Assembly (NCBI RefSeq): GCF_023347295.1
Contig: NZ_CP094469.1
Location: 2,930,778 to 2,994,777, forward strand
Source of the DNA: Faecalibacterium sp. I3-3-33
GTDB taxonomy: Bacteria; Bacillota; Clostridia; Oscillospirales; Ruminococcaceae
Direction of reading: 5' to 3'
Length of the DNA stretch: 64,000 bases
The notes below the pieces were generated by a model. That model was given only the letters and a program-made list of their open reading frames with translations. It did no database searches and was not told the DNA's origin. The position numbers and the translations under genes are program-made. Below are positions 1 to 64,000 of the stretch, piece by piece. Each line of letters opens with the position of its first letter. The stretch's first letter is position 1.

Positions 1-1248
1 GTTGACCGCACCAGTGTCCGAAATCTCGCCGTTTCAGACAAAGCCGTTGGCAACACCCAGCAGCACAACGAGCGCGAAAAGGACAGCTATCGAAACCCCG
101 ACATTATCCCCCAGTGCACCTCATGGAACGTCCACTTCAAAAAGCCAACCGCCAGCTACACCGACCTATTTGCCCAACTGGAAGCCGCTGGAACCATTTC
201 CACGCGCGGCCTGAAGCCGGATGCCACCCATTATTGCGAGCTTGTCTTTGATGTCAACTCGGCCTATTTTGACAATCACGGTGGCTACGAGTTCGCCAAG
301 CAGTTCTATGAGGATGCCTACAAAGCAGCCGTTCAAATCGTGGGCGGTGAGCAGTATATTCTCTCGGCTGTCATGCACGCCGATGAAATCAACCGTGCCA
401 TGACCGAGGCACTAGGCCGGGAGATCTACCACTACCACCTCCATGTGGTCTATGTGCCTGTGGTGGAAAAGCAAATCCTCTGGTCGAAACGCTGCAAGGA
501 CAAGGCACTGGTCGGCACCGTCAAGGAGACCGTCATGCAGGTCAGCCGAAGCAAGAAGTGGGCTTCCAAGCCCCTGCTGGACGATGCTGGAAAGCCTGTC
601 CTGCAAAAGAGCGGCAAGCCAGTCCTGAAGAAGTCGTACAGTGTCCTGCAAGACGATTTCTTCAACTATATGCGCAATGCCGGGTACACGGATGTAGAGC
701 GCGGTGAGCGCGGCAGCACCGAAGAACACCTGACCGTCACCCAGTTCAAAGTCCAGCGGGAGCAGGAACGGCTGGACAGCCTGACCGCCCAAGCCGACCA
801 AAAGGCGCAGTCGCTTGCCAAAACCAGTCAGACCCTCTCCAAAAAGGAGAAGGAACTTGCCGCTGTGCAGAAAAAGGCCACGCTCACGAAAGAAGCCCTC
901 ATTCATGCGCGCGATCTGGATTATATCGGCAAGCGCACCTTTCTCGGTAACTACTCGCTGACCGAAGAAGAATTTTCCAAGCTGAAAAAGCAAGCCGACC
1001 ACGGCTATATGATGGACGTGGAGAACCGCCGCTTGAAAGAAGAACTTTCCACCGCCAAGAAGGAGGCCGTTCGTTGGAGCAACAAGTACCACGACCTGTG
1101 GTACGACGTGAAACCCTATCTGGATGCTCTCCACCGTGCGCCGGAACTGGTACACGGCTTTCTGGAAAAGATTCTTGCACCAAAGCAGGAACGTACCATA
1201 AATGTGCCGCAGCGAAACCGCAGACGTGGGCAGGATGTAGAACTTTAA
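1..1248 (+). CDS. MobV/Pre-type plasmid mobilisation relaxase, 5'-truncated by the window edge
   Basis: Frame 1 is open from base 1 to the stop at 1246-1248, so the N-terminus lies outside the window; the Met at 340 is internal. The visible part starts near the family N-terminus (SVRNLAVSDKAVGNTQQHNE) and then carries the metal-binding histidine region of Mob_Pre relaxases, with HADE followed by YHYHLHVVYVPVV, where the clustered His residues would hold the metal for nicking at oriT. The C-terminal half (about residue 250 onward) is Lys/Glu/Gln-rich and predicted coiled coil, as usual for MobV proteins. Known role: cuts and covalently binds oriT so that a plasmid or integrative element can be transferred by a helper conjugation system. 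It is followed in the same direction by an excisionase-like gene and an integrase, so I infer an integrative mobilizable element. No type IV secretion gene is visible. Confidence 0.88.
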   Translation, partial: VDRTSVRNLAVSDKAVGNTQQHNEREKDSYRNPDIIPQCTSWNVHFKKPTASYTDLFAQLEAAGTISTRGLKPDATHYCELVFDVNSAYFDNHGGYEFAKQFYEDAYKAAVQIVGGEQYILSAVMHADEINRAMTEALGREIYHYHLHVVYVPVVEKQILWSKRCKDKALVGTVKETVMQVSRSKKWASKPLLDDAGKPVLQKSGKPVLKKSYSVLQDDFFNYMRNAGYTDVERGERGSTEEHLTVTQFKVQREQERLDSLTAQADQKAQSLAKTSQTLSKKEKELAAVQKKATLTKEALIHARDLDYIGKRTFLGNYSLTEEEFSKLKKQADHGYMMDVENRRLKEELSTAKKEAVRWSNKYHDLWYDVKPYLDALHRAPELVHGFLEKILAPKQERTINVPQRNRRRGQDVEL

Positions 1249-1290
1249 GCTGAATTTTTAGATAATATGACAATACAAGGAGAAATGCTT

Positions 1291-1605
1291 ATGGATTTTG
1301 ACCGTAATTCTATGACCGTCCCTGTGCAATCTTCCGATTATACGAAAAAGTTCTTGCAAAAGGACTCGAATCCCACTACAATGGAAGTGGTCACTCAAAC
1401 CAATGCCGTCAAGTCTCCGACTGACAGCCCGAAAACCACGAAGCTGGTGTACACGGTGGAAGAGATTGCACGAATGCTGGCCATCAGCCTGCGCTCTGCT
1501 TACAACCTGTGCAACAGCACCACCGAATTCCGTGTCCTGCGGGTAGGCGGAAGCATCCGTGTACCGAAAGACAGTTTCGATGCGTGGCTCTACCGGGCAG
1601 CTTGA
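1291..1605 (+). CDS. Excisionase-like helix-turn-helix protein
   Basis: 104 residues. The C-terminal half (from about residue 50) is a MerR/excisionase-type winged HTH: YTVEEIARMLAISLRSAYNL followed by RVGGSIRVPKDSFDAWL, the layout of the HTH_17 excisionase family. The N-terminal half is polar and without recognisable domain. I chose the ATG at 1291 because AAGGAG lies 8 nt upstream; the ATG at 1267 has no ribosome site. It sits 15 bp before the integrase, whose own ribosome site follows this stop codon, so the two are probably co-transcribed. The inferred role is directing the integrase to excision; a transcriptional regulator of the element is the alternative. Confidence 0.8.
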   Translation: MDFDRNSMTVPVQSSDYTKKFLQKDSNPTTMEVVTQTNAVKSPTDSPKTTKLVYTVEEIARMLAISLRSAYNLCNSTTEFRVLRVGGSIRVPKDSFDAWLYRAA

Positions 1606-1620
1606 TAAGGAGGCAACAGT

Positions 1621-3009
1621 ATGGCATATATTACGAAACGCGGCAACTCTTATAGCGTCCGATACACTTATGAAGATGAGCACGGCAAGAGCTGCGACAA
1701 ATGGGAGAGTTTTCCCACAAAAGAGGAGGCAACAAACCGAAAAAAGCAAATCGAGCATGAACTGGCGGCTGGTACTTTCCTGATTCCGTCCTCGGTGACG
1801 GTGGCAGAGTTCCTCATGGATTGGCTGCCCAAGCAGTGCAGCAAACACAAGTGGGCACCCAAGACCTACGAATCCAACCTTTCCACCATCCAGAACCTGA
1901 TTATCCCCTATATCGGCAGCATGGAGATGCAGAAACTCAAGCCCTACCACATGGAGAACCTCTACACGACCCTGAGCAAAACGCCCTGCGGCTCGTATAT
2001 CGAGGGCAAAAAGCAGGAGCTGACCGAAAAACAGAAGCAGCGGTTCCTTTCCGGCACCACCATCCACGAAGTGCATCGGCTGCTGGGTACTGCCTTCCAG
2101 TACGCTGTAGAATGGGGCATTCTTGTTAAAAGCCCTGTTCCCGTGGACAGCCCCAAGAAGTCCACACAGGAGCGCACCATCTGGACGGTAGAGGAAATGC
2201 GGGCGGCTCTGGACAGCATGGAGGACCCTATCCTGCATCTGGCAGTCCACCTCACATTGGTGGGCGCACTGCGAGAGGGCGAGGTCGTAGGTCTGACCCC
2301 GGAGGATCTCGATTTTGGTGCAGCAGATGGCGTCGGAACATTCCACATCAACAAATCCATGCAGCGGGTGCGAAAAGAAGCCCTGAATCAGGTGGACGAT
2401 GGCTGCATCATCAAGGTATTCCCGGACAAGCTGGAGCGCAGCACCACTTCCCTTATCCTGAAAAGCACCAAAACGGCGTCCTCCTGCCGAACCATCTTCA
2501 TGACCTCCGTACTGAAAGAGGAATTGAAGAAGTGGCTGAATCAGTTAGCAGCAAACGAGAGGAAAGACCCAGCACGTTACCATGACAGCGGAATGCTGTT
2601 CCGCCTGCCCAACGGTCTGGCGGTAGAGCCGGTGCTCATCCGCAAGAAGTTTCTGAAATGGCAGGACGCACACCCAGAGTTCCCCCGTATCGTGTTCCAC
2701 GGTCTGCGGCATTCCAGTGCCACCTATCAGCTGATGATCTCCGGCGGCGATGTGAAGGCTGTGCAGGGTACAACAGGTCATGCTACGGCGGATATGCTGG
2801 TGAACACCTACGCCCATATCCAGCAGTCCTCTCGTGTAGAACTTGGGAAAAAGTTTGAGGAAGGGTTCTATGCGAAACAGGAAAGCCCCAGCCCACAGGC
2901 TGTACCCGCCGCAGGCGAACCGACCATCTCTATGACTGCTCTGCTGGAACTTCTGAAGAACGCCGACCCTGAAGTAAAGGCACAGCTCCGTCTTGCACTG
3001 CTGACCTGA
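1621..3009 (+). CDS. int: Tyrosine recombinase (integrase) of an integrative element
   Basis: 462 residues, start ATG with AAGGAGG just upstream. An arm-type DNA-binding domain occupies residues 1-55 (MAYITKRGNSYSVRYTY), a SAM-like core-binding domain about 60-165 and the catalytic domain about 185-410. Catalytic residues are visible: Arg218 (GALREGEVVGL), Lys near 281, His360 and Arg363 (HGLRHSSAT), His387 (GTTGHATADM) and Tyr397 (NTYAHI). All are intact, so the enzyme should be active. A ~50-residue tail follows. The gene ends 160 bp before the 3' end of tRNA-Lys, the usual arrangement when an integrase recombines at a tRNA 3' end. It belongs with the Tn916/phage-type integrases of Firmicute elements. 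Confidence 0.95.
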   Translation: MAYITKRGNSYSVRYTYEDEHGKSCDKWESFPTKEEATNRKKQIEHELAAGTFLIPSSVTVAEFLMDWLPKQCSKHKWAPKTYESNLSTIQNLIIPYIGSMEMQKLKPYHMENLYTTLSKTPCGSYIEGKKQELTEKQKQRFLSGTTIHEVHRLLGTAFQYAVEWGILVKSPVPVDSPKKSTQERTIWTVEEMRAALDSMEDPILHLAVHLTLVGALREGEVVGLTPEDLDFGAADGVGTFHINKSMQRVRKEALNQVDDGCIIKVFPDKLERSTTSLILKSTKTASSCRTIFMTSVLKEELKKWLNQLAANERKDPARYHDSGMLFRLPNGLAVEPVLIRKKFLKWQDAHPEFPRIVFHGLRHSSATYQLMISGGDVKAVQGTTGHATADMLVNTYAHIQQSSRVELGKKFEEGFYAKQESPSPQAVPAAGEPTISMTALLELLKNADPEVKAQLRLALLT

Positions 3010-3137
3010 TGCAAAATTTACCACGCATTTCAAAGCAATTCCAGCTTATGCAGAGGATTCCCACGAAAAAGCCGACCGTGCAAAAACCGTGCATTGACCG
3101 TGCAGACCCCGAATTTTCGGGGTTACATAACAAAAAA

Positions 3138-3165
3138 GAACGCCAAATCTTACGATTTGACGTTC
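3138..3165 (-). terminator. Rho-independent terminator of the rRNA/tRNA-Lys operon
   Basis: On the minus strand a 12-bp stem (GAACGTCAAATC / GATTTGGCGTTC, one G-T pair) with a GTAA loop is followed by TTTTTT. It lies just beyond the tRNA-Lys 3' end and should end the rrn transcript. If the mobile element is inserted at that tRNA end, this terminator lies on the element side of the junction. Confidence 0.8.
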
Positions 3166-3171
3166 AATATC

Positions 3172-3247
3172 TGGTGCACCTCCAGGGACTCGAACCCTGG
3201 GCCCACTGATTAAGAGTCAGTTGCTCTACCAACTGAGCTAGAGGTGC
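3172..3247 (-). tRNA. tRNA-Lys (anticodon CTT)
   Basis: 76 nt on the minus strand, with acceptor stem GCACCTC/GAGGTGC, D-loop AGCTCAGTTGGTAGAGC, anticodon loop CTCTTAA giving CTT (reads AAG), T-arm GGTTCGAGTCC and encoded CCA. It is the last gene of the rRNA operon. Its 3' end faces the integrase gene, so it is the likely attachment site of the element to the left. Confidence 0.97.
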
Positions 3248-3250
3248 ATA

Positions 3251-3281
3251 TTATCAGAATGCGGTTTCTTCATTCTGATAA
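3251..3281. repeat. Hairpin between 5S rRNA and tRNA-Lys
   Basis: A perfect 10-bp inverted repeat (TTATCAGAAT / ATTCTGATAA) with an 11-nt loop lies between 5S and tRNA-Lys. It has no T-run, so a processing hairpin in the rrn precursor is more likely than a terminator. Confidence 0.6.
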
Positions 3282-3287
3282 TCAAAA

Positions 3288-3404
<117 letters not shown>

Positions 3405-3530
3405 GATCTGACTGAATCAGTATATCACATTTCTGCTTTACTGTCCAGTATTTTTAGAAGGACGTGCCTTCAAAACTGAATAATCACTGCTAACATTTTT
3501 TCGTTGACTTAAAAGTCTCAAGCGAATTGT

Positions 3531-8144
<4,614 letters not shown>

Positions 8145-8339
8145 TGATATTTATCACTTAAAAGTGTTAAATCTTGTTTCGCTCAGCACGCAATCGCTTG
8201 CGTCCTGTGTGAATTACTTTTGTTTGGAATTGTTTTACATGTTCTTCCAACATGAAAATAGGTTCCGTTACAAGTTCTTTCGATATTGTTCAATTTTCAA
8301 GGTCCTGTGCGCCGCAGCCTTGCGGCTGACGACTTGATT

Positions 8340-8368
8340 ATTTTACCACAGAAGCGGTTTTTTGTCAA
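8340..8368 (-). promoter_or_regulatory. rrn operon promoter P2
   Basis: Minus-strand TTGACA, 17-bp spacer, TAAAAT. It is the nearer of two tandem sigmaA promoters upstream of 16S, about 195 bp from the mature 5' end. Confidence 0.8.
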
Positions 8369-8524
8369 GCACTTTTTTGAGAAGCTTTTGAAGTTTTGTG
8401 AACTTGGAACGCTTTGGGTTTCTCGGTATCAGCCGGAACTTTTCAGCGTCTATTGGTTCTTTTCAAAGGCTTCCTGCTGAGCTTTCAGAAGTCATTCTTT
8501 TGTCTCAGCGCTTGGCGCTCAAGT

Positions 8525-8553
8525 ATAATACCACACCCCGGCAATCTTGTCAA
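8525..8553 (-). promoter_or_regulatory. rrn operon promoter P1
   Basis: Minus-strand TTGACA, 17-bp spacer, TATTAT, a near-consensus sigmaA promoter about 185 bp upstream of P2. Tandem promoters are typical of Firmicute rRNA operons. Confidence 0.8.
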
Positions 8554-8599
8554 CACTTTTTGACATCTTTTTTCCAATTTCTTTGCGCAGGGGAAGATC

Positions 8600-8803
8600 G
8601 CCCTCTCAGGCGCTCCCGCGCCAGACTCCCCCTTTTGTCACCTGCGGTGACATCTTCCCCCGGAGCGGGGGAAGTCTTTCCTCAAAGGGAGAGCCAAGCC
8701 GTAAAGTTCAGCACTAAAGTATTAGGTATAATGAGGAAGTTTCCGGCAGTGCTCTTGGCTCTCCCTTTGGGAGAGCTGTCACCGCAGGTGACTGAGAGGG
8801 CGC
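8600..8803. mobile_element. MITE-like repeat, family A (copy 1)
   Basis: Two units built from CCCTCTCAG, a variable stem and a CTCCC/GGGAG dyad lie in opposite orientation around a ~65-bp core. The right unit (8755-8803) reads GGCTCTCCCTTTGGGAGAGC, then stem GTCACcgcaGGTGAC, then TGAGAGGGC. The core matches the core at 27341-27401 in reverse complement (GGCAGTGCTCTTGGCTCTCC shared). No transposase is inside, so a non-autonomous mobile repeat is the best reading. Confidence 0.65.
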
Positions 8804-8835
8804 AGGGCGCGTACCCCATTCCCCCAGCAAAAGCC

Positions 8836-8864
8836 TTGCGTATCGGCGGCGGGTGCGCTATTAT
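8836..8864 (+). promoter_or_regulatory. Promoter of the coaX-like gene
   Basis: TTGCGT, 17-bp spacer, TATTAT, ending 42 bp before the start codon at 8907. A ribosome site (AAAGGAG) follows. Confidence 0.65.
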
Positions 8865-8906
8865 ATATTATATACATTATAGAGCGCTGCGAAAGGAGCC
8901 CTGATC

Positions 8907-9683
8907 ATGATCCTCACCGTCAATATCGGCAACACCCACATCACCGTGGGCGGCTACGAACAAGATACCCTTATCTTCTGTGGGCGACTGCACTCCGACC
9001 CTGCTGCCACGGTGGAGGAATACGCCATCCGGCTGGTGAATCTGTTGCAGCTGTACGGAGCATCCCCGGCGCAGATCGAGGGCGGCATTCTGGGCAGCGT
9101 GGTGCCCGTGCTCAGCGGGCGAGTGCTGGCAGCCTTACAGCTTTTATGCAAGGCGCGCATCCTGTCCGTGGGGCCGGGGCTGAAAAGCGGCATCAAGCTG
9201 CGACTGGACAATCCCGCGCAGCTGGGTGCAGAGCTGCTGTGCGGCGCGGTGGCAGCGCTGGCGGAGTGCCCCGGGCCGCTGGTGGTCATCTCGGCAGACA
9301 CCGCCATCTCCCTGATGGCGGTGAACGCCAAGCAGGAGCTTGTGGGCGGCGTGATCCTGCCCGGGCCGCAGCTTTCCATGAATGCGCTGGTGCAAAAGAC
9401 TGCCCAGCTGCCCCAGATCGACCCTGCCGCCCGCGCCTCGGACTCGGTGCTGGGCAAGAGCACCTCGGCCTGTTTGCAAAACGGCTTTGTGCTGGGCACT
9501 GCCAGTATGCTGGACGGTCTGGCCGACCGCTTCTGCGCCGAGCTTGGCGCACAGACCGCCTTTTACGCAACCGGCGACCTTCCCCGCTCCATCCGGGAGG
9601 CCTGCCGCACCCCCATCCACTACCGCGAGACCCTGATCACCGACGGCCTGCACCGCATCTGGCTGCGAAACCGGAAGGGTTGA
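8907..9683 (+). CDS. coaX: CoaX-like (type III pantothenate kinase family) protein with altered catalytic residues
   Basis: 258 residues, the family length, starting ATG behind AAAGGAG. The fold signature aligns along the whole length: VNIGNTHITVG at the N-terminus, LGAELLCGAVAAL near 106-118, VVISADTAISLMAV near 126-139, GGVILPGPQLSMNAL near 147-161 and GKSTSACLQNG later. However, the residues that define active type III PanK (Asp of DxGNT, Asp-Arg of GADR, Asp of DxGTATT) are here Asn6, Glu109-Leu110 and Ser129. The known role is the first step of CoA synthesis, ATP-dependent phosphorylation of pantothenate. With these changes, activity is doubtful; it may be a regulatory pseudo-kinase or bind another ligand. 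It stands alone with its own promoter, 70 bp before tRNA-Arg. Confidence 0.8.
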   Translation: MILTVNIGNTHITVGGYEQDTLIFCGRLHSDPAATVEEYAIRLVNLLQLYGASPAQIEGGILGSVVPVLSGRVLAALQLLCKARILSVGPGLKSGIKLRLDNPAQLGAELLCGAVAALAECPGPLVVISADTAISLMAVNAKQELVGGVILPGPQLSMNALVQKTAQLPQIDPAARASDSVLGKSTSACLQNGFVLGTASMLDGLADRFCAELGAQTAFYATGDLPRSIREACRTPIHYRETLITDGLHRIWLRNRKG

Positions 9684-9753
9684 CGATTTTCGTTTGCATT
9701 TTGCATCTTGATGTGTTATACTGTGTTGTACCCACCAAAGGGATACGGCATTT

Positions 9754-9830
9754 GCGATCGTAGCTCAGCTGGATAGAGCGTTCGGCTCCGACCCGGAAGG
9801 CCAGAGGTTCGAATCCTCCCGGTCGCACCA
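9754..9830 (+). tRNA. tRNA-Arg (anticodon CCG)
   Basis: 77 nt. Acceptor GCGATCG/CGGTCGC, anticodon loop CTCCGAC giving CCG (reads CGG), T-arm AGGTTCGAATCC and encoded CCA are all visible. Confidence 0.97.
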
Positions 9831-9873
9831 AGGACTGCTGCACAGGTTTTGTGCAGCAGTCCTTTTTATTTAT
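9831..9873 (+). terminator. Terminator after tRNA-Arg
   Basis: Long GC-rich hairpin (GGACTGCTGCACA / TGTGCAGCAGTCC) followed by TTTTTATTT. Confidence 0.88.
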
Positions 9874-9979
9874 TTTATCGAATCCATCTTGCAAAAGCGG
9901 CGCAGTGCCTTATAATAGAGGCTGTGCCCCGGTGTGCGCGGGTACGGTTAGGATGTATAGGATAAAGGGAAAAAAGAAT

Positions 9980-11341
9980 ATGGCTTCTCAAACGAATACG
10001 CTAACGGAAGGCCCTCTGGCCAAGCAGATCTTTCTGGTCAGTCTGCCGTTGGCGCTTTCCAACCTGCTGCAGGTGCTGTTCAACATGTCGGACGTGGCGG
10101 TGGTGGGGCGCTTTGCCGGGTCTACGGCGCTGGGCGCTGTGGGCTCCACCAGCACGCTGGTGACCCTGTTCACCGGCTTTCTCATCGGTCTGAGCAACGG
10201 CATCAACGTGCTGGTGGCGCGGTTTTACGGTGCGCGCCACCCCAAGGACGTGGAAAAGACCGTCCACTCGGCGGCCATCATCAGCGCCGTTGCCGGTGTG
10301 GCGTTGCTGCTCATCGGCCTGCTGGGCTCCCCCGCCATGCTGCGGCTGCTGAACACCAAAGAGGATCTGCTGCCCGGCGCTATTTTGTATCTGCGGGTGT
10401 ATTTTCTGGGTATGCCGGCGCTGGCGCTGTACAACTTTGGCAACGCGGTGTTCAGCTCCATCGGCGACACCAAAAAGCCGCTGCTCTACCTTTCTATTGC
10501 CGGTGCACTGAACATTCTGCTGAACCTGTTCTTTGTCATCGTGTGCGATTTGAGCGTGGTGGGCGTGGCGCTGGCCAGCGCCATCAGCCAGTGTGTTTCC
10601 GCTTTTCTGATCCTGCGGGCGCTGACCCGGGTGCAGGACTGCTACGCGCTGGACGTACATAAATTACAGCTGGACCCGGTGCAGGCTAAGAGCATTCTTG
10701 CACTGGGCGTACCTGCCGGATTGCAGAACGCTATTTTTGCCATTGCCAACCTGTTCATTCAGGCGGGCGTCAACTCCTTTGACTCCCTGATGGTCAAGGG
10801 CAACAGTGCCGCCGCCAATGCGGACGGGCTGATTTACGACTGCATGGCGGCCTTCTACATGGCCTGCGCCAGCTTTATGAGCCAGAACTACGGCGCGGGA
10901 CGGCCTGACCGGGTGAAGAAGAGCTACTTCATCAGTCTGGGCTACTCCTTCGGCGTGGGGTTTGTGCTGGGTGCGGCGCTGTTCTTCTGCGGGCCGGCCT
11001 TCCTTGCGCTGTTCACCACCGAAGCCGCCGTTATCGATGCCGGCATGAAGCGCGTAGCCGTGATGGCCTTTGCCTACTGCGTCTCGGCCTTTATGGACTG
11101 CACCATCGCTGCCTCCCGCGGGCTGGGCAAGACGGTGGTGCCTACCGTCATCGTGGTGCTGGGCTCCTGCGTATTCCGGGTGATCTGGGTGTACACCATC
11201 TTTGCCCACTTCCACACCATCCCGGCACTGTACCTGCTGTATCCGTGCAGCTGGATCCTGACCGCGCTGGCAGAGATCGCCTATTTTGCCAGCTGCTACA
11301 AGCGTGCAATGGCTATCTTCCGCAAGCCTGCGGCGGCGTAA
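9980..11341 (+). CDS. MATE-family multidrug efflux transporter
   Basis: 453 residues. Start chosen at the ATG giving MASQTNTLTEGPLAKQ, 9 nt after AAAGGGA; an upstream ATG at 9953 lacks a site. Family features: the N-terminal segment LPLALSNLLQVLFNMSDVAV, repeated FxGxxALGAVG-type motifs, about twelve hydrophobic segments and the two-fold repeat of NorM/MepA-like proteins. It should exchange Na+ or H+ for cationic compounds across the membrane. It is a single gene between two terminators. One of three MATE genes in this window; all differ in sequence. Confidence 0.92.
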   Translation: MASQTNTLTEGPLAKQIFLVSLPLALSNLLQVLFNMSDVAVVGRFAGSTALGAVGSTSTLVTLFTGFLIGLSNGINVLVARFYGARHPKDVEKTVHSAAIISAVAGVALLLIGLLGSPAMLRLLNTKEDLLPGAILYLRVYFLGMPALALYNFGNAVFSSIGDTKKPLLYLSIAGALNILLNLFFVIVCDLSVVGVALASAISQCVSAFLILRALTRVQDCYALDVHKLQLDPVQAKSILALGVPAGLQNAIFAIANLFIQAGVNSFDSLMVKGNSAAANADGLIYDCMAAFYMACASFMSQNYGAGRPDRVKKSYFISLGYSFGVGFVLGAALFFCGPAFLALFTTEAAVIDAGMKRVAVMAFAYCVSAFMDCTIAASRGLGKTVVPTVIVVLGSCVFRVIWVYTIFAHFHTIPALYLLYPCSWILTALAEIAYFASCYKRAMAIFRKPAAA

Positions 11342-11358
11342 GAGGAAATATGATATAA

Positions 11359-11397
11359 AAAGGGCTGCTGCACGGTTTGTGCAGCAGCCCTTTGTTT
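11359..11397. terminator. Bidirectional terminator between MATE gene and flavoprotein gene
   Basis: Stem GGGCTGCTGCAC / GTGCAGCAGCCC with A-run on the left and T-run on the right, serving the convergent genes on both sides. The stem resembles the tRNA-Arg terminator at 9831. Confidence 0.85.
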
Positions 11398-11426
11398 ATG
11401 CTTTTGTCAGGGGGTCAGAGCGCAGC

Positions 11427-13340
11427 TCAGATCTCCTTCTTCAGGGTCTCGCCCATGATGTAGCCGTAGGTCAGAGCGGCGTCGAAGCCCATGCCGTACT
11501 GCTTGGCGTCCTTCTCCTCGATGGAGCCGCAGACGTCGCCGGCAGCGTACAGGCCGGGGATAGCCTTCTTGTCCTCGGTCAGGACGTGGCAATCGGTGTC
11601 GATGGCCAGACCTGCGGTGGTCAGGTAGAAGGTGGGGTCCACGCGGATGGCCCACAGACCGTCGCGGGTCTCGATGTAGGGGCAGTTGCGGCGGCCGAAC
11701 TCGTCCGGCTCGCCGGCCAGAGCGGCAGCGTTGTTTGCCTCGATGGCGTCTGCCAGATTGGGCAGGTTCAACTCCTCGGAAGCCTTCTCCACGCTGTCGT
11801 AGTGCACAGCCTCGCCCTTCTCGAACATGGCAACGTAACCGTTGAAGCCGTAGGCCTCGCTGTCGCGCAGCTTGACGGCAGAGGACTCGTCGAACACATA
11901 GTAGAAGGTGTCGCCGTTGTCCTTGTTCAGCTTTGCCTTGGCCATGGTGTAGTGGTTATCGGAGACGATGTTGCCGATGTTGTCGCCCTTGATGTTGACC
12001 ATGATGCCGGGGGCAGTCTGGTGGATGAAGGCCAGCTCGAACTTGCTCTTGTAGCTGGACAGGAAGGCGGGCAGAGCGCGGTTTGCGCACTCCACATAGC
12101 CGCCGGCGTCGATACCCATCTGGATGCCCTCGCCGGTCATGCTGGAGGCGCAATTGAAGAAGAAGTCGGCGTAATCGGGGCTGTACTTCTTCAGCATTTC
12201 GGGGTTCTTGGCAAAACCGCCGGAAGCAAGGCAGACAGCCTTGCCGCGCAGGGTGTAGCTTGCGCCGTTCTCGCCCTTAGCGTGGAAGCCCACAACACGG
12301 CCGCTCTCGTCCTTGATCAGGTCGGTGACGCTGGTGGAGTAGATGATCTTGCCCTTCTCGTACTTTTCCACGCGCTGTGCCATGAACATCATGGCGTAGC
12401 CTGCGCCGCCCTCGTAGCAGCCGGGTGCCAGATACGGGGTGGAAGCGCCGTACTGGGTAGCGCTTTCGTAGTTGCCCATGGTGTTGAAGCCGATGCCGAT
12501 GCCTGCCATCCAGTCCACCAGATCGCCGGCGACGGTGTACTGCTTGGTCATGTAGGGCATTTCACCGTTGAAGAACTCGGTGCGGTGGTACTTCTCCATG
12601 CTCTGCCAGAAGTTCATCATGCCCTCCAGCGTGCCCATGGCAGAGTTGCGGAAGCTGCCGTCCACATCGTAGTTGTACTGCAGCTTGGAGCCCGCGGTGG
12701 CAACGCCGCCGTAGGTCATGGACATGGAGCCGCCGGGGATATCGCGCTTCTCCACCAGAATGACGCTGTAGCCGGCCTCCAGCAGGCGGCAGGCGCAGGT
12801 CAGGCCGGAGGTACCGGCACCCATGATGACGACATCGGCCTCTTCCTCGATGACCTCGTTGGAGGCAGCGATGGTGACCTCCTTGGAGAAGTCGTCCACG
12901 TTATAACCGGCCAGCTCGATGGCCTCCTTCACGGCTGCCTTGACAGCCATGGAGGTGATGGAGGAGCCGCGCAGGTTGGGCACGTTGACGCTCTGGTGCT
13001 CGACGATGGCGGCAGGGATGCGGGAGCAGGCATAGTTGCCGATGCCGATGGTCTCCTCGTGAGACAGCACCTCACAGGCAGTGATCTTGCCATCAAAGAA
13101 GGTGGTGGCAACGTGCACCCAGCTTTCGTGACCCATTGCCTTGGTGACGTACTTGCCGTCTACCGGGGAGGAGGGCTTGGTCACAGCGGAGGAGGCAGCA
13201 GAGGAAGCTGCGGAGGAAGCGGGAGCACCGGTGGTGCTGGAAGCGGAGTTGCCGCAGGCGGTCAGCAGACCGGCAGCAGCTGCGCCCATGGTGCCCACAG
13301 CGGCACCGCGCATAAAGTTGCGACGAGAGATCTTAGCCAT
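11427..13340 (-). CDS. Tat-exported flavoprotein reductase (FMN-binding plus FAD-binding domains)
   Basis: 637 residues. Start ATG follows AAAGG. The N-terminus MAKISRRNFMRGAAVGTMGA has the SRRNF twin-arginine motif and then LLTACG, a lipobox, so the protein should be exported folded and lipid-anchored. Residues about 60-160 form an FMN_bind domain (GKYVTKAMGHESWVH ... GSSITSM), followed by an FAD_binding_2 domain starting EADVVIMGAGTSGLTCACRL at about 180, with GGSMSMTYGG and a C-terminal GLYAAGDVCG motif. This is the layout of urocanate/fumarate-reductase-type enzymes that use an outside electron acceptor in anaerobes. The substrate cannot be told from sequence. A LysR gene is divergently transcribed 225 bp away and is the likely regulator. 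Confidence 0.9.
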   Translation of the reverse strand: MAKISRRNFMRGAAVGTMGAAAAGLLTACGNSASSTTGAPASSAASSAASSAVTKPSSPVDGKYVTKAMGHESWVHVATTFFDGKITACEVLSHEETIGIGNYACSRIPAAIVEHQSVNVPNLRGSSITSMAVKAAVKEAIELAGYNVDDFSKEVTIAASNEVIEEEADVVIMGAGTSGLTCACRLLEAGYSVILVEKRDIPGGSMSMTYGGVATAGSKLQYNYDVDGSFRNSAMGTLEGMMNFWQSMEKYHRTEFFNGEMPYMTKQYTVAGDLVDWMAGIGIGFNTMGNYESATQYGASTPYLAPGCYEGGAGYAMMFMAQRVEKYEKGKIIYSTSVTDLIKDESGRVVGFHAKGENGASYTLRGKAVCLASGGFAKNPEMLKKYSPDYADFFFNCASSMTGEGIQMGIDAGGYVECANRALPAFLSSYKSKFELAFIHQTAPGIMVNIKGDNIGNIVSDNHYTMAKAKLNKDNGDTFYYVFDESSAVKLRDSEAYGFNGYVAMFEKGEAVHYDSVEKASEELNLPNLADAIEANNAAALAGEPDEFGRRNCPYIETRDGLWAIRVDPTFYLTTAGLAIDTDCHVLTEDKKAIPGLYAAGDVCGSIEEKDAKQYGMGFDAALTYGYIMGETLKKEI

Positions 13341-13496
13341 AAGGTTCGCCTTTCTTTTTCTTTTCTCTTCTTTTTTGCGTTTTTCCTGTTCCTTCGTGCA
13401 TTTTGAACATTGATACGATTATAGCAAAGTTTTGTCCCGGTGTGAAATACAAATTTGTGCCCGGATTTATCAAATCTCTTTATAAATCACTTTCTC

Positions 13497-13525
13497 TTTA
13501 CGGCCTGTGCGGAATCCTGTATAAT
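13497..13525 (+). promoter_or_regulatory. Promoter of the LysR regulator gene
   Basis: TTTACG, 17-bp spacer, TATAAT, 40 bp before the LysR start codon. It lies in the intergenic region shared with the divergent flavoprotein gene. Confidence 0.65.
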
Positions 13526-13565
13526 AAAGATGACCAGCTTTTTACACAAGGAGGGGCGCCGTTCT

Positions 13566-14483
13566 ATGACGATTTACCAGTTGGAGTGCTTTATTGCCGT
13601 AGCAGAGGAGCTGAATTTCAGCGCCGCTGCCGAGCGGCTGTTCACCACCCAGCCCGCCATCACCTACCAGATCAACGCATTGGAAAAGGAGACCGGGCTG
13701 CACCTGTTCGAGCGCACCACCCGCCGCACCAAGCTGACCGCTGCCGGACAGTCCTTTTATCTGGACATGGTGCAGATGACCAGCTTTGGCAGACAGGCGC
13801 TGAAGAAAGCGCAGGATATTCAGGACGCCGACCGCTCCCGCCTGACGGTGGGGCTGCGGCAGCTATTCGACTACGGCACTTTTTCCAGCATTCTGACCGA
13901 GTTCCAGCACCAGTTCCCCAACGCCTGCGTGGACGTTGTGCCGCAGGACAACCGCCGCCCGCTGGAGCAGCTGCGCTCCGGGCAGCTGGACATCGGCTTC
14001 TTCTACACCACCGAGCACTCCCGCGACCGGGACATCTCCTTTACGCCCCTGTTCTCGCTGGGGTACCATGTGCTGATGAACCCCAACTCTCCCCTTGCCG
14101 ACCGGCGGGCGCTGCATCTGGCAGACCTGAAAGGGCAGAGCGTGGTGTCCTCCGGCGCGTTCGACAGCTTTCTGTCTGCCTGTCAGGGGCCGTCGCTGGA
14201 GCAGCTGGCGCAGGTGGGGGTGGATTGCAGCAAGATCACCCCCAGCTTTGAGGGCGCGCTCATCATGATCCAGATGGGCACTGCCATGTCCATCGTGCCC
14301 TGCCTGTCCACGGCGGTGATCCCGGGCATCGTCAAGGTGCCGCTGCTGGATTTTCCCCCGGTGACGGTGGAGATCGCCGCCATGCGCCACGCACCCCGGC
14401 TGGAGGTGCAGTCCTTCATCGAGATCGCCAAGCAGAAGTACGCCCATCACCATGACCCACTGTTGATGGAGACGCTGATCTGA
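13566..14483 (+). CDS. LysR-family transcriptional regulator
   Basis: 305 residues. Start ATG giving MTIYQLECFIAVAEELNFS, with AAGGAGG 11 nt upstream. Winged HTH at residues 1-60 (SAAAERLFTTQPAITYQINA), linker helix, then a periplasmic-binding-like effector domain from about 90. Divergent arrangement with the exported flavin reductase is the classical LysR layout, so I infer control of that gene by its substrate or a related ligand. It ends in an intergenic region with palindromic repeats and a shared terminator. Confidence 0.92.
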   Translation: MTIYQLECFIAVAEELNFSAAAERLFTTQPAITYQINALEKETGLHLFERTTRRTKLTAAGQSFYLDMVQMTSFGRQALKKAQDIQDADRSRLTVGLRQLFDYGTFSSILTEFQHQFPNACVDVVPQDNRRPLEQLRSGQLDIGFFYTTEHSRDRDISFTPLFSLGYHVLMNPNSPLADRRALHLADLKGQSVVSSGAFDSFLSACQGPSLEQLAQVGVDCSKITPSFEGALIMIQMGTAMSIVPCLSTAVIPGIVKVPLLDFPPVTVEIAAMRHAPRLEVQSFIEIAKQKYAHHHDPLLMETLI

Positions 14484-14495
14484 GGCACAGCTGCT

Positions 14496-14735
14496 ACTGT
14501 TCAAAAGTCCCCTATGACCCATAGAGTTTTGAACAGTTACTTTTTCTGCGCCAAAACACGCAGAACGATGCGCTTTTTGCCCCGACTCTTCAAAAGTAGC
14601 CAAAGTTTTGAAGAGTTGCAAACACAACGAAACTACGTTACTTTTAGATACTATTCAATATAAAAAAGTGGCAATGATGTCCGACTCTTCAAAAGTCCCC
14701 TTGTGTCATAGGGCTTTGCCGCCTGTTCTGAACAG
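14496..14735. repeat. Three TTCAAAAGT palindromes
   Basis: Hairpin 1 (14497-14537) pairs ACTGTTCAAAA with TTTTGAACAGT and has an inner CTATG/CATAG stem. Hairpin 2 (14584-14616) pairs ACTCTTCAAAA with TTTTGAAGAGT. The G-C pair in the first becomes C-G in the second, a compensatory change. A third, decayed copy spans about 14683-14735. No open frame of note is present. Confidence 0.7.
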
Positions 14736-14761
14736 CAGCACCTGCCCTGTAAAAGCAGAAA

Positions 14762-14796
14762 GCCGGACGGCCCGCAGGCTGCCCGGCTTTTTACTT
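14762..14796. terminator. Bidirectional terminator
   Basis: Stem AGCCGG...CCGGCT flanked by A- and T-runs, between the LysR gene (plus) and the hypothetical membrane protein gene (minus). Confidence 0.75.
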
Positions 14797-14804
14797 TTCT
14801 GCTT

Positions 14805-15821
14805 TTACTGATAATCGTGGTTGAGGAACAGGGCCTTGATGACCACCACCTCGTCGTATTCCTCCTGCTCCACCTGCACGTCCGCGTTCAGGCTCTTCAG
14901 GCGTGCCTTGACCGCATCCAGTGCCTCGGGCACGGTGACGGCGCGGCCCTCCTCCACGGCGTCCATCATCTGCTTGAGCACGATGGGGTGGGCGTACCAG
15001 CTTGCCACCGGGAACGCCCCGTGGGGGTAGTGCTTGACATACTCTGCCATGGCGGCCTCGGCCTTTTCTGCACGCTTCATGATGGCGTTGTTGTTATTGT
15101 GGGCGGTGGGCAGCATATTGTAGCTGGAAAACAGGAAGATGGCGGCAAAGCCGAACAGCGCAAAGTACACGCCGTAGCTGCCGGTGTGGCTGAACACAGA
15201 ATACAGGCCGTAGACCGCCGCCGCAACGCCCAGCACAAAGATCGCCAGCGCCACATAGCGGTACACCGGTTTGCTTTGCAGCTGCGCACGCTTGCGGCGC
15301 TCGGCAGCGCTCAGCTCAGCGGAAAGCTCCGGCTTTGCATCCAGATACTCCTTTGCCCGGCGCAGCAGGGTAAGGCTGTGCTGCGCGTCCTCGGAAAGCT
15401 CCGGCAGCTTGCGGGCGGCCTTTTCGGCGGCCTTTTTCTCCAGCGCCTGCTCACCGGCAGCGCTCAGCAGATGCAGCTGCGGCTGCTCCTTGGCAAGCAC
15501 TTCCAGCAAAGCGTCCACGTCCCGCTCGTCCTTGAAGTTGCACTGCTTCTGCTTGCCGCCGTCGTACTCCACCACAAGATAGGCCATGGAGGCAAACACG
15601 CCCTTGCCGGAAAAACCGCCGGAACTCATAGCCACCCGCTTGAACACCCGGGTGATGCTGCTGTAAGGCAGATAATAGCGGCGGTCGATGTAAAAGCTGT
15701 TCAGGTACAGCGCCTTTTTGCCTACGCCGCAGGGGCCGATCTTCCGGCAGGCTTTTTTGTCTGCCTCCAACTCCTGCGGGTCAAGCTTTGCCATGCCCAG
15801 CTGTGCGGGTTTGAAAATCAT
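14805..15821 (-). CDS. Hypothetical membrane protein with two transmembrane segments
   Basis: 338 residues; I do not recognise a named family. The N-terminal part (about 30-110) has alternating beta-like segments (LYLNSFYIDRRYYLPYSSIT ... YLVVEYDGGK) that could be a PH-like or DUF fold. Residues 115-185 are helical and charged, probably coiled coil. Two hydrophobic segments lie at about 188-210 and 216-237, followed by a cytoplasmic helical tail ending in a hydrophobic strand. Codon use matches neighbours. It is a single gene bounded by a terminator on its 3' side and not obviously linked to cstA. Confidence 0.75.
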   Translation of the reverse strand: MIFKPAQLGMAKLDPQELEADKKACRKIGPCGVGKKALYLNSFYIDRRYYLPYSSITRVFKRVAMSSGGFSGKGVFASMAYLVVEYDGGKQKQCNFKDERDVDALLEVLAKEQPQLHLLSAAGEQALEKKAAEKAARKLPELSEDAQHSLTLLRRAKEYLDAKPELSAELSAAERRKRAQLQSKPVYRYVALAIFVLGVAAAVYGLYSVFSHTGSYGVYFALFGFAAIFLFSSYNMLPTAHNNNNAIMKRAEKAEAAMAEYVKHYPHGAFPVASWYAHPIVLKQMMDAVEEGRAVTVPEALDAVKARLKSLNADVQVEQEEYDEVVVIKALFLNHDYQ

Positions 15822-15901
15822 GGGTAGTTCCCTTCTTTGCTTTAAATTCTACGCCCCTATTTTCCCACGGGACGGGGGCAATTGCAAGCCCTGATTTTTT
15901 C

Positions 15902-15945
15902 AAAAAACAGCGCCCGCCGCTGTACGGTCAGGCAGCGGCGGGCGC
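15902..15945 (-). terminator. Terminator of cstA
   Basis: Minus-strand stem GCGCCCGCCGCTG / CAGCGGCGGGCGC followed by TTTTTTG. Confidence 0.88.
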
Positions 15946-15979
15946 AGGTTACTTACGGAAATATAGAGCCGTCAGTTCC

Positions 15980-17482
15980 TTATGCCTTGGAAGCAGAGTG
16001 CTTCTTGGTAGCATGGAGGAACAGAGCCAGCATTGCGATGGCAAAGACGATGCCGATGGGGTAAGCAACGGCGGTGTTGTAAGCCACCAGCTTGCCGTCC
16101 GCATAGGTGTTGATCATCTTGCCCAGGCACTCGGGAGCCAGCACGAAGTAGGTGCAGGACACAGCGCTCATAAAGGTTGCAGGCACGGCGGTGATCCAGA
16201 AGTTCTTCTTCTCCTTGAACAGGTACATGGAAGCAGCCCACAGGACGATCATAGCCAGCGTCTGGTTGGTCCAGCTGAAGTAACGCCAGATGACGGTGTA
16301 GTTGATGAAGCCCAGTGCGTTGCCGATGCCAAGGAAAGCACCAACGCCCAGCACGGGGATGCAGAGCTTCAGGCGGTTTGCGTAGCTGTCCTGATCGATC
16401 TTGAGCCAGTCGGACAGGGTCAGACGAGCGGAACGGAAGGCGGTATCACCAGAGGTGATGGGGCAGATAACGACACCGATCATAGCCAGTGCCACGCCAA
16501 CCTTACCCATGGTCTTGAGGCAGACGTCGTAGATAGCGGCAGACTGACCGGCAGCCAGAGCCTCGGCCAGACCGACCATCTTGCCGTCGGTGATGGTGTA
16601 CAGTGCGCAGCCAGCAGCAGCCCAGATCAGAGCGATGATGCCCTCGCTGACCATTGCACCGTAGAATACGAAGTGACCCTGCTTCTCACTCTTCATGCAG
16701 CGAGCCATCAGAGGCGACTGGGTGGAGTGGAAACCGGAGATAGCACCACAGGCAACGGTGATGAACATGAAGCTCCAGATGGGGGTGTTAGAGGGGTGCA
16801 TATTGCTGAAGTTTGCCCAGATCTCGGGGATGGTGTAGGCGGGGTTGGTGAAGATACCAAAGATAACGCCCACAGCCATGATGATCAGGCAGATGCCGAA
16901 CAGGGGGTAGATCTTACCGATGATGGCATCAATGGAGATAAAGGTTGCGATGAAGTAGTACACCAGAATGATGATCAGCCAGAACAGAGTGGTGGTCACC
17001 ACACCGGACATACCGCCGTTCTTGCACAGGGTAACGATCAGGCCTGCGGGACCCACTGCGAACACGGTACCGACCATGATCAGCAGCACCACAGAGAACA
17101 CACGCATGATGTTCTGCATCACAGGGCCCAGATAGCGGCCGGTGACCTCAGCGATGGAAGCGCCGTCGTTGCGCTCGCTCATCATGCCGGAGAAGTAGTC
17201 ATGTACGCCGCCGGCAAAGATGGTGCCGAAGGTGATCCACAGGAACACCACGGGACCCCACAGAGCACCCTGCAGTGCACCGAAGATGGGGCCCAGACCT
17301 GCAATGTTCAGCAGCTGGACGAGGAACAGCTTCCACTGGGGCATCACAACGTAGTCAACGCCATCGTTGATGCGCACAGCAGGAGTTTCGCGGTCGTCCG
17401 GTCCGAACGTGTTGTCCACGATCTTACCATAGACAAAGTAGCCGATGATAAGGAGCGCCAGACACAGTAAGAAACTAATCAT
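15980..17482 (-). CDS. cstA: CstA-family carbon starvation/peptide transporter
   Basis: 500 residues. Start at the ATG giving MISFLLCLALLIIGYFVYGK, directly preceded by AAAGGAGG; a further-upstream ATG at 17521 has none. Many hydrophobic segments; family motifs include the N-terminal DxRETPA-type segment, LLNIAGLGPIFGAL, and GVHDYFSGMMSERNDGASIA. Known relatives take up peptides or pyruvate when carbon is short. About 0.5 kb upstream on the same strand lies a LysR gene that could regulate it. Between the two there is a variable palindrome and a mini-hairpin array. Confidence 0.92.
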   Translation of the reverse strand: MISFLLCLALLIIGYFVYGKIVDNTFGPDDRETPAVRINDGVDYVVMPQWKLFLVQLLNIAGLGPIFGALQGALWGPVVFLWITFGTIFAGGVHDYFSGMMSERNDGASIAEVTGRYLGPVMQNIMRVFSVVLLIMVGTVFAVGPAGLIVTLCKNGGMSGVVTTTLFWLIIILVYYFIATFISIDAIIGKIYPLFGICLIIMAVGVIFGIFTNPAYTIPEIWANFSNMHPSNTPIWSFMFITVACGAISGFHSTQSPLMARCMKSEKQGHFVFYGAMVSEGIIALIWAAAGCALYTITDGKMVGLAEALAAGQSAAIYDVCLKTMGKVGVALAMIGVVICPITSGDTAFRSARLTLSDWLKIDQDSYANRLKLCIPVLGVGAFLGIGNALGFINYTVIWRYFSWTNQTLAMIVLWAASMYLFKEKKNFWITAVPATFMSAVSCTYFVLAPECLGKMINTYADGKLVAYNTAVAYPIGIVFAIAMLALFLHATKKHSASKA

Positions 17483-17864
17483 ACCAGAAACCTCCTTTTG
17501 AATTTCAGCCGCCGGCAGCATATGCCATACTGCGGCTATGACCGATCTCTGGCTTCATGTTAACACCTTTTTCATAATTGTGTTAATATTTTTTAGGTAT
17601 AGTTCCTATATCAAAAAGTATATGGCCGCTTATTTTATTTGTTTGCGCAAACTTTTATTTTTTGGCGATAACACGTTTTAATTCATCGTTCTGTTTCTCA
17701 AAAACTTTCTCCCGGGAACGGTCAAAGCCGTCCCCGCCAAACTTTGCGCCGCCTTTTTGTGCACTTTGCTTAATCGTTTGCGATTTTCTCTCTGAAACGT
17801 GGAATTTGGGACGAAAAGAAGGGAAATCCGCCCCCCTCAGGCGAGGCACCCCTTCCGTGAAAAA
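17483..17864. other. Intergenic region upstream of cstA, no gene seen
   Basis: 382 bp. AT-rich near cstA, where promoter elements are likely. Further on it contains a stretch ending CCCCTTCCGTGAAAAA, which matches the constant flank found before other variable palindromes (compare 19205-19224). A 64-codon minus-strand frame here has no ribosome site and no recognisable content. Confidence 0.5.
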
Positions 17865-17900
17865 GGGCTAGCGGAGCGTCCGCAGACGCTCCGCTAGCCC
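17865..17900. repeat. Family B variable palindrome (16-bp arms, CGCA tip)
   Basis: GGGCTAGCGGAGCGTC, then CGCA, then the exact reverse complement. The left flank CCTTCCGTGAAAA is shared with the palindrome at 19225. The arm sequence is unrelated to the other copies. Confidence 0.8.
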
Positions 17901-17921
17901 GAAAATAAATCTTCCACTATT

Positions 17922-18015
17922 GCCGCGCAGCGGCACATCATTTCCGGCGCAGCCGGAACAGCATTGCGCCAGCACCTCATCTGCCGCAGGCAGATATCAT
18001 TGCGCCGTCAGGCGC
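17922..18015. repeat. Mini-hairpin array D1
   Basis: Successive short palindromes separated by (A)CATCATT-like spacers: GCCGC-gca-GCGGC; TTCCGGC-gca-GCCGGAA; an imperfect GCGCC unit; ATCTGCC-gca-GGCAGAT; GCGCC-gtca-GGCGC. The last unit overlaps the final codons of the LysR gene at 17997. The same design occurs at 31024-31215. Confidence 0.75.
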
Positions 18016-18944
18016 CCCCACCCGCTGTCCTTGATGGTGGCATCCGCCTGCTTGTGCAGCAGTTGCACAAACAGCTGCTCCTCCGGCTGCAAAGGCTCCC
18101 GTTCCGGGTACACCAGCACGTCCCGCATCTGCTGCTTCTGCGCCGGGCAGTTATGCAGTGCCAGATGGTACTGCTCCAGCGCGCGCTGCGGCATGGGGGA
18201 CGACCACATATAGGCCGTGGGCAGGTTTTGCAAAATAGAGAACTGGCTGCACCGCTCGTACACATGGATGCGGCGGTTGGGGTTTACCTGCCAGCGGGAG
18301 ACGGTGCTCTCCTCCCCGGGCAGATGGGCGTCGCCGTGCAGCACCTCGATGTAATCGTTCAGCTCGTCCAGGTTCTGCACCTGCCGCCGTGCCAGCGGGC
18401 TGTCCTGACTGGTGAGCAGCAGGTAGGAAAACTCCATGATAGGCTCCTGCCGCAAACCGTGGCGCTGGCAGTAGCGCAAATAGTAGTCCTCGTCCTCGGC
18501 GGCATAGCGCAGCAGCGCTATGTGGTAGCCCTGCCGCAGCACAAAGTCCAACGCTTCGATTGCGCCGCTCTCCCGGATATGCACCCGCAGCTGCTCGCTG
18601 CGGGCTGCCTGCTGCAAAAAATCCACCGCCGCGTAGGAGGCGTAGGTGGCATGGGTCAGCACCACCCGCAGCTCGGCGCAGCTGCGCTGCTGCTGGTGCG
18701 CCTCCTGCTCCAGCTCGTCCACCTGCTGCAGCACCCGCTGCGCCTGCGCGATGAACCGCTTGCCCTGCTCGGTGGGGATCATGCCCGTGGAGGAGCGCTC
18801 GAAAATGCGCACCCCGTATTCCTCTTCCAGATTCTTCAGTGCCTTGCTCACATTGGGCTGCGCCGCGTACAGCTGCTTTGCCGCCGCCGACACCGACCCC
18901 CATTTCATGATGGCTACCAGATATCGCAGTTCCGTAATATTCAT
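17997..18944 (-). CDS. LysR-family transcriptional regulator
   Basis: 315 residues. Start at the ATG giving MNITELRYLVAIMKWGSVSA, preceded by GGAGGGG; longer upstream reading has no site. HTH at residues 1-60 (AAKQLYAAQPNVSKALKNLE), then an effector-binding domain that is poorly conserved. The last codons (GRLTAQ) are formed from a mini-hairpin of the adjacent array, so the C-terminus has probably been reshaped by the repeat. It lies upstream of cstA on the same strand, and control of cstA is a reasonable inference. Confidence 0.9.
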   Translation of the reverse strand: MNITELRYLVAIMKWGSVSAAAKQLYAAQPNVSKALKNLEEEYGVRIFERSSTGMIPTEQGKRFIAQAQRVLQQVDELEQEAHQQQRSCAELRVVLTHATYASYAAVDFLQQAARSEQLRVHIRESGAIEALDFVLRQGYHIALLRYAAEDEDYYLRYCQRHGLRQEPIMEFSYLLLTSQDSPLARRQVQNLDELNDYIEVLHGDAHLPGEESTVSRWQVNPNRRIHVYERCSQFSILQNLPTAYMWSSPMPQRALEQYHLALHNCPAQKQQMRDVLVYPEREPLQPEEQLFVQLLHKQADATIKDSGWGRLTAQ

Positions 18945-19038
18945 GAACCCCTCCGCGTTGTTTGCAGTCGTAATCGTATTGTAACAATTTCTCCGCGCTG
19001 CTGTCAAGCGGGGGAAGAACTCCCCCGGCAGCGTCCTC

Positions 19039-19150
19039 GCCCTCTCAGTCAAATCCTACGGATTTGACAGCTCTCCCAAAGGGAGAGCCTTTGGCATGGC
19101 GGTATAGTTTCCGGCTAAAACGCAAAGTTGCTTGCCCGGAAGGGGCAGCC
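19039..19150. mobile_element. MITE-like repeat, family A (copy at 19 kb)
   Basis: GCCCTCTCAGT, stem GTCAAATCctacgGATTTGAC, then AGCTCTCCCAAAGGGAGAGC, followed by a core (TTTGGCATGGCGGTATAG) homologous to the reverse complement of the core at 59451-59500. Only one end unit is seen. Confidence 0.6.
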
Positions 19151-19204
19151 TCACAGCGCGGATGTTTCCGTAGGAAACAAGCGCGGCAGCTGCCGTTCGC
19201 CTTT

Positions 19205-19325
19205 GTAGCCCCTCCCGTGAAAAGGCAATTCTGGAAAATCCGCAGATTTTCCAGAATTGCGAATTAAAAATAATTTTTCCGCTGAACATGGCCAAAGCGC
19301 ACGCGGCGGCCATTCCAAATCGTCC
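19205..19325. repeat. Family B repeat with 16-bp variable palindrome
   Basis: Constant flank CCCCTCCCGTGAAAA, then GCAATTCTGGAAAATC-CGCA-reverse complement (19225-19260), then AATAATTTTTCCGCTGAACA and a further stretch nearly identical to the right end of the element at 35623-35688. Confidence 0.8.
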
Positions 19326-19334
19326 CCCTCTCCC

Positions 19335-19364
19335 TTGCACCAAAGCCCCCGGGTGCTATATAAT
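19335..19364 (+). promoter_or_regulatory. Promoter of the small two-gene operon
   Basis: TTGCAC, 18-bp spacer, TATAAT, 29 bp before the start codon at 19394. Confidence 0.65.
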
Positions 19365-19393
19365 AAGGAAAAACATAAAGGAGGGGCTGTACC

Positions 19394-19606
19394 ATGCCGG
19401 AATACCGCGTGCTGCGCATTGACGAGCAGCTGTACGGCTGCGAGGAGCTGCCCGCCGGGCAGCCGGTGCTGTGCGATTTGACCCTGACCGATGCCGCCGG
19501 GGCTGCCCGCATTCTGTCCTACCCGGACAAGGAACTGACATGTCTTGGCATCAACGAAGGAGATACCGTCTGTCTACTGCCGGACGGCACCCTGCACAAG
19601 CTGTAA
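19394..19606 (+). CDS. Small hypothetical protein
   Basis: 70 residues, not recognised. Start ATG follows AAAGGAGG. The sequence is acidic and beta-rich in appearance (YRVLRIDEQLYGCEELP ... GDTVCLLPDGTLHKL), resembling a small OB- or SH3-like barrel, but no family can be named. Its stop codon forms part of the ribosome site of the histidine phosphatase gene, so both are translated from one mRNA. Confidence 0.7.
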   Translation: MPEYRVLRIDEQLYGCEELPAGQPVLCDLTLTDAAGAARILSYPDKELTCLGINEGDTVCLLPDGTLHKL

Positions 19607-19617
19607 GGAGTAATTTT

Positions 19618-20157
19618 ATGCACAATATCTATTTCACCCGTCACGGCGAGACGGTATGGAACGTGGAAAATAAGATCTGCGGCATGACCGACAGCCCGCT
19701 GACCGCCCGCGGGCAACAGCAGGCGCAGCAGCTGGGCAAGCTTGTCCGGGACAGCGGCCTGCGTATTGACGAAATTTTGTACTCTCCCCTCTCCCGCGCC
19801 GCCGACACCGCAAAAGCCATTGCCGCCGCAACCGGTCTGCCCGCCCGCTGCGAGCCCCGCCTGCGGGAGCAGTGCTTCGGCAAATACGAGGGCACGCCCC
19901 GGGACGGTGCGGAGTTCCGCATCTCCAAGACCCACTTTGCCGACCGCTATGTGGGCGGCGAAAGCATGATGCAGCTGGCGCAGCGCATCTACAACCTGCT
20001 GGACGAGCTGAAAGCCGACACCGGCAAGACCTATCTGCTGGTAGCGCACAACGGCATCGCCCGGGTGGTGCACTCCTATTTTTACGATATGACCAACGAG
20101 GAGTACGCCGCTGCGGGCATCAAAAACTGCCAGCTGGTGGAATACACCTTTGAATAA
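19618..20157 (+). CDS. Histidine phosphatase (phosphoglycerate mutase family)
   Basis: 179 residues. Start ATG behind TAAGGAG. The RHG signature TRHGETVWN is at residues 6-14, a second Arg-containing loop YSPLSRAADTA near 60, and the catalytic His in VAHNGIARVV near 140. It should hydrolyse phosphate esters through a phosphohistidine; targets in this broad family range from sugar phosphates to cobalamin precursors and cannot be settled here. A perfect terminator follows. Confidence 0.9.
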   Translation: MHNIYFTRHGETVWNVENKICGMTDSPLTARGQQQAQQLGKLVRDSGLRIDEILYSPLSRAADTAKAIAAATGLPARCEPRLREQCFGKYEGTPRDGAEFRISKTHFADRYVGGESMMQLAQRIYNLLDELKADTGKTYLLVAHNGIARVVHSYFYDMTNEEYAAAGIKNCQLVEYTFE

Positions 20158-20159
20158 CC

Positions 20160-20193
20160 AAGAAAGCCGCCGGGGCCCCGGCGGCTTTCTTGT
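20160..20193 (+). terminator. Terminator after the histidine phosphatase gene
   Basis: Palindrome AAGAAAGCCGCCGGGG / CCCCGGCGGCTTTCTT, also usable on the minus strand for the MATE gene at 20203. Confidence 0.85.
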
Positions 20194-20202
20194 TATGACA
20201 CG

Positions 20203-21552
20203 TCAACCATGACGGTAATGGAATTTCTGGTCTTTTGTCACGAACATATACACGCTCACCGCCAGCGCGGCCAATTCGGCGGCGGTGACAGCCAGCCACA
20301 CGCCATCAATGCCCCACAGGGCGGGCAGCAGGAGCAGCGCGGCAAGCTGGAACAGCAGGGTGCGCAGAAAAGAGATGAGAGCGCTCGTCACGCCGTCCCC
20401 CAGCGCGGTGAAGAAGGAGGACGCATACACGTTGAAGCCCATGATGAGGAAGCTCAGCGCATACAGCCGGAAGGCGCGGTTTGTCAGCGCCAGCAGCTGG
20501 GCATCGTAGCCCACAAAGATGCGCGCCACATAGGGGATGATGACCATAGATGCCGCCGTCATGGTCACAGCTACCACGGCGATGAGGCGCAGGCTCTTCT
20601 GATAGAGGTTATGCACCTCGGCGTGGTTGCGCGCGCCGTAATGGAAGCTGACGATGGGTGCGCTGCCCACCGCATAGCCCACGAACACCGCCACAAACAG
20701 GAAGGCCGCGTACATGATAACGCCGTAAGCCGCCACGCCGTTTTCGCCGGCAAGCCGCAGCAGCTGGAAATTATACAAGATATTGACCAGCGACATGGAA
20801 AGGCTTGTCATCAACTCAGAAGAGCCGTTGATGCAGGCATCCCACAGCACGCGGCCGTAAAACTGTGTTCTGCACAGGTGCAGGCGGCTGGTATTGTGGT
20901 GGTCGATAAAGTAGAACACCGGCAGCACGCCGCCCACCAATTGGCTGATGAGGGTGGCAACGGCAGCGCCCTCCACGCCCCAGTGCAGCGTGCCCACCAT
21001 CACCACGTCCAGCACCATATTGGTGCAGCCTGCACCAACGGTGAACCAGAAGCCCAGAAGCGGCTTTTCGGCGGTGACGAAAAAGCTTTGGAACATATTT
21101 TGCAGCGCAAAGGGCGGCAGCGCCAGCATCAGGATGCGCCCGTAGCGCACGGCGTAATCCAGCAGCTCGCCCTTTGCGCCCAGCAGCACGGCGACCGGCC
21201 GCAGGAACAGGATGCCCAGCACGGCCAGCACACTGACCGAGATGAGCGCTGCCAGCAGAAACATGGTAAAATAGCGGTCGGCTTTTTTCTGGTCGCCCTC
21301 GCCCAGCGTGATGCCAACGATGGCGCTGCCGCCGGTGCCCAGCATAAAGCCGACAGTGCCCAGCAGCTGCGGCAGCGGCATGATGAGGTTGACCGCCGCA
21401 AAAGCCGTTTTGCCCACAAAGTTGGAAACGCACAGGCCGTCCACGATGCCGTAGATGGAGGTGAACAGCATGGTGCCGATGCAGGGCAGCACGAACCGCA
21501 GCAGGCGGGAATAGGTAAAATGGTCGGACAATTGGATGGTTTTCTTTGGCAT
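20203..21552 (-). CDS. MATE-family efflux transporter behind a structured leader
   Basis: 449 residues. Start ATG behind AAAGGAGG. Features: LRFVLPCIGTMLFTSIYGIVDGL at the N-terminus, about twelve hydrophobic segments, GTGGSAIVGITLGEG in the first half and its repeat GYAVGSAPIVSFHYGARN in the second. This is the DinF/MepA-like branch. A strong promoter and a ~170-nt leader with a closing stem and T-run precede it, suggesting ligand-controlled transcription. The gene ends toward the convergent phosphatase operon. Confidence 0.92.
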   Translation of the reverse strand: MPKKTIQLSDHFTYSRLLRFVLPCIGTMLFTSIYGIVDGLCVSNFVGKTAFAAVNLIMPLPQLLGTVGFMLGTGGSAIVGITLGEGDQKKADRYFTMFLLAALISVSVLAVLGILFLRPVAVLLGAKGELLDYAVRYGRILMLALPPFALQNMFQSFFVTAEKPLLGFWFTVGAGCTNMVLDVVMVGTLHWGVEGAAVATLISQLVGGVLPVFYFIDHHNTSRLHLCRTQFYGRVLWDACINGSSELMTSLSMSLVNILYNFQLLRLAGENGVAAYGVIMYAAFLFVAVFVGYAVGSAPIVSFHYGARNHAEVHNLYQKSLRLIAVVAVTMTAASMVIIPYVARIFVGYDAQLLALTNRAFRLYALSFLIMGFNVYASSFFTALGDGVTSALISFLRTLLFQLAALLLLPALWGIDGVWLAVTAAELAALAVSVYMFVTKDQKFHYRHG

Positions 21553-21728
21553 AGATCCTCCTTTTCTGAGATCCGTATATGCAAAAAGGCCGGATAAGAA
21601 CCACCGTTCCGGTGCGTTCCCTCTTCTGCTGCGGCACTACGGTGCCCACAGCCTCCGGGAAGCACGAACGATGACATCTTATCCGGCCTTTCAATTACGT
21701 TGAAACAGCCCTCCGATGAGCGAAAAAC
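21553..21728 (-). promoter_or_regulatory. Structured leader / candidate riboswitch-attenuator of the MATE gene
   Basis: On the minus strand AAAGGCCGGATAAG pairs over ~100 nt with CTTATCCGGCCTTT, which runs into TTTTTG, a terminator-like closing stem. Inside, CGTTCGTGC can pair with GCACcgGAACG, and GGGCAC pairs with GTGCC. By context (MATE gene, Clostridia, terminator) the guanidine-IV (mepA motif) class is a candidate, but I could not verify its consensus here. Confidence 0.55.
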
Positions 21729-21757
21729 AGTATAGCAAAGTTTATTTTTTATGTCAA
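21729..21757 (-). promoter_or_regulatory. Promoter of the MATE gene leader
   Basis: Minus-strand TTGACA, 17-bp AT-rich spacer, TATACT, with an extended -10 TGC. Predicted start near 21722. Confidence 0.8.
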
Positions 21758-21770
21758 GCCCAGTTTTGCA

Positions 21771-24700
21771 TCACTCCCCCGCAAGGCGGACAAAGGGCGC
21801 GATGGCGTTGGCGTCGCCGTGGCGGACGATGGAGTAGGTGATATCGCAGTAGGGCTGGATGGCGGTGCTCTTTTCCACGGTGGAGATAAGCAGCACCTGC
21901 AATTGCAGGCGGCGGAACAGCTCCATCATGGGGCGGATGCGGTCGCTGGTCATCTTGCTGAAGGCCTCGTCCAGCAGCACCAGACGGATGCTGTTTTCGC
22001 TCTTCTGGTAAATTTGCAGAAGGCTTGCGCAGATGGCCACATAGAAGGGCGCCTGATTCTCGCCGCCGGAGGAATCGCGGCTGACGCGGGACAGATACGC
22101 CTGCTGCCCGGTGACCTGATTGGTCACCTTGATATCGTAGTCCAGATAGGTGCGGTAGTCCACATAGTCCGAAAGGGTGGCACCGGCGGCGGTGCGTCCC
22201 TCCTGACGGGCGCGGGTGTTCTCGTCCACGTCTGCCATGATCTTTTCCATCAGTTCGTCCACCTGACGCTCGTAGGCGGGGTCGGCGGTGGCGGCAAGGT
22301 TATCCAGAGAATCACCCTCGGTCATCTGCTGGTTGCCTTTATCCACGATGACCTGATAGAACGCCGCAAGCTGCGGGTCGCGGCTGGGTTCCAGCTCAAA
22401 GCGGTAGACTTCCTCGCCGTAGGTCAGCTGCTCCATGACCTTGTTCAGCTCCCGGAACTGCCGCCGGGCGTTGAAGATATCGTCCTTCATGCGGAACAGG
22501 ATATCCTTGCGGAAGCGGTCCTTGCAGTCCCGCTGCGCCTGCTCCAGACGGGCGGCGTAGCGCTCCAAGTCGATGCGCACAAGGCTTTCGTGCTGGGCGC
22601 GGTACTGTTCCAGCCCGGCAAGCCCCAAGGGATAATCGCAGACATAGCGCTGGTTGTAGGCTTTCTGCGCCGGTTCCAGCGTGCTGTTCAGGTAGACGGT
22701 CAGGGCATCGTCCAGCTTGGCCTGTGCCTTTTCGGCAGCCTGCGCGGCGGCGCGGGGGGACTTGTCCGGCCCGGTCAGTGCCTGCTGACGGCTGCGGGAG
22801 AGGGGCTCCACCAGCGGGTGGGCGGCAAAAAAGCTTTCTGCGGCCTGTGCGCTCTTTTCGGCGGTGTCCACCGCCTTCTGCTGCTCCGCCTCGCAGGAGG
22901 AGATCTGTTTTTCGCACACGCGCAGATCGCCGCCGGTCTGCTCCACGGCGGTGCGGGCGGCTTCCCATGCGGCCTCGCGCACCTCTTCCTCTTTATACAG
23001 CTGCTGCAAAAGCGGATTCTCGCGGCACTCGGCCAGCTTTGCGGCCTGCTTGTCCACCGCCGCGCGGGCGGCGGTCAGGGCGGCGCGGGCGTCCCACAAA
23101 GCGGCAAGCTCTTCCAGCGCAGTACCGCGCAAAAGGGTCTGGTACTGGCTGTATGCGGCTTTCAGGTTCTGCTCTGCCTGTGCGGCGGCGCGCACCTCCT
23201 CCGCAAGGGCGTTCATCTCCCCTGCCAGTGCCCCGGCGCGGGCGCGGCGGGCTTCCAGACCGATATAGCGCTGCGGGGTGCGCAGACGCTCCAACCGGAA
23301 GGGATGGTGGCGCAGAAGGTCCCGGGTGGCGCTGTCGGGGTAGTTTTCCAGCGTGTCGGGGGTGTCGCAGCAGACGATGCGGCGCAGGATGGTGTCGGCG
23401 TACTGCGCGGCAAGCGGGTTTTCGCTGGTGACCTGTGCCGCCAGACTGTCGGCGGGGGCGGTGTCGGCGCGGCGGTTGGCCTTGCGCAGCCCCGGGGTGT
23501 CCAGCAGACTGATGGGCCCCACCTTATCCTTCAGCGCCACAAAGGCGCTTTTGGCGGCGACGTAGTGGGCGGGCGGCACAAGGATATCGAACCGGCGGTC
23601 GCCCAGACAGGCTTCCACGCAGTCCTGCCAGCTCTCGTCCTCCACGTTCAGCAGCTCGCAGAAGATGCGGGCGTCCGGCTCCATGCCCCGGCTTTTCAGC
23701 TCGGCATTCACGGCGTCCCGCACCCGGGTGGCGGCGTCCCCGTGGGGGTACACCCACTTGCCGCCGGATACGGCATCCAGCTCGGCGCGTTTCTCGGTCT
23801 GCTGCCGCTGCAAGGCGGCGGTGTGCTGCCGGGCGGCAAAATAGGCTTCTTCCAGCGGCTTTTCCTGTGCGGTCAGCCAGTCGGTCAGGGCGGGCAGAGT
23901 GTCCGGGGTCAGGTCTGCCATCTTCTGTCCGGCGGCAAAGCCGCTGCGGCGCAGCACCGCCAGCAGGTTGCCGGTCTTTTCGGCGGCTTTTTCGGCGGTA
24001 TCGGCGCGGCGGGCGGCGGCATCCAATGCGGTCTGCCGGTGCGCCAGTTCCTCGCTGAGGGCATCCAGTGCGCGGCCCTCGCCGCTGGCACCGGCGGCGC
24101 TGTGGGCGGTCAGGTAGGCGCGGCGGGCTTCCGCTTCGGCGGTCTTGGCCTCGGCGTAGCGGGTGCGCAGCGTTTCCTGCTGGCGGCGTCCGGCGTCTAC
24201 CCGCTCCTGCCAGACGGCCTTTTCTCCGGCATCGGCAGCAGCCCGCGCCAGCAGGGCGGCGCCCCGGTTCACAAGGGCTTCGGTCTGTTTTTCGGTGGCT
24301 TCGCGGCCGAAACGGACGATCTCGTCCAGCGCATCGGCGCGGGTCTGGGCTTCCGCCAGCACGGCGTGGAGGTTTTCCAGCTCCAAGCGGTCGCCTTGCA
24401 AGGCTTCCAAGTCCAGCTCCGGCTGGGGCAGGATATACTGGTACAGAAACTCCCGGAAATTCGGGATCTCGTCCATGCTGGTGCCCATCTGGAACACCTC
24501 GTTGAACTTTTTGCCCAGCGGGCTGGCTGCGCGTCCGATACCCAGAGCGCGGCAGATCCTATCCCGCGCTTCGCTTGGGCTGCGGGTGTAGGAAAGCCGC
24601 CCTTCGGCGGGCTTGAAGTCCTCCTTGGCGCTGGGCGCACCGGTGCGCGGGTCGATAAAGGGCAGCTGTTCCAGCGTGATGCCGTCCTCCGAGATATACC

Positions 24701-25070
24701 ACGTCTGGTCGCCGGGGTGCAGCTCCTGCATGGGACCTTCGGACTCCACCCGCACCGCGATGACAAAGCTGGTGTGCTTTACGCTGTCCCAGAACTCCGC
24801 CCCGATATACGCCACGGTATGCCCCGGGCGGCGGTAGGCGTTTTCGCCGCGCTGCTTGGCGTGGACAGAGCCTTGCAGGGTGCGGCCGCTTTTCTTATTG
24901 CCCAGCGCATTGAAGTTGCGGTTGGTGGTCAGGCAGTAGCGGATGGCGTCCAGAATGGTGGTCTTGCCCACGGCGTTCACGCCGATCATATAGGTCAGGC
25001 GGGCGCAGTCGAAGGTGGTATTTTCAAAGTTGTGCCAGTTGATAAGCTTCAGACGCTTGAGTTCGATCAT
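21771..25070 (-). CDS. jetC: JetC / MukB-like SMC ATPase of a Wadjet-type complex
   Basis: 1099 residues. N-terminal ATPase half: MIELKRLKLINWHNFENTTF, Walker A GVNAVGKTT at 30-38. Long Ala/Glu/Arg-rich coiled coils fill most of the middle, with a hinge-like globular portion about 430-580. C-terminal half: ABC signature region SRDSSGGENQAPFY and Walker B IRLVLLDEAFSKM. Wadjet complexes (JetABC plus nuclease JetD) extrude DNA loops and cut small circular plasmids; the related MksBEF acts on chromosomes. The ATG overlaps the jetB stop by 4 bp, so translation is coupled. No jetD follows: the next gene is a MATE pump. Confidence 0.9.
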   Translation of the reverse strand: MIELKRLKLINWHNFENTTFDCARLTYMIGVNAVGKTTILDAIRYCLTTNRNFNALGNKKSGRTLQGSVHAKQRGENAYRRPGHTVAYIGAEFWDSVKHTSFVIAVRVESEGPMQELHPGDQTWYISEDGITLEQLPFIDPRTGAPSAKEDFKPAEGRLSYTRSPSEARDRICRALGIGRAASPLGKKFNEVFQMGTSMDEIPNFREFLYQYILPQPELDLEALQGDRLELENLHAVLAEAQTRADALDEIVRFGREATEKQTEALVNRGAALLARAAADAGEKAVWQERVDAGRRQQETLRTRYAEAKTAEAEARRAYLTAHSAAGASGEGRALDALSEELAHRQTALDAAARRADTAEKAAEKTGNLLAVLRRSGFAAGQKMADLTPDTLPALTDWLTAQEKPLEEAYFAARQHTAALQRQQTEKRAELDAVSGGKWVYPHGDAATRVRDAVNAELKSRGMEPDARIFCELLNVEDESWQDCVEACLGDRRFDILVPPAHYVAAKSAFVALKDKVGPISLLDTPGLRKANRRADTAPADSLAAQVTSENPLAAQYADTILRRIVCCDTPDTLENYPDSATRDLLRHHPFRLERLRTPQRYIGLEARRARAGALAGEMNALAEEVRAAAQAEQNLKAAYSQYQTLLRGTALEELAALWDARAALTAARAAVDKQAAKLAECRENPLLQQLYKEEEVREAAWEAARTAVEQTGGDLRVCEKQISSCEAEQQKAVDTAEKSAQAAESFFAAHPLVEPLSRSRQQALTGPDKSPRAAAQAAEKAQAKLDDALTVYLNSTLEPAQKAYNQRYVCDYPLGLAGLEQYRAQHESLVRIDLERYAARLEQAQRDCKDRFRKDILFRMKDDIFNARRQFRELNKVMEQLTYGEEVYRFELEPSRDPQLAAFYQVIVDKGNQQMTEGDSLDNLAATADPAYERQVDELMEKIMADVDENTRARQEGRTAAGATLSDYVDYRTYLDYDIKVTNQVTGQQAYLSRVSRDSSGGENQAPFYVAICASLLQIYQKSENSIRLVLLDEAFSKMTSDRIRPMMELFRRLQLQVLLISTVEKSTAIQPYCDITYSIVRHGDANAIAPFVRLAGE

Positions 25071-25675
25071 GCTTCACCCTCCCCTGTTTCCATGTCTGCG
25101 CCCTCCGGGCGCTCGTACAGACCAAGCTCGGTGCGGGTGCGGGCGCTCTCGGCGGCGGCATCCGCAAGGTCGGCATCCGGCAGCGCCAGCAGTACCGTGG
25201 GGAACACCTCGATGCGGCTGTCCAGCCCGGACAGCCGTCCCACCGGACGCGCCAGATTGTACCGGCGCAGGGTGCGCATGAGCTTTTCCAGCGTTTGCTG
25301 GTCCAGCTTGCGGGGCAGGTTCATCTTTTGCAATTCGGCCTGTACTTCTTCCACCGTGACCAGCACCTCGTCCGCGCTGGCGGCAAGGCTTTCCCGCTTT
25401 TGCAGGTACAAAAGCCGCAGCACCAGCAGCAAAATGCTTTCGTACTTGAGCAGCCGCGCCTGACTGCCCTCGTGCTCGTTGACCAGTGCCGCCGCCTGCA
25501 TGGGCGCGGGGTACAAAAGCACCGCGTAGCCCAAGGGCTTGAACACCGCCCGCACCTCGTTGAGGTGGTCCTGAATATACAGATATTTCGCCCGCTGTTC
25601 CTCTACGCAGCCCAGCACAAAGCAGTGGTTGAGCAGATAGTTTGCGGTCTCTTCCAGCAGATCAATGGTTGCCAT
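25067..25675 (-). CDS. jetB: JetB (DUF4194, MukE/kite-like subunit)
   Basis: 202 residues, a DUF4194-type winged-helix protein. The N-terminus (MATIDLLEETANYLLNHCF) and the strand-helix pattern with a wing around residues 100-150 suit the MukE-like partner that bridges JetA and JetC. It overlaps jetA by 14 bp upstream and jetC by 4 bp downstream, a tightly coupled operon. Function inferred from family and position. Confidence 0.85.
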   Translation of the reverse strand: MATIDLLEETANYLLNHCFVLGCVEEQRAKYLYIQDHLNEVRAVFKPLGYAVLLYPAPMQAAALVNEHEGSQARLLKYESILLLVLRLLYLQKRESLAASADEVLVTVEEVQAELQKMNLPRKLDQQTLEKLMRTLRRYNLARPVGRLSGLDSRIEVFPTVLLALPDADLADAAAESARTRTELGLYERPEGADMETGEGEA

Positions 25676-27092
25676 CCGTGTTTACCTCCTTGCGGCGGGT
25701 CAGGACAAAATCCTGAAACCGGAAGCCGCCGCGCTCCACCCAGTTTCCGGTCAGGGTGATATCATACTCCCGGTGCGGCGACTGGGAATAGGTGTGCAGG
25801 CCGATGATGCCTGTAAAATCGTTCGGGTATTCCTCCACAAGGGTGGAGGCGTTCACCTGCCCGCGGGCAGCCAGTGCCTGCCGCGCCAGCAGCGCCACGT
25901 TTTCCTCGGTGACGGCAAGGCGGGCGTAATCCAGCAGCAGCTGCTGCTCCTGCCGCAGCCGTTCGGGGTCAAGGGGCTCGGTGCGCACCGGGGCAAGGGG
26001 CGCTTCGGTGCGGGGCGCGGCGGGAGGATACAGCGGCTTTGTGCCGAACACTGCCGCCGGGTACAGGCGCAGCCGTGCTGCCACCGGGCCGTCGTCCGGC
26101 TCGAACAGCTGCTCCGGGCTGCGAATGTCCTCCGCATAGCGGCGCAGCAGGGCGGTGACGCTGCCCTGCGCCGAGCGGTCGCTCAGCAGCAAAAACTGTG
26201 CCCGCTGCACCGCCCGCTTGCGGTAGCGGATGTGGCTGGCGTCGATCTCCTTCATCAGGGTGCTCATCTCTTCCAGCGCGTCCCGCTGCTGCTGGATGAG
26301 GGCACGCACCCGGGGTGCAGCTTCACCGGGGGCGCAGCGCTCCACCCGGGCGTAATCCAGCGCCAGCCGGGGCAGCTGGTTCTGCTCGCAGTCGTCCAGC
26401 TCTTCTTCCAGATAGGCGCGGTAATTGAACAGGTTATCGCTGGTTTTAAAGCGGTGGTACGCCGCCGCCACCACCTTTTCCTCGTACTGGTCGAACAGTT
26501 CCAGCACCTCCTGCGGGGTGCGGTTATGGGTCAGGCGGTCGATATAATGCCCGATGGAAGCGTTGAGGGCGCGCAGGGACTTGTTCAAAGTTTCAAGGTC
26601 TGCCGCCACCTCCCGCAGCACGTTCTCGTAGGGGCTTTTTTCCTGTCCGATGCTGCCCAGCAGCTGCCACGCCTTGTACAGCTTGCCGGTATAGGTGACC
26701 ACCCGGGGGTTCAATATCTCTTCCAGCGCATCCAGCAGCGGGGTGACCTCCGGCATAAAGGCAAGGGTGGGCTCACTTTCGTAGCTGCCGGGCTGCTCCT
26801 CCAGCCAGCCGGTGCGGCGCAGACGCAGCAAAAAGCCCACCGCCAGCGTGTGGGGGTCGCGGGTGGGCTGCTCGTCCTCGTCGCCCGCGCCATCGGCGTC
26901 CAGCGCCAGCGGCTTTGCCAGCGCGGCAAAATAATCCTCGGCGCGGGAGACGGCCTCGGCGCGGGAAATGCTGTAATCTGCCGTATGGCGGCACTCCTCC
27001 CAGAGCAGCAGCAAAAGCTCTGCATAAAACGCCCGGTTGGGCCCCGCCAGCGGGCGGAACAGCCGTGGGCTGACCAGTTCAAACAGCTGCAT
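25662..27092 (-). CDS. jetA: JetA (MukF/kleisin-like subunit, Wadjet type)
   Basis: 476 residues. Start chosen at the ATG giving MQLFELVSPRLFRPLAGPNR, 8 nt after AAAGGA; an upstream ATG at 27191 would add 33 residues without a site. The beginning, a winged-helix region, the long helical centre (NPRVVTYTGKLYKAWQ ...) and the C-terminal winged-helix (HREYDITLTGNW) fit the JetA/DUF5716 kleisin of type II Wadjet systems. It is first in the jetABC operon, driven by the promoter at 27129. Confidence 0.83.
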   Translation of the reverse strand: MQLFELVSPRLFRPLAGPNRAFYAELLLLLWEECRHTADYSISRAEAVSRAEDYFAALAKPLALDADGAGDEDEQPTRDPHTLAVGFLLRLRRTGWLEEQPGSYESEPTLAFMPEVTPLLDALEEILNPRVVTYTGKLYKAWQLLGSIGQEKSPYENVLREVAADLETLNKSLRALNASIGHYIDRLTHNRTPQEVLELFDQYEEKVVAAAYHRFKTSDNLFNYRAYLEEELDDCEQNQLPRLALDYARVERCAPGEAAPRVRALIQQQRDALEEMSTLMKEIDASHIRYRKRAVQRAQFLLLSDRSAQGSVTALLRRYAEDIRSPEQLFEPDDGPVAARLRLYPAAVFGTKPLYPPAAPRTEAPLAPVRTEPLDPERLRQEQQLLLDYARLAVTEENVALLARQALAARGQVNASTLVEEYPNDFTGIIGLHTYSQSPHREYDITLTGNWVERGGFRFQDFVLTRRKEVNTDGNH

Positions 27093-27128
27093 GGAAACGT
27101 CCTTTCTGTCTTGGTTCGATACCCTTTT

Positions 27129-27157
27129 ATTGTACCACAGCGGGCGGGGTTTGTCAC
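27129..27157 (-). promoter_or_regulatory. Promoter of the jetABC operon
   Basis: Minus-strand GTGACA, 17-bp spacer, TACAAT, about 37 bp upstream of the jetA start. Confidence 0.65.
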
Positions 27158-27180
27158 AAAAAGGCGAAAAAAAGCAAACT

Positions 27181-27447
27181 CCCTCAGTCAAAGCCTGACG
27201 GCTTTGCCAGCTCCCTCGGGGAGAGAGCCTCTGGCGCGCCCGGAAGGTTTTTCATTGCATCTAATGTTTAGCAATGGGGCGAACGGCGTGCGCCCTCTCA
27301 GTCATCGCTACGCGATGCCAGCTCTCCCAAAGGGAGAGCCAAGAGCACTGCCGAAAGCTTTCTCATTGCACCTAAAACTTCAGCAACAAGCCTCAGACCT
27401 TGGCTCCCCCTTTGGGGGAGCTGGCGCGGGAGCGCCTGAGAGGGCGG
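27181..27447. mobile_element. MITE-like repeats, family A (three units)
   Basis: Units at 27181-27230 (stem CAAAGC...GCTTTG), 27291-27340 (CATCGCtacGCGATG) and 27402-27447 (GGCGCgggaGCGCC), each next to a CTCCC/GGGAG dyad. The last two face each other around a ~60-bp core homologous to that at 8690-8754. No coding content. Confidence 0.7.
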
Positions 27448-27448
27448 G

Positions 27449-27486
27449 CGAAAAAAAGCCCCGGAGAGCGGGTGCTCTCCGGGGCG
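27449..27486 (-). terminator. Terminator of lipoprotein gene 1
   Basis: Minus-strand GCCCCGGAGAGC / GCTCTCCGGGGC followed by TTTTTTT. Nearly the same stem follows each of the three tandem lipoprotein genes. Confidence 0.85.
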
Positions 27487-27497
27487 GGGTGATTCAA

Positions 27498-28043
27498 TTA
27501 CTGTGCAACTTTCATTCCAATGCCGATGGCAACATAGGTCTTGCCGCCGATGGTCTTTGCGCCAACACCCAGCGCGGTAAGCTCGATGGTCTTACCATTA
27601 TTGGCTGCTATGCTCTGAATAGTGTCCCAAGTGAGCTTCAGGGTAGCAATGTTCGTTGCATCCGGCGTAATATTCTCTGCCTTGTCCACTTCGTAGTAGA
27701 ACTTCACATACTCATTGCCGGTGGACTGCACCGGGTCAAAGCAGACCATAACCTGATTCTGGGTATTTGCAGTCGGATTTTCGTGTTTCCAAAGTGTGTT
27801 AGAATTCAGAGTCTCTGCGCCGCTTACCTCTTGGATGTAATCGACAGCCAGCTTCTTGATGGCGGCATCGTTATTAAAATTCGTAGCAAAAGTCTTATTC
27901 AGCTCTGCCATATAGGCCTGCTCGACCTTACCCTCAAACTCCGAGCTGCCGGGGGTGCCGGGGGTGCCGCCGCAAGCAGTGAGCATTGCCAGTGCCATGA
28001 TACCGGCCAGAAGAACGGCCACAAGACGTTTCATCTTTTTCAT
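27498..28043 (-). CDS. Lipoprotein of unknown function (tandem copy 1)
   Basis: 181 residues. Start ATG giving MKKMKRLVAVLLAGIMALAM after GGAGGA. A signal peptide with lipobox LTAC is followed by a short Gly/Pro linker. The mature domain ends in ELTALGVGAKTIGGKTYVAI, almost the same as in the next gene, so the two are paralogues of identical length. No enzyme motif is visible; a surface-anchored binding or structural role is only a guess. Each copy has its own ribosome site and terminator. Confidence 0.8.
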   Translation of the reverse strand: MKKMKRLVAVLLAGIMALAMLTACGGTPGTPGSSEFEGKVEQAYMAELNKTFATNFNNDAAIKKLAVDYIQEVSGAETLNSNTLWKHENPTANTQNQVMVCFDPVQSTGNEYVKFYYEVDKAENITPDATNIATLKLTWDTIQSIAANNGKTIELTALGVGAKTIGGKTYVAIGIGMKVAQ

Positions 28044-28204
28044 GCTAGATTCCTCCATAAATAAAATGAATTGCAGGCCTTTTCCGCGCCTCAAAAGCCC
28101 GTATGACCTATGTTCATTTTACAGCATCTTTTTTTCTCCGTCAATGTACAGACTACCTAGATTTTCCAGTTGCTTTTGAGCAGATATGTCAGTTCGTTGG
28201 ATAC

Positions 28205-28240
28205 AAAAAGCCCCGGGGAGCGGGGGTGCTCCTCGGGGCG
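28205..28240 (-). terminator. Terminator of lipoprotein gene 2
   Basis: Minus-strand GCCCCGAGGAGC / GCTCCCCGGGGC stem followed by TTTTTG. Confidence 0.8.
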
Positions 28241-28248
28241 GGGTGCAG

Positions 28249-28794
28249 TTACTGTGCAGTGGTATTGGTCAGTTCAAAGCCGATGGCAACATAGGTCTTG
28301 CCGCCGATGGTCCGTGCGCCGACACCCAGCGCGGTAAGCTCCAGCGTTATGCCGTTTTTGTCTGCGTTGGCGATCTCCTTGTTCACGGTGCGGAGCAGAA
28401 CTTGAACATTGGTATTGTTGGCTTTGATGGCTTCGGTTTTTGCAGCCTCATAGAAAAGCGGCACATAACCTTTTCCGGTGTCTTTTTTCAGTTCCCAGCA
28501 AAGCATCACCTGCCGCACCATGGTTTTTCCGTCACCCTCTGTTTTCCAGAGCATTTCACCGGTCAGGCTGTCCGCGCCGCTGTTCTCGGCGACGTGGGAA
28601 ACAGCCAATGCCCGGATGGCGTCATCGTTTTGAAAGGCCGTCCCGAACGCCTTATTCAGCGCGTCCAGATAGGCGCCTTCCACCTTGGCGTCAAACTCGG
28701 GGTTGCCGGGGTCGCTGCCGCCGCAGGCGGTGAGCAGCGCCAGTGCCATGATACCGGCCAGAAGAACAGCCGCAAGACGCTTGATCTTTTTCAT
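28249..28794 (-). CDS. Lipoprotein of unknown function (tandem copy 2)
   Basis: 181 residues, start ATG behind AAGGAG. Signal peptide MKKIKRLAAVLLAGIMALAL and lipobox LTACGG are followed by a domain clearly paralogous to copy 1 (ELTALGVGARTIGGKTYVAI near the end, and AALNK/DALNKAF-type helix near residue 45). Function unknown. It lies between two near-identical terminators, so the set probably arose by tandem duplication. Confidence 0.8.
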   Translation of the reverse strand: MKKIKRLAAVLLAGIMALALLTACGGSDPGNPEFDAKVEGAYLDALNKAFGTAFQNDDAIRALAVSHVAENSGADSLTGEMLWKTEGDGKTMVRQVMLCWELKKDTGKGYVPLFYEAAKTEAIKANNTNVQVLLRTVNKEIANADKNGITLELTALGVGARTIGGKTYVAIGFELTNTTAQ

Positions 28795-28929
28795 GCAATG
28801 CTCCTTTTTAAAATGCAGGGCGTTCCCGTGCGGATGCACGGGGCATTCTGCTTTCATTTTACAGCAGCACGGCGGCGTTCGTCAATGGCAGGTGTGCCTG
28901 TTTTTTGCCGGGATTTTTGGGCAGAGCGC

Positions 28930-28966
28930 AAAAAAGCCCCGGAGGGCGGGTGCTCTCCGGGGAATG
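28930..28966 (-). terminator. Terminator of lipoprotein gene 3
   Basis: Minus-strand CCCCGGAGAGC / GCCCTCCGGGG followed by TTTTTTG. Confidence 0.8.
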
Positions 28967-28978
28967 ATGTTGAAATTA

Positions 28979-29500
28979 TCAGGTCTTGGGGTAAGCGAGG
29001 TTCTTGACCTGAATTGCGATTGCAGCGTAACTGCCCTTTTCATTGGTTCTGACAACGACAGCTGCCTTTGCCCACTCGGTGTCGAACTTCACGCTATTGT
29101 TGCTGGCTTCGATCTTGCCAAGCTTCTCAGTGATCAAATTGACAAAGCCTGCCACGAGACCAGCAGTCTTATAGTCTGCCGACAGGGTAACAGTCACATA
29201 CTGCTTTGCAGGATCGATGCCCTTGACGTCAAAATCAACAGCGAGAGTACCAAATGCACTGGTATCTGCCTTGATTCGTGCATCCAGCAGTTCTGCAGTT
29301 TCTTTATAGAGCTGGCTGTCATTCTTGACCTTGCCGTCATTATCACGCAGAGCCGTAGCCTGAGTCTTTCGACCGAGCTGCTTCTGGATCGCTTCTTCCT
29401 TTTGTTTGTCCGTGAGAGTGCCGCCGCCACAGGCGGTGAGCATCACCATAGCCATCACACCTGCCAGCAGCAGGGCTACGAATTTTTTCAGGTTCTTCAT
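28979..29500 (-). CDS. Lipoprotein of unknown function (tandem copy 3, divergent)
   Basis: 173 residues, start ATG behind GGAGGG. Signal MKNLKKFVALLLAGVMAMVM with lipobox LTACGGG. The mature domain (TDKQKEEAIQKQLG ... NSVKFDTEWAKAAVVV) differs from copies 1 and 2 but has the same size and ends with a similar AAIAIQVKN strand. It may belong to a DUF5105-like family; I am not sure. It shares the terminator type of its neighbours. Confidence 0.78.
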   Translation of the reverse strand: MKNLKKFVALLLAGVMAMVMLTACGGGTLTDKQKEEAIQKQLGRKTQATALRDNDGKVKNDSQLYKETAELLDARIKADTSAFGTLAVDFDVKGIDPAKQYVTVTLSADYKTAGLVAGFVNLITEKLGKIEASNNSVKFDTEWAKAAVVVRTNEKGSYAAIAIQVKNLAYPKT

Positions 29501-29813
29501 AAGGGTATCCCTCCAATCAGCTTGTTTGTGGTTATGTTTCTTTTCTCCGAAAGGTCTTGCGCAACCATCGTTGCCTTTCTGCCCTGATTATATCCGACAA
29601 GCGATGGTTTTGTCAATCGGGAATATAGCTAAACTTCCTGAAGCGTTTTCGTCAAAAAGGATGAAAACAAGCGGGATTTGTTGCAGTTCTGATATATTCC
29701 GGAATAAAGACCGTCGACAATCCACGGAATCTTCTTTTCCCTGCCCCGGCGGCGCAGTTTTGCCGGGTGCGGAGGGCACTTAAATTTGGACATATGTTGT
29801 GTTGGCGGGCATT

Positions 29814-29863
29814 AACTCCCTCAGATGCGGCTTGCGCCGCGCCAGCTCCCTCTGGGAGGGAGC
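29814..29863. repeat. Family A repeat unit (single)
   Basis: CTCCCTCAGA, stem GCGGCttgcgCCGC, then CAGCTCCCTCTGGGAGGGAG. A lone copy of the family A unit. The rest of 29501-29949 shows no gene. Confidence 0.65.
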
Positions 29864-29888
29864 CCCATTATTTTGCCTTTTTACACAT

Positions 29889-29912
29889 TTTTACCACGTT
29901 TTAGTGGTAAAA
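29889..29912. promoter_or_regulatory. Palindrome before the C39-like gene (possible operator)
   Basis: Perfect 9-bp inverted repeat TTTTACCAC / GTGGTAAAA with a 6-nt loop, 38 bp before the start codon. The right arm contains a TAAAAT that could be a -10, so a repressor-site reading is plausible. Confidence 0.45.
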
Positions 29913-29949
29913 TCATGTCCGAATTGAAGTGATAACGGAGGAAACACCC

Positions 29950-30621
29950 ATGCAACACTGTCCCGCCCGCGCGGCACAGCGGCTGGCGGCGGCAGTTCTG
30001 GCGCTGGTTTTGCTGCTGTGCGCCTTTTTGCCCCGTGCCCACGCCGCTGCGCTGAAAGAGAAAAACGGCATCCGGCTGCTCAGCTTCGACACCAGCCACA
30101 TCCTTTCCATCGGCAACCAGACCTCCGGCAAGTGCAGCCTGTACGCGCTGCGCTACGCCCGCACCATTCTGGACGGCAAGGTGTGCTCCGGCAGCGGGAT
30201 GTGGTCGAACGGGGCGGTGTGGTCCGCAGCGGGCTACACCGGGTACTCCGGCACCCGCGCCGAATGCCTGAAAAAACTGTACAGCGAGCTTTCCGCCGGG
30301 CGTCCGGTGATCGTGCACCTGAAAAATACCACGGTGAGCGGGGTCAAAAGGCACACGAACCGCACCTCTACTTATGAATACCACCTGACCGACTCCGGCT
30401 GGAGCGAGGTGAACTACCCCCACATTGCCACCAGCAGCACCTACGGGCACTGGGTCTGCGTGGCGGGCATCTCCCCCACCGCCGACCCGGAAAACCTGAC
30501 CGAGAGCGACTTCTACGCCCTCGACCCCGCCCGGGTAACGGCAAACGGACGGCTTGCCGTCACCCGCCTGCTGGACAATACCCTGTGGGTGGAAAACTCC
30601 CCCCTGAAGGTGCTGGGGTAA
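29950..30621 (+). CDS. Secreted C39-like cysteine peptidase-fold protein
   Basis: 223 residues. Start ATG at 29950 with GGAGG 9 nt upstream. Residues 1-33 are a signal peptide ending AHA. The mature part has the C39_2/papain-like layout: Cys62 in SGKCSLYALRYA, a His in YGHWVCVAGI (about 167) and an Asp in ALDPA (about 192). The sequence KLYSELSAGRPVIVHL is typical of this family. It may cleave peptides or amide bonds in the cell envelope, or be a substrate-binding relative. A single gene with its own terminator. Confidence 0.75.
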   Translation: MQHCPARAAQRLAAAVLALVLLLCAFLPRAHAAALKEKNGIRLLSFDTSHILSIGNQTSGKCSLYALRYARTILDGKVCSGSGMWSNGAVWSAAGYTGYSGTRAECLKKLYSELSAGRPVIVHLKNTTVSGVKRHTNRTSTYEYHLTDSGWSEVNYPHIATSSTYGHWVCVAGISPTADPENLTESDFYALDPARVTANGRLAVTRLLDNTLWVENSPLKVLG

Positions 30622-30640
30622 AAATATAATATGATAAAAC

Positions 30641-30681
30641 AGAGCGCCTGACACCGCAGTGTCAGGCGCTCTGTTTCTATT
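30641..30681 (+). terminator. Terminator after the C39-like gene
   Basis: CAGAGCGCCTGACAC / GTGTCAGGCGCTCTG followed by TTTCT. Usable on both strands. Confidence 0.88.
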
Positions 30682-30689
30682 CCGTTCCT

Positions 30690-31016
30690 TTAATATCCCT
30701 TCACCGAGAAGCCGCGCTCCCACGGGTCGGGCGGGATATTTTTGCTGCGGATGCCGGTGATCTGGATATAATCGCTTTTCTGGATCATGGCGAACAGAGA
30801 CATAAACTTGTCCGGGTCGCCCTGCACTTCCAGCGTCACGCTGCCGTCGTCCTCGTTCTGCACCCAGCCGGTCAGGTCAAGGGTCTGCGCGGCGTACCGC
30901 GCCCGGTAGCGGAAGCCCACCCCCTGCACCTGCCCGGTGATGATGTAGCGCCGCCGCTCCGTGCCCTCCGGCAGTGCGGGCGGGGTGCGGTCCTTTTTGG
31001 AAAGAAAATCAAACAC
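30690..31016 (-). CDS. acyP: Acylphosphatase with N-terminal extension
   Basis: 108 residues if the GTG at 31016 is used; AGGGGG lies just upstream. The acylphosphatase core starts at about residue 22: YIITGQVQGVGFRYRARYAA, with the catalytic Arg in GFRYR, and GWVQNEDDGSVTLEVQG carrying the conserved Asn. It hydrolyses acyl phosphates such as carbamoyl phosphate. The core lacks about ten residues near the C-terminal end compared with classical enzymes. The ribosome site sits inside the first hairpin of array D2, so translation may depend on that structure. Confidence 0.83.
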   Translation of the reverse strand: MFDFLSKKDRTPPALPEGTERRRYIITGQVQGVGFRYRARYAAQTLDLTGWVQNEDDGSVTLEVQGDPDKFMSLFAMIQKSDYIQITGIRSKNIPPDPWERGFSVKGY

Positions 31017-31023
31017 AGCGGTG

Positions 31024-31215
31024 TCCCCCTTCGGGGGAATGATGTACTGTGCTGCGCGCAGTATGATGTGCTTCGCAATGATGTTCCGGCTGCGCCGGAA
31101 ATGATGCAGCCGCCTGCGGCGGCAATTGTGCCGCAAGGCACACATCATTTGCCCGCAGGGCAACATCATTTCCCGCAGGGAACATCATGCCGTGCCGCAG
31201 GCACGGTGCATCATT
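31024..31215. repeat. Mini-hairpin array D2 (nine units)
   Basis: Nine short palindromes of unrelated arm sequence: TCCCCC, ACTGTGC, TGC, TTCCGGC, GCCGCC, GTGCC, TTGCCC, TTCCC and CCGTGCC, each followed by a 3-4-nt GCA/TGC-type loop and its complement. The spacer is AATGATGT in the left half and ACATCATT in the right half, so the array inverts at about 31125. It fills the gap between the acylphosphatase start and the ppaC stop. Confidence 0.85.
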
Positions 31216-31219
31216 CCCT

Positions 31220-32875
31220 TTACAGTTCCTGATAAGCGGTCATCAGGGCGGGGATGAACTGCTTTTTGCGGCTCACCACGCCCGGCAGCGTCCAGCTGCC
31301 ATCAGTGCCGGGCTGGATCTCGAAGCCATCCGTCAGCACCCCGGCGGCGTAGCGTCCATCGCAGATGACCACGCTCTCTTCCTTGGGCACATCGGTCAGC
31401 AGCATGTAGATGTCCTCCACGTTCTGCTTGTTGCGTGCCTCTTCCAGATACGGCTTCAGCAGCGCCTCGGCGGCGGTCAGGTTCTTGCGGGTCATGTAGC
31501 TGCCCTGCGCCACGCCAAAGCGGATATCGCCGCACATGAACACCTTGAAGTCCTGCAAGAACACTTCCTCGGCGGTCTTGCCGTCCAGCTTTTCGCCGGC
31601 TTCGAACATTTCGTTGGCAAACTCGTTGATGTCCACCCCGGCGATCTTTGCCAGACGGTTGGCGGCGTTCACGTCGATGGGGGTGCAGGTGGGGCTGCGG
31701 AACACCAGCGTATCCGACAGGATGGCAGCCAGCAGCAGACCGGCGGTCTTTTGCGGGATGGTCACGCCGTTTTCATCGTACATCTGGGTGACGATGGTGG
31801 CGGTGCAGCCCACCGGCTGGTTACGGAAGTACACCGGGCCGCTGGTCTCCAGACTGCCGATGCGGTGGTGGTCGATGATCTCCAGGATCTCGGCCTGATC
31901 AAAGCCCTCCACCGCCTGTGTGGCCTCGTTGTGGTCCACCAGAATGATGCGGCGCTTGCGCAGGTTGATGATGTTGCGGCGGCTGATCATACCGCAATAC
32001 TTGCCGTCTGCGTCCAGAATGGGGAAATACCGGTGGCGCACCTTTGCCATCACGCGGGTGACGTCTGCCACCGGGGTGACGAGGGTGAATTTCATGATAT
32101 CGTCCCGGGTCATGTAATAGGAAATGGGCGCACACTGGCTGATGAGCTTTGCCGCCGCATAGGTATCGCAGGGGGCACTCATGATGGCTACGCCGGTCTC
32201 GGCGGCGATATGCTGGATGGTGCGGCCCACCTTTGCGCCGTTGCAGATGATGATAAGAGAAGCTTCCTTCTCGATGGCGCAGAGCTGGCTCTCGTAGCGG
32301 TTGGTCAGGATGACGATATCGCCCTTTTCCATGTTGCTTTCCAGCATTTCCGGGGTGGCGGTGCCAATGCGGATGTGACCGGTGGTGCACACTGCGTCCT
32401 CGCTGCCCACTACCATGGTAGCGCCCAGCGTTTCCAGAATATTGCGGTAGCTGGTGCGGCTCTTGGCAAGGATGCCGGTGTCGAACAGGTCCATGTTGGC
32501 GGTGGCGATATCCTTCACCGTGATGACGCCCTGCAATTCGTCATCCTCGCTGGTCACGGGGAGGGTGTCGATCTTCTGGTCGCGCATGATCTCCCACGCC
32601 TTGCGCAGGCTGGTGGAGCCGGAGATGCCGGGGATCTGGCGGTAATCCACGTCCCGGATCTTAGGGTTGACGTCGGTGCACATCCGGGGCGGCGTGACCC
32701 CGAACTTTTTCAGCACAAATTCAGTTTCCTGATTCATTTTGCCCGCACGCCGGGCTTCGCAGACCAGATCGCTGGTCTTGTTTTTCAGCTCTGCATAGGC
32801 AATGGCAGAGCAAATGGAGTCGGTGTCCGGGTTGCGATGCCCGATGACCACGACCTTATGCGCAGTTTGCTGCAT
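31220..32875 (-). CDS. ppaC: CBS-domain family II inorganic pyrophosphatase
   Basis: 551 residues. The DHH catalytic domain is split: the first part holds VVVIGHRNPDTDSICSAIAY, the second EIIDHHRIGSLETSG, with a DHHA2 domain at the end (KIDVN.. to ..RKKQFIPAL). Inserted between about 70 and 300 are two CBS domains and a DRTGG domain, which bind adenine nucleotides and Ap4A. The enzyme cleaves pyrophosphate with Mn2+ and is regulated by energy charge. Start ATG giving MQQTAHKVVV. Single gene, divergent from the MATE gene at 33115. Confidence 0.93.
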   Translation of the reverse strand: MQQTAHKVVVIGHRNPDTDSICSAIAYAELKNKTSDLVCEARRAGKMNQETEFVLKKFGVTPPRMCTDVNPKIRDVDYRQIPGISGSTSLRKAWEIMRDQKIDTLPVTSEDDELQGVITVKDIATANMDLFDTGILAKSRTSYRNILETLGATMVVGSEDAVCTTGHIRIGTATPEMLESNMEKGDIVILTNRYESQLCAIEKEASLIIICNGAKVGRTIQHIAAETGVAIMSAPCDTYAAAKLISQCAPISYYMTRDDIMKFTLVTPVADVTRVMAKVRHRYFPILDADGKYCGMISRRNIINLRKRRIILVDHNEATQAVEGFDQAEILEIIDHHRIGSLETSGPVYFRNQPVGCTATIVTQMYDENGVTIPQKTAGLLLAAILSDTLVFRSPTCTPIDVNAANRLAKIAGVDINEFANEMFEAGEKLDGKTAEEVFLQDFKVFMCGDIRFGVAQGSYMTRKNLTAAEALLKPYLEEARNKQNVEDIYMLLTDVPKEESVVICDGRYAAGVLTDGFEIQPGTDGSWTLPGVVSRKKQFIPALMTAYQEL

Positions 32876-33043
32876 ACTTTACCCCCTTATGGGTCTTTAC
32901 CTTCTTATCATATACCAAAGCAGCGCCCCTCTCCTGCACAGCGGGGCGGGCTGCAACCTTATTTTAACACAACTGTGCCCATGGGTAAAGGGCACGCAGC
33001 GCGGCAGACTGTTGCTTTTTGGCCCTTTCTTGTATACAACCTC

Positions 33044-33072
33044 TTGCATTTCGACAGCTTCCGCTGTATGAT
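33044..33072 (+). promoter_or_regulatory. Promoter of the MATE gene at 33115
   Basis: TTGCAT, 17-bp spacer, TATGAT, 42 bp before the start codon. Confidence 0.65.
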
Positions 33073-33114
33073 AGAAGCATTCGAGCTTTTTTGTCATTTG
33101 CAACGGAGGACAGC

Positions 33115-34473
33115 ATGAAATCGTCCAAATTCACATCCACTCCCCTGTTTCCACGGCAGGCGCTGGTGGCGCTGCTGCTGCCGCTGATCGCAGAGCAGGC
33201 GCTCAGCGTGACCATTGGTCTGGCGGATACCCTGATGGTATCCTCGGTGGGCGAAGCCGCCGTGTCCGGCGTAAGCCTTGTGGACAGCTTCAACACCCTG
33301 ATGATCCAGATCATGAGCGCACTGGCTACCGGCGGCGCGGTGGTCACCAGCCAGTACATCGGCCATCAGGAGCCAAAAAACGCCAAGGCTGCGGCGGCGC
33401 AGATTTTATTCGTGCTGTCCAGTTTCAGTGTGCTGGTGGCGGCGGTGGTCATCGGCGGGCGGCACGCCATTCTGCGGGGCATCTTCGGCTCCATTGATGC
33501 GGACGTGATGCGCTACGCCGAGACCTACTTTCTGCTTTCGGCGCTGAGCTATCCCTTCATCGGCCTGTACAACGCTGGTGCGGCGCTGTTCCGGGCGCAG
33601 GGCAACAGCAAGATCAGTATGCTGTCCAGCTTGGTGATGAACGTGGTGAACATCGGCGGCAATGCGGTGCTGATCTACGGCTTCGGCATGGGGGTCATGG
33701 GTGCGGCGCTGGCCAGCCTTGTGTCCCGCGCCATTGCCTGCGCGGTGGTGCTGTATCTGCTGCAAAAGCCGGGCTGCGCCTTGCGGGTGGACAGCCTGCG
33801 GGCGATGGCTCCGAACGGCGGGCTGATCCGGCGCATCCTGCGGGTGGGCATCCCCGCCGGCATCGAGAACGGCATGTTCCAGATCGGCAAGCTGTCGGTC
33901 TCCAGCCTGACCTCCACCCTTGGCACGGCAGCCATTGCCGCCAATGCCGTTGCCAATACCACCACCACTTTCCTGAACATCCCCGCCAACGCCGTGGGCA
34001 TGGCTGCCCTGACCGTGGTGGGCCAGTGTCTGGGCGCGGGCGAAAAGGAACAGGCGGTGTACTACTCCCGCCGCCTGATGCTGACCGCCTACTGCGGCGC
34101 GTGGGTGATGAACCTGTCGGCCTTCTTCTTCGCCAACCGGTTCGCGGTGTCCCTGTTCAACCTCTCGCCGGAGGCACAGGCCATGGCGCTGGACATCATG
34201 GTGTGGTTCAACATCGTTTCCCTGTTCGTGTGGCCGTCCAGCTTTACCCTGCCCAACATCCTGCGCGCCGCCGGTGACGCCCGGTTTACCATGACCGTGA
34301 GCATCGTGTCCATGTGGGCGTTCCGGGTAGGCTTCTGCTATCTGGTCGTGCTGTGCTTCGGCGGCGGGCTGCTGAGCATCTGGATGGGGATGTATCTGGA
34401 CTGGGTGTTCCGCTCGCTGTGCTTCTATCTGCGCTTCCGCCGGGGCAGCTGGCTGGAGCAGAGTGTGATCTGA
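33115..34473 (+). CDS. MATE-family efflux transporter
   Basis: 452 residues. Start ATG giving MKSSKFTSTPLFPRQALVAL, with GGAGGA 4 nt upstream. Twelve hydrophobic segments; FMN/DinF-like features include PLIAEQALSVTIGLADTLMV and GTAAIAANAVANTTTTFLNI. It should act as a Na+- or H+-coupled drug exporter. Third MATE gene in the window and not closely similar to the other two. It is a single gene bounded by a terminator. Confidence 0.92.
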   Translation: MKSSKFTSTPLFPRQALVALLLPLIAEQALSVTIGLADTLMVSSVGEAAVSGVSLVDSFNTLMIQIMSALATGGAVVTSQYIGHQEPKNAKAAAAQILFVLSSFSVLVAAVVIGGRHAILRGIFGSIDADVMRYAETYFLLSALSYPFIGLYNAGAALFRAQGNSKISMLSSLVMNVVNIGGNAVLIYGFGMGVMGAALASLVSRAIACAVVLYLLQKPGCALRVDSLRAMAPNGGLIRRILRVGIPAGIENGMFQIGKLSVSSLTSTLGTAAIAANAVANTTTTFLNIPANAVGMAALTVVGQCLGAGEKEQAVYYSRRLMLTAYCGAWVMNLSAFFFANRFAVSLFNLSPEAQAMALDIMVWFNIVSLFVWPSSFTLPNILRAAGDARFTMTVSIVSMWAFRVGFCYLVVLCFGGGLLSIWMGMYLDWVFRSLCFYLRFRRGSWLEQSVI

Positions 34474-34482
34474 ATTTTTGGT

Positions 34483-34536
34483 ATCCACCCCTTTTCCGGT
34501 CTGTAAAGACCGGTGAAGGGGTGGATTTTTCTTTTT
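34483..34536 (+). terminator. Terminator after the MATE gene
   Basis: ATCCACCCCTT...AAGGGGTGGAT outer stem with CCGGTCTgtaaAGACCGG inside, then TTTTTCTTTTTT. Confidence 0.88.
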
Positions 34537-34647
34537 TTGCAGGAAAACGCCGCTTTGATTCGTATTATCAACAGAAGAGCGATGGTATTTTTTACAGGTT
34601 TCACAAATTATTTTTTCAGCGCTTGACAAAGTTTTCACCTTTCGTTC

Positions 34648-34676
34648 TTGCAATCTTCATCGTTCGGGCGTATAAT
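34648..34676 (+). promoter_or_regulatory. Promoter of the PAP2 gene
   Basis: TTGCAA, 17-bp spacer, TATAAT, 47 bp before the start codon. An additional TTGACA at 34623 has no matching -10. Confidence 0.65.
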
Positions 34677-34723
34677 TTCTCAATGCTATCGAGTTCTGCT
34701 CTTCTGCAAAAGGAGGCTATTCT

Positions 34724-35380
34724 ATGAAACGCAGCTGGCTTGCGCGCCACCCCATCGGGTTCATGGCGCTGTATACTATATTTTATCTTTCTGTTTTTCA
34801 CTATCTGGAGGCAAACGTCCCCCTGCGCAGCATTCTGGTGCACTGTCGGTTGGACGATCTGATCCCCTTCTGCAAATATGCGGTGATCCCCTACTTTGCA
34901 TGGTTTGCGTGGATCCCCTTCACCCTGTTCTATCTGCTGTGGAAAGCCCCGCGTGAGGACTTCTGGCGGCTGTGTCTGCCGCTGTTCTCCGGCATGACCA
35001 TTGCACTGGCCTGCTACGCGGTGCTGCCCACCGCACTGGACCTGCGCCCCTACTGGGTGCCGGGCAGCGACATCTTTGCCCGGGTGGTGCGCTTTTTGTA
35101 CCGCACCGACACCGCCACCAACGTCTGCCCGTCCATCCATGTGTTCAACTCGGTAACGCTGCTGCTGGCGTACTACCGCAGCCGCATTTTTGAGGCGCCC
35201 CGCCGCCGCTGGATGCGTCCCGCAGCTGCTGTGCTGTGCGTTTCCATCGTCTGCTCCACCGTGCTGCTCAAGCAGCACAGCTGCATTGACGTGGCCTTGG
35301 GTGCACTGCTGGCACTGGCTCTGGACAGCGCCTTTACCGCCCTCGAGCGCAGCCAGCTGCCGCAGGTGCGGAGAGCATAA
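34724..35380 (+). CDS. PAP2-family membrane phosphatase
   Basis: 218 residues with about six hydrophobic segments. Start ATG behind AAAGGAGG. The PAP2 motifs are partly visible: CPSIHVFNSVT (motif 2, His) near 137-147 and KQHSCIDVALG (motif 3, His and Asp) near 186. Motif 1 (KxxxxxxRP) is not clear; RPYWVPG near 109 is the nearest segment. The family dephosphorylates lipid phosphates such as undecaprenyl diphosphate or phosphatidate. The region downstream is filled by a 286-bp repeat element. Confidence 0.85.
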   Translation: MKRSWLARHPIGFMALYTIFYLSVFHYLEANVPLRSILVHCRLDDLIPFCKYAVIPYFAWFAWIPFTLFYLLWKAPREDFWRLCLPLFSGMTIALACYAVLPTALDLRPYWVPGSDIFARVVRFLYRTDTATNVCPSIHVFNSVTLLLAYYRSRIFEAPRRRWMRPAAAVLCVSIVCSTVLLKQHSCIDVALGALLALALDSAFTALERSQLPQVRRA

Positions 35381-35402
35381 AATTCTTTTTTCGGCAGCGC
35401 GG

Positions 35403-35688
35403 GACGATTTGAAATGCCCTCCGCGCTGCTCTGGGCATAATTCAAGGAAAAATTATTTTTATTTTGGCTTCCAAAAAGTCTGCGGACTTTTTGGAAGCCT
35501 TTTTTCACGCGAAAGCCCCTCTTGGGAAAGTTTTCTGGTCCAGTTGGAAAACTGGCGTTTTTCTTTACGACCCCAACTGTGAAAAAGTGGCTCAGAAACG
35601 CCCGCAGGCGTTTCTGAGCCACAAATTATAATAATAATTTTTCCGCTGAACATGGCCAAAGCGCACGCGGCGGCCATTCAAAATCGTC
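35403..35688. mobile_element. Family B element with inverted ends and two variable palindromes
   Basis: The ends GACGATTT...GGAAAAATTATT are inverted copies (35403-35465 and 35623-35688). Inside lie palindromes GGCTTCCAAAAAGTC-TGCG (35466-35499) and GTGGCTCAGAAACGCC-CGCA (35587-35622), each with exact reverse-complement arms. The right end overlaps the gluQ stop codon. No transposase, so a non-autonomous element. Confidence 0.75.
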
Positions 35689-36658
35689 AGAACAGCCCCT
35701 CGGGCAGGCAGATATCCTGCTTGGGGACTTTTGTCCACGCAAAGTCCGGCACAAGGCTTTCCGGGGTGCGGGGGGCGGGTTCCGGCTGCAATCCGTAGGC
35801 ATACGCCAGCTTGCCGATGATCTCCGGCGCGGTGTATTTTGCCCGCAGGTTTTCAAGGCTCTGGTCGCCGTCCCGCTTGGACAGCCGCCGTCCGTCCGCT
35901 GCCAGCAGCAGCGGGCAGTGGGCAAAGCGGGGCGGCTGCAAGCCCAGCAGACGGTACAGGTACAGCTGCCGCGCCGTGGAGGACAGCAGGTCTGCCCCGC
36001 GCACCACCTCGGTGATGCCCATGCGGGCATCATCCACCACCACCGCCAGCTGATAGGCAAACACCCCGTCTGCCCGGCGCAGGTAGAAGTCGCCGCAGTC
36101 CCGCAGCAGGTTCTCCGTGTGGGTGCCCATGCAGCCGTCCGTAAAGGTGATCTCCTCGTCCGGCACCATCAGACGGTAGGCAGGGGCTTTCTTTTTGCGC
36201 TTTTCCGCAATTTCCTCCGGCGTCAGCCCCCGGCAGGTGCCCGGGTAGATGACGTTGCCATCCGAGGTGTGGGGTGCGCTGGCGGCGTGCAGCTGGGAGC
36301 GGGAGCAGAAGCAGGGGTACACCAGCCCCCTCTGTTCCAGCTTGCGGTAGCTTTGGGTATAGATGTCCCCGCACTCGCTCTGGTAATAGGGCGCGTGTGC
36401 ACCGCCGGTGCTGCCGCCCTCGTCCCATGTAAGCCCCAACCACGCAAGGTCCTGCTCCAGTAAGTCGGCGTAGACGCGGGGACAGCGCTCGGCGTCCAGA
36501 TCCTCGATGCGCAGCACGATGCGCCCGCCCTGACTTTTTGCGCTGAGCCATGCCAGCAGGCTGCACGCCAGATTGCCCAGATGCAGCCGTCCGCTGGGGC
36601 TGGGCGCAAAGCGCCCGGTGACCGGGCGGTTTTGGGATACAGGGACTTGGTTTTGCAT
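35687..36658 (-). CDS. gluQ: Glutamyl-Q tRNA(Asp) synthetase
   Basis: 323 residues. Start at the ATG giving MQNQVPVSQNRPVTGRFAPS, 8 nt after AAAGGAAG. Class I synthetase signature FAPSPSGRLHLGNL (HIGH-like HLGN) and KMSKS-like RRLSKRDGDQSL near 245; Cys pair CFCSRS and CRG form the Zn site seen in this family. It lacks the anticodon-binding domain of GltX, as expected for GluQRS, which glutamylates queuosine at position 34 of tRNA-Asp. The stop codon lies inside the end of the family B element. Confidence 0.93.
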   Translation of the reverse strand: MQNQVPVSQNRPVTGRFAPSPSGRLHLGNLACSLLAWLSAKSQGGRIVLRIEDLDAERCPRVYADLLEQDLAWLGLTWDEGGSTGGAHAPYYQSECGDIYTQSYRKLEQRGLVYPCFCSRSQLHAASAPHTSDGNVIYPGTCRGLTPEEIAEKRKKKAPAYRLMVPDEEITFTDGCMGTHTENLLRDCGDFYLRRADGVFAYQLAVVVDDARMGITEVVRGADLLSSTARQLYLYRLLGLQPPRFAHCPLLLAADGRRLSKRDGDQSLENLRAKYTAPEIIGKLAYAYGLQPEPAPRTPESLVPDFAWTKVPKQDICLPEGLF

Positions 36659-36732
36659 GGGTGTGCTTCCTTTCGCTTTTACTGGTTTTTTCTCATTATA
36701 AGCCCTTGCTGTGCAAAGGTCAATGCGCACAA

Positions 36733-36771
36733 AAAAGCCGCCGCAGGCGGCAATGCCTGCGGCGGCTGTAA
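36733..36771 (-). terminator. Terminator of the alpha-glucoside operon
   Basis: Minus-strand GCCGCCGCAGGC / GCCTGCGGCGGC followed by TTTTTTGTG. Confidence 0.88.
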
Positions 36772-36781
36772 GGTCGGCTGC

Positions 36782-38140
36782 TCAGTGCAGTTCCGGCCAG
36801 TAGCCCTTGTTGGCTTCGATCATATCGTCCAGAATGGCCTTGGCAACGTTCATGCTGGGCACAGTCTTGTTCAGGGTGAAGGCCTGCAACACCTTCTCGT
36901 AGCTGCCTTCCACGCAGCCCTCCACCAGCAGCTTTTCGCTGTTGAGCTGCTGCATCATCAGACCCTGCTGGAACAGCGGGATGTTGTCCCGGGCAATGAC
37001 CTCCGGGCCGTTCTTGCCGATGTAGGCGGGCAGTTCCACCATTGCGTCATAGGGCATATTGGGGATCGCGCCGCGGTTCTCGGTGATGATGAGGAAGCGT
37101 GCCTTGGTGTCGTTCTTCAGCGCAGCGGAAAGATCTGCGATCCAGTCGCCGTGACTGCCGGCATAGAAGGTGTTGGCGTCCACCTCGCCGGTCTTGAGGT
37201 AGTGGTCGATGCCGTCGAACAGGTTCTTTTCGCGGGTCTCCTCCACCTCGTTGGCGCGGGTGTGGTTCGGGTCCGAGTGCTCCACGAACTCCTTGGCCTG
37301 CAGATAGTAGTTCAGGTAGGTGTTGGGCAGGTACTCCGGGAAGTTTTCCATGATCTCGTACTCGCCCTTCCACACATAGTACCAGCTGCCCTTGGTGTGG
37401 CGGTTCTGGCTGGCGGAGGAGGTCAGCGCGCCCATGCCCTTGAGGTAGCTTTCCGGCAAAAGGATCTTGTTCTCCTTGATGTAGGCGCGCAGCTTGGGCA
37501 TCAGATCCTCGCCGTGGTACTGGATGGAGGTGAACCAGCCAAAGTGGTTCAGGCCAAAGTAATCGTAAACGATCTCCTTCTTGTTCTGGATGCCCATGGC
37601 AGCTGCCACCACGTCAATGATGGCGATGGGCATATCGCAGATGTTGATGATCCGTGCCTTCGGGCGCAGCTTGCGGCAGGCCTCGGATACGATGGCGGCG
37701 GGGTTGGAGTAGTTCAGGATCCAGTAATCCTTCTTGGCATACTTTTCCACGTCATCGATCAGCTTGATCATGGGGAAGATGGTGCGCATTCCGTAGGCCA
37801 TGCCGCCGCAGCCGCAGGTCTCCTGTCCCACGCAGCCGTGGCGCAGGGGGATCTTTTCGTCCTGCTCCCGCATGGCGTAGCCGCCCACGCGCATCTGGGC
37901 AAACACAAAAGAGGTGTCCGTGTAAGCCTCCTGCACATCAGTGGTGACCACCAGCTTGATGTCGGTATTCAGTTCCTTGTGCAGGACCCAGTCCACCACA
38001 ACGGCTACCTTGTCCTGCCGCTCCTTGTTGATGTCGAACAGACGGATCTCGTCCACTTCCAGTTCTTCCCGGCGCAGGGCGATGGATTTGACGATACCGG
38101 CGGTAAAAGTGCTACCGCCGCCAGCAATAGTAATGACCAT
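36782..38140 (-). CDS. 6-phospho-alpha-glucosidase (glycoside hydrolase family 4)
   Basis: 452 residues. Start ATG giving MVITIAGGGSTFTAGIVKSI, behind AAAGGAG. The N-terminus binds NAD+ (GGGST). Metal and catalytic residues: Cys168 in NICDMPIAI and His199 in GLNHFGW. The CDMP form is known to mark the alpha-specific members (6-phospho-alpha-glucosidases such as GlvA and MalH). It cleaves maltose 6-phosphate and similar sugars using NAD+ and Mn2+. It follows the EIICB gene at 66 bp, so uptake and cleavage are coupled. Confidence 0.92.
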   Translation of the reverse strand: MVITIAGGGSTFTAGIVKSIALRREELEVDEIRLFDINKERQDKVAVVVDWVLHKELNTDIKLVVTTDVQEAYTDTSFVFAQMRVGGYAMREQDEKIPLRHGCVGQETCGCGGMAYGMRTIFPMIKLIDDVEKYAKKDYWILNYSNPAAIVSEACRKLRPKARIINICDMPIAIIDVVAAAMGIQNKKEIVYDYFGLNHFGWFTSIQYHGEDLMPKLRAYIKENKILLPESYLKGMGALTSSASQNRHTKGSWYYVWKGEYEIMENFPEYLPNTYLNYYLQAKEFVEHSDPNHTRANEVEETREKNLFDGIDHYLKTGEVDANTFYAGSHGDWIADLSAALKNDTKARFLIITENRGAIPNMPYDAMVELPAYIGKNGPEVIARDNIPLFQQGLMMQQLNSEKLLVEGCVEGSYEKVLQAFTLNKTVPSMNVAKAILDDMIEANKGYWPELH

Positions 38141-38206
38141 AGTATAAACACTCCTTTTGTATTTCAGGTTTGCCCGGCGCATTCCGCCGGGGCACGGAAA
38201 AGCGGT

Positions 38207-39766
38207 TTACTGGTTTTCCAGCTGTGCTTCCACAGCACGCTTGATATCGGCTACCTGCAGACCGTAAACGATCTGGATATCGGTTCCCTTTTTCACGATG
38301 CCGCTGTTCGGCAGTTTGTTGATGGCAGCTTCGTCCAGCTTTGCGGGGTCCTTGATGTTTACCCGCAGACGGGTGAAGCAGTTGTCCACCGACAGGATGT
38401 TCTCCTTGCCGCCCAGACCGTCGATGACGCACTGGACCTCGGCAGCGTCCTTCACGCTTGCCTTCTTGGCGGGTGCATCGCTCTTAGCGGTCTCGGTGCT
38501 CACCTCTTCCCGGCCGGGGGTGTGGATGTTGAAGGCCTTGATCAGCAGGGTGAACACCACAAAGTACACTGCGATCTGGCACAGCGCCAGCAGATACAGG
38601 GTGGGATAGTTGGTCTTATCTGCACCGGCGGAAAGGTTCATCAGAATCGAGCCGAGGAGGTTGGTGGTAAAGCCGGTGACATGGAAGGTGTGCAGCAGCA
38701 CGATGAACAGGCCGGAGATGCAGGCGTGTGCCACCCACAGGATGGGGGCAGAGAAGCAGAACATGAAGTCCAGCGGCTCGGTGATGGAAGCCAGAGAGGC
38801 GGTAAATGCCAGCGGCACCAGAACGGCAGCGGTCTTTTTGCGGTTCTCCTTGCGGGCGCAGAAGATGAAGGCCGCCACGATGCCAAAGTAACCGAAGGTC
38901 TTGGTGAAGCCGGTGTACATCCACACGATGCCGTCCGAGAAGGGCAGACCCATGCTGTACTCCATCATCATGACGATGTAGGAGCCGGTGTAGGTGGCAT
39001 CGCCCACGGTCAGGCTGTTGCCCAGTGCAGAGAACTGGAAGGGGGTGTAGATGAGGTGGTGCAGGCCGGTGGGGATGAGGAAGCGCTCCAGGAAGCCGTA
39101 CAGGAACAGGCCGAAGTTGCCGGAGGTGGCGATCAGATCGGTCAGTGCGCTGATGACGCTCTGCACCGGCGGCCAGAAGAAGCAGGAGCCAAAGCCGAAC
39201 AGGATGGAAAAGACCACCATGCAGGTAAAGGACCAGCGGTTGCCGGAGTAGATCTGGGTGATGATGCCCTTGAACTGCTTTTCACAGGTGCGGTTGTACA
39301 CCCAGCCGCAGACCAGACCCAGCAGGATGCCGCCGAACACACCCATATCCACCGTCTGGATGCCGAACACGGTGGACTGACCGGTGCCGTACAGACCCAC
39401 CATCGGGTCAGCCTCGGCCAGCATACCCAGCTGGGTCAGGGTGACGTTGCCGGCGGTCAGGTACATAAAATAGCTCATCAGGCCGATGATGGCAGCCTGC
39501 TGCTTGTTCTTTTTGGCCAGCGCCGCTGCGATGCCCACGCAGAACATCAGGCTGAGGTTGTTGATGATGACCATGATGCAGTTGTAGATCAGCTGACCCA
39601 GCAGCTTGATGGGGGTCCACTGCAGAACGGGGATCATCGCACTAAGGCTTGTGCTGGTAAGCAATGCGCCCAGCACAAGGATCAGGCCTGCTGCCGAGAT
39701 ATACGACAGCGGTGAGAGCATGGCTTTGGAGAACTTTTCCAAGCCATTCATGACTTTTTCTTTCAT
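38207..39766 (-). CDS. PTS alpha-glucoside-specific EIICB component
   Basis: 519 residues. Start ATG giving MKEKVMNGLEKFSKAMLSPL, with AGGAG 9 nt upstream. EIIC membrane domain spans about 1-420 (LLTSTSLSAMI, ERFLIPTGLHHLIYTPF, AFTASLASITEPLDFMF). A linker rich in Thr/Ala/Lys leads to an EIIB domain whose phosphorylated Cys463 is in SVDNCFTRLRV. It imports and phosphorylates an alpha-glucoside such as maltose, in the GlvC/MalB group. No EIIA is in the operon, so a general EIIA-Glc must supply the phosphate. It lies between the antiterminator and hydrolase genes. Confidence 0.93.
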   Translation of the reverse strand: MKEKVMNGLEKFSKAMLSPLSYISAAGLILVLGALLTSTSLSAMIPVLQWTPIKLLGQLIYNCIMVIINNLSLMFCVGIAAALAKKNKQQAAIIGLMSYFMYLTAGNVTLTQLGMLAEADPMVGLYGTGQSTVFGIQTVDMGVFGGILLGLVCGWVYNRTCEKQFKGIITQIYSGNRWSFTCMVVFSILFGFGSCFFWPPVQSVISALTDLIATSGNFGLFLYGFLERFLIPTGLHHLIYTPFQFSALGNSLTVGDATYTGSYIVMMMEYSMGLPFSDGIVWMYTGFTKTFGYFGIVAAFIFCARKENRKKTAAVLVPLAFTASLASITEPLDFMFCFSAPILWVAHACISGLFIVLLHTFHVTGFTTNLLGSILMNLSAGADKTNYPTLYLLALCQIAVYFVVFTLLIKAFNIHTPGREEVSTETAKSDAPAKKASVKDAAEVQCVIDGLGGKENILSVDNCFTRLRVNIKDPAKLDEAAINKLPNSGIVKKGTDIQIVYGLQVADIKRAVEAQLENQ

Positions 39767-39854
39767 CGTGTAATACTCCTCACTTTTTGACTTGACTGTT
39801 TTTTGGGGGATGATTTCTATTCCGCAGGGCTTCCGGACGCCCTGTTGAAACATT

Positions 39855-40673
39855 TTAACCAACGATCTTGGTCAGGTGGATGAGCAGATAGACCTGCTCC
39901 TGATGATCCAGCTCGTAATCAAATTCCTGCCGCAGATAGGCATTGATGCGCTGTAAGCACACCTCGTTGCGGCTGTCGCGCTGCAAAAGCACCGTATACA
40001 TGGATTCCAGCCCGGCGTCCTGCCACGGGGTGTGCCGCAGGATGCGCGCCGCCAGAAACTTGAGGTGTACGGTCAGGCGGGTGGTCTCAAGGCTCTCTTC
40101 CTCAAAGGTGCAGTGATAGGTATCGCAGATGATTTCCTTGACCGCCTTGACGAACTTTACGGTATCGTAGGCCAGCGCGCCGTCCGCCGCACCGGCTACC
40201 AGATGCAGGGCAATGTAGCCCGCTTCGTCCTCCGGCAGCTGTACGCCGCAGAACTGCCGAACAAGCTCCAGCGCCCTTTGCCCCACTGCGTACTCCTTCG
40301 GGTACAGCATCCGGGTCTCCGAGAGCACGAGGTTGGGCAGAAAAGTGCCCTTTTCCACACGCTCCAGCGCAAAGCTGATATGGTCCACCAGCGAGATGGT
40401 GCTTTTGCTGCTGAGCAGGATGCCCTGCTCCTCTGCCGCCAGCGAGATGCGCTCGGCGGCCTGCATCACCTGCGGGGTGACGTTATCCAGCATCTTGAGG
40501 AACTTGGTCTGCAGCTCGTTCTGCACATAGTATACCTTGGAAACGCGGCTTTTGTCGATCACGTCCCCCGGGCGGCGGCCAAACCCAAGCCCGTTGCCCA
40601 CGAGAATGGCTTCCCTGCCGTCCGGCATGACCACCGACACCGCATTGTTATTGAATACCTTTACAGCCTGCAT
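39855..40673 (-). CDS. BglG/LicT-family transcription antiterminator
   Basis: 272 residues. Start ATG giving MQAVKVFNNNAVSVVMPDGR, behind GGAG. The RNA-binding CAT domain is residues 1-55 (NNNAVSVV), then PRD1 (DHISFALERVEKG) and PRD2 (AYDTVKFVKAVKEII), whose His residues are phosphorylated by the PTS. The family binds an RNA antiterminator hairpin when sugar is present, stopping termination. A RAT-like site lies in this gene's own leader, so it likely controls the whole operon by that route. Confidence 0.92.
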   Translation of the reverse strand: MQAVKVFNNNAVSVVMPDGREAILVGNGLGFGRRPGDVIDKSRVSKVYYVQNELQTKFLKMLDNVTPQVMQAAERISLAAEEQGILLSSKSTISLVDHISFALERVEKGTFLPNLVLSETRMLYPKEYAVGQRALELVRQFCGVQLPEDEAGYIALHLVAGAADGALAYDTVKFVKAVKEIICDTYHCTFEEESLETTRLTVHLKFLAARILRHTPWQDAGLESMYTVLLQRDSRNEVCLQRINAYLRQEFDYELDHQEQVYLLIHLTKIVG

Positions 40674-40765
40674 CGCCGCACTCCTCCGCTTCCATGCCGC
40701 AGCTTTTGTGAAAAAGAAAAAGGGCACAAGAACCAAAGGGATGCCGTTGCCGCCTTCCCTCTGAT

Positions 40766-40794
40766 GCTCATGCCTGATCGAACAGTTACACGCA
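40766..40794 (-). promoter_or_regulatory. RAT (ribonucleic antiterminator)-like site
   Basis: On the minus strand TGTAACTG, a short loop, then CAGGCATGAGC, close to the known RAT pattern (TGTTACTG...GCAGGCA). It lies ~20 nt into the leader from the promoter at 40820-40848 and 93 nt before the antiterminator start codon. A terminator-like hairpin (AGGGA / TCCCT, then T-rich) follows. No clear RAT is seen between bglG and the EIICB gene. Confidence 0.6.
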
Positions 40795-40819
40795 CTGATA
40801 AATTCACTTGTCTGCTTTG

Positions 40820-40848
40820 ATTATACGAGCCAGCGCAGAAAATGTCAA
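40820..40848 (-). promoter_or_regulatory. Promoter of the alpha-glucoside operon
   Basis: Minus-strand TTGACA, 17-bp spacer, TATAAT, a perfect consensus sigmaA promoter. Confidence 0.85.
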
Positions 40849-40917
40849 TGCGTTGAACTGCCCGAAATTTAAGCCGCATTTTTGTATATCCTGCACAGGA
40901 CTGCTTGAAATTCGTCC

Positions 40918-40952
40918 TGCGCAGAACGATTGACAACGCCGTGCGCAGAACG
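40918..40952. repeat. Direct repeat TGCGCAGAACG in the divergent promoter region
   Basis: The 11-mer occurs at 40918-40928 and again at 40942-40952, the second copy inside the spacer of the plus-strand promoter; a related CGCAGAAAATG lies in the minus-strand promoter. A possible shared regulator site. Confidence 0.45.
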
Positions 40953-40958
40953 TATACT
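40930..40958 (+). promoter_or_regulatory. Promoter of the lipoprotein gene at 41022
   Basis: TTGACA, 17-bp spacer, TATACT. Confidence 0.8.
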
Positions 40959-41021
40959 TAGAGTGTAGATCCCGCTTCGCTCCGGCGGCTTGCCGGAGCA
41001 CCATTTACGGAGGTTTTTCTT

Positions 41022-41639
41022 ATGAGATCGAAATATATCCGTCCCCTTGCGCTGCTGCTGTGCGCCGCTTTGCTGGGCTGCCTGCTGGCAGCCTGCAACG
41101 GCTCTGCCGACAGCAGCCCCGCATCCAGCGCTGCGCCCGCCTCGGACAGCGCATCCGCTTCCGGCAGCAGTGAGCTGCCCTCTTCCACCACAGAAGCCAA
41201 CACCGGAGAGCTGAACCCCGGCAACTTCGACGAGAACTCGGTGTTCTCCATCACCGGCACATCCAACGCCTTTGCGCCCTGTCTGGGCTGGGGGCCCGGG
41301 GTATCCGGCTGCTCCTTGAAATCGGTCATCGCGGCGGCATCGCTGCTGCACTGGGCCGAGGACGCACGGATGTCCAGCCGCTCCCCGGAGACCATTCAGG
41401 AGGCCTTTTACAGCTGGTACGACAACCTGACCGATAACGAGCAGGAAGGCTTTGCCGAGGCTTGGCCGATGATCAAGGACGCGGCGCTGGACCTGCTCAG
41501 CGACAAGGACAGCATGACCGAACGCATTGCGGACGCAGGGCTGGACGCTGACACCCTGCCCGGCTGCACCCTGAAAAACTGGCAGGCGCTGCAGACCGTG
41601 CTGGACGGCATTGTGCCGGAGACGAACGGCGAAGCTTAA
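41022..41639 (+). CDS. Lipoprotein of unknown function
   Basis: 205 residues, start ATG behind GGAGG. Signal peptide MRSKYIRPLALLLCAALLGC with lipobox LLAAC, then a Ser/Ala-rich linker to about residue 60. The mature part has two or more Cys (AFAPCLGWGPGVSGCSLKS), a helical region and ends LPGCTLKNWQALQTVLDGIV. No named family recognised. A strong promoter and shared terminator make it a single gene divergent from the sugar operon. Confidence 0.78.
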   Translation: MRSKYIRPLALLLCAALLGCLLAACNGSADSSPASSAAPASDSASASGSSELPSSTTEANTGELNPGNFDENSVFSITGTSNAFAPCLGWGPGVSGCSLKSVIAAASLLHWAEDARMSSRSPETIQEAFYSWYDNLTDNEQEGFAEAWPMIKDAALDLLSDKDSMTERIADAGLDADTLPGCTLKNWQALQTVLDGIVPETNGEA

Positions 41640-41662
41640 ACCCAACCTTAAACTTTAAAGCG

Positions 41663-41697
41663 CAATGGGGCGCTGACCGTGTGGTCAGCGCCCCATT
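41663..41697. terminator. Bidirectional terminator
   Basis: GGGGCGCTGACC / GGTCAGCGCCCC flanked by AATG and ATTTTG, between convergent genes. Confidence 0.85.
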
Positions 41698-41703
41698 TTG
41701 TCG

Positions 41704-42828
41704 TTATACCTTTTTCAGCACATACTGGCGGGTGCCCATGCCCACCTTCTCGGCCTGTTCAAGGGTGGCTTTCCACTCGATGTTGGGGTTGGAGTCCTTG
41801 AAGTTGTCGTGGTAGCAGTTCCAGCCCGGCTTTGCAAGGTTTGCGCCCAGCTGGCTGTTGGGCAGCGGGGCGGCGTTCAGGCAGGCGTCCACGCAGGCCT
41901 GGTCCAGCGCCACAGGGTCAAAGGACGCAAAGATGCCGATATCCGGCAGGATGGGCGCGTCGTTCTCGCCGTGGCAGTCGCAGTTGGGGCTGATGTCCTG
42001 CACCAGAGAAATATGGAAGCAGGGACGGTCGTGGCAGACTGCGGCGGCGTACTCTGCCATCTTGCGGTCCAGCAGCTCGTTGGCGCAGTCGTTGGGGGAA
42101 TAGATGGCGTCAAAGCTGCACGCACCAATGCAGCGGCCACAGCCCTTGCACTTGTCGTAATTGATGATGGCCTTGTTTTCGGCGCTGTAAGTAATGGCGT
42201 CCGAGCCGCACTCCTTGGCGCAGCGGTGGCAGCCGCGGCACAAACCCTCCTGCACGGCGGGCTTGCCGGCAGCGTGCTGCTCCATCTTGCCCGCGCGGGA
42301 GCCGCAGCCCATGCCGATATTCTTGAGCGCACCGCCGAAGCCGGTGGACTCGTGGCCCTTGAAGTGGTTCAGGCTGATGAACACGTCCGCATCCATGATG
42401 GCACGGCCAATCTTGGCGGTCTTGCAGTATTCGCCGTTCGGCACCGGCACTTCCACCTCATCCGTGCCGCGCAGACCGTCGGCGATAAGTACCTGACAGC
42501 CGGTGGTCATAGGCCAGAAGCCGTTCAGCTGGGCGCAGTTCAAATGCTCCAGCGCATTCTTGCGGCTGCCCGGGTACAGGGTGTTGCAGTCGGTCAAAAA
42601 CGGCATACCGCCCTGCTCCTTGCACAGGTCTGCCACCACCTTGGCGTAGTTGGGACGCAGAAAGGCCAGATTGCCCAGCTCGCCGAAGTGCATCTTGATG
42701 GCCACGAACCGGCCGTCCATGTCGATGTCCTTGATGCCGGCGGCAATGCACACCCGGCGCAGCTTTTCCAGCAGGCTGGTGCCCACCGGACAGCGGAAAT
42801 CCGTATAGTAAACTTTGGATGCTTCCAT
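41704..42828 (-). CDS. DUF362 protein with two 4Fe-4S clusters
   Basis: 374 residues. Start ATG giving MEASKVYYTDFRCPVGTSLL, with GGGAGG 9 nt upstream. DUF362 domain through about 1-190 (KMHFGELGNLAFLRPNY) and a ferredoxin-type pair: Cys197/200/203/207 (CRGCHRCAKEC) and Cys227/230/233/237 (CKGCGRCIGAC), CxxCxxCxxxC twice. A C-terminal domain resumes DUF362-like features (DPVALDQACVD). The family is found in anaerobes and likely moves electrons; the partner is unknown. Alone on its strand. Confidence 0.88.
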   Translation of the reverse strand: MEASKVYYTDFRCPVGTSLLEKLRRVCIAAGIKDIDMDGRFVAIKMHFGELGNLAFLRPNYAKVVADLCKEQGGMPFLTDCNTLYPGSRKNALEHLNCAQLNGFWPMTTGCQVLIADGLRGTDEVEVPVPNGEYCKTAKIGRAIMDADVFISLNHFKGHESTGFGGALKNIGMGCGSRAGKMEQHAAGKPAVQEGLCRGCHRCAKECGSDAITYSAENKAIINYDKCKGCGRCIGACSFDAIYSPNDCANELLDRKMAEYAAAVCHDRPCFHISLVQDISPNCDCHGENDAPILPDIGIFASFDPVALDQACVDACLNAAPLPNSQLGANLAKPGWNCYHDNFKDSNPNIEWKATLEQAEKVGMGTRQYVLKKV

Positions 42829-42929
42829 GGTGTTTTTCCTCCCATATCCTTCCGGCGGCGTCTGCCGCGCGGTCTCTCTTTTGTTCAGGCAATACCACAT
42901 GATTCCAAGTGCCGATACGGCGAGCGAGG

Positions 42930-43012
42930 TGCGGCAGATGCTAAGCCAAAAGCGCAGATAATACTTTGTGTATTATCGAGCATTTTGGCAACGCAGATGC
43001 CGCGCCGCAGCC
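42930..43012. repeat. Large imperfect palindrome
   Basis: Nested pairs: GCGGCA/TGCCGC outside, GCCAAAA/TTTTGGC in the middle and GATAATAC/GTATTATC inside a 5-nt loop, ~80 nt in all. Not next to a T-run. It occupies part of the gap 42829-43213, which has no gene. Confidence 0.6.
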
Positions 43013-43134
43013 GCCGGAACGGTGCTTGAGCCGTCAGGCGGGAATTGTGCGGTACTGCCTTCAGTATAGCACACCCGGGCGAGCGGTGTAAACAGAAAAT
43101 GGAGCAGCGCCGTTTTGCTCTGCCCATTTTGGGG

Positions 43135-43163
43135 TTGACAGCCCTGCCCTGCGGTGTTATTTT
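43135..43163 (+). promoter_or_regulatory. Promoter of the CLC gene
   Basis: TTGACA, 17-bp spacer, TATTTT, about 50 bp before the start codon. Confidence 0.6.
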
Positions 43164-43213
43164 ATATCGGTTCCAAAAAACGGAACGGATGTCAATATAC
43201 AGGAGTTATGTCT

Positions 43214-44491
43214 ATGAACGATTTTGATACATTCCGGCACGAAGCTGAAGCCGCCCTGCGGGTGGCGCTGCAATGGTTCCTTCTGGCAGTTCCCATGGGT
43301 CTGCTCTGTGGATTTCTGGGCACCTTGTTCCACCTTGCTGTCGAGCACGCCACCGAGCTGCGCGCCGCGCAACCTTGGCTGCTGTTCCTTTTGCCTGTGG
43401 CAGGTCTGCTCATCAATGCCCTTTATAAGGTAACAAAGTGCGAGGGTGTGGGCACCAACAACGTTCTCCGCGCCGTGCAGAGCGGCGAGCCGGTCAGCAT
43501 TCTGCTGGTGCCCGCTATCTTTCTGGGTACGGTGCTCACCCACCTGTGCGGCGGCTCTGCCGGCCGCGAGGGCGCTGCGTTGCAGATGGGCGGCAGCATC
43601 GGCTGGAACCTCGGCACCCTGCTGCGGCTCAAGGACCACGACCGCCGCACCGCCACCATCAGCGGCATGGCTGCGTTCTTCTCTGCCCTGTTCGGCACCC
43701 CGCTGGCGGCGGCCTGCTTTGCCATGATGGTGGAGGATGTGGGTCTGACCTTTACCGCTGCCTTTGTCCCCGCCTTTACCTCTGCCCTGATCGCCTACGG
43801 CTGCTCGCTGGCCTTTGGCATCGCGCCCACCCACTTTGCGCTCACTGCGCCGGAGCTGAATGTCCGGACTGCCCTGCTGGTCATCCTGCTGGGTGTGGCC
43901 TGCGCTGCCGTTTCCCGCCTGTTCTGCTACACCCTCCACTTCATGGAGCACACCGTGCCAAAGCTTCTCCCGAACCCGTGGGTGCGGGTCTTTGCGGGCG
44001 GCGTGCTGGTCATCGGCTTTTCCTATCTCTTCGGCGTGGGGCGCTATAACGGCGCGGGCATGAGCGTCATCACCGCTGCCGTGGAGCAGGGACAGGCGCT
44101 GCCGTGGGATTTTCTGTGCAAGATCTTCCTTACCGCGCTGACCCTTGCCTGCGGGTTCAAGGGCGGCGAGGTGGTGCCCAGCTTTTTTGTGGGCGCTACC
44201 TTCGGCTGCGTGGTCGGCCCGCTGCTGGGTCTGCCCGCCGAATTTGCGGCGGCAGTGGGGCTGGTGTCCATCTTCTGCGGTGCCACCAACGCCCTGATCC
44301 CCTCCATCCTGCTGGGATTTGAGCTGTTCAGCGGCGCTGGGCTGGAGCTCATCGCGCTGGGCTGCGGCATCTGCTATATGCTCTCCGGCCACCATGGCCT
44401 GTACAGCAGCCAGACCTTTGTCACCAACAAGCTGCGCTCGGAGTATATGTCCCATAAGTGGCGCGTAAAGGTGAAAAAAGCGGAAGAGTGA
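43214..44491 (+). CDS. CLC-family chloride channel/antiporter
   Basis: 425 residues. Start at the ATG at 43214 (MNDFDTFRHEAEAAL), 8 nt after AGGAG; an ATG at 43208 is too close to the site. About 12-18 helices. The gating Glu is present in GSAGREGAALQMG and the second ion-binding loop in GGEVVPSFFVGATFG. The first motif, usually GSGIP, is degenerate (CEGVGTNNVLRA), and GREG is followed by Ala rather than Pro. Fluoride-exporting CLCs also depart from GREGP, so fluoride versus chloride cannot be decided. No fluoride riboswitch is seen upstream. Confidence 0.85.
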   Translation: MNDFDTFRHEAEAALRVALQWFLLAVPMGLLCGFLGTLFHLAVEHATELRAAQPWLLFLLPVAGLLINALYKVTKCEGVGTNNVLRAVQSGEPVSILLVPAIFLGTVLTHLCGGSAGREGAALQMGGSIGWNLGTLLRLKDHDRRTATISGMAAFFSALFGTPLAAACFAMMVEDVGLTFTAAFVPAFTSALIAYGCSLAFGIAPTHFALTAPELNVRTALLVILLGVACAAVSRLFCYTLHFMEHTVPKLLPNPWVRVFAGGVLVIGFSYLFGVGRYNGAGMSVITAAVEQGQALPWDFLCKIFLTALTLACGFKGGEVVPSFFVGATFGCVVGPLLGLPAEFAAAVGLVSIFCGATNALIPSILLGFELFSGAGLELIALGCGICYMLSGHHGLYSSQTFVTNKLRSEYMSHKWRVKVKKAEE

Positions 44492-44507
44492 GCTTTCCTA
44501 TCAAAAC

Positions 44508-44538
44508 AGGGGCTGTTGCGCAAGCAACAGCCCCTGTT
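44508..44538. terminator. Bidirectional terminator
   Basis: CAGGGGCTGTTGC / GCAACAGCCCCTG palindrome followed by TTATCATT, between convergent CLC and uppP. Confidence 0.85.
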
Positions 44539-44557
44539 ATCATTATAAGATTTTCTC

Positions 44558-45391
44558 TTATGCCAGTGCGGTGATAGCTGCCACAGCCAGCACGATCGCA
44601 CCCAGCACGATGCGGTAGATGCCAAAGAACTTGAAGTCGTGGCGCTTGACGTAATCCATCAGGAAGCGGATGGCTGCAAGGCTGACGACAAAGGCCACAA
44701 CACAGCCCACCAGCAGCACGGCGATCTCGGTGCCGGTGATGGATACGCCGGAGATGGCGAACTTGATCACCTTGAGCAGGGATGCACCCGCCATGACCGG
44801 GATAGCCAGATAGAAGGTGAACTCTGCCACACAGGCGCGGGAGAGCCCCAGCAGCAGGCCGCCCACGATGGTAGCACCGGAGCGGGAGGTGCCGGGGATG
44901 ATGGCAAGGCACTGCCACACGCCGATGAGCAAAGCGTCCCGGTAGCTGATCTGTTCCAGCTTTGTGACCCGGGGCGTGGTGCGGCGGTTTTCCACCACAA
45001 GGAAGAGCACACCGTACAAAATCAGCATGGCGGCTACGGTGATGTAGTTATAGAAGTGCTCCTCCATCCAATCGTCCAGCGGGCTGATGACCAGCACCGG
45101 CAGGGTGGCGGCTACCACCTTGAACCACAGGTTCCACACGCTGGGCTTGGAGATGACCTTGCCCTGCCGCAGCCCGAAGGGCCACAGCTTATTCCAGAAC
45201 AGCACCACCACGGCCAGAATGGCACCCAGCTGGATGACCACCCGGAACATGGACATGAATTCTTCGCTGGCATTGAACTTGACGACCTGCTCCACAAGGA
45301 TCATGTGACCGGTGGAGGAGATGGGCAGCCACTCGGTAATGCCCTCCACGATACCCATCAGGATTGCTTTGATGATCTCGAAAAACGTAAT
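44558..45391 (-). CDS. uppP: Undecaprenyl-diphosphatase, probable AUU start codon
   Basis: 277 residues when started at 45391. BacA family motifs: EGITEWLPISSTGH (about 16-29) and PGTSRSGATIVGG (about 150-162), with eight or so membrane helices. It recycles the lipid carrier of cell-wall synthesis. The reading frame continues to a TTG at 45433, but that TTG lies ~5 nt from the start point predicted by the -10 TATACT at 45445-45450. In contrast AGGAGG sits 5 nt before an ATT codon giving (M)TFFEIIKAILMGIVEG, the family's usual N-terminus. I therefore infer initiation at AUU. Confidence 0.8.
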   Translation of the reverse strand: MTFFEIIKAILMGIVEGITEWLPISSTGHMILVEQVVKFNASEEFMSMFRVVIQLGAILAVVVLFWNKLWPFGLRQGKVISKPSVWNLWFKVVAATLPVLVISPLDDWMEEHFYNYITVAAMLILYGVLFLVVENRRTTPRVTKLEQISYRDALLIGVWQCLAIIPGTSRSGATIVGGLLLGLSRACVAEFTFYLAIPVMAGASLLKVIKFAISGVSITGTEIAVLLVGCVVAFVVSLAAIRFLMDYVKRHDFKFFGIYRIVLGAIVLAVAAITALA

Positions 45392-45444
45392 AAATCCCTC
45401 CTGCAGCACCCGCTGGGTGCGTAGTTTTTTCAAAAGCAGTTCCA

Positions 45445-45473
45445 GTATACCATACTATGAGCCGCCGTGCATA
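45445..45473 (-). promoter_or_regulatory. uppP promoter (extended -10)
   Basis: Minus-strand TGG-TATACT with a weak -35 (TATGCA) 17 bp upstream. Between it and the ribosome site a small hairpin GCACCC/GGGTGC forms in the leader. Confidence 0.55.
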
Positions 45474-45604
45474 CAGATTATAGAAATTTTCCCCCGGGCG
45501 CTGTATTTATCTGCCCCGGGAAATGTGCTATACTATAAAAATAAGAAGTCTGTCCGCTTTCTGCGCCCGGCGCAGAAGCTCTGAGAACAACGAGGTGAAC
45601 CTTC

Positions 45605-46018
45605 ATGAACATACTGGTGATCGGCTGCGATCAGGTGGGTGCGGCGCTGATCCGCGATCTGGAACGCATCGGCCATGATATCTCGGTGGTGGAAAAAGAC
45701 CCCGAGCAGCTCAAGCGTCTGGATGCCTTTGACGATTATACCTTTCACGGCACTGCCCTTGTGGGCGACCCCACCGACCCGGACACCCTGCGCCGGGGCG
45801 GCGTAGAGAACTGCGACGCCGTGGCGGCGGTGACCGAGGAGGACTCGGTGAACCTGATGGCGGCACAGCTGGCAAAGAACATCTTCCGCCGGGATAAGGT
45901 CATCTGCCGGGTGTCCGACCCGCATCTGCAAATTTTGTACCACAAGGCCTACGAGCTGGAGACCATCTGCCCCACCGTGCTGACCGAGCAGGCGGTGTTC
46001 CGGGCACTTTCCAAGTAA
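45605..46018 (+). CDS. TrkA-N (RCK_N) domain protein
   Basis: 137 residues, start ATG behind GAGGTG. One Rossmann-fold RCK_N domain: MNILVIGCDQVGAALIRDLE with the nucleotide-binding Gly loop, then DPEQLKRLDAF and CDAVAAVTEEDSVNLMAAQL. It lacks the C-terminal RCK_C domain. Such proteins gate potassium transporters by binding NAD(H) or ATP/ADP. It is first of a row of four genes; the second is a full-size TrkA, and I expect the pair to work together on a Trk/Ktr channel encoded elsewhere. Confidence 0.85.
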   Translation: MNILVIGCDQVGAALIRDLERIGHDISVVEKDPEQLKRLDAFDDYTFHGTALVGDPTDPDTLRRGGVENCDAVAAVTEEDSVNLMAAQLAKNIFRRDKVICRVSDPHLQILYHKAYELETICPTVLTEQAVFRALSK

Positions 46019-46062
46019 AACAGCCTGTTTTCGCTTTACAGACCGTAGAATGAGGTAACGAT

Positions 46063-46731
46063 ATGAAAGTTTGTATTGCCGGCGGCGGCCGGGTGGGCAT
46101 GTATCTTGCCCAAAGCCTGCTGTCCCACCACCATAAGGTGACCATCATCGAGCCGCAGGAGGCGCTGTGCCGTACCCTTGCGGATACGCTGGATATCCCG
46201 GTCATCTGCGGCGACTCCCTGAGCTTTGACACCCTGCGCACCGCCGATGTGGCCAGCTGCGACGCCTTTGTGGCGGTGACCAACACCGACGAGACCAATC
46301 TGGTGGCCTGCCAGATCGCCAAGCGGGAGTTCGGCGTGAACCGCACCGTGGCGCGTGCCTCCAACCCCAAAAACCGGGACATCCTGCACACGCTGGGCGT
46401 GGACACCGTGGTGTGCGGCACCGACAACCTGAGCCATATCCTGGAGCGGGAGATCGAGACCGACACCATCCGGCAGCTGCTGTCTCTTGGCGGCGGCACT
46501 GCCAGCCTGAATGAGATTTTGCTGCCGGAGGACTTTCAGTTCGCGGGCAAGGAGATCAAGGAGATCCCCATCCCCGGCAACGCCATTCTGGTCAGCATCA
46601 CCCGGGATACCGAGTTCATCATCCCTCACGGCAGCACGGTGCTGCTGCCGTGGGATAGGCTGCTCTGCCTGACACAGGACGACACCCTGCATCTGCTGAT
46701 GGATGCGTGGGGTCTTTCCTCCCACAAATGA
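46063..46731 (+). CDS. trkA: TrkA-family potassium uptake regulator
   Basis: 222 residues, start ATG behind GAGGTAACG. RCK_N at 1-135 (MKVCIAGGGRVGMYLAQSLL, the GGGRVG loop) and an RCK_C (TrkA-C) domain at 145-220 (DFQFAGKEIKEIPIPGNAILV). It should be a cytoplasmic regulator of a Trk/Ktr potassium channel. Its stop overlaps the start of the next gene by ATGA, so translation is coupled. No channel gene is in the window. Confidence 0.88.
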   Translation: MKVCIAGGGRVGMYLAQSLLSHHHKVTIIEPQEALCRTLADTLDIPVICGDSLSFDTLRTADVASCDAFVAVTNTDETNLVACQIAKREFGVNRTVARASNPKNRDILHTLGVDTVVCGTDNLSHILEREIETDTIRQLLSLGGGTASLNEILLPEDFQFAGKEIKEIPIPGNAILVSITRDTEFIIPHGSTVLLPWDRLLCLTQDDTLHLLMDAWGLSSHK

Positions 46732-47159
46732 GCGAGCAGGAGCTGCTGCGCACCGCGCTGGTGCTGCCGCCCCGCGCCCGCCGGGTGCTCTGCGTCTGGG
46801 CAGCTGTGCCCGGGCTGGTCTGCGCGCCCTTTGCCTTCTGGCAAAGCGTGTGGACAGGCGCGGTCTTTTGCATCGTATGGGTGGCGCTGGTGGCACTTGT
46901 CCGGGTGCGCTGCTGCAGCTTTGTAGCCGCCCTGACGGCAGACAGCGTTACGGTGCAGACCGGGGTGGCTGTCCCTGTACTGCGCCGCATCCCGCGCCGG
47001 GCGGTCACCGGGGTGCAGCTGCTGCGCACCCCGCTACTGTGGGCGGCAGGGTGCACCGTGCTCCTTGTGCGCAGCCCGGGGCTGCAATTGGTGCTGCCCG
47101 GCATCCCCGCCGCACAGGCGACTGCGCTGGCGGCGGTACTGATGGAGGGCAACGTATGA
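46728..47159 (+). CDS. Small bacterial-PH (DUF304) membrane protein, YdbS-like
   Basis: 143 residues. Start at the ATG overlapping the upstream stop (ATGA); a longer frame at 46707 has no site. Two hydrophobic segments near 26-60 and a beta-rich C-terminal bPH_2 domain (DSVTVQTGVAVPVLRRIPRR, TVLLVRSPGLQLVLPG). Together with the next gene it resembles the YdbS/YdbT pair of Bacillus, a membrane complex of uncertain role that affects resistance to lantibiotics in relatives. Confidence 0.75.
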   Translation: MSEQELLRTALVLPPRARRVLCVWAAVPGLVCAPFAFWQSVWTGAVFCIVWVALVALVRVRCCSFVAALTADSVTVQTGVAVPVLRRIPRRAVTGVQLLRTPLLWAAGCTVLLVRSPGLQLVLPGIPAAQATALAAVLMEGNV

Positions 47160-48511
47160 ACCGGGAAAAGCACTTCCACCCGCTGGCGGCGCTGCATCTG
47201 CTGCGCAAGACTTTGCTGGTGTACCTTTTGCCGCTGGTACAGGTGCTTTTTGACCGCAACTGGGACGCCCTGCACGCGGCGCTGCGGCAGGACCTTGTAT
47301 TGCTCTTCTTTATCAGCGCCGTGTGCTGGGCGGTGTACTATGGCGGCCGCTGGCAGGTAGATGCCGAGGGCACGGTGCACGTCAGCTGGCGGCTTGGCGT
47401 GCGGCTGGACCGCGCCCTGCGCACCGAAGGTCTGGCGGCGCTGATGCTGGAGCAGCCCCTGCTCTACCGGCTGACCGGTGCCTGCCGGGTGGTGCTGTAC
47501 CCTGTGGGGCAGACCAAGACCATCACTTTGTACCTTACCCGGCAGCAGGCCGAGGAGCTTGCCGATCTGCTGCTGCCGGTGACAGAGCCGCTGTGGCACG
47601 CGCCCAAGGGCGGCGAAAAGCTGGCCTTTACGGTGCTGGGTGCCAACGGCCTGTCTACTTTGATTTTATGGTGGTTCGCCATCCACCAGACCCAAAGCTA
47701 CGCCCCGGACGCCCAATCTGCTGCCCTTGCGCAGCTGGGACAGCTGGCGGCGCTTGCCGCCCGCTGGCTGCCGCTGGGCATGGCGTGGCTGCTGGTACTG
47801 GCGGGCACCCTGTTCTGCATCAGTCTGGTGCGCAGCGCTTTGCAGGCGGTGCATTACACCGTCTGGCGCACCGATATCCAGCTGGGCAGCCGGGGCGGAT
47901 TGATCCGCCGGTACGAGATGCGGCTGCGGCTCAGCCAGCTGAACTATGCCGACCTGCGCCGCTCCCCGGCCACTTGGGCGCTGCATTACTGCCCGGTGTT
48001 CGTCTCGGCAGGGGCGTGCCGCCCGGAGCTGCCCCTGTTCGTCTGGCGGGAGGGCACCCCGCTGCTGCGGGAGCTGCTGCCGGAGATGGCACAGCTGCCC
48101 CCGGACACCCGCGCCGACACCACCGACCGCAGCATGGTGTTCTTTTTACCGGCGGGCATCCCGCTGGCGCTCTGCCTGCTGCTGACGGCGGTCTCCCGCA
48201 CCACCCTGCCTGCCCTTACCCTGCCGCTGCTCATCCCCACCGGGGTGTTTGCCGCCCTGCTGGGCGCTGCCGCTGTGGGCTGGCACCGGGAGGGCGTATG
48301 GCAGCAGCAGGGACAGCTGCTGCTCTGCCGACAGCACCGGTTCCATCTGCACCAGCTGTGCGTGTTCCACCCGGACACCGGCTTTACCGCGTTGCAATCT
48401 CCTTGGGCGGTGACGGTGCAGCGCGCCAACCTGACCCTTGTATTTCCCGGCAAAGAAAAGGTCACGGTGCGCAGCGTGCCGCTGGCGGCTCTTGATTTTC
48501 TGGAGATATAG
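47156..48511 (+). CDS. Larger bacterial-PH (DUF304) membrane protein, YdbT-like
   Basis: 451 residues. Start ATG overlaps the previous stop as ATGA. Several hydrophobic pairs (LLVYLLPLVQVLF, LVLLFFISAVCWAVYY, LPLGMAWLLVLAGTLF, LPALTLPLLIPTGVFAALLG) alternate with bPH_2-type domains (DAEGTVHVSWRLGVRLDRAL; WRTDIQLGSRGGLIRRYEMR; EGVWQQQGQLLLCRQHRFHL). Likely forms a complex with the small partner. Not certain beyond that. A terminator follows. Confidence 0.75.
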   Translation: MNREKHFHPLAALHLLRKTLLVYLLPLVQVLFDRNWDALHAALRQDLVLLFFISAVCWAVYYGGRWQVDAEGTVHVSWRLGVRLDRALRTEGLAALMLEQPLLYRLTGACRVVLYPVGQTKTITLYLTRQQAEELADLLLPVTEPLWHAPKGGEKLAFTVLGANGLSTLILWWFAIHQTQSYAPDAQSAALAQLGQLAALAARWLPLGMAWLLVLAGTLFCISLVRSALQAVHYTVWRTDIQLGSRGGLIRRYEMRLRLSQLNYADLRRSPATWALHYCPVFVSAGACRPELPLFVWREGTPLLRELLPEMAQLPPDTRADTTDRSMVFFLPAGIPLALCLLLTAVSRTTLPALTLPLLIPTGVFAALLGAAAVGWHREGVWQQQGQLLLCRQHRFHLHQLCVFHPDTGFTALQSPWAVTVQRANLTLVFPGKEKVTVRSVPLAALDFLEI

Positions 48512-48523
48512 AAGTATACTTGC

Positions 48524-48561
48524 GATGCCCCGCTGAACCTACGGTCGGCGGGGCGTTTTTT
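48524..48561 (+). terminator. Terminator after the bPH operon
   Basis: GCCCCGC...GCGGGGC stem followed by GTTTTTTTG. Confidence 0.85.
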
Positions 48562-48590
48562 TGTAACACAGACCAACGGAGATTATTCTT

Positions 48591-49253
48591 ATGATAAAGA
48601 CTGTATTATTTGATCTGGACGGCACCCTGCTGAACACCATCGACGACCTTGCCGATGCCGGGAACTGGGTGTGTGCACAAAACGGCTGGCCCACCTTTAC
48701 GGTGGCGCAGTTCAAGCTGATGGTGGGCAACGGCATCCCCAAGCTGGTGGAGCGGTTCTCCCCCGCTGACGCCCGCACCCCGGCGCAGCTGGCGGCGACG
48801 CTGGCGCAGTTCACCGCCCGGTACGATGCCCACAAGGAGGACAAGACCGCGCCCTACCCCGGCATTCCGGCACTGCTGGACGCACTGAAAGCCGAGGGCA
48901 TCCAGTGCGCGGTATTCTCCAACAAGGCCGATGCCCTGTGCGGCGGCATCATTGCCCACTACTTTGGCACCGGCCGCTTTGACGCCGTGCGGGGCAACCG
49001 CCCGGGCGTACCCACCAAGCCCGACCCCACCGGGCTGTACGCCCTGATGGCTGAGCTGGGCGCAGACCCCGCCGCCACCCTTTTTGTGGGCGACAGCGAC
49101 GTGGATATCCTCACCGGACACAACGCCCAGCTGCCCGCCATGGGCGCGTTGTGGGGCTTCCGCGGCCGTGCTGAGCTGACCGCCGCCGGTGCGGATGCAC
49201 TGGCAGAGGTGCCGGAGGACATCCTGCGGTATGTGCAGGAGAGGAATAAATAA
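48591..49253 (+). CDS. gph: HAD-family phosphatase, phosphoglycolate phosphatase-like
   Basis: 220 residues, start ATG behind CGGAG. HAD motif I LFDLDGTLLNT (residues 6-16), motif II VFSNKAD near 107, Lys in PTKPDPTGLY, motif III FVGDSDVDILTG near 165. All catalytic Asp residues are present. The cap domain fits the Gph group that removes phosphate from 2-phosphoglycolate, but other small phosphoesters are possible. A single gene with a terminator. Confidence 0.9.
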   Translation: MIKTVLFDLDGTLLNTIDDLADAGNWVCAQNGWPTFTVAQFKLMVGNGIPKLVERFSPADARTPAQLAATLAQFTARYDAHKEDKTAPYPGIPALLDALKAEGIQCAVFSNKADALCGGIIAHYFGTGRFDAVRGNRPGVPTKPDPTGLYALMAELGADPAATLFVGDSDVDILTGHNAQLPAMGALWGFRGRAELTAAGADALAEVPEDILRYVQERNK

Positions 49254-49257
49254 ATAA

Positions 49258-49294
49258 AAACACGGGAAGGTCTGCGGATCTTCCCGTGTTTTTG
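49258..49294 (+). terminator. Terminator after the HAD phosphatase gene
   Basis: AAAACACGGGAAG / CTTCCCGTGTTTTT palindrome, usable on both strands. Confidence 0.87.
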
Positions 49295-49308
49295 CGTATT
49301 TTTGCGGC

Positions 49309-49608
49309 TCAGGATGCCGATTCCAGCGGGTCTACCACCACAGGACAGGACTCGTACAGCTCGATGGGGTCCAAGTCCACACAGCTGCCGGGGTCCCGGT
49401 CACCGGTCACATCCCATGCTGCGGTGTCGTTCAGGACGGTCAGGCGGCTTTTGAAAAAAGCTTCATCCTGCAAGGGCGCAAAGACCCCGCCCAGTTTAAG
49501 CAGCGGCTTTGCGTCATACAGACGCACAGAGCCATCGTTGAAATAGAGGTACACCGTAAAATCCTCGCCCGCAACAGCCTGCAAGACCTTTGGGAACAAT
49601 GTATCCAT
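49309..49608 (-). CDS. DUF2442-family protein
   Basis: 99 residues. Start at the ATG giving MDTLFPKVLQAVAGEDFTVY, behind GGAGG; the longer upstream frame runs into a tRNA gene. Typical DUF2442 strands: YLYFNDGSVRLYDAKPLLK and SRLTVLNDTAAWDVTG. Function unknown; many relatives sit in toxin-antitoxin or regulatory contexts, but here it stands alone. Confidence 0.82.
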   Translation of the reverse strand: MDTLFPKVLQAVAGEDFTVYLYFNDGSVRLYDAKPLLKLGGVFAPLQDEAFFKSRLTVLNDTAAWDVTGDRDPGSCVDLDPIELYESCPVVVDPLESAS

Positions 49609-49691
49609 AGAGATACCTCCTTTGTTCCTTCGATTCCTTGCACAAGTTTGTATGAAAAAATCCCTGATCCTAAGATCAGGGATTTTATTCA

Positions 49692-49763
49692 TGACCCGTA
49701 CGGGAATCGAACCCATGTTACAGCCGTGAAAGGGCCGTGTCTTAACCGCTTGACCAACGGGCC
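49692..49763 (-). tRNA. tRNA-Glu (anticodon TTC)
   Basis: 72 nt. Acceptor GGCCCGT/ACGGGTC, anticodon loop CTTTCAC giving TTC, T-arm GGGTTCGATTCCC. CCA is not encoded. Confidence 0.96.
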
Positions 49764-49771
49764 TTACAAAT

Positions 49772-49851
49772 ACAGAGCTTCGCTAAAACCTCCGACTTTC
49801 ATCGTCCACTACTGCGGACGACCGTCCCCCTTATCTTAGCGAAACTCTGTA
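49772..49851. repeat. Hairpin in the spacer between two tRNA genes
   Basis: CAGAG and TTCGCTAA near the left end pair with TTAGCGAA and CTCTG at the right end, with GTCC/GGAC inside. It probably helps process the two-tRNA precursor. Confidence 0.55.
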
Positions 49852-49854
49852 ACG

Positions 49855-49931
49855 TGGTAGCGGTAACTGGATTTGAACCGGTGACACTTCGGGTATGAAC
49901 CGAATGCTCTAGCCAACTGAGCTATACCGCC
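49855..49931 (-). tRNA. tRNA-Met (anticodon CAT)
   Basis: 77 nt. Acceptor GGCGGTA/TACCGCT, D-loop AGCTCAGTTGGCTAGAGC, anticodon loop TTCATAC giving CAT, encoded CCA. It resembles an elongator tRNA-Met; an Ile2 (lysidine) type cannot be excluded. Confidence 0.94.
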
Positions 49932-50085
49932 ACATATTTAACTTGCACTCGAACGGTGCTTTATTATTATATCCATAGATGCCCCTTTTGTCAACACATA
50001 TTTTCAAAAAAATTTGCAGTTTTTTGAGATTCTTAATTTATTTACATAGCTGCGTTGAAATATTGGTTTTCTTGTCGCTTTTGCG

Positions 50086-50127
50086 GAAAAAAGCACCGCT
50101 TCCCTGTGCGGAAAGCGGTGCTTTTTT
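50086..50127 (-). terminator. Terminator of serS
   Basis: GAAAAAAGCACCGCTT / AAGCGGTGCTTTTTTC palindrome, on either strand. Confidence 0.87.
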
Positions 50128-50167
50128 CAACCTTTTTCTGCCCGGTTGTGGAAAACCCGGTGCAGTT

Positions 50168-51499
50168 TTAGTCCTTCTTATTGGTGGGGACCATGACCTT
50201 CAACCCGCCCATGTACGGCTGCAGCACTTCGGGGATGGTCACGCTGCCGTCGGCCTGCAGGTGGTTCTCCAGGAAGGCGATCAGCATACGCGGGGGTGCC
50301 ACGCAGGTGTTGTTCAGGGTGTGAGCCAGATAGGTCTTGCCGTCCTTGCCCTTGATGCGGATGTGCAGACGGCGTGCCTGTGCGTCACCCAGATTGGAGC
50401 AGGAGCAGACCTCGAAGTACTTCTGCTGGCGGGGGCTCCATGCCTCGATATCGCAGCTCTTGACCTTCAGGTCAGCCAGATCGCCGGAGCAGCAGTTCAG
50501 CTGGCGCACGGGGATCTCCATGCTGCGGAACAGCTCCACGGACATCTTCCACAGCTTCTCGTACCAGTCGGCGCTCTCCTCGGGGCGGCAGACCACGATC
50601 ATCTCCTGCTTCTCGAACTGGTGGATGCGGTAGATGCCGCGCTCCTCGATGCCGTGTGCGCCCTTCTCCTTGCGGAAGCAGGGGCTGTAAGAGGTCAGGG
50701 TCAGGGGCATCTTGCTCTCGTCCAGCGTCTGGTCGATGAAGCGGCCGATCATGGTGTGCTCGCTGGTGCCGATGAGGTACAGATCCTCACCCTCGATCTT
50801 GTACATCATGGCGTCCATCTCGGGGAAGGACATGACGCCCTGCACCACGTTGCCGTGCATCATGAAGGGAGGGATGACATAGGTGAAGCCCTTGTTGATC
50901 ATAAAGTCGCGGGCATAGGCCAGCACAGCCTCGTGCAGGCGGGCAATGTTGCCCAGCAGATAGTAGAAGCCGTTACCGGCCACGCGGCCTGCGGCGTCCA
51001 TATCAATGCCGTCAAAGCTCTCCATGATCTCGGTGTGGTACGGGATGGGGAAATCCGGCACCACAGGCTCGCCGAAGCGCTGGGCCTCCACGTTATAGGT
51101 ATCGTCCGGGCCGATGGGCACGCTGGGGTCGATCATCTGGGGAATGGAGTACATGATCTCCTGAATGCGGGCAGACAGTGCCTCCTCTTCCTTCTCCAGC
51201 TCTGCCATCTTGTCGGCGTCGGCCTTGACGGCGGCATTGTTGGCGTCGATCTGTGCCTGCAGCTCAGCCTTCTGTGCCTCGTCGGTGCACTTCTTCAGCT
51301 GACCGAACAGCGGGCCGTTGGCCTTGCTCAGCTTGTTGCGGGCGGCCTTCAGGGCCTCCACTTCCTTCAGGGCTGCACGGTACTTGGCATCCTTTTCGAT
51401 GACCTCGTCCACCAGCGGCAGCTTTGCATCCTGAAACTTCTTTTTGATGTTTTCCTTAACGGCGTCCGGGTTCTCGCGGACAAATTTGATATCCAGCAT
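50168..51499 (-). CDS. serS: Seryl-tRNA synthetase
   Basis: 443 residues, start ATG behind AAGGAG. N-terminal coiled-coil arm (MLDIKFVRENPDAVKENIKK to about 110), then class II catalytic domain with motif 2 FRKEKGAHGIEERGIYRIHQ (FR...E) and motif 3 NNTCVAPPRMLIAFLEN. GTSEHTMIG is the serine-binding loop. It charges tRNA-Ser. In this origin region it follows parB on the same strand at 95 bp. The leader shows no T-box. Confidence 0.96.
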   Translation of the reverse strand: MLDIKFVRENPDAVKENIKKKFQDAKLPLVDEVIEKDAKYRAALKEVEALKAARNKLSKANGPLFGQLKKCTDEAQKAELQAQIDANNAAVKADADKMAELEKEEEALSARIQEIMYSIPQMIDPSVPIGPDDTYNVEAQRFGEPVVPDFPIPYHTEIMESFDGIDMDAAGRVAGNGFYYLLGNIARLHEAVLAYARDFMINKGFTYVIPPFMMHGNVVQGVMSFPEMDAMMYKIEGEDLYLIGTSEHTMIGRFIDQTLDESKMPLTLTSYSPCFRKEKGAHGIEERGIYRIHQFEKQEMIVVCRPEESADWYEKLWKMSVELFRSMEIPVRQLNCCSGDLADLKVKSCDIEAWSPRQQKYFEVCSCSNLGDAQARRLHIRIKGKDGKTYLAHTLNNTCVAPPRMLIAFLENHLQADGSVTIPEVLQPYMGGLKVMVPTNKKD

Positions 51500-51594
51500 G
51501 ATTGACTCTCCTTAACTCTATTGGGCTTGCAGCGGTGCACCTGGGGCTTTCCGCTGCCGTTCAAAGGCGGCTGTTCCCGCCTTGGATCGCATGA

Positions 51595-52470
51595 TTATTC
51601 GGTTTCCATCTGGTACTGTCCCAGCAGGTTTGCAAAGGCGCGCAGCTGTTCGTCGGAGTAAAAATGCACCGTCAGCTTGCCCTTGCCGCCGTGGTAGGCC
51701 ACGTTCACCTCGCTGCCCAGCACCTGCTTCAGGCTCTCCTCCACCTCTACCGGCAAAGTGCCGCGGGGTGCGGGTTCGCGGGGTTCCTTAGCAGGCTTTG
51801 CCATCTTTTTGCAAAGCGCCTCGGCCTGACGGACGTTCAGCTGGTTGTCCGCGATGATCTGCGCGGCTTCGGCCTGCAATTCCGGTGTGGGCAGGCCCAG
51901 CACCACCTTGGCGTGGCCGGTATTGATAAAGCCGCTCTTCAGCAGCTCCAGCACCGTTTCCGGCAGGTTGAGCAGACGCAGACTGTTTGCCAGTGCGCTG
52001 CGGCTCTTGCCCAGCTTGCGGGCGGCCTGCTCCTGTGTCAGGTCGCAGCGGGTCATCAGCTCCCGGATACCGGCAGCTTCTTCCACCGGGTCCAGATCCT
52101 CGCGCTGTAAATTTTCCACCAGCGCCAGCTCCATGGCCTGCTCGTCGGACACATCCTTAATGACCACCGGCACCTCGGTAAGACCCGCCATGCGGGAGGC
52201 ACGCCAGCGGCGCTCGCCTGCCACGATGCTGTAACCGCCCATGGGTCTTGGCCGCACCGCGATGGGCTGCAATAAGCCGTGCTCGGCGATGCTGGCAGCC
52301 AGCTCACTGAGGGTCTCCTGCTCAAAGGTCTTGCGGGGCTGGTCGGGGTCCGGCTCGATCTCGCGCAGAGGCAGGGTCTCCACCGCTGCGTGCTCTGACT
52401 CAAAGACCGGTGCTGCGTCCTCAAACAGACTGTCCAGCCCGCGCCCGAGCCCTCCTTTTCCTCTTGCCAT
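51595..52470 (-). CDS. parB: Chromosome partitioning protein ParB/Spo0J
   Basis: 291 residues. N-terminal arm MARGKGGLGRGLDSLF (the ParA-stimulating GLGRGL segment), ParB/CTPase domain with QPRKTF, GLLQPIAVRP, AGERRWRAS and ENLQREDL, HTH at about 140-165 (TQEQAARKLGKSRSALAN) and a C-terminal dimer domain from about 235. It binds parS near the origin, slides by CTP hydrolysis and loads SMC. It lies directly downstream of parA. Confidence 0.96.
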   Translation of the reverse strand: MARGKGGLGRGLDSLFEDAAPVFESEHAAVETLPLREIEPDPDQPRKTFEQETLSELAASIAEHGLLQPIAVRPRPMGGYSIVAGERRWRASRMAGLTEVPVVIKDVSDEQAMELALVENLQREDLDPVEEAAGIRELMTRCDLTQEQAARKLGKSRSALANSLRLLNLPETVLELLKSGFINTGHAKVVLGLPTPELQAEAAQIIADNQLNVRQAEALCKKMAKPAKEPREPAPRGTLPVEVEESLKQVLGSEVNVAYHGGKGKLTVHFYSDEQLRAFANLLGQYQMETE

Positions 52471-52492
52471 TGTTTACCTTGTTCCCCCTGTT

Positions 52493-53326
52493 TTAATCTT
52501 CCAGAGCGTTTTTCGCCGGCTCTGCGGCGGGTGCAGCCTTTGCGCGGGACTTCTTAGGTTCCTGCGGGCGGTTGTGCTTGACGAATTCGATGGCCAAGTC
52601 CATGTAGGCTTCGCTGCCCTTGCCCTTGGGCTCGTAGAAATTGATGGGCTGGCCGTAGCTGGGCGCTTCCGAAATGCGGATGGAGCGCGGGATGGTGGTC
52701 TTGTACACCTTGGAGCCGAAGTATTTCTGCACCTGCTCCACCACCTGCACGGTCAGGTTGTACCGCAGCGAGAACATGGTGAACACCACGCCCTCGATAT
52801 CCAGATACGGATTATACTTTTTGCGGATGGTCTTGAGGGTGCTGATGAGCTCCGACAAGCCTTCCAGCGCATAGTATTCGCACTGCACTGGGATGAGCAC
52901 ACTGTCGCAGGCGCTCAGGCCGTTGAGGGTGAGCAGGTCCAGACTGGGCGGGCAGTCGATAAAGATGAAGTCGTAGTCCTTCTGCACCTCGGCCAGCGCC
53001 TTGCGCAGACGCCCTTCGCGGCCGGGCAGGTCGATCATTTCCAGACTGGCACCCGCCAGACGGGTGTTGGAGCCGATGACGTCGGTGCGGTATTCGGTGT
53101 GCCGGATGGCCTGCGCCGCCGTTGCCTTGCCGATAAGCACCTCATAAGTGCCCGCCTCTACGCTGCGCTTTGGGATGCCATAGCCGGTGGTGGTGTTGCC
53201 CTGCGGGTCGAGATCTACGATAAGCACCTTTTTGCCCAGTGCCGCTACGCAGGACGAAAGGTTGACGGCGGTGGTGGTCTTGCCCACTCCGCCCTTCTGG
53301 TTTGCGATCGCTACAATTTTTGCCAC
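52493..53326 (-). CDS. parA: Chromosome partitioning ATPase ParA/Soj
   Basis: 277 residues with the GTG start at 53326: GGAGGAAG lies 9 nt upstream and the product begins VAKIVAIANQKGGVGKTTTA, as Soj does. An in-frame ATG at 53371 would add 15 residues, but those codons overlap the parS-like site. Deviant Walker A KGGVGKTT, Walker A' DLDPQGN, Walker B FIFIDCPPS. A C-terminal Lys/Ala-rich tail (KKSRAKAAPAAEPAK) is unusual for Soj. ATP-bound dimers act on ParB-parS complexes to segregate origins. Confidence 0.95.
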   Translation of the reverse strand: MAKIVAIANQKGGVGKTTTAVNLSSCVAALGKKVLIVDLDPQGNTTTGYGIPKRSVEAGTYEVLIGKATAAQAIRHTEYRTDVIGSNTRLAGASLEMIDLPGREGRLRKALAEVQKDYDFIFIDCPPSLDLLTLNGLSACDSVLIPVQCEYYALEGLSELISTLKTIRKKYNPYLDIEGVVFTMFSLRYNLTVQVVEQVQKYFGSKVYKTTIPRSIRISEAPSYGQPINFYEPKGKGSEAYMDLAIEFVKHNRPQEPKKSRAKAAPAAEPAKNALED

Positions 53327-53354
53327 GCGCTTTTCTTCCTCCCGGGGAAAGATT

Positions 53355-53370
53355 TGTTCCACATGGAACA
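53355..53370. promoter_or_regulatory. parS-like site 1
   Basis: TGTTCCACATGGAACA, one or two changes from the parS consensus TGTTtCACGTGaAACA, in the leader of parA. Confidence 0.8.
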
Positions 53371-53532
53371 CGCAGTCGTGCCCGCCGGTTTCCCCGTCCG
53401 ACAGGCACCTTGGCTTCTAGTATAACACATCCAAATTGCTTTTTGAACCATCTGGAGCGTTTTTGGGCTGGATTTTTAACTTTTGAGGTCAGAAAAGTGG
53501 AAAAGCCGCACGATTCTGGGTTGCAAACAAAC

Positions 53533-53744
53533 AATTTGGAATGCCCTCCGTTTCACTCTGGGCATATTCAGCGGAAAAATTATTTTTAATTTCGCGTTTG
53601 TCGCGCTCTGCGGAGCGCTCCAAACGCTATTTTCACGAGAGGGGTCATAGAGAAAAACGGCATTTGCAGCGCCGCTTTCTGCGAAAGCGCGGCGCTGCGG
53701 GCGGGTGCCCGCTCCCCCTTGGGGGAGCTGTCGCGTAGCGACTG
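53533..53744. repeat. Family B repeat plus hairpin and family A unit
   Basis: GGAATGCCCTCC...GGGCATATTCAGCGGAAAAA flank, then an imperfect palindrome GCGTTTGtcGCGCTC-TGCG-GAGCGCtcCAAACGC (53594-53627), then GGGTCATAGAGAAAAACGGC, a hairpin GCAGCGCCGC/GCGGCGCTGC (53668-53700) and a family A unit (stem GTCGCgtaGCGAC). Confidence 0.75.
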
Positions 53745-53960
53745 AGGGGCTTCAAATCGGCGGAGCCGGAAAAAACGGTTAAAAGATCTTCACGCCGAAC
53801 AGGCGTGAATCTTCAGTTTTTTCCGGTGCAGCCCACCTCTTTGGGGTTAAAAGGGGCGAGCAGCCCCTTTTTCGTGGCTCCAGCGCGTCGAAATCGCTGG
53901 CACTTTTCTGGTTCTCTTTTGGTGTCAAAAGAGAACATCTCTCGGCTACATCCTCTTCGC
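53745..53960. repeat. Family C structured repeat, copy C1 (with 41-codon minus-strand frame)
   Basis: Nearly identical to 59540-59740. Helices: GGAAAAAAC/GTTTTTTCC around AAGATCTTCACGC/GCGTGAATCTT; AAAAGGGGC/GCCCCTTTTT; CCAGCG/CGCTGG; GTTCTCTTTTG/CAAAAGAGAAC. A minus-strand frame at 53813-53938 reads MFSFDTKREPEK...LLAPFNPKEVG...GKN. Confidence 0.75.
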
Positions 53961-53967
53961 CCTCCCC

Positions 53968-53983
53968 TGTTCCACATGGAACA
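53968..53983. promoter_or_regulatory. parS-like site 2
   Basis: TGTTCCACATGGAACA, identical to site 1, between the family C repeat and the noc-like stop codon. Confidence 0.8.
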
Positions 53984-53985
53984 AT

Positions 53986-54780
53986 TCACTTCTCCGCGGC
54001 GGCGGTGGGGATGCGGACGGTATACTCGATGTAGCCGTCCTTCTCTTCCCGGTGGGCGGTGGCGGGCACGCCGTTGTCGGTCATCAGCCGGATGGCGTGG
54101 TCGATGGTGTTGACAAAGATGCGCACGTCCCGCACCATGGAGATGCGGTGCCCGGCCTTGGGCGGGCTGTTCAGCAGCTGCTCGATGTAGCTGTCGGTCT
54201 GGCGGGCGTTCAGGCGGCGCTTGGCGATGGTGATAAGTGCTTCGCTGCGGCGGTTCTCCGGCAGGCGCAGCACCGCGCGGGCGTGGCGTTCGGTGAGGTT
54301 GTTGTCCAGCACGAACTGCCGCTGGTCTGCGGTCAGCTGCAAAAGCCGCAGCTTGTTGGCAAAGGTGGGCTGCGCCATGCCTAAACGTTTGGCGGCTTCC
54401 GCTTGGGTGCAGTCCCACAGCACCATCACATCCCGCAGCCCCTGCGCCTGCTCAAAGGGGTTCAGGTCGGCGCGCTGGATGTTTTCCAGCAGACCCAGCG
54501 CGGCGGTGCGGTCGTCGGCGTAGCTGCACAGGATGGCGGGGATGGTGGTCATCTTTGCCAGCTGGCAGGCGCGCAGCCGCCGCTCCCCTGCCACCAGCTC
54601 GTAGCCCTCTGCCGCCCTGCGCACCGTGACCGGCTGGAGCAGACCGTTCTCCCGGATGCTCTGCGCCAGCGCCGTCAGCTCCTGCTCGTCAAAGCTTTTC
54701 CGCGCCTGAAAGGGCGACGGGTGGATCTGGTCGATGGGCAGAGAGAGTAATTTCCCGGACGGTTTCTTGCGTTCAAACAT
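53986..54780 (-). CDS. noc: Noc-like ParB paralogue (nucleoid occlusion)
   Basis: 264 residues. Start at the ATG giving MFERKKPSGKLLSLPIDQIH, with AAAGGGG 8 nt upstream. The ParB domain has HPSPFQARKSF, GLLQPVTVRR, AGERRLRAC and ENIQRADL; HTH TQAEAAKRLGMAQPTFANKL near 125-145. It sits between rsmG and parA, the position of noc in Bacillus. Noc binds its own sites and blocks division over DNA. The N-terminus lacks an obvious amphipathic membrane helix, so function as true Noc is an inference. Confidence 0.87.
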   Translation of the reverse strand: MFERKKPSGKLLSLPIDQIHPSPFQARKSFDEQELTALAQSIRENGLLQPVTVRRAAEGYELVAGERRLRACQLAKMTTIPAILCSYADDRTAALGLLENIQRADLNPFEQAQGLRDVMVLWDCTQAEAAKRLGMAQPTFANKLRLLQLTADQRQFVLDNNLTERHARAVLRLPENRRSEALITIAKRRLNARQTDSYIEQLLNSPPKAGHRISMVRDVRIFVNTIDHAIRLMTDNGVPATAHREEKDGYIEYTVRIPTAAAEK

Positions 54781-54814
54781 GATGCTGCCCCTTTCCTGTG
54801 AAATAAACATTCGG

Positions 54815-54847
54815 TTTTTCCACATTTCTCCGGGAAATCGTGGAAAA
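54815..54847. promoter_or_regulatory. Noc-box-like and DnaA-box-like palindrome upstream of noc
   Basis: ATTTCTCCGGGAAAT (54824-54838) resembles the Noc site ATTTCCCGGGAAAT with one extra base. It lies between TTTTTCCACA and CGTGGAAAA, both similar to DnaA boxes. Confidence 0.4.
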
Positions 54848-54934
54848 CCTGTTCAGCTTCAGTGTAGCACACAAAGAAAGACCCCGCCAGAAATTTCGTT
54901 CGGCAGGGTCTTACAGGTTGCGTCAAATTATGCG

Positions 54935-55642
54935 TTATTTCAGCGGGCTTTTTGCAATTTTACCGCCGTTTCTGGGGTATGCTGTCGGAGTTTGCGAAAT
55001 CTTTTTGCACAAAATCAAAGTGCGGGTGTCGCCGCCGGGCAGGTGCAAAGTGCGGGTCTCGCGGTACTCGCCGCCCAGCTTTTTGATAGCACCCCGGGCG
55101 GCGGTCAACTCCTCTTCCCCGGATGCGCCCTTCATGGCAAGGAAGTTGCCGCCCACCTTTACCAGCGGCAGGCAGTATTCTGCCAGCATGGGCAGGGCTG
55201 CCACGGCGCGGGCAGAGGCAAGGTCGAACTGCTCCCGCCACATCTTGCGGGCGGCTTCCTCGGCGCGCTCCTTGGCAAACTCCACCCCGGTCAGACCCAG
55301 CTGGGCGCAGGCGTACTTCAAAAACTCCACCCGCTTGCCGGTGGGTTCCATGAGGGTCAGTTCCAGCTCCGGCTTGAAGATCTTGGTCACGATGCCCGGA
55401 AAGCCTGCCCCGGCACCTACGTCCACCATGCGCCCGGCAACCTCCGGCTGGCTGGCAAACAGCAGGCTGTCAAGGAAATGCTTGTCCTCGATGCCCTCCG
55501 GGTCGGTGATGGCGGTCAGGTTGACCTTCTGGTTGTAGTCTACAAGGATCTGGGCAAAGGCATCCAGCTGATCCAGCTGGGTGCCGGTGAGGGCAATGTT
55601 CCATGTGGAACACTTTTCCTCCAACCGCTGTTTGTCGATCAT
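54935..55642 (-). CDS. rsmG: 16S rRNA (guanine-N7) methyltransferase RsmG
   Basis: 235 residues, start ATG behind AAAGGAAAA. SAM-binding Rossmann fold: VDVGAGAGFPGIVTKIFKPE near 68-87 with the Gly-rich loop, ELTLMEPTGKRVEFLKY and the catalytic-region GASGEEELTAARGAIKK. It methylates G527 of 16S rRNA. A parS-like site is embedded in codons 12-16 (CSTWNI region). Part of the conserved mnmE-mnmG-rsmG-noc run. Confidence 0.95.
   Translation of the reverse strand: MIDKQRLEEKCSTWNIALTGTQLDQLDAFAQILVDYNQKVNLTAITDPEGIEDKHFLDSLLFASQPEVAGRMVDVGAGAGFPGIVTKIFKPELELTLMEPTGKRVEFLKYACAQLGLTGVEFAKERAEEAARKMWREQFDLASARAVAALPMLAEYCLPLVKVGGNFLAMKGASGEEELTAARGAIKKLGGEYRETRTLHLPGGDTRTLILCKKISQTPTAYPRNGGKIAKSPLK
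55597..55612. promoter_or_regulatory. parS-like site 3 (within rsmG coding sequence)
   Basis: TGTTCCATGTGGAACA, the reverse complement of sites 1 and 2, inside the rsmG coding region. Confidence 0.75.
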
Positions 55643-55705
55643 AGTGTTTTCCTTTCTGTCAGGTGGTTGGGGTAGCGCAATCGTTTGTTTTATCGCAACT
55701 TCGTA

Positions 55706-57580
55706 TTATTTTTGTTGTTTCCCTGCCAGTGCGATGCTCAGCTGCGCCACATCGGAGGGTGAAACGCCGGGGATGCGCCCCGCCTGCCCCAGATTGCGGG
55801 GACGGATGCGGGCAAGCTTTTCCCGGGCTTCCAGCGTCAGGCCGGTCAGGGCGGCGTACTCAAAATCCTCCGGGATGAGAGTTTTTTCGTGGCGTGCCAC
55901 CTCCCGGATCATCCTGTCCTGCCGGGCAATGTAACCGGCGTACTTGATCTCGGTTTCCAGCCGCTCCGCCAGCATGGGGGTGATCTCCTCTCCCCAGCCG
56001 ATGATGCCCGCCACCAGCGGGTAGCTGATCTCGGGACGGCGCAGCAGCTCCTCGGCAATGCCGCCCTCGGCGGCGGGGGCAAGACCGGCAGCTTCCATGG
56101 CGGCGCGCAGGTCTGCGGTGCGCAGATGCGTCTCGTGCAGGCGGCGGCGCTCGGCTTCCAAAATGTTCTGGGTGTGCTGGTACTTTGCCCAGCGGTCATC
56201 CTGCACAAGGCCGTATTCCCTGCCGATGGGGGTCAGGCGCTGGTCGGCGTTGTCCTGCCGCAGGGTCAGCCGGTACTCGCTGCGGCTGGTCATCATGCGG
56301 TAGGGGTCCATGACGCCCTTGGTCACAAGGTCGTCCACCAGCGTGCCCAGATAGCTGGTGTGCCGGGGCAGCACAAGCTGCTCCTTGCCCAGCGCGTTGC
56401 GGGCGGCGTTCAGACCCGCCAGCAGACCCTGCGCGGCGGCTTCCTCGTAGCCGGAGGTGCCGTTGAACTGCCCTGCCCCGTACAGACCCCGCACCACCTT
56501 GCTTTCCAGCGTGGCTTCCAGACTGGTGGGGTCTACGCAGTCGTACTCGATGGCGTAGGCGGGGCGCATGATCTCCAGATGTTCAAAGCCCTTGATGCTG
56601 TGGTAGAAGGCGTTCTGCACGTCCTCCGGCAGGCTGCTGGATGCGCCCTGCAGATACATTTCCTCGGTGTTCTCGCCGCAGGGCTCGACAAACAGCGGGT
56701 GGCGGTCTTTGCCGGAGAATCGCACCACCTTGTCCTCAATGGAGGGGCAGTAGCGCGGGCCGACACCCTCGATCATGCCGCCGTACAGCGGGCTGCGCTG
56801 GATGTTGTCCAGAATGATCTTGTGGGTCTCCGGGTTCGTGTAGGCGATCCAGCATTCCACCTTGTTGTGCATGGGTGCATCGGTCAGAAAGCTGAAGGGC
56901 TGCAATTCGCTGTCCGGGTCGCCGGGCTGGCATTCCAGCTTGGAAAAATCAATGCTGCGGCGGTGCACCCGGGCAGGGGTGCCGGTCTTGAACCGGCGCA
57001 GCGGCAGACCGGCGGCTTTCAGGCTGTCGGTCAGGGCGTTGGCGGCGTGCATGCCATCCGGGCCGGAGGCATACCACGCATCGCCCACGAATATTTTGCC
57101 GCCGAGGTTCGTACCGGTGGCAAGCACCACGCACTTGGCGGTGTATTCGCCGTGCAGCTGGGTGACAACGCCCTTCACATGGCCGTTTTCCACTTCCAGC
57201 GCCACCACCTCGGCCTGATGGATAGCCAGACCCGGGGTCTGTTCCAGCGCGTGCTTCATGTATTCGTTGTAGCGGCGGCGGTCGGTCTGCACCCGCAGTG
57301 CGTGGACGGCGGGGCCTTTGCCCTTGTTCAGCATCCGGCTTTGCAGATAAGTGGCGTCTGCCGCCAGACCCATCACGCCGCCCAGCGCGTCCACCTCCCG
57401 CACCAGCGTGCCCTTGGCGGTGCCGCCGATGCTGGGGTTACAGGGCATATTGCCGATGGCGTCCAGACTCATGGTAAAGACAGCCGTTTTTGCGCCCAGC
57501 ACAGCAGCTGCGTGGGCGGCTTCGATGCCCGCATGACCGGCGCCGATGACGATGACATCATAATCTCCTAAGTGGTTCAT
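55706..57580 (-). CDS. mnmG: tRNA uridine-34 carboxymethylaminomethyl enzyme MnmG
   Basis: 624 residues. N-terminus YDVIVIGAGHAGIEAAHAAA (FAD dinucleotide-binding), NPSIGGTAKG, and VLATGTNLGGKIFVGD; C-terminal GidA domain with the helical tRNA-binding tail. With MnmE it installs the cmnm5 group on wobble U34. It lies 35 bp after mnmE on the same strand. Confidence 0.97.
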   Translation of the reverse strand: MNHLGDYDVIVIGAGHAGIEAAHAAAVLGAKTAVFTMSLDAIGNMPCNPSIGGTAKGTLVREVDALGGVMGLAADATYLQSRMLNKGKGPAVHALRVQTDRRRYNEYMKHALEQTPGLAIHQAEVVALEVENGHVKGVVTQLHGEYTAKCVVLATGTNLGGKIFVGDAWYASGPDGMHAANALTDSLKAAGLPLRRFKTGTPARVHRRSIDFSKLECQPGDPDSELQPFSFLTDAPMHNKVECWIAYTNPETHKIILDNIQRSPLYGGMIEGVGPRYCPSIEDKVVRFSGKDRHPLFVEPCGENTEEMYLQGASSSLPEDVQNAFYHSIKGFEHLEIMRPAYAIEYDCVDPTSLEATLESKVVRGLYGAGQFNGTSGYEEAAAQGLLAGLNAARNALGKEQLVLPRHTSYLGTLVDDLVTKGVMDPYRMMTSRSEYRLTLRQDNADQRLTPIGREYGLVQDDRWAKYQHTQNILEAERRRLHETHLRTADLRAAMEAAGLAPAAEGGIAEELLRRPEISYPLVAGIIGWGEEITPMLAERLETEIKYAGYIARQDRMIREVARHEKTLIPEDFEYAALTGLTLEAREKLARIRPRNLGQAGRIPGVSPSDVAQLSIALAGKQQK

Positions 57581-57615
57581 ATACTTTCGGGTTTCCTCTA
57601 ATCAATGATTTGAAT

Positions 57616-58986
57616 TTATTTCCCCACGCAGAACCGCTCGAACACCTGTTCGATGACGGCTTCCGAGGCGTTTTCGCCGGTCAGGTCGCAGAGGGCATCC
57701 AGTGCGTCGTCCACGCAGACCGAGACGGCGTCCAGCCCAAAGCCGCCGGCGGCGGCATCCAGTGCACCGGCTACGGCGTCCCGGGCGCGGAGGGCGGCGG
57801 AAAGCTGCCGCTGCCCGGACAGGCTGGCGGCGTGGGGGTCGATGCTGCCGGTGCCCAGCAGCCGCGCCACCGCAGCGGCGATGACCTTGCGGCTCCCCTC
57901 TTCCCGGCAGCAGACCGGCAGCACCATGGCAAAATACGGGGCGATGAGCTCTGCATCAAACCGGGTGGGCTTGTCCTCCTTGTTCACAAGGGCAATGGCG
58001 GGACGGCCGGCGCAGCGCTGCGCCAGCGCCAAGTCCTCCCGGCTGGGCGGCTCGGAGCCATCAAAGACGGCGAGAATCAGCCCGGCTTCTTCCAGTTTTT
58101 TCCAGCTGCGGCGGATGCCCTCGGCTTCGATGGCGTCCTCGGTCTCCCGCAGACCGGCGGTGTCGAAAAGGTTCAGCCGGATATCCCCCAGCTGCACCGC
58201 CTGCTCCACCACATCGCGGGTGGTGCCCGCCACCGGGGTGACGATGGCGCGGTCGAACCCAGCCAGCAGATTGAGCAAGGTAGACTTGCCCGCGTTGGGG
58301 CGTCCCACGATGGCGCAGTCCACGCCCTCGCGCAGCACCGCACCGGCATCGTAGCTGCGGATGAGGGCGTCCAGTTCCTCCCGCACTGCGCCCAGCACGG
58401 TGCGCAGATGGGCGGGGTCCAGCTCCGGCACATCCTCCTCCGGGAAGTCCACCCAAGCGGCCAGATGCGCCTGCAGGGCGGTCAGCTGGGCTTTCTGGGC
58501 GTTGATCTTTTTCGCCAGTGCGCCGCCCAGCGCGGCGTTAGCCAGTGCCGCCCCCTGCCGCCCGTCCGCCGCGATCAAATCCATGACCGCCTCCGCCTGC
58601 GTCAGACCCAGCTTGCCGTTCAGAAAGGCGCGGCGAGTGTACTCGCCGGGGGCGGCAGGCTGCGCACCGGCGGCAAGACAGGCTTCCACCAGCCGCCGCG
58701 CTACTGCACTGCCGCCGTGACAGGAAAGCTCCACCACGTCCTCGCCGGTATAGCTGTGGGGCGCGCGGAAAAACAGGGCGACGCCCTCGTCAAAGGCTTC
58801 TTCCCTGTCCACAAAATGTCCGAACAGCGCGGTGTAGCCCTTGGCCTCTTCCACCTTTTTTGCCGGGTTTGCCGGGTGGAATACCCGGGCAGCCACGGCG
58901 TAGCTCTCTGCGCCGGACAGGCGCACCACGGCAATGCCGCCCGCCCCGGGGGGCGTTGCAATGGCGGCAATGGTCGATCCCTGCAT
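57616..58986 (-). CDS. mnmE: tRNA modification GTPase MnmE
   Basis: 456 residues. N-terminal tetrahydrofolate-binding domain (MQGSTIAAIATPPGAGGIAV), G-domain inserted in the helical part: GRPNAGKSTLLNLL (G1), DTAGLRETEDAIE (G3), NKED (G4). The C-terminal CVGK matches the catalytic CxGK motif. Start ATG with GGAT region upstream. Works with MnmG on tRNA wobble uridine. First gene of the mnmE-mnmG-rsmG-noc run. Confidence 0.97.
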   Translation of the reverse strand: MQGSTIAAIATPPGAGGIAVVRLSGAESYAVAARVFHPANPAKKVEEAKGYTALFGHFVDREEAFDEGVALFFRAPHSYTGEDVVELSCHGGSAVARRLVEACLAAGAQPAAPGEYTRRAFLNGKLGLTQAEAVMDLIAADGRQGAALANAALGGALAKKINAQKAQLTALQAHLAAWVDFPEEDVPELDPAHLRTVLGAVREELDALIRSYDAGAVLREGVDCAIVGRPNAGKSTLLNLLAGFDRAIVTPVAGTTRDVVEQAVQLGDIRLNLFDTAGLRETEDAIEAEGIRRSWKKLEEAGLILAVFDGSEPPSREDLALAQRCAGRPAIALVNKEDKPTRFDAELIAPYFAMVLPVCCREEGSRKVIAAAVARLLGTGSIDPHAASLSGQRQLSAALRARDAVAGALDAAAGGFGLDAVSVCVDDALDALCDLTGENASEAVIEQVFERFCVGK

Positions 58987-59407
58987 ACTGCATCCTTTCC
59001 GCGCACCCGTCTTGCGGGTGCGCTACTCGTGTGCCCGCTGCGGCAGACCCGCCGCAGCGCACACTTTCTGATTTTACAGCTTATTTTACCACGTTTTTGC
59101 GCAAAAAGATACACCCGCCGCGCGGTTTTTCCACATCTTCCAAAATGTTTGTGGAAAAAGAGATCGAAAATGGCGGGCGATGGGGAGCCTTTCTGCCTGC
59201 CAGCAGCGTGCAGGGACGCTCCGCTGGGCCAGAGGCAGGGAGGGGTGTTCCGACTCCCCCCTCCCTACCTCTGGACTCCACCCACCCCGCAACGGGCCAA
59301 GGGCTACACGCCCTTGACAATCCTAAAGAAGAAGTCGAAGCACAAAAAAGCTAGCGCTGCGCCAGTCGGCGCTATCGCTTTAACGCTTTTTTCGCTTCTC
59401 CATCCAT
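58987..59407. other. Intergenic region upstream of mnmE
   Basis: 421 bp with no gene. It holds a GTGCGC...GCGCAC-type hairpin near 59015-59060 and an inverted pair TTTTTCCACA (59126) / TGTGGAAAAA (59150), resembling DnaA boxes, then a GC-rich stretch. The TATTTTACC at 59085 region may be part of the mnmE promoter. Confidence 0.5.
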
Positions 59408-59543
59408 AGCCCCTCAGTCGCTGCGCGACAGCTCCCCCAAGGGGGAGCGGGCACGCCCGCAAGCTTTGCACTTGAGCCGCAAACTTTCCCCCTATGCCAA
59501 AGGCTCCCCGGGGGGAGCTGTCGCGCGTAGCGAGACTGAGGGG
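59408..59543. mobile_element. MITE-like repeat, family A (paired units)
   Basis: Left unit CCCCTCAGTCGCtgcGCGACAGCTCCCCC, right unit GGCTCCCC...GGGGAGCTGTCGCG...GACTGAGGGG in inverted orientation, around a ~50-bp core. Confidence 0.65.
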
Positions 59544-59740
59544 CTTCAGATCGGCGGAGCCGGAAAAAACGGTTAAAAGATCTTCACGCCGAACAGGCGT
59601 GAATCTTCAGTTTTTTCCGGTGTAGCCCTCCTCTTTGGGGTTAAAAGGGGCGAGTAGCCCCTTTTTCGTGGCTCCAGCGCGTCGAAATCGCTGGTACTTT
59701 TCTGGTTCTCTTTTGGTGTCAAAAGAGAACATCCCTCGGC
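59544..59740. repeat. Family C structured repeat, copy C2
   Basis: Differs from C1 at only a few positions over ~200 bp. The minus-strand frame at 59607-59732 reads MFSFDTKREPEK...LLAPFNPKEEG...GKN. Confidence 0.75.
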
Positions 59741-59761
59741 GTGCGCCTACAATACCAAAAA

Positions 59762-59794
59762 GAGCCCCGCACTTCCGGTGGAAATGCGGGGCGC
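59762..59794 (-). terminator. Terminator of the jag operon
   Basis: Minus-strand GCCCCGCAT...GTGCGGGGC stem followed by TCTTTTTGG. Confidence 0.8.
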
Positions 59795-59821
59795 TGCATG
59801 GTTTTATTGGATACGGCAGCG

Positions 59822-60982
59822 TTACAACTCGATCTTGCCGAAGCTGAAATCTGCAAAGTCGTCCACGCGCTCGGTGCGCTTGGGTGCTACGGGTGCTGCG
59901 CTCTCGGCGTCGCGGGGGGCGTAGGTGCGCTCCGGCACACTGGACGGACGCGGGCCGCGGGGTGCACCGCTGCGGCTGCCACGGTAGCCGCCGTTGCGGT
60001 TGCCGTTGTCGCTGCGGCGCTCTCCGCGATAACCGCCGTTGCGGTTGCCGCCGGGACGACGGCCATTCCGGTTGCCGCCACGGCCACGGCGCTCGCCGTA
60101 GGTGTTCTCGGTCTGGGCATCCGGTGCGGTGGAGTAGATGACCACGCGGCGGTCACGGCCCTCGCCCTTGCTCTCGCTGCGCACACCCTCCATCTTGCTG
60201 ATGGCAGAGTGGATGATGCGGCGCTCGTAGGGGTTCATGGGCTCCATGGCAAAGCTGCGGCCGGTCTTGCGCACCTTGGCGCCAATGCGCTGTGCCAGTG
60301 CAGTCAGGTCGCTCTCGCGCTTGTCGCGGTAGCCGGCAACGTCCAGACCCAGCTTGATGTAATCGCCCTCCAGACGGTTTGCCACAAGGCTTGCCAGATA
60401 GGACAGGCTTTCCATGGTCTCGCCGCGGCGGCCAATGAGGGCGCCCAGCTTTTCACCGTCCAGACGGATGATGGTGGCTTCGCCCTTCTGCACGGCGCTG
60501 AAGGTCACATTCTCCACGCCCATCAGGGTGATGACCTCCCGCAGATAGTCCACGGCGGCCTTCACCTTGGCGTTCTCCTCGATGACGATGGGCTCTTCCA
60601 CCTCTTCTGCCTCCTCGGCAGTCTCGGCGGGCTGCTGGGCAGCGGGGGTCTGCTCTGCGGCGGGAGCGGCGGGCTCCTCCACAGCAGCGGGAGCCTGCTC
60701 TGCCACGGGGGCAGTCTCCTGCACGGGGGCGGCAGTCTCAACCGGCTGCTCTGCCACAACCTCCACCGGCTTTGCGGGTGCAGCGGCGGGAGCATCCGGC
60801 TCTTCCACGCTCACGCGCACCTTGGCGGGGGTGGTCTTTAAACCCAGAAAACCGGTCTTCTGAGGCATTTCCAGCACTTCATAGCTGACATTCAGATCGT
60901 CGGCCTGCACGCCCAGCAGGGCGCAGGCTTTGGCGCGGGCTTCGTCCACCGTCTTGCCGGTGGATTCCTGTGTACGGATCAT
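59822..60982 (-). CDS. khpB: RNA-binding protein KhpB/Jag with an RG-rich tail
   Basis: 386 residues, longer than usual. Jag_N at 1-52 (MIRTQESTGKTVDEARAKAC), a Pro/Ala/Glu linker to about 130, a KH domain (GVENVTFSAVQKGEATIIRL, IGRRGETMESL) and an R3H domain (NPYERRIIHSAI, the RxxxH motif). From about 290 on, the tail is rich in Arg, Gly and Asn (RRGRGGNRNGRRPGG, ERRSDNGNRNGG), like RGG boxes of eukaryotic RNA-binding proteins. It binds RNA and affects cell elongation in relatives. It follows yidC, the usual order. Confidence 0.9.
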   Translation of the reverse strand: MIRTQESTGKTVDEARAKACALLGVQADDLNVSYEVLEMPQKTGFLGLKTTPAKVRVSVEEPDAPAAAPAKPVEVVAEQPVETAAPVQETAPVAEQAPAAVEEPAAPAAEQTPAAQQPAETAEEAEEVEEPIVIEENAKVKAAVDYLREVITLMGVENVTFSAVQKGEATIIRLDGEKLGALIGRRGETMESLSYLASLVANRLEGDYIKLGLDVAGYRDKRESDLTALAQRIGAKVRKTGRSFAMEPMNPYERRIIHSAISKMEGVRSESKGEGRDRRVVIYSTAPDAQTENTYGERRGRGGNRNGRRPGGNRNGGYRGERRSDNGNRNGGYRGSRSGAPRGPRPSSVPERTYAPRDAESAAPVAPKRTERVDDFADFSFGKIEL

Positions 60983-61000
60983 AACCGTTTACCTCCCTTG

Positions 61001-62074
61001 TTACTGTTTATCCTGCTTGTCAAGCTCGCTCAGCGGCACGGTGCGCTCGTCCTTGTAGCGCTCGGCGTCCAGCTGACGGGCATACTCCAGCCGGCGCTTG
61101 TTCATCTCGCTGGCGGAAAGGTTCTTCTCCATGGTCTTGCCGGTCTTGGGGTCGGTGACCTGAATGGTGGTGTTCTTCACACCGCGCTTTTCCTGCTTGC
61201 GCTTGGCGGCGATCTCGGCTTCCACATCCTTGCGCATCTTCTCAGGGTCGTAGAACTTGCGCATGATCTGGGTCTGGACGGTCATAACGATGTTGGAAAT
61301 GACGTAGTACAGAGAGAATGCCAGAGGGAAGGTAAAGCAGAAGAACAGGTACATCAGCGGCATCATGTACATGGTCAGCTTCATGCTGCCCTGCATCTGC
61401 TGGCCGGAAGCCTTCATGCTGATGTGGGTGGACAGGAACATAGTGATGACCGACAGCAGCGGCAGCACGATATCCAGAGACAGACCGATCTGCGGGATGC
61501 GGGTCAGGTCGATGCCAAGGAAGTTCATGTGCTGGCCGAACTCGGTGATGGTAGCGATCTGCTCGACGCTGAAGCAGCCCAGCACGCCGCTGTTGCCTGC
61601 CAGTACCTCGGCGATGATGTTGGTATCGCGGGTAATGGCGGTAAAGGAGATGCCGGCGGCAGTCATAGCCTCGCCTGCGCTGGCCAGTGCAGCAGCGCTG
61701 ATGTGGAAGATACGCTCCAGCGGGTTATATACCACGCCGATAACACCGAACATGACAAGGAAATTCAGCAGCATGGGCACGCAGCCGGCCGTGGGCTTAT
61801 AGCCAAAGTCCTGCTGCAGCTTCATCAGCTCTTCCTGCTGCTTTTCGGGCTTATCCTTGTACTTAGTCTGGATCTCCGCGATCATGGGCTGGAACGCAGA
61901 CATTTTTGCCATGCTCTTCTGCTGGCTGGTCTGCAGGGGGATCTTGACGATGTTGATGAGCAGGGTGAAGAGGATGATGTCCCAGCCGTAGTTCGGCAGC
62001 AGCTTGTAGATCCACTCCATGACATAGCCGAGAGGACCGCTCAGGATGTAAAAGAAGTTCATACCTTTGTCCAT
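61001..62074 (-). CDS. yidC: Membrane protein insertase YidC/SpoIIIJ
   Basis: 357 residues. N-terminal membrane segment, then GWDIILFTLLINIVKIPLQT and the conserved core (QKSMAKMSAFQPMIAEIQTK), with the loop GCVPMLLNFLVMFG and later TFPLAFSLYYVISNIVM. The Arg typical of the hydrophilic groove is not obvious to me (Lys residues occupy IVKIPL). The C-terminal tail is highly charged (KRKQEKRG). Start at 62074; a second Met 4 codons in is possible. It inserts membrane proteins alone or with Sec. Neighbours yidD and khpB are the normal ones. Confidence 0.93.
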   Translation of the reverse strand: MDKGMNFFYILSGPLGYVMEWIYKLLPNYGWDIILFTLLINIVKIPLQTSQQKSMAKMSAFQPMIAEIQTKYKDKPEKQQEELMKLQQDFGYKPTAGCVPMLLNFLVMFGVIGVVYNPLERIFHISAAALASAGEAMTAAGISFTAITRDTNIIAEVLAGNSGVLGCFSVEQIATITEFGQHMNFLGIDLTRIPQIGLSLDIVLPLLSVITMFLSTHISMKASGQQMQGSMKLTMYMMPLMYLFFCFTFPLAFSLYYVISNIVMTVQTQIMRKFYDPEKMRKDVEAEIAAKRKQEKRGVKNTTIQVTDPKTGKTMEKNLSASEMNKRRLEYARQLDAERYKDERTVPLSELDKQDKQ

Positions 62075-62164
62075 TCTGCCCCGGCTGTGGCCCGGGACGC
62101 ATTATTTTTTTATCGTAGGACACGCCGCCCACAGTGCAGCGCGTCATAAGAAGCTTTATTATCT

Positions 62165-62515
62165 AAAATGGCCGCCGCTTTGCTCTGGCCATAAATAGCG
62201 GAAATAAAATTTTAATTTCGCAAATCGAAAAAATCTGCGGATTTTTTCGATTTGCATTTTCACCAGAGAGGGTCGTAACGAAAAACGGCATTTTCTGCTG
62301 TCGGCTGTGGCCGTCGCGCAGCGACTTCAAACCGGCGGAACACAAAAAATCCTCTAGCGCAGCGGCTTGGATTTTTTGTATGGAGCCCAACCGCTTTGGG
62401 GTTACCAGGGGCGAGCAGCCCCTGGTTCGTGCCTCCCGCGCTTCGAAAGTAGCGGGCGCTTTTCTGGTACTCTTTTGTGCGCGCAAAAGAGTACATACCC
62501 GGCGGCGATGCACTT
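62165..62515. repeat. Family B plus diverged family C repeat, copy C3
   Basis: Palindrome GCAAATCGAAAAAATC-TGCG-reverse complement (62220-62255), then GGGTCGTAACGAAAAACGGC and a family C region in which helices have changed in both arms (AAAAAATCC/GGATTTTTT; ACCAGGGGC/GCCCCTGGT; CCCGC/GCGGG; GTACTCTTTTG/CAAAAGAGTAC). Confidence 0.78.
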
Positions 62516-62567
62516 TGCAAAAAGCATTAAATTTTAAACACGCGACTACGCTCTACGCAGAAAACCT

Positions 62568-62882
62568 CTATTTTTCCACCTTTCGCTTGTGCCGTGTGTA
62601 AAACAGCTTTGCGGGCTGTAAATTGCGGGCGGGGCTTTGCCAGCGGCCGGGCGGCGGCACGGGGTCGTAGCCCCATTTGCCCAGCGGATTGCACCGGGCA
62701 ATGCGCCATGCGCCCAGCAAAATGCCCTTTACACAGCCGTGGGTCAGGATGGCCTGCATGGTGTAGTTGCTGCAGCTGGGCGAAAACCGGCAGCTGCGGC
62801 CGATCCATGGGCTGAGGGTGTACTGGTAGATGCGGATGGGCACGCACAGCGCCCTGCGGCAGAGCATTTGCAGCCGGTTCAC
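62568..62882 (-). CDS. yidD: Membrane protein insertion efficiency factor YidD
   Basis: 104 residues. The family core is clear: IRIYQYTLSPWIGRSCRFSP, SCSNYTMQAILTHG, KGILLGAWRIARCNPLGKWG. It overlaps the stop of rnpA by 4 bp (ATGA), so it is coupled to it. It aids YidC-dependent insertion. The C-terminal tail is basic. Confidence 0.93.
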   Translation of the reverse strand: MNRLQMLCRRALCVPIRIYQYTLSPWIGRSCRFSPSCSNYTMQAILTHGCVKGILLGAWRIARCNPLGKWGYDPVPPPGRWQSPARNLQPAKLFYTRHKRKVEK

Positions 62883-63286
62883 ACGCGGGACTCCGGCTTT
62901 TGCTTGCGGGCGGGGGGCACGGTGGCGGGCGGCTTTGCGTCCGGGCGCTTGGCCTTATCCGGCAGACCGGCCTGGGCAAACAGCTTTGCCACAACGCTGC
63001 TCAGCTGCCAGCTTTTCAGTTTGGGGGTCATGCCCCGGGCCACGAAGATCAGATCGTAGCCGCCGATATTGTAATCCAGATGCTCGTCGATAGCGGCCTT
63101 CATCACGCGGCGGGCGCGGTTGCGCTGCACGGCATGGCCTATTTTTTTGGTGGCGGTCAGGCCCACGCGGGTGTTGCGGCCGCGGGTCTTGAGCACATAC
63201 AATACCAGTGCCGGGTTCACATAGGACTTGCCGCGGGCGTACACACGGCCAAACTCGCTGTTGCGGCGGATCGGACGATAACGCAT
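62879..63286 (-). CDS. rnpA: Ribonuclease P protein component
   Basis: 135 residues. Start at the ATG giving MRYRPIRRNSEFGRVYARGK, behind GAGGTG; a longer frame reaching 63379 has no site. The RNR signature is AVQRNRARRVMKAAI, with VGLTATKKIGHAV before it. A Pro/Lys-rich tail extends past the usual end. It binds RNase P RNA and helps remove tRNA 5' leaders. It follows rpmH after a terminator-like hairpin. Confidence 0.95.
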   Translation of the reverse strand: MRYRPIRRNSEFGRVYARGKSYVNPALVLYVLKTRGRNTRVGLTATKKIGHAVQRNRARRVMKAAIDEHLDYNIGGYDLIFVARGMTPKLKSWQLSSVVAKLFAQAGLPDKAKRPDAKPPATVPPARKQKPESRV

Positions 63287-63412
63287 AACGTCGGCACCTC
63301 CTTTCGTCCGGGTGCACATAGGTGCACTCTTTAGCCAGTATATCAAAAATTTTTGCACTTTAAAAGCCCATCCGGGCATTTTTACGAAAAAACTTTTGAC
63401 GGGTAAAAAAAT

Positions 63413-63441
63413 AAGACCGCCAATGGGATATCAGCGGTCTT
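63413..63441 (-). terminator. Terminator/attenuator between rpmH and rnpA
   Basis: Minus-strand AAGACCGC / GCGGTCTT stem, then ATTTTTTTACC. It would stop part of the rpmH transcripts before rnpA. Confidence 0.75.
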
Positions 63442-63490
63442 TTGTGCGCATATTCATTTCTGCGCCGGATCTCACCTGCAAGGTTTAAGA

Positions 63491-63625
63491 TCAGACAGTC
63501 AGGCTCTTGCGGCCCTTTGCACGGCGAGCATTGATGACCTTACGGCCGTTCTTGGTGCTCATGCGGGTCAGAAAGCCATGAACTTCCTTGCGCTGACGCT
63601 TCTTGGGCTGAAAAGTTCTCTTCAT
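63491..63625 (-). CDS. rpmH: Ribosomal protein bL34
   Basis: 44 residues: [20 protein letters not shown] then [20 protein letters not shown]. Start ATG behind GGAGG. A basic large-subunit protein, the first gene of the rpmH-rnpA-yidD-yidC-khpB run beside the origin. Its stop is followed by the hairpin at 63413. Confidence 0.97.
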
Positions 63626-63704
63626 GGTTGTATCCTCCGTAAAAACTTATCCCCGGTATGGGGTCTTGATCGGTCCCAGATTGGGGACAGGCTTGCAATT
63701 CAAC

Positions 63705-63734
63705 AGTATATCGCATAGTATGACGTTCTGTCAA
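63705..63734 (-). promoter_or_regulatory. rpmH promoter
   Basis: Minus-strand TTGACA, 18-bp spacer, TATACT, about 80 nt upstream of the rpmH start. Confidence 0.75.
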
Positions 63735-64000
63735 GCATTTTTTGCAGTTTTCTGCAAACTTTTTTCTGATTTTTCTGTTAAAAGCTTTTCAACTTTTTCA
63801 CCATTTTGCTGTGGAAAACTTTTTTCTACCAGATATTGTGGTCTTTCTGGCGTGTTTCCACAAGGGCGCTGCGGGGGCTTATCTTATGTATTATAAATTA
63901 CATTATAGTAATATAGACGCAGGGAGATTTTTGTGGTATACTAACGTGGTATCAGCAGCATTGTTGAAAACTTCGACCGATTCAATGGAGTGGATGTTTT
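63735..64000. other. rpmH-dnaA type intergenic region, possibly part of oriC
   Basis: AT-rich, with TGTGGAAAA (63810) and TTTCCACA (63855), each one base from the DnaA box TGTGGATAA/TTATCCACA. No gene begins before the window ends. In this gene order dnaA would follow to the right. Confidence 0.5.
63914..63942 (+). promoter_or_regulatory. Rightward promoter, presumably for dnaA
   Basis: TAGACG, 17-bp spacer, TATACT with extended TGTGG before it, pointing out of the window. Confidence 0.55.

Follow-up and report, generated by a model that had tools for sequence, protein, structure and literature searches.

The 64,000-bp stretch of the Faecalibacterium sp. I3-3-33 genome analysed here (the window) carries palindromes whose arms differ while their tips and flanks stay the same, which raises the question of how both arms of a stem can change without pairing being lost. 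A preliminary description located six of them, all of which we recovered, at 17865, 19225, 35466, 35587, 53594 and 62220. The arms, said to be of near-constant length, are perfect at 17865, 19225, 35466, 35587 and 62220 (16, 16, 15, 16 and 16 bp), whereas the 15-bp arm at 53594 contains two adjacent mismatches, which are G.A in the element orientation. The fixed CGCA/TGCG tip is confirmed as a single tip seen from opposite strands, so that the six copies share the same polarity relative to their flanks. The flanks are conserved, as proposed, across the 33 copies first aligned, their 3' conservation being in part a matter of selection because 32 of the 33 were chosen by a 3'-flank pattern. The window holds six perfect hairpins with arms of at least 13 bp and a CGCA/TGCG tip, one of which (30637) has no such flanks; this is far above chance, as simulating the window 50 times under a first-order Markov model yielded none. 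The copies that contain these palindromes are collected in the table below, in which the two starting at 35404 and 35563 form one head-to-head pair.

Table. Copies of the repeat in the window, with their hairpins and model scores.
Feature	Coordinates	Strand	Hairpins and other features	Score
Possible degenerate repeat fragment	14733..14818	+		33.3 bits, E 2.6e-6
Truncated copy	17841..17941	+	variable hairpin 17865-17900 with CGCA tip and perfect arms of 16 bp; no second hairpin	52.8 bits, E 6.4e-12
Full copy	19201..19323	+	variable hairpin 19225-19260 and second hairpin 19288-19313, with an A/T linker between them	135.6 bits
Left member of head-to-head pair	35404..35524	-	variable hairpin 35466-35499	99.1 bits
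Right member of head-to-head pair	35563..35687	+	variable hairpin 35587-35622; second hairpin 35652-35677	130 bits
Full copy	53531..53652	-	hairpin 53594-53627, tandem G.A mismatches, recurrent GCGTTTGGAGCGCTC type	122.5 bits
Full copy	62158..62279	-	variable hairpin 62220-62255, 16-bp perfect arms	110.5 bits

The palindromes are parts of one interspersed repeat of about 120 bp per unit, scattered through some gut Faecalibacterium genomes. The unit consists of CCCTCCCGTGAAAA, the variable 15-16-bp hairpin with its CGCA tip, an A/T linker and a small covarying hairpin on the 3' side, which the preliminary description had overlooked (columns 98-103 with 118-123 of alignment A1; columns 190-195 with 334-341 of alignment A2). 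Model searches, whose copy numbers are lower bounds, gave at least 150 matches in the genome of the window, compared with 35 sites for the 3'-flank pattern, and at least 142, 144 and 80 copies in three relatives, while each of the remaining 37 genomes searched had 0-4 matches. We used 147 of the 150 matches, leaving out three, and drew hairpin statistics from 137 of these 147, the other 10 having no recognisable hairpin with a four-base loop. Most copies are single, each with its own variable hairpin, and of the close neighbours 22 of 23 are head-to-head.

At the curated score, Rfam matches in the window are to rRNA and tRNA alone; seven repeat loci gave Rfam matches solely below the gathering score, and a known RNA family was rejected on this basis. 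A search for plasmid relatives gave no match, and a phage collection gave hits in 15 records, 10 of which were listed. Among the titles listed for Faecalibacterium repeats, terminators and structured RNAs in the open-licence PMC literature none concerns such a repeat, and the supplements of PMC8040213 on candidate structured RNAs of the human microbiome could hold it. In kind the repeat is a known one, REP/REPIN-like, but its free stem appears to be new, as does the family, which is apparently uncatalogued.

An examination of the variable hairpin across the genome bears on the claim that its arms are unrelated and different in every copy. The 137 copies have 94 distinct left arms, which excludes the repeated use of the same few sequences in its simple form; the arm at 19225 occurs 12 times and that at 53594 nine times. 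However, 51 of the 94 arms lie one position from another arm (14/15 nearest-neighbour identity, a level reached by 4 of 94 arms once columns were permuted), and three stepwise clusters take in 125 of the 137 copies, so that the arms cannot be called unrelated. A small set of recurring arms, which was to count against the preliminary description, is therefore half borne out. Capture of arms from local host sequence was also rejected, as the longest word shared with a copy's own flanks (+/-1.5 kb) averages 7.87, against 7.81 for the flanks of other copies. A 13-mer is shared with sequence outside the elements by 15 of 97 distinct 16-nt arms, against 5.2 expected from shuffling (maximum of 50 shuffles, 10), and this excess may represent unrecognised fragments.

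Despite this variety of arms, pairing is closely kept. Perfect hairpins make up 101 of the 137 copies and imperfect stems, the G.A type among them, the other 36; non-Watson-Crick pairs number 56 of 2055. In alignment A2 (143 copies, 26 pairs) 96.9% of cells are paired, as opposed to 70.6% after shuffling, and two-sided changes occupy 897 cells versus 235.5. The loop is CGCA in 126 of the 137 copies and is closed by C-G in 135 of 137 cells; over all collected loci in element orientation, with orthologous copies counted separately, CGCA accounts for 311 of 334 and TGCG for one. On the opposite strand the tip reads cUGCGg, a UNCG loop, which a section of PMC8794818 reports as stable solely in RNA. 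Read in the presumed RNA sense, the hairpins show no preference for G.U over A.C (24 vs 20 of 4800 cells, p 0.65), the balance being uneven by genome (13 vs 2 in G022, 8 vs 11 in the genome of the window). Other hairpins followed by a T-run, a control that is not free of chance hairpins or of element copies left unlabelled, do favour G.U (144 vs 78), but the ratio is not significantly different from that of the element hairpins (p 0.23), in which G.U is scarcer (9/1193 vs 144/2858).

The modules of the unit appear with differing degrees of linkage: in the 114 of 137 copies parsed, the outer half-arm is linked to the adjoining linker (z 5.8), whereas hairpin class is unlinked to second-hairpin type (z 0.4). 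A pseudoknot in the 3' module, with a CCGC/GCGG helix crossing the small stem, is not supported by covariation, for although 93.1% of cells are paired its four pairs show zero two-sided changes. Pairing of the element ends (ACGA...TCGT) gave no signal in a crude regex test over partly misaligned copies, with 97 matches in 456 against a shuffled mean of 99.2. A CGTC lies about nine bases beyond the second hairpin in many copies.

Orthologous sites indicate how the stems change, the relatives compared being separate species and not strains. From 131 gene-side comparisons, 32 without a hairpin and nine with an unusual loop or weak pairing were set aside, and among the 90 left the hairpin is conserved in 66 and different yet paired in 23. 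Switching of the arms as a unit, which the preliminary description had envisaged, is thus seen between species-level relatives in these 23 comparisons (17 of 67 loci), but the upstream flank mostly changes as well: its identity is at least 0.85 in 3 of 23 switched comparisons versus 37 of 66 with conserved hairpins, which points to exchange between copies. The second hairpin differs (identity <0.9) in 13 of the 23 and is the same in 10 (seven loci), as against 23 of 600 random copy pairs (p 3e-8, with some loci counted twice). In 58 conserved orthologous hairpins we counted 11 clean two-sided and 15 one-sided pair changes, so that point mutation with loss of pairing, also named beforehand as contrary evidence, does occur alongside changes that preserve it. 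Other hairpins of the same stretches have two-sided changes too (8 vs 36 one-sided; element versus control p 0.0498). At one site three genomes have A:T, A:A and T:A, and the stems drift pair by pair. Finally, the loop is inverted between loci L353 and L036, which have identical arms, nearly identical flanks and the same orientation; this single inversion suggests template switching.

Gene context, taken from the predictions of a purpose-made codon-usage gene caller, places the copies outside genes, with only 4 of 147 overlapping a predicted gene; 58 lie between convergent genes and 8 between divergent ones. Around single copies, genes pointing at the second hairpin stop at a median of 17 bp from it, and those pointing at the other side at 80 bp. 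A separate terminator intervenes between gene and single copy in 10 of 61 cases on the second-hairpin side versus 32 of 69 on the other (p 3e-4), although the shorter gap alone gives a terminator less space to fit in. Copies in tandem gene contexts show no orientation bias, with 35 genes facing the second hairpin and 40 the other side. A terminator scan on the predicted strand scored three of the six window hairpins, namely 17865 on the minus strand (16 pairs followed by TTTTTCACGG), 35466 on the plus strand and 35587 on the minus strand; those at 19225, 53594 and 62220 do not score, falling below the T-run threshold of the scan; the T-run is often just four T.

On these sequence grounds the repeat is probably an interspersed, terminator-like RNA hairpin. 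Our favoured reading, to which we assign a probability of roughly 55%, is that of a lineage-specific structured RNA repeat of Faecalibacterium, terminator-like, whose stem drifts by pairs and whose blocks are exchanged between copies. Transcripts would come in from the second-hairpin side, the order in the RNA being the second hairpin, an A/U linker, the 15-16-bp hairpin with its cUGCGg tetraloop and UUUU(U)CAC; the repeat would then most likely act in intrinsic termination or as a hairpin that marks the 3' end, and head-to-head pairs would act for both directions. With constraint limited to pairing, length and loop, the stem would drift as Watson-Crick pairs, brief mismatch states being mended by selection and, apparently at least once, by hairpin template switching, whereas hairpin blocks would be swapped between copies, probably via ectopic recombination. 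The family, its structure and covariation, the loop polarity, the placement relative to predicted genes, the orthologous pair changes and block switches and the single loop inversion are observed, whereas the RNA function, the terminator activity, the mechanism of exchange and the share of template switching are inferred. Of the two options raised beforehand, that both arms are rewritten together or that symmetry is selected with free sequence, the latter explains most of the data, namely the 311:1 loop polarity, the position after genes and the stepwise pair changes.

A less probable alternative is that the repeat is mobile DNA, a small REPIN- or MITE-like element that is non-autonomous. A perfect hairpin with a fixed tip could be the single-stranded DNA target of a transposase, in which case pairing would be selected via mobility rather than RNA function. 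The high copy number in one species next to 0-4 matches in most other searched Faecalibacterium genomes is what such an element would produce, as is the head-to-head arrangement of close neighbours, also known for REP dimers; G.T and A.C mismatches occur at similarly low frequencies (20 and 24 in 4800 cells), which DNA-level pairing predicts, and three of the six window hairpins fall short in the terminator scan. However, the Y1 transposase family PF01797 was not found in the genome of the window, while 5 of 14 control genomes were positive, and neither a clean empty site nor a duplicated target was seen in twelve comparisons (ten sites of this genome and two further). The RNA-type UNCG loop and the asymmetric placement of gene ends around the copies likewise speak against mobile DNA.

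The loop inversion, with arms unchanged, also bears on the improbable idea that a dedicated or strongly favoured rewriting process, by template switching at hairpins in replication or by intra-hairpin conversion, uses one arm to rewrite its partner and so turns the arms over symmetrically, largely without selection. A section of PMC8794818 discusses such inversions as traces of template switching, and the proportion of two-sided changes, the three-genome site and the low G.U would also agree with rewriting; but the inverted loop is found in just 1 of 312 CGCA/TGCG loops, two-sided changes occur in non-element hairpins too, some of them may be exchanges with similar copies, and imperfect stems persist. 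A further, doubtful reading is that template switching at replication mainly drives arm turnover in a high-copy hairpin family, RNA-level selection keeping the UNCG loop polarity alone. Differing orthologous hairpins could also arise if different copies had inserted independently at shared hot spots, as might be read from the altered second hairpin in 13 of the 23 switched comparisons and the altered upstream flank in 20; we regard this as highly unlikely, as the second hairpin is retained in the other 10 far above the random level and as, at site 549574, both it and the upstream flank are kept while the hairpin has changed in G003.

The family adds an apparently uncatalogued structured repeat, at 80 or more to 150 or more copies per genome, to several gut Faecalibacterium genomes, and nearly all copies are intergenic in the genome examined. 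About 150 copies of one hairpin with free stems and fixed flanks make each such genome an unusually rich natural experiment on joint change of paired bases, in which single-step selection, template switching and exchange between copies can be compared. If the terminator reading is true, a dispersed stop signal has remodelled gene ends in the carrier genomes; if template switching is the main driver, each genome would carry records, about 150 in parallel, of mutation rewriting the two arms of a palindrome at once.

Among known systems, REP/BIME sequences are described in sections of PMC3733652 and PMC1525189 as short extragenic palindromic repeats of high copy number, often dimeric, near coding regions and serving as insertion targets. 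The Faecalibacterium repeat is also extragenic, palindromic and high-copy, but REPs measure 20-40 bp and in most families carry GTAG or CGTC tags, whereas the present unit has about 120 bp, two hairpins and a main stem almost free in sequence; in the 33-copy consensus neither hairpin has one of these tags at its base, the REP families being compared by tag and length. REPINs of Pseudomonas fluorescens, according to parts of PMC3116915, have constant ends around a spacer whose length and hairpin capacity matter and in which compensatory changes are common. The resemblance lies in the constant sequences around a hairpin-forming variable part and in those compensatory changes, but the transposases to which REPINs are linked, RAYT (Y1), belong to the family that was not found in the genome of the window, and the Faecalibacterium repeat has a fixed polar tetraloop on its variable stem and, in addition, another hairpin with covariation. 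A REPIN is an inverted doublet; here close neighbours are nearly all head-to-head, but most copies are single. Among intrinsic (Rho-independent) terminators, those with UNCG loops share the stable hairpin followed by a T-run, which scores in three of the six window hairpins, the free stem sequence, the position just past stop codons and, where copies are paired, possible bidirectional use; they differ from the repeat in that it exists in at least 150 scattered copies, has conserved flanks and a second hairpin, and often has a T-run of just four T. The bcr1 repeat, whose RNA structure shows covariation, is likewise interspersed but in a different host, the likeness being by description alone. 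It belongs to the Bacillus cereus group and is listed among bacterial MITEs in a section of PMC3733652. Similar in their pattern of change are the RNA hairpins maintained by template switching that Monttinen and Loytynoja (2022) treat, in the sections concerned, through histories of rRNA genes across taxa, with two-sided changes, loop inversion and four-base loops (PMC8794818); in contrast, the Faecalibacterium case is a high-copy repeat within one genome, which allows one hairpin to be followed over many parallel lineages.

The variable palindromes belong to an interspersed repeat of about 120 bp with two hairpins, apparently a new family of interspersed structured repeats, in which the palindrome forms hairpin 1. 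A flank pattern of 22 bases with up to three mismatches allowed recovered 35 genome sites, against none for the reversed control pattern. A covariance model built from 33 element copies gave at least 150 matches in the own genome. At an E value of 0.001 or below it gave at least 142 in G003 and at least 144 in G022, and at 0.01 or below at least 80 in G009, these three being genomes of separate related species. In a 41-genome survey scoring the best 86 candidates per genome, the remaining same-genus genomes had 0-4 and more distant ones 0-1 among the matches listed. The exact 3'-module pattern matched 93 stretches of the named collection, and all 80 of those listed are from Faecalibacterium, in five genomes. 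In the phage collection, the window's element pair is matched by 15 MT83xxxx records, of which the 10 listed are short faecal contigs without annotation that carry the label Bacteriophage sp. and may be pieces of bacterial chromosome.

Across 143 aligned copies, 96.9% of 3489 cells are paired versus 70.6% after shuffling, two-sided change occurs in 897 cells versus 235.5, and covariation is present in both hairpins. A crossing helix, CCGC/GCGG, had zero two-sided changes in this alignment and is not claimed. Neighbouring elements up to 600 bp apart are head-to-head in 22 of 23 pairs, and the 5' side adjoins diverse other repeat modules.

Anatomy of the element in its CGCA-reading orientation, and coordinates of individual features
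Feature	Position	Description
Order		CCCTCCCGTGAAAA, hairpin 1, A/T linker, TTCCGCTGAA, hairpin 2, AAATCGT
Hairpin 1		15-16 bp, tip CGCA, C-G closing pair
A/T linker		about 18 bases, between hairpin 1 and TTCCGCTGAA
Hairpin 2		ATGGCC/GGCCAT or covarying variants; loop about 14 bases long
Window palindromes	17865, 19225, 35466, 35587, 53594, 62220	35466 and 35587 form one head-to-head element pair
Repeat mosaic	window 19150-19215	example of single copies joined on the 5' side to GTTTCCGNAGGAAAC...GGCAGCTGCCGTTT and TTTTGACTGAGGGAGTTCGTTCC modules
Hairpin without element flanks	window 30637-30676	perfect, 18 bp, CGCA tip, just beyond the end of an ORF on the minus strand (30690-31169); likely an ordinary terminator that shares the element's loop
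Hairpin 2 broken by another repeat starting CAACGACGACGACCGCC	own 742010 (locus L183), 2602736 (L210), 2843436 (L218)	entry at roughly one point across copies; element continues past 110-113 added bases; seems a nested repeat targeting the element
Edge of CAACGACGACGACCGCC repeat only	own 10424, 213335, 2497046, 2782790	
Distinct palindromic repeat of about 130 bases	own, near 2342490, 2626891, 2652708	on or close to the tip of the element's hairpin
Repeat of the same type	half-copies 591132, 756340, 816891, 2395625	likewise on or close to the tip
Single-pair change	2087954	A:T, A:A, T:A across the three genomes
Three different hairpins	549574	own genome, G022, G003; both adjoining modules retained in G003
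Apparent inversion in locus L227 compared with the own genome	own 2652708-2653077	hairpin and immediate flanks look inverted within surrounding orthologous sequence, adjoining loss of the partner element

Of the six window palindromes in the preliminary description, five are perfect, with arms 15-16 bp long and a tip of four bases; the one at 53594 has two adjacent mismatches. CGCA and TGCG are one tip seen from opposite strands, and no perfect hairpin with arms of at least 13 bp and either tip arose in 50 simulated windows. The preliminary description called the arms unrelated. Among the 137 of 147 own-genome copies with a recognisable hairpin there are indeed 94 distinct 15-nt arms, but 51 of these have a neighbour at 14/15 identity (4 when the columns are permuted), and groups of 64, 37 and 24 copies form three clusters. 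The arms are thus free in sequence yet related through paired changes. Perfect hairpins number 101 of 137; 56 of 2055 cells are non-Watson-Crick, 32 of them of the G.A type, which is also common among copies of the other three genomes. The hairpin type GCGTTTGGAGCGCTC (nine own copies, including window 53594) has a recurrent tandem G.A mismatch (GA opposite GA) mid-stem in an otherwise perfect stem.

In G022 and G003, where flanks are about 95% identical, 90 of 131 gene-side-anchored comparisons had a usable hairpin on both sides. The prediction that arms switch as a unit describes a minority of these: 23 comparisons (17 of 67 loci) differ at five or more pairs with pairing preserved at 13-15 of 15, whereas 66 differ at three or fewer, and one at four. 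Of the 23 switched comparisons, 10 keep the same second hairpin, against 23 of 600 pairs of copies drawn at random, and 3 keep the upstream flank; of the 66 with a conserved hairpin, 25 have an altered second hairpin and 37 retain the upstream flank. The modules therefore change partly independently of one another. Among 114 of the 137 copies, hairpin class is unlinked to second-hairpin type (z 0.4), and the hairpin is linked to its adjacent linker (z 5.8); we infer that copies exchange sequence, frequently breaking within the linker. Independent insertion may instead account for the 13 switched comparisons with differing second hairpins. Own arms are common to another copy of the same genome in 12 of 23 switched and 21 of 66 conserved comparisons, and the other genome's arms in 11 of 23 and 24 of 66 (part of that genome examined); as neither is clearly commoner at switched sites, a donor copy is not demonstrated.

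Within 58 conserved orthologous hairpins there were 15 one-sided pair changes and 11 clean two-sided ones, against 36 and 8 (7 clean) in 74 hairpins that lie in these stretches but outside the element (Fisher p 0.0498); requiring both flanks leaves 5 and 2 against 13 and 0. Two-sided change is thus a general feature of strong hairpins here; in the element it is at most moderately more frequent, and some of the element's cases may represent exchanges with similar copies.

Read in element orientation, the loop is CGCA in 311 of the 334 hairpins examined and TGCG in one, a polarity which shows that loop orientation matters. The exception (locus L353, F. prausnitzii ATCC 27768), with identical arms, nearly identical flanks and the same orientation, is a loop inversion, an event discussed in PMC8794818 as a template-switch footprint. 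On the opposite strand the loop is UGCG with C-G closure, of the UNCG class, whose members that paper, where it treats them, reports as stable only in RNA. Among 4800 cells of 320 copies from four genomes, element-strand mismatches comprise 20 G.T and 24 A.C (uneven among single genomes: own 11/8, G022 2/13, G003 4/1, G009 3/2), and an overall wobble preference is absent on both strands. Non-family hairpins followed by a T-run, a set including some chance hairpins and unlabelled element copies, gave 144 G.U and 78 A.C of 2858 by the same detection. These counts tell against slow drift via G.U states and fit poorly with RNA selection alone.

According to a home-made gene caller, 4 of 147 copies overlap a gene; the neighbouring genes are convergent at 58 copies, tandem at 75 and divergent at 8 (six unresolved). 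For single copies, genes facing the second hairpin end at a median of 17 bp (under 40 bp in 40 of 61) and those facing the other side at 80 bp (13 of 69; p 6e-8), with a separate intervening terminator in 10 of 61 versus 32 of 69. This pattern fits termination running from the second hairpin to hairpin 1. Unbiased orientation in tandem contexts (35 versus 40) and the fact that the T-run threshold of the terminator scan is passed by only three of the six hairpins in the window count against a strict orientation requirement. The element most likely acts at the RNA level, as a dispersed terminator or a 3'-end hairpin. Its stem would retain pairing, length and loop while drifting pairwise in sequence, and hairpin exchange among copies would add to this drift, producing the striking arms. 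Strict Watson-Crick pairing may be upheld by selection, by template switching or by a DNA-level role in mobility, alternatives distinguishable at strain level. Constant ends around a variable hairpin have a published precedent in REPIN spacers, as described in PMC3116915.
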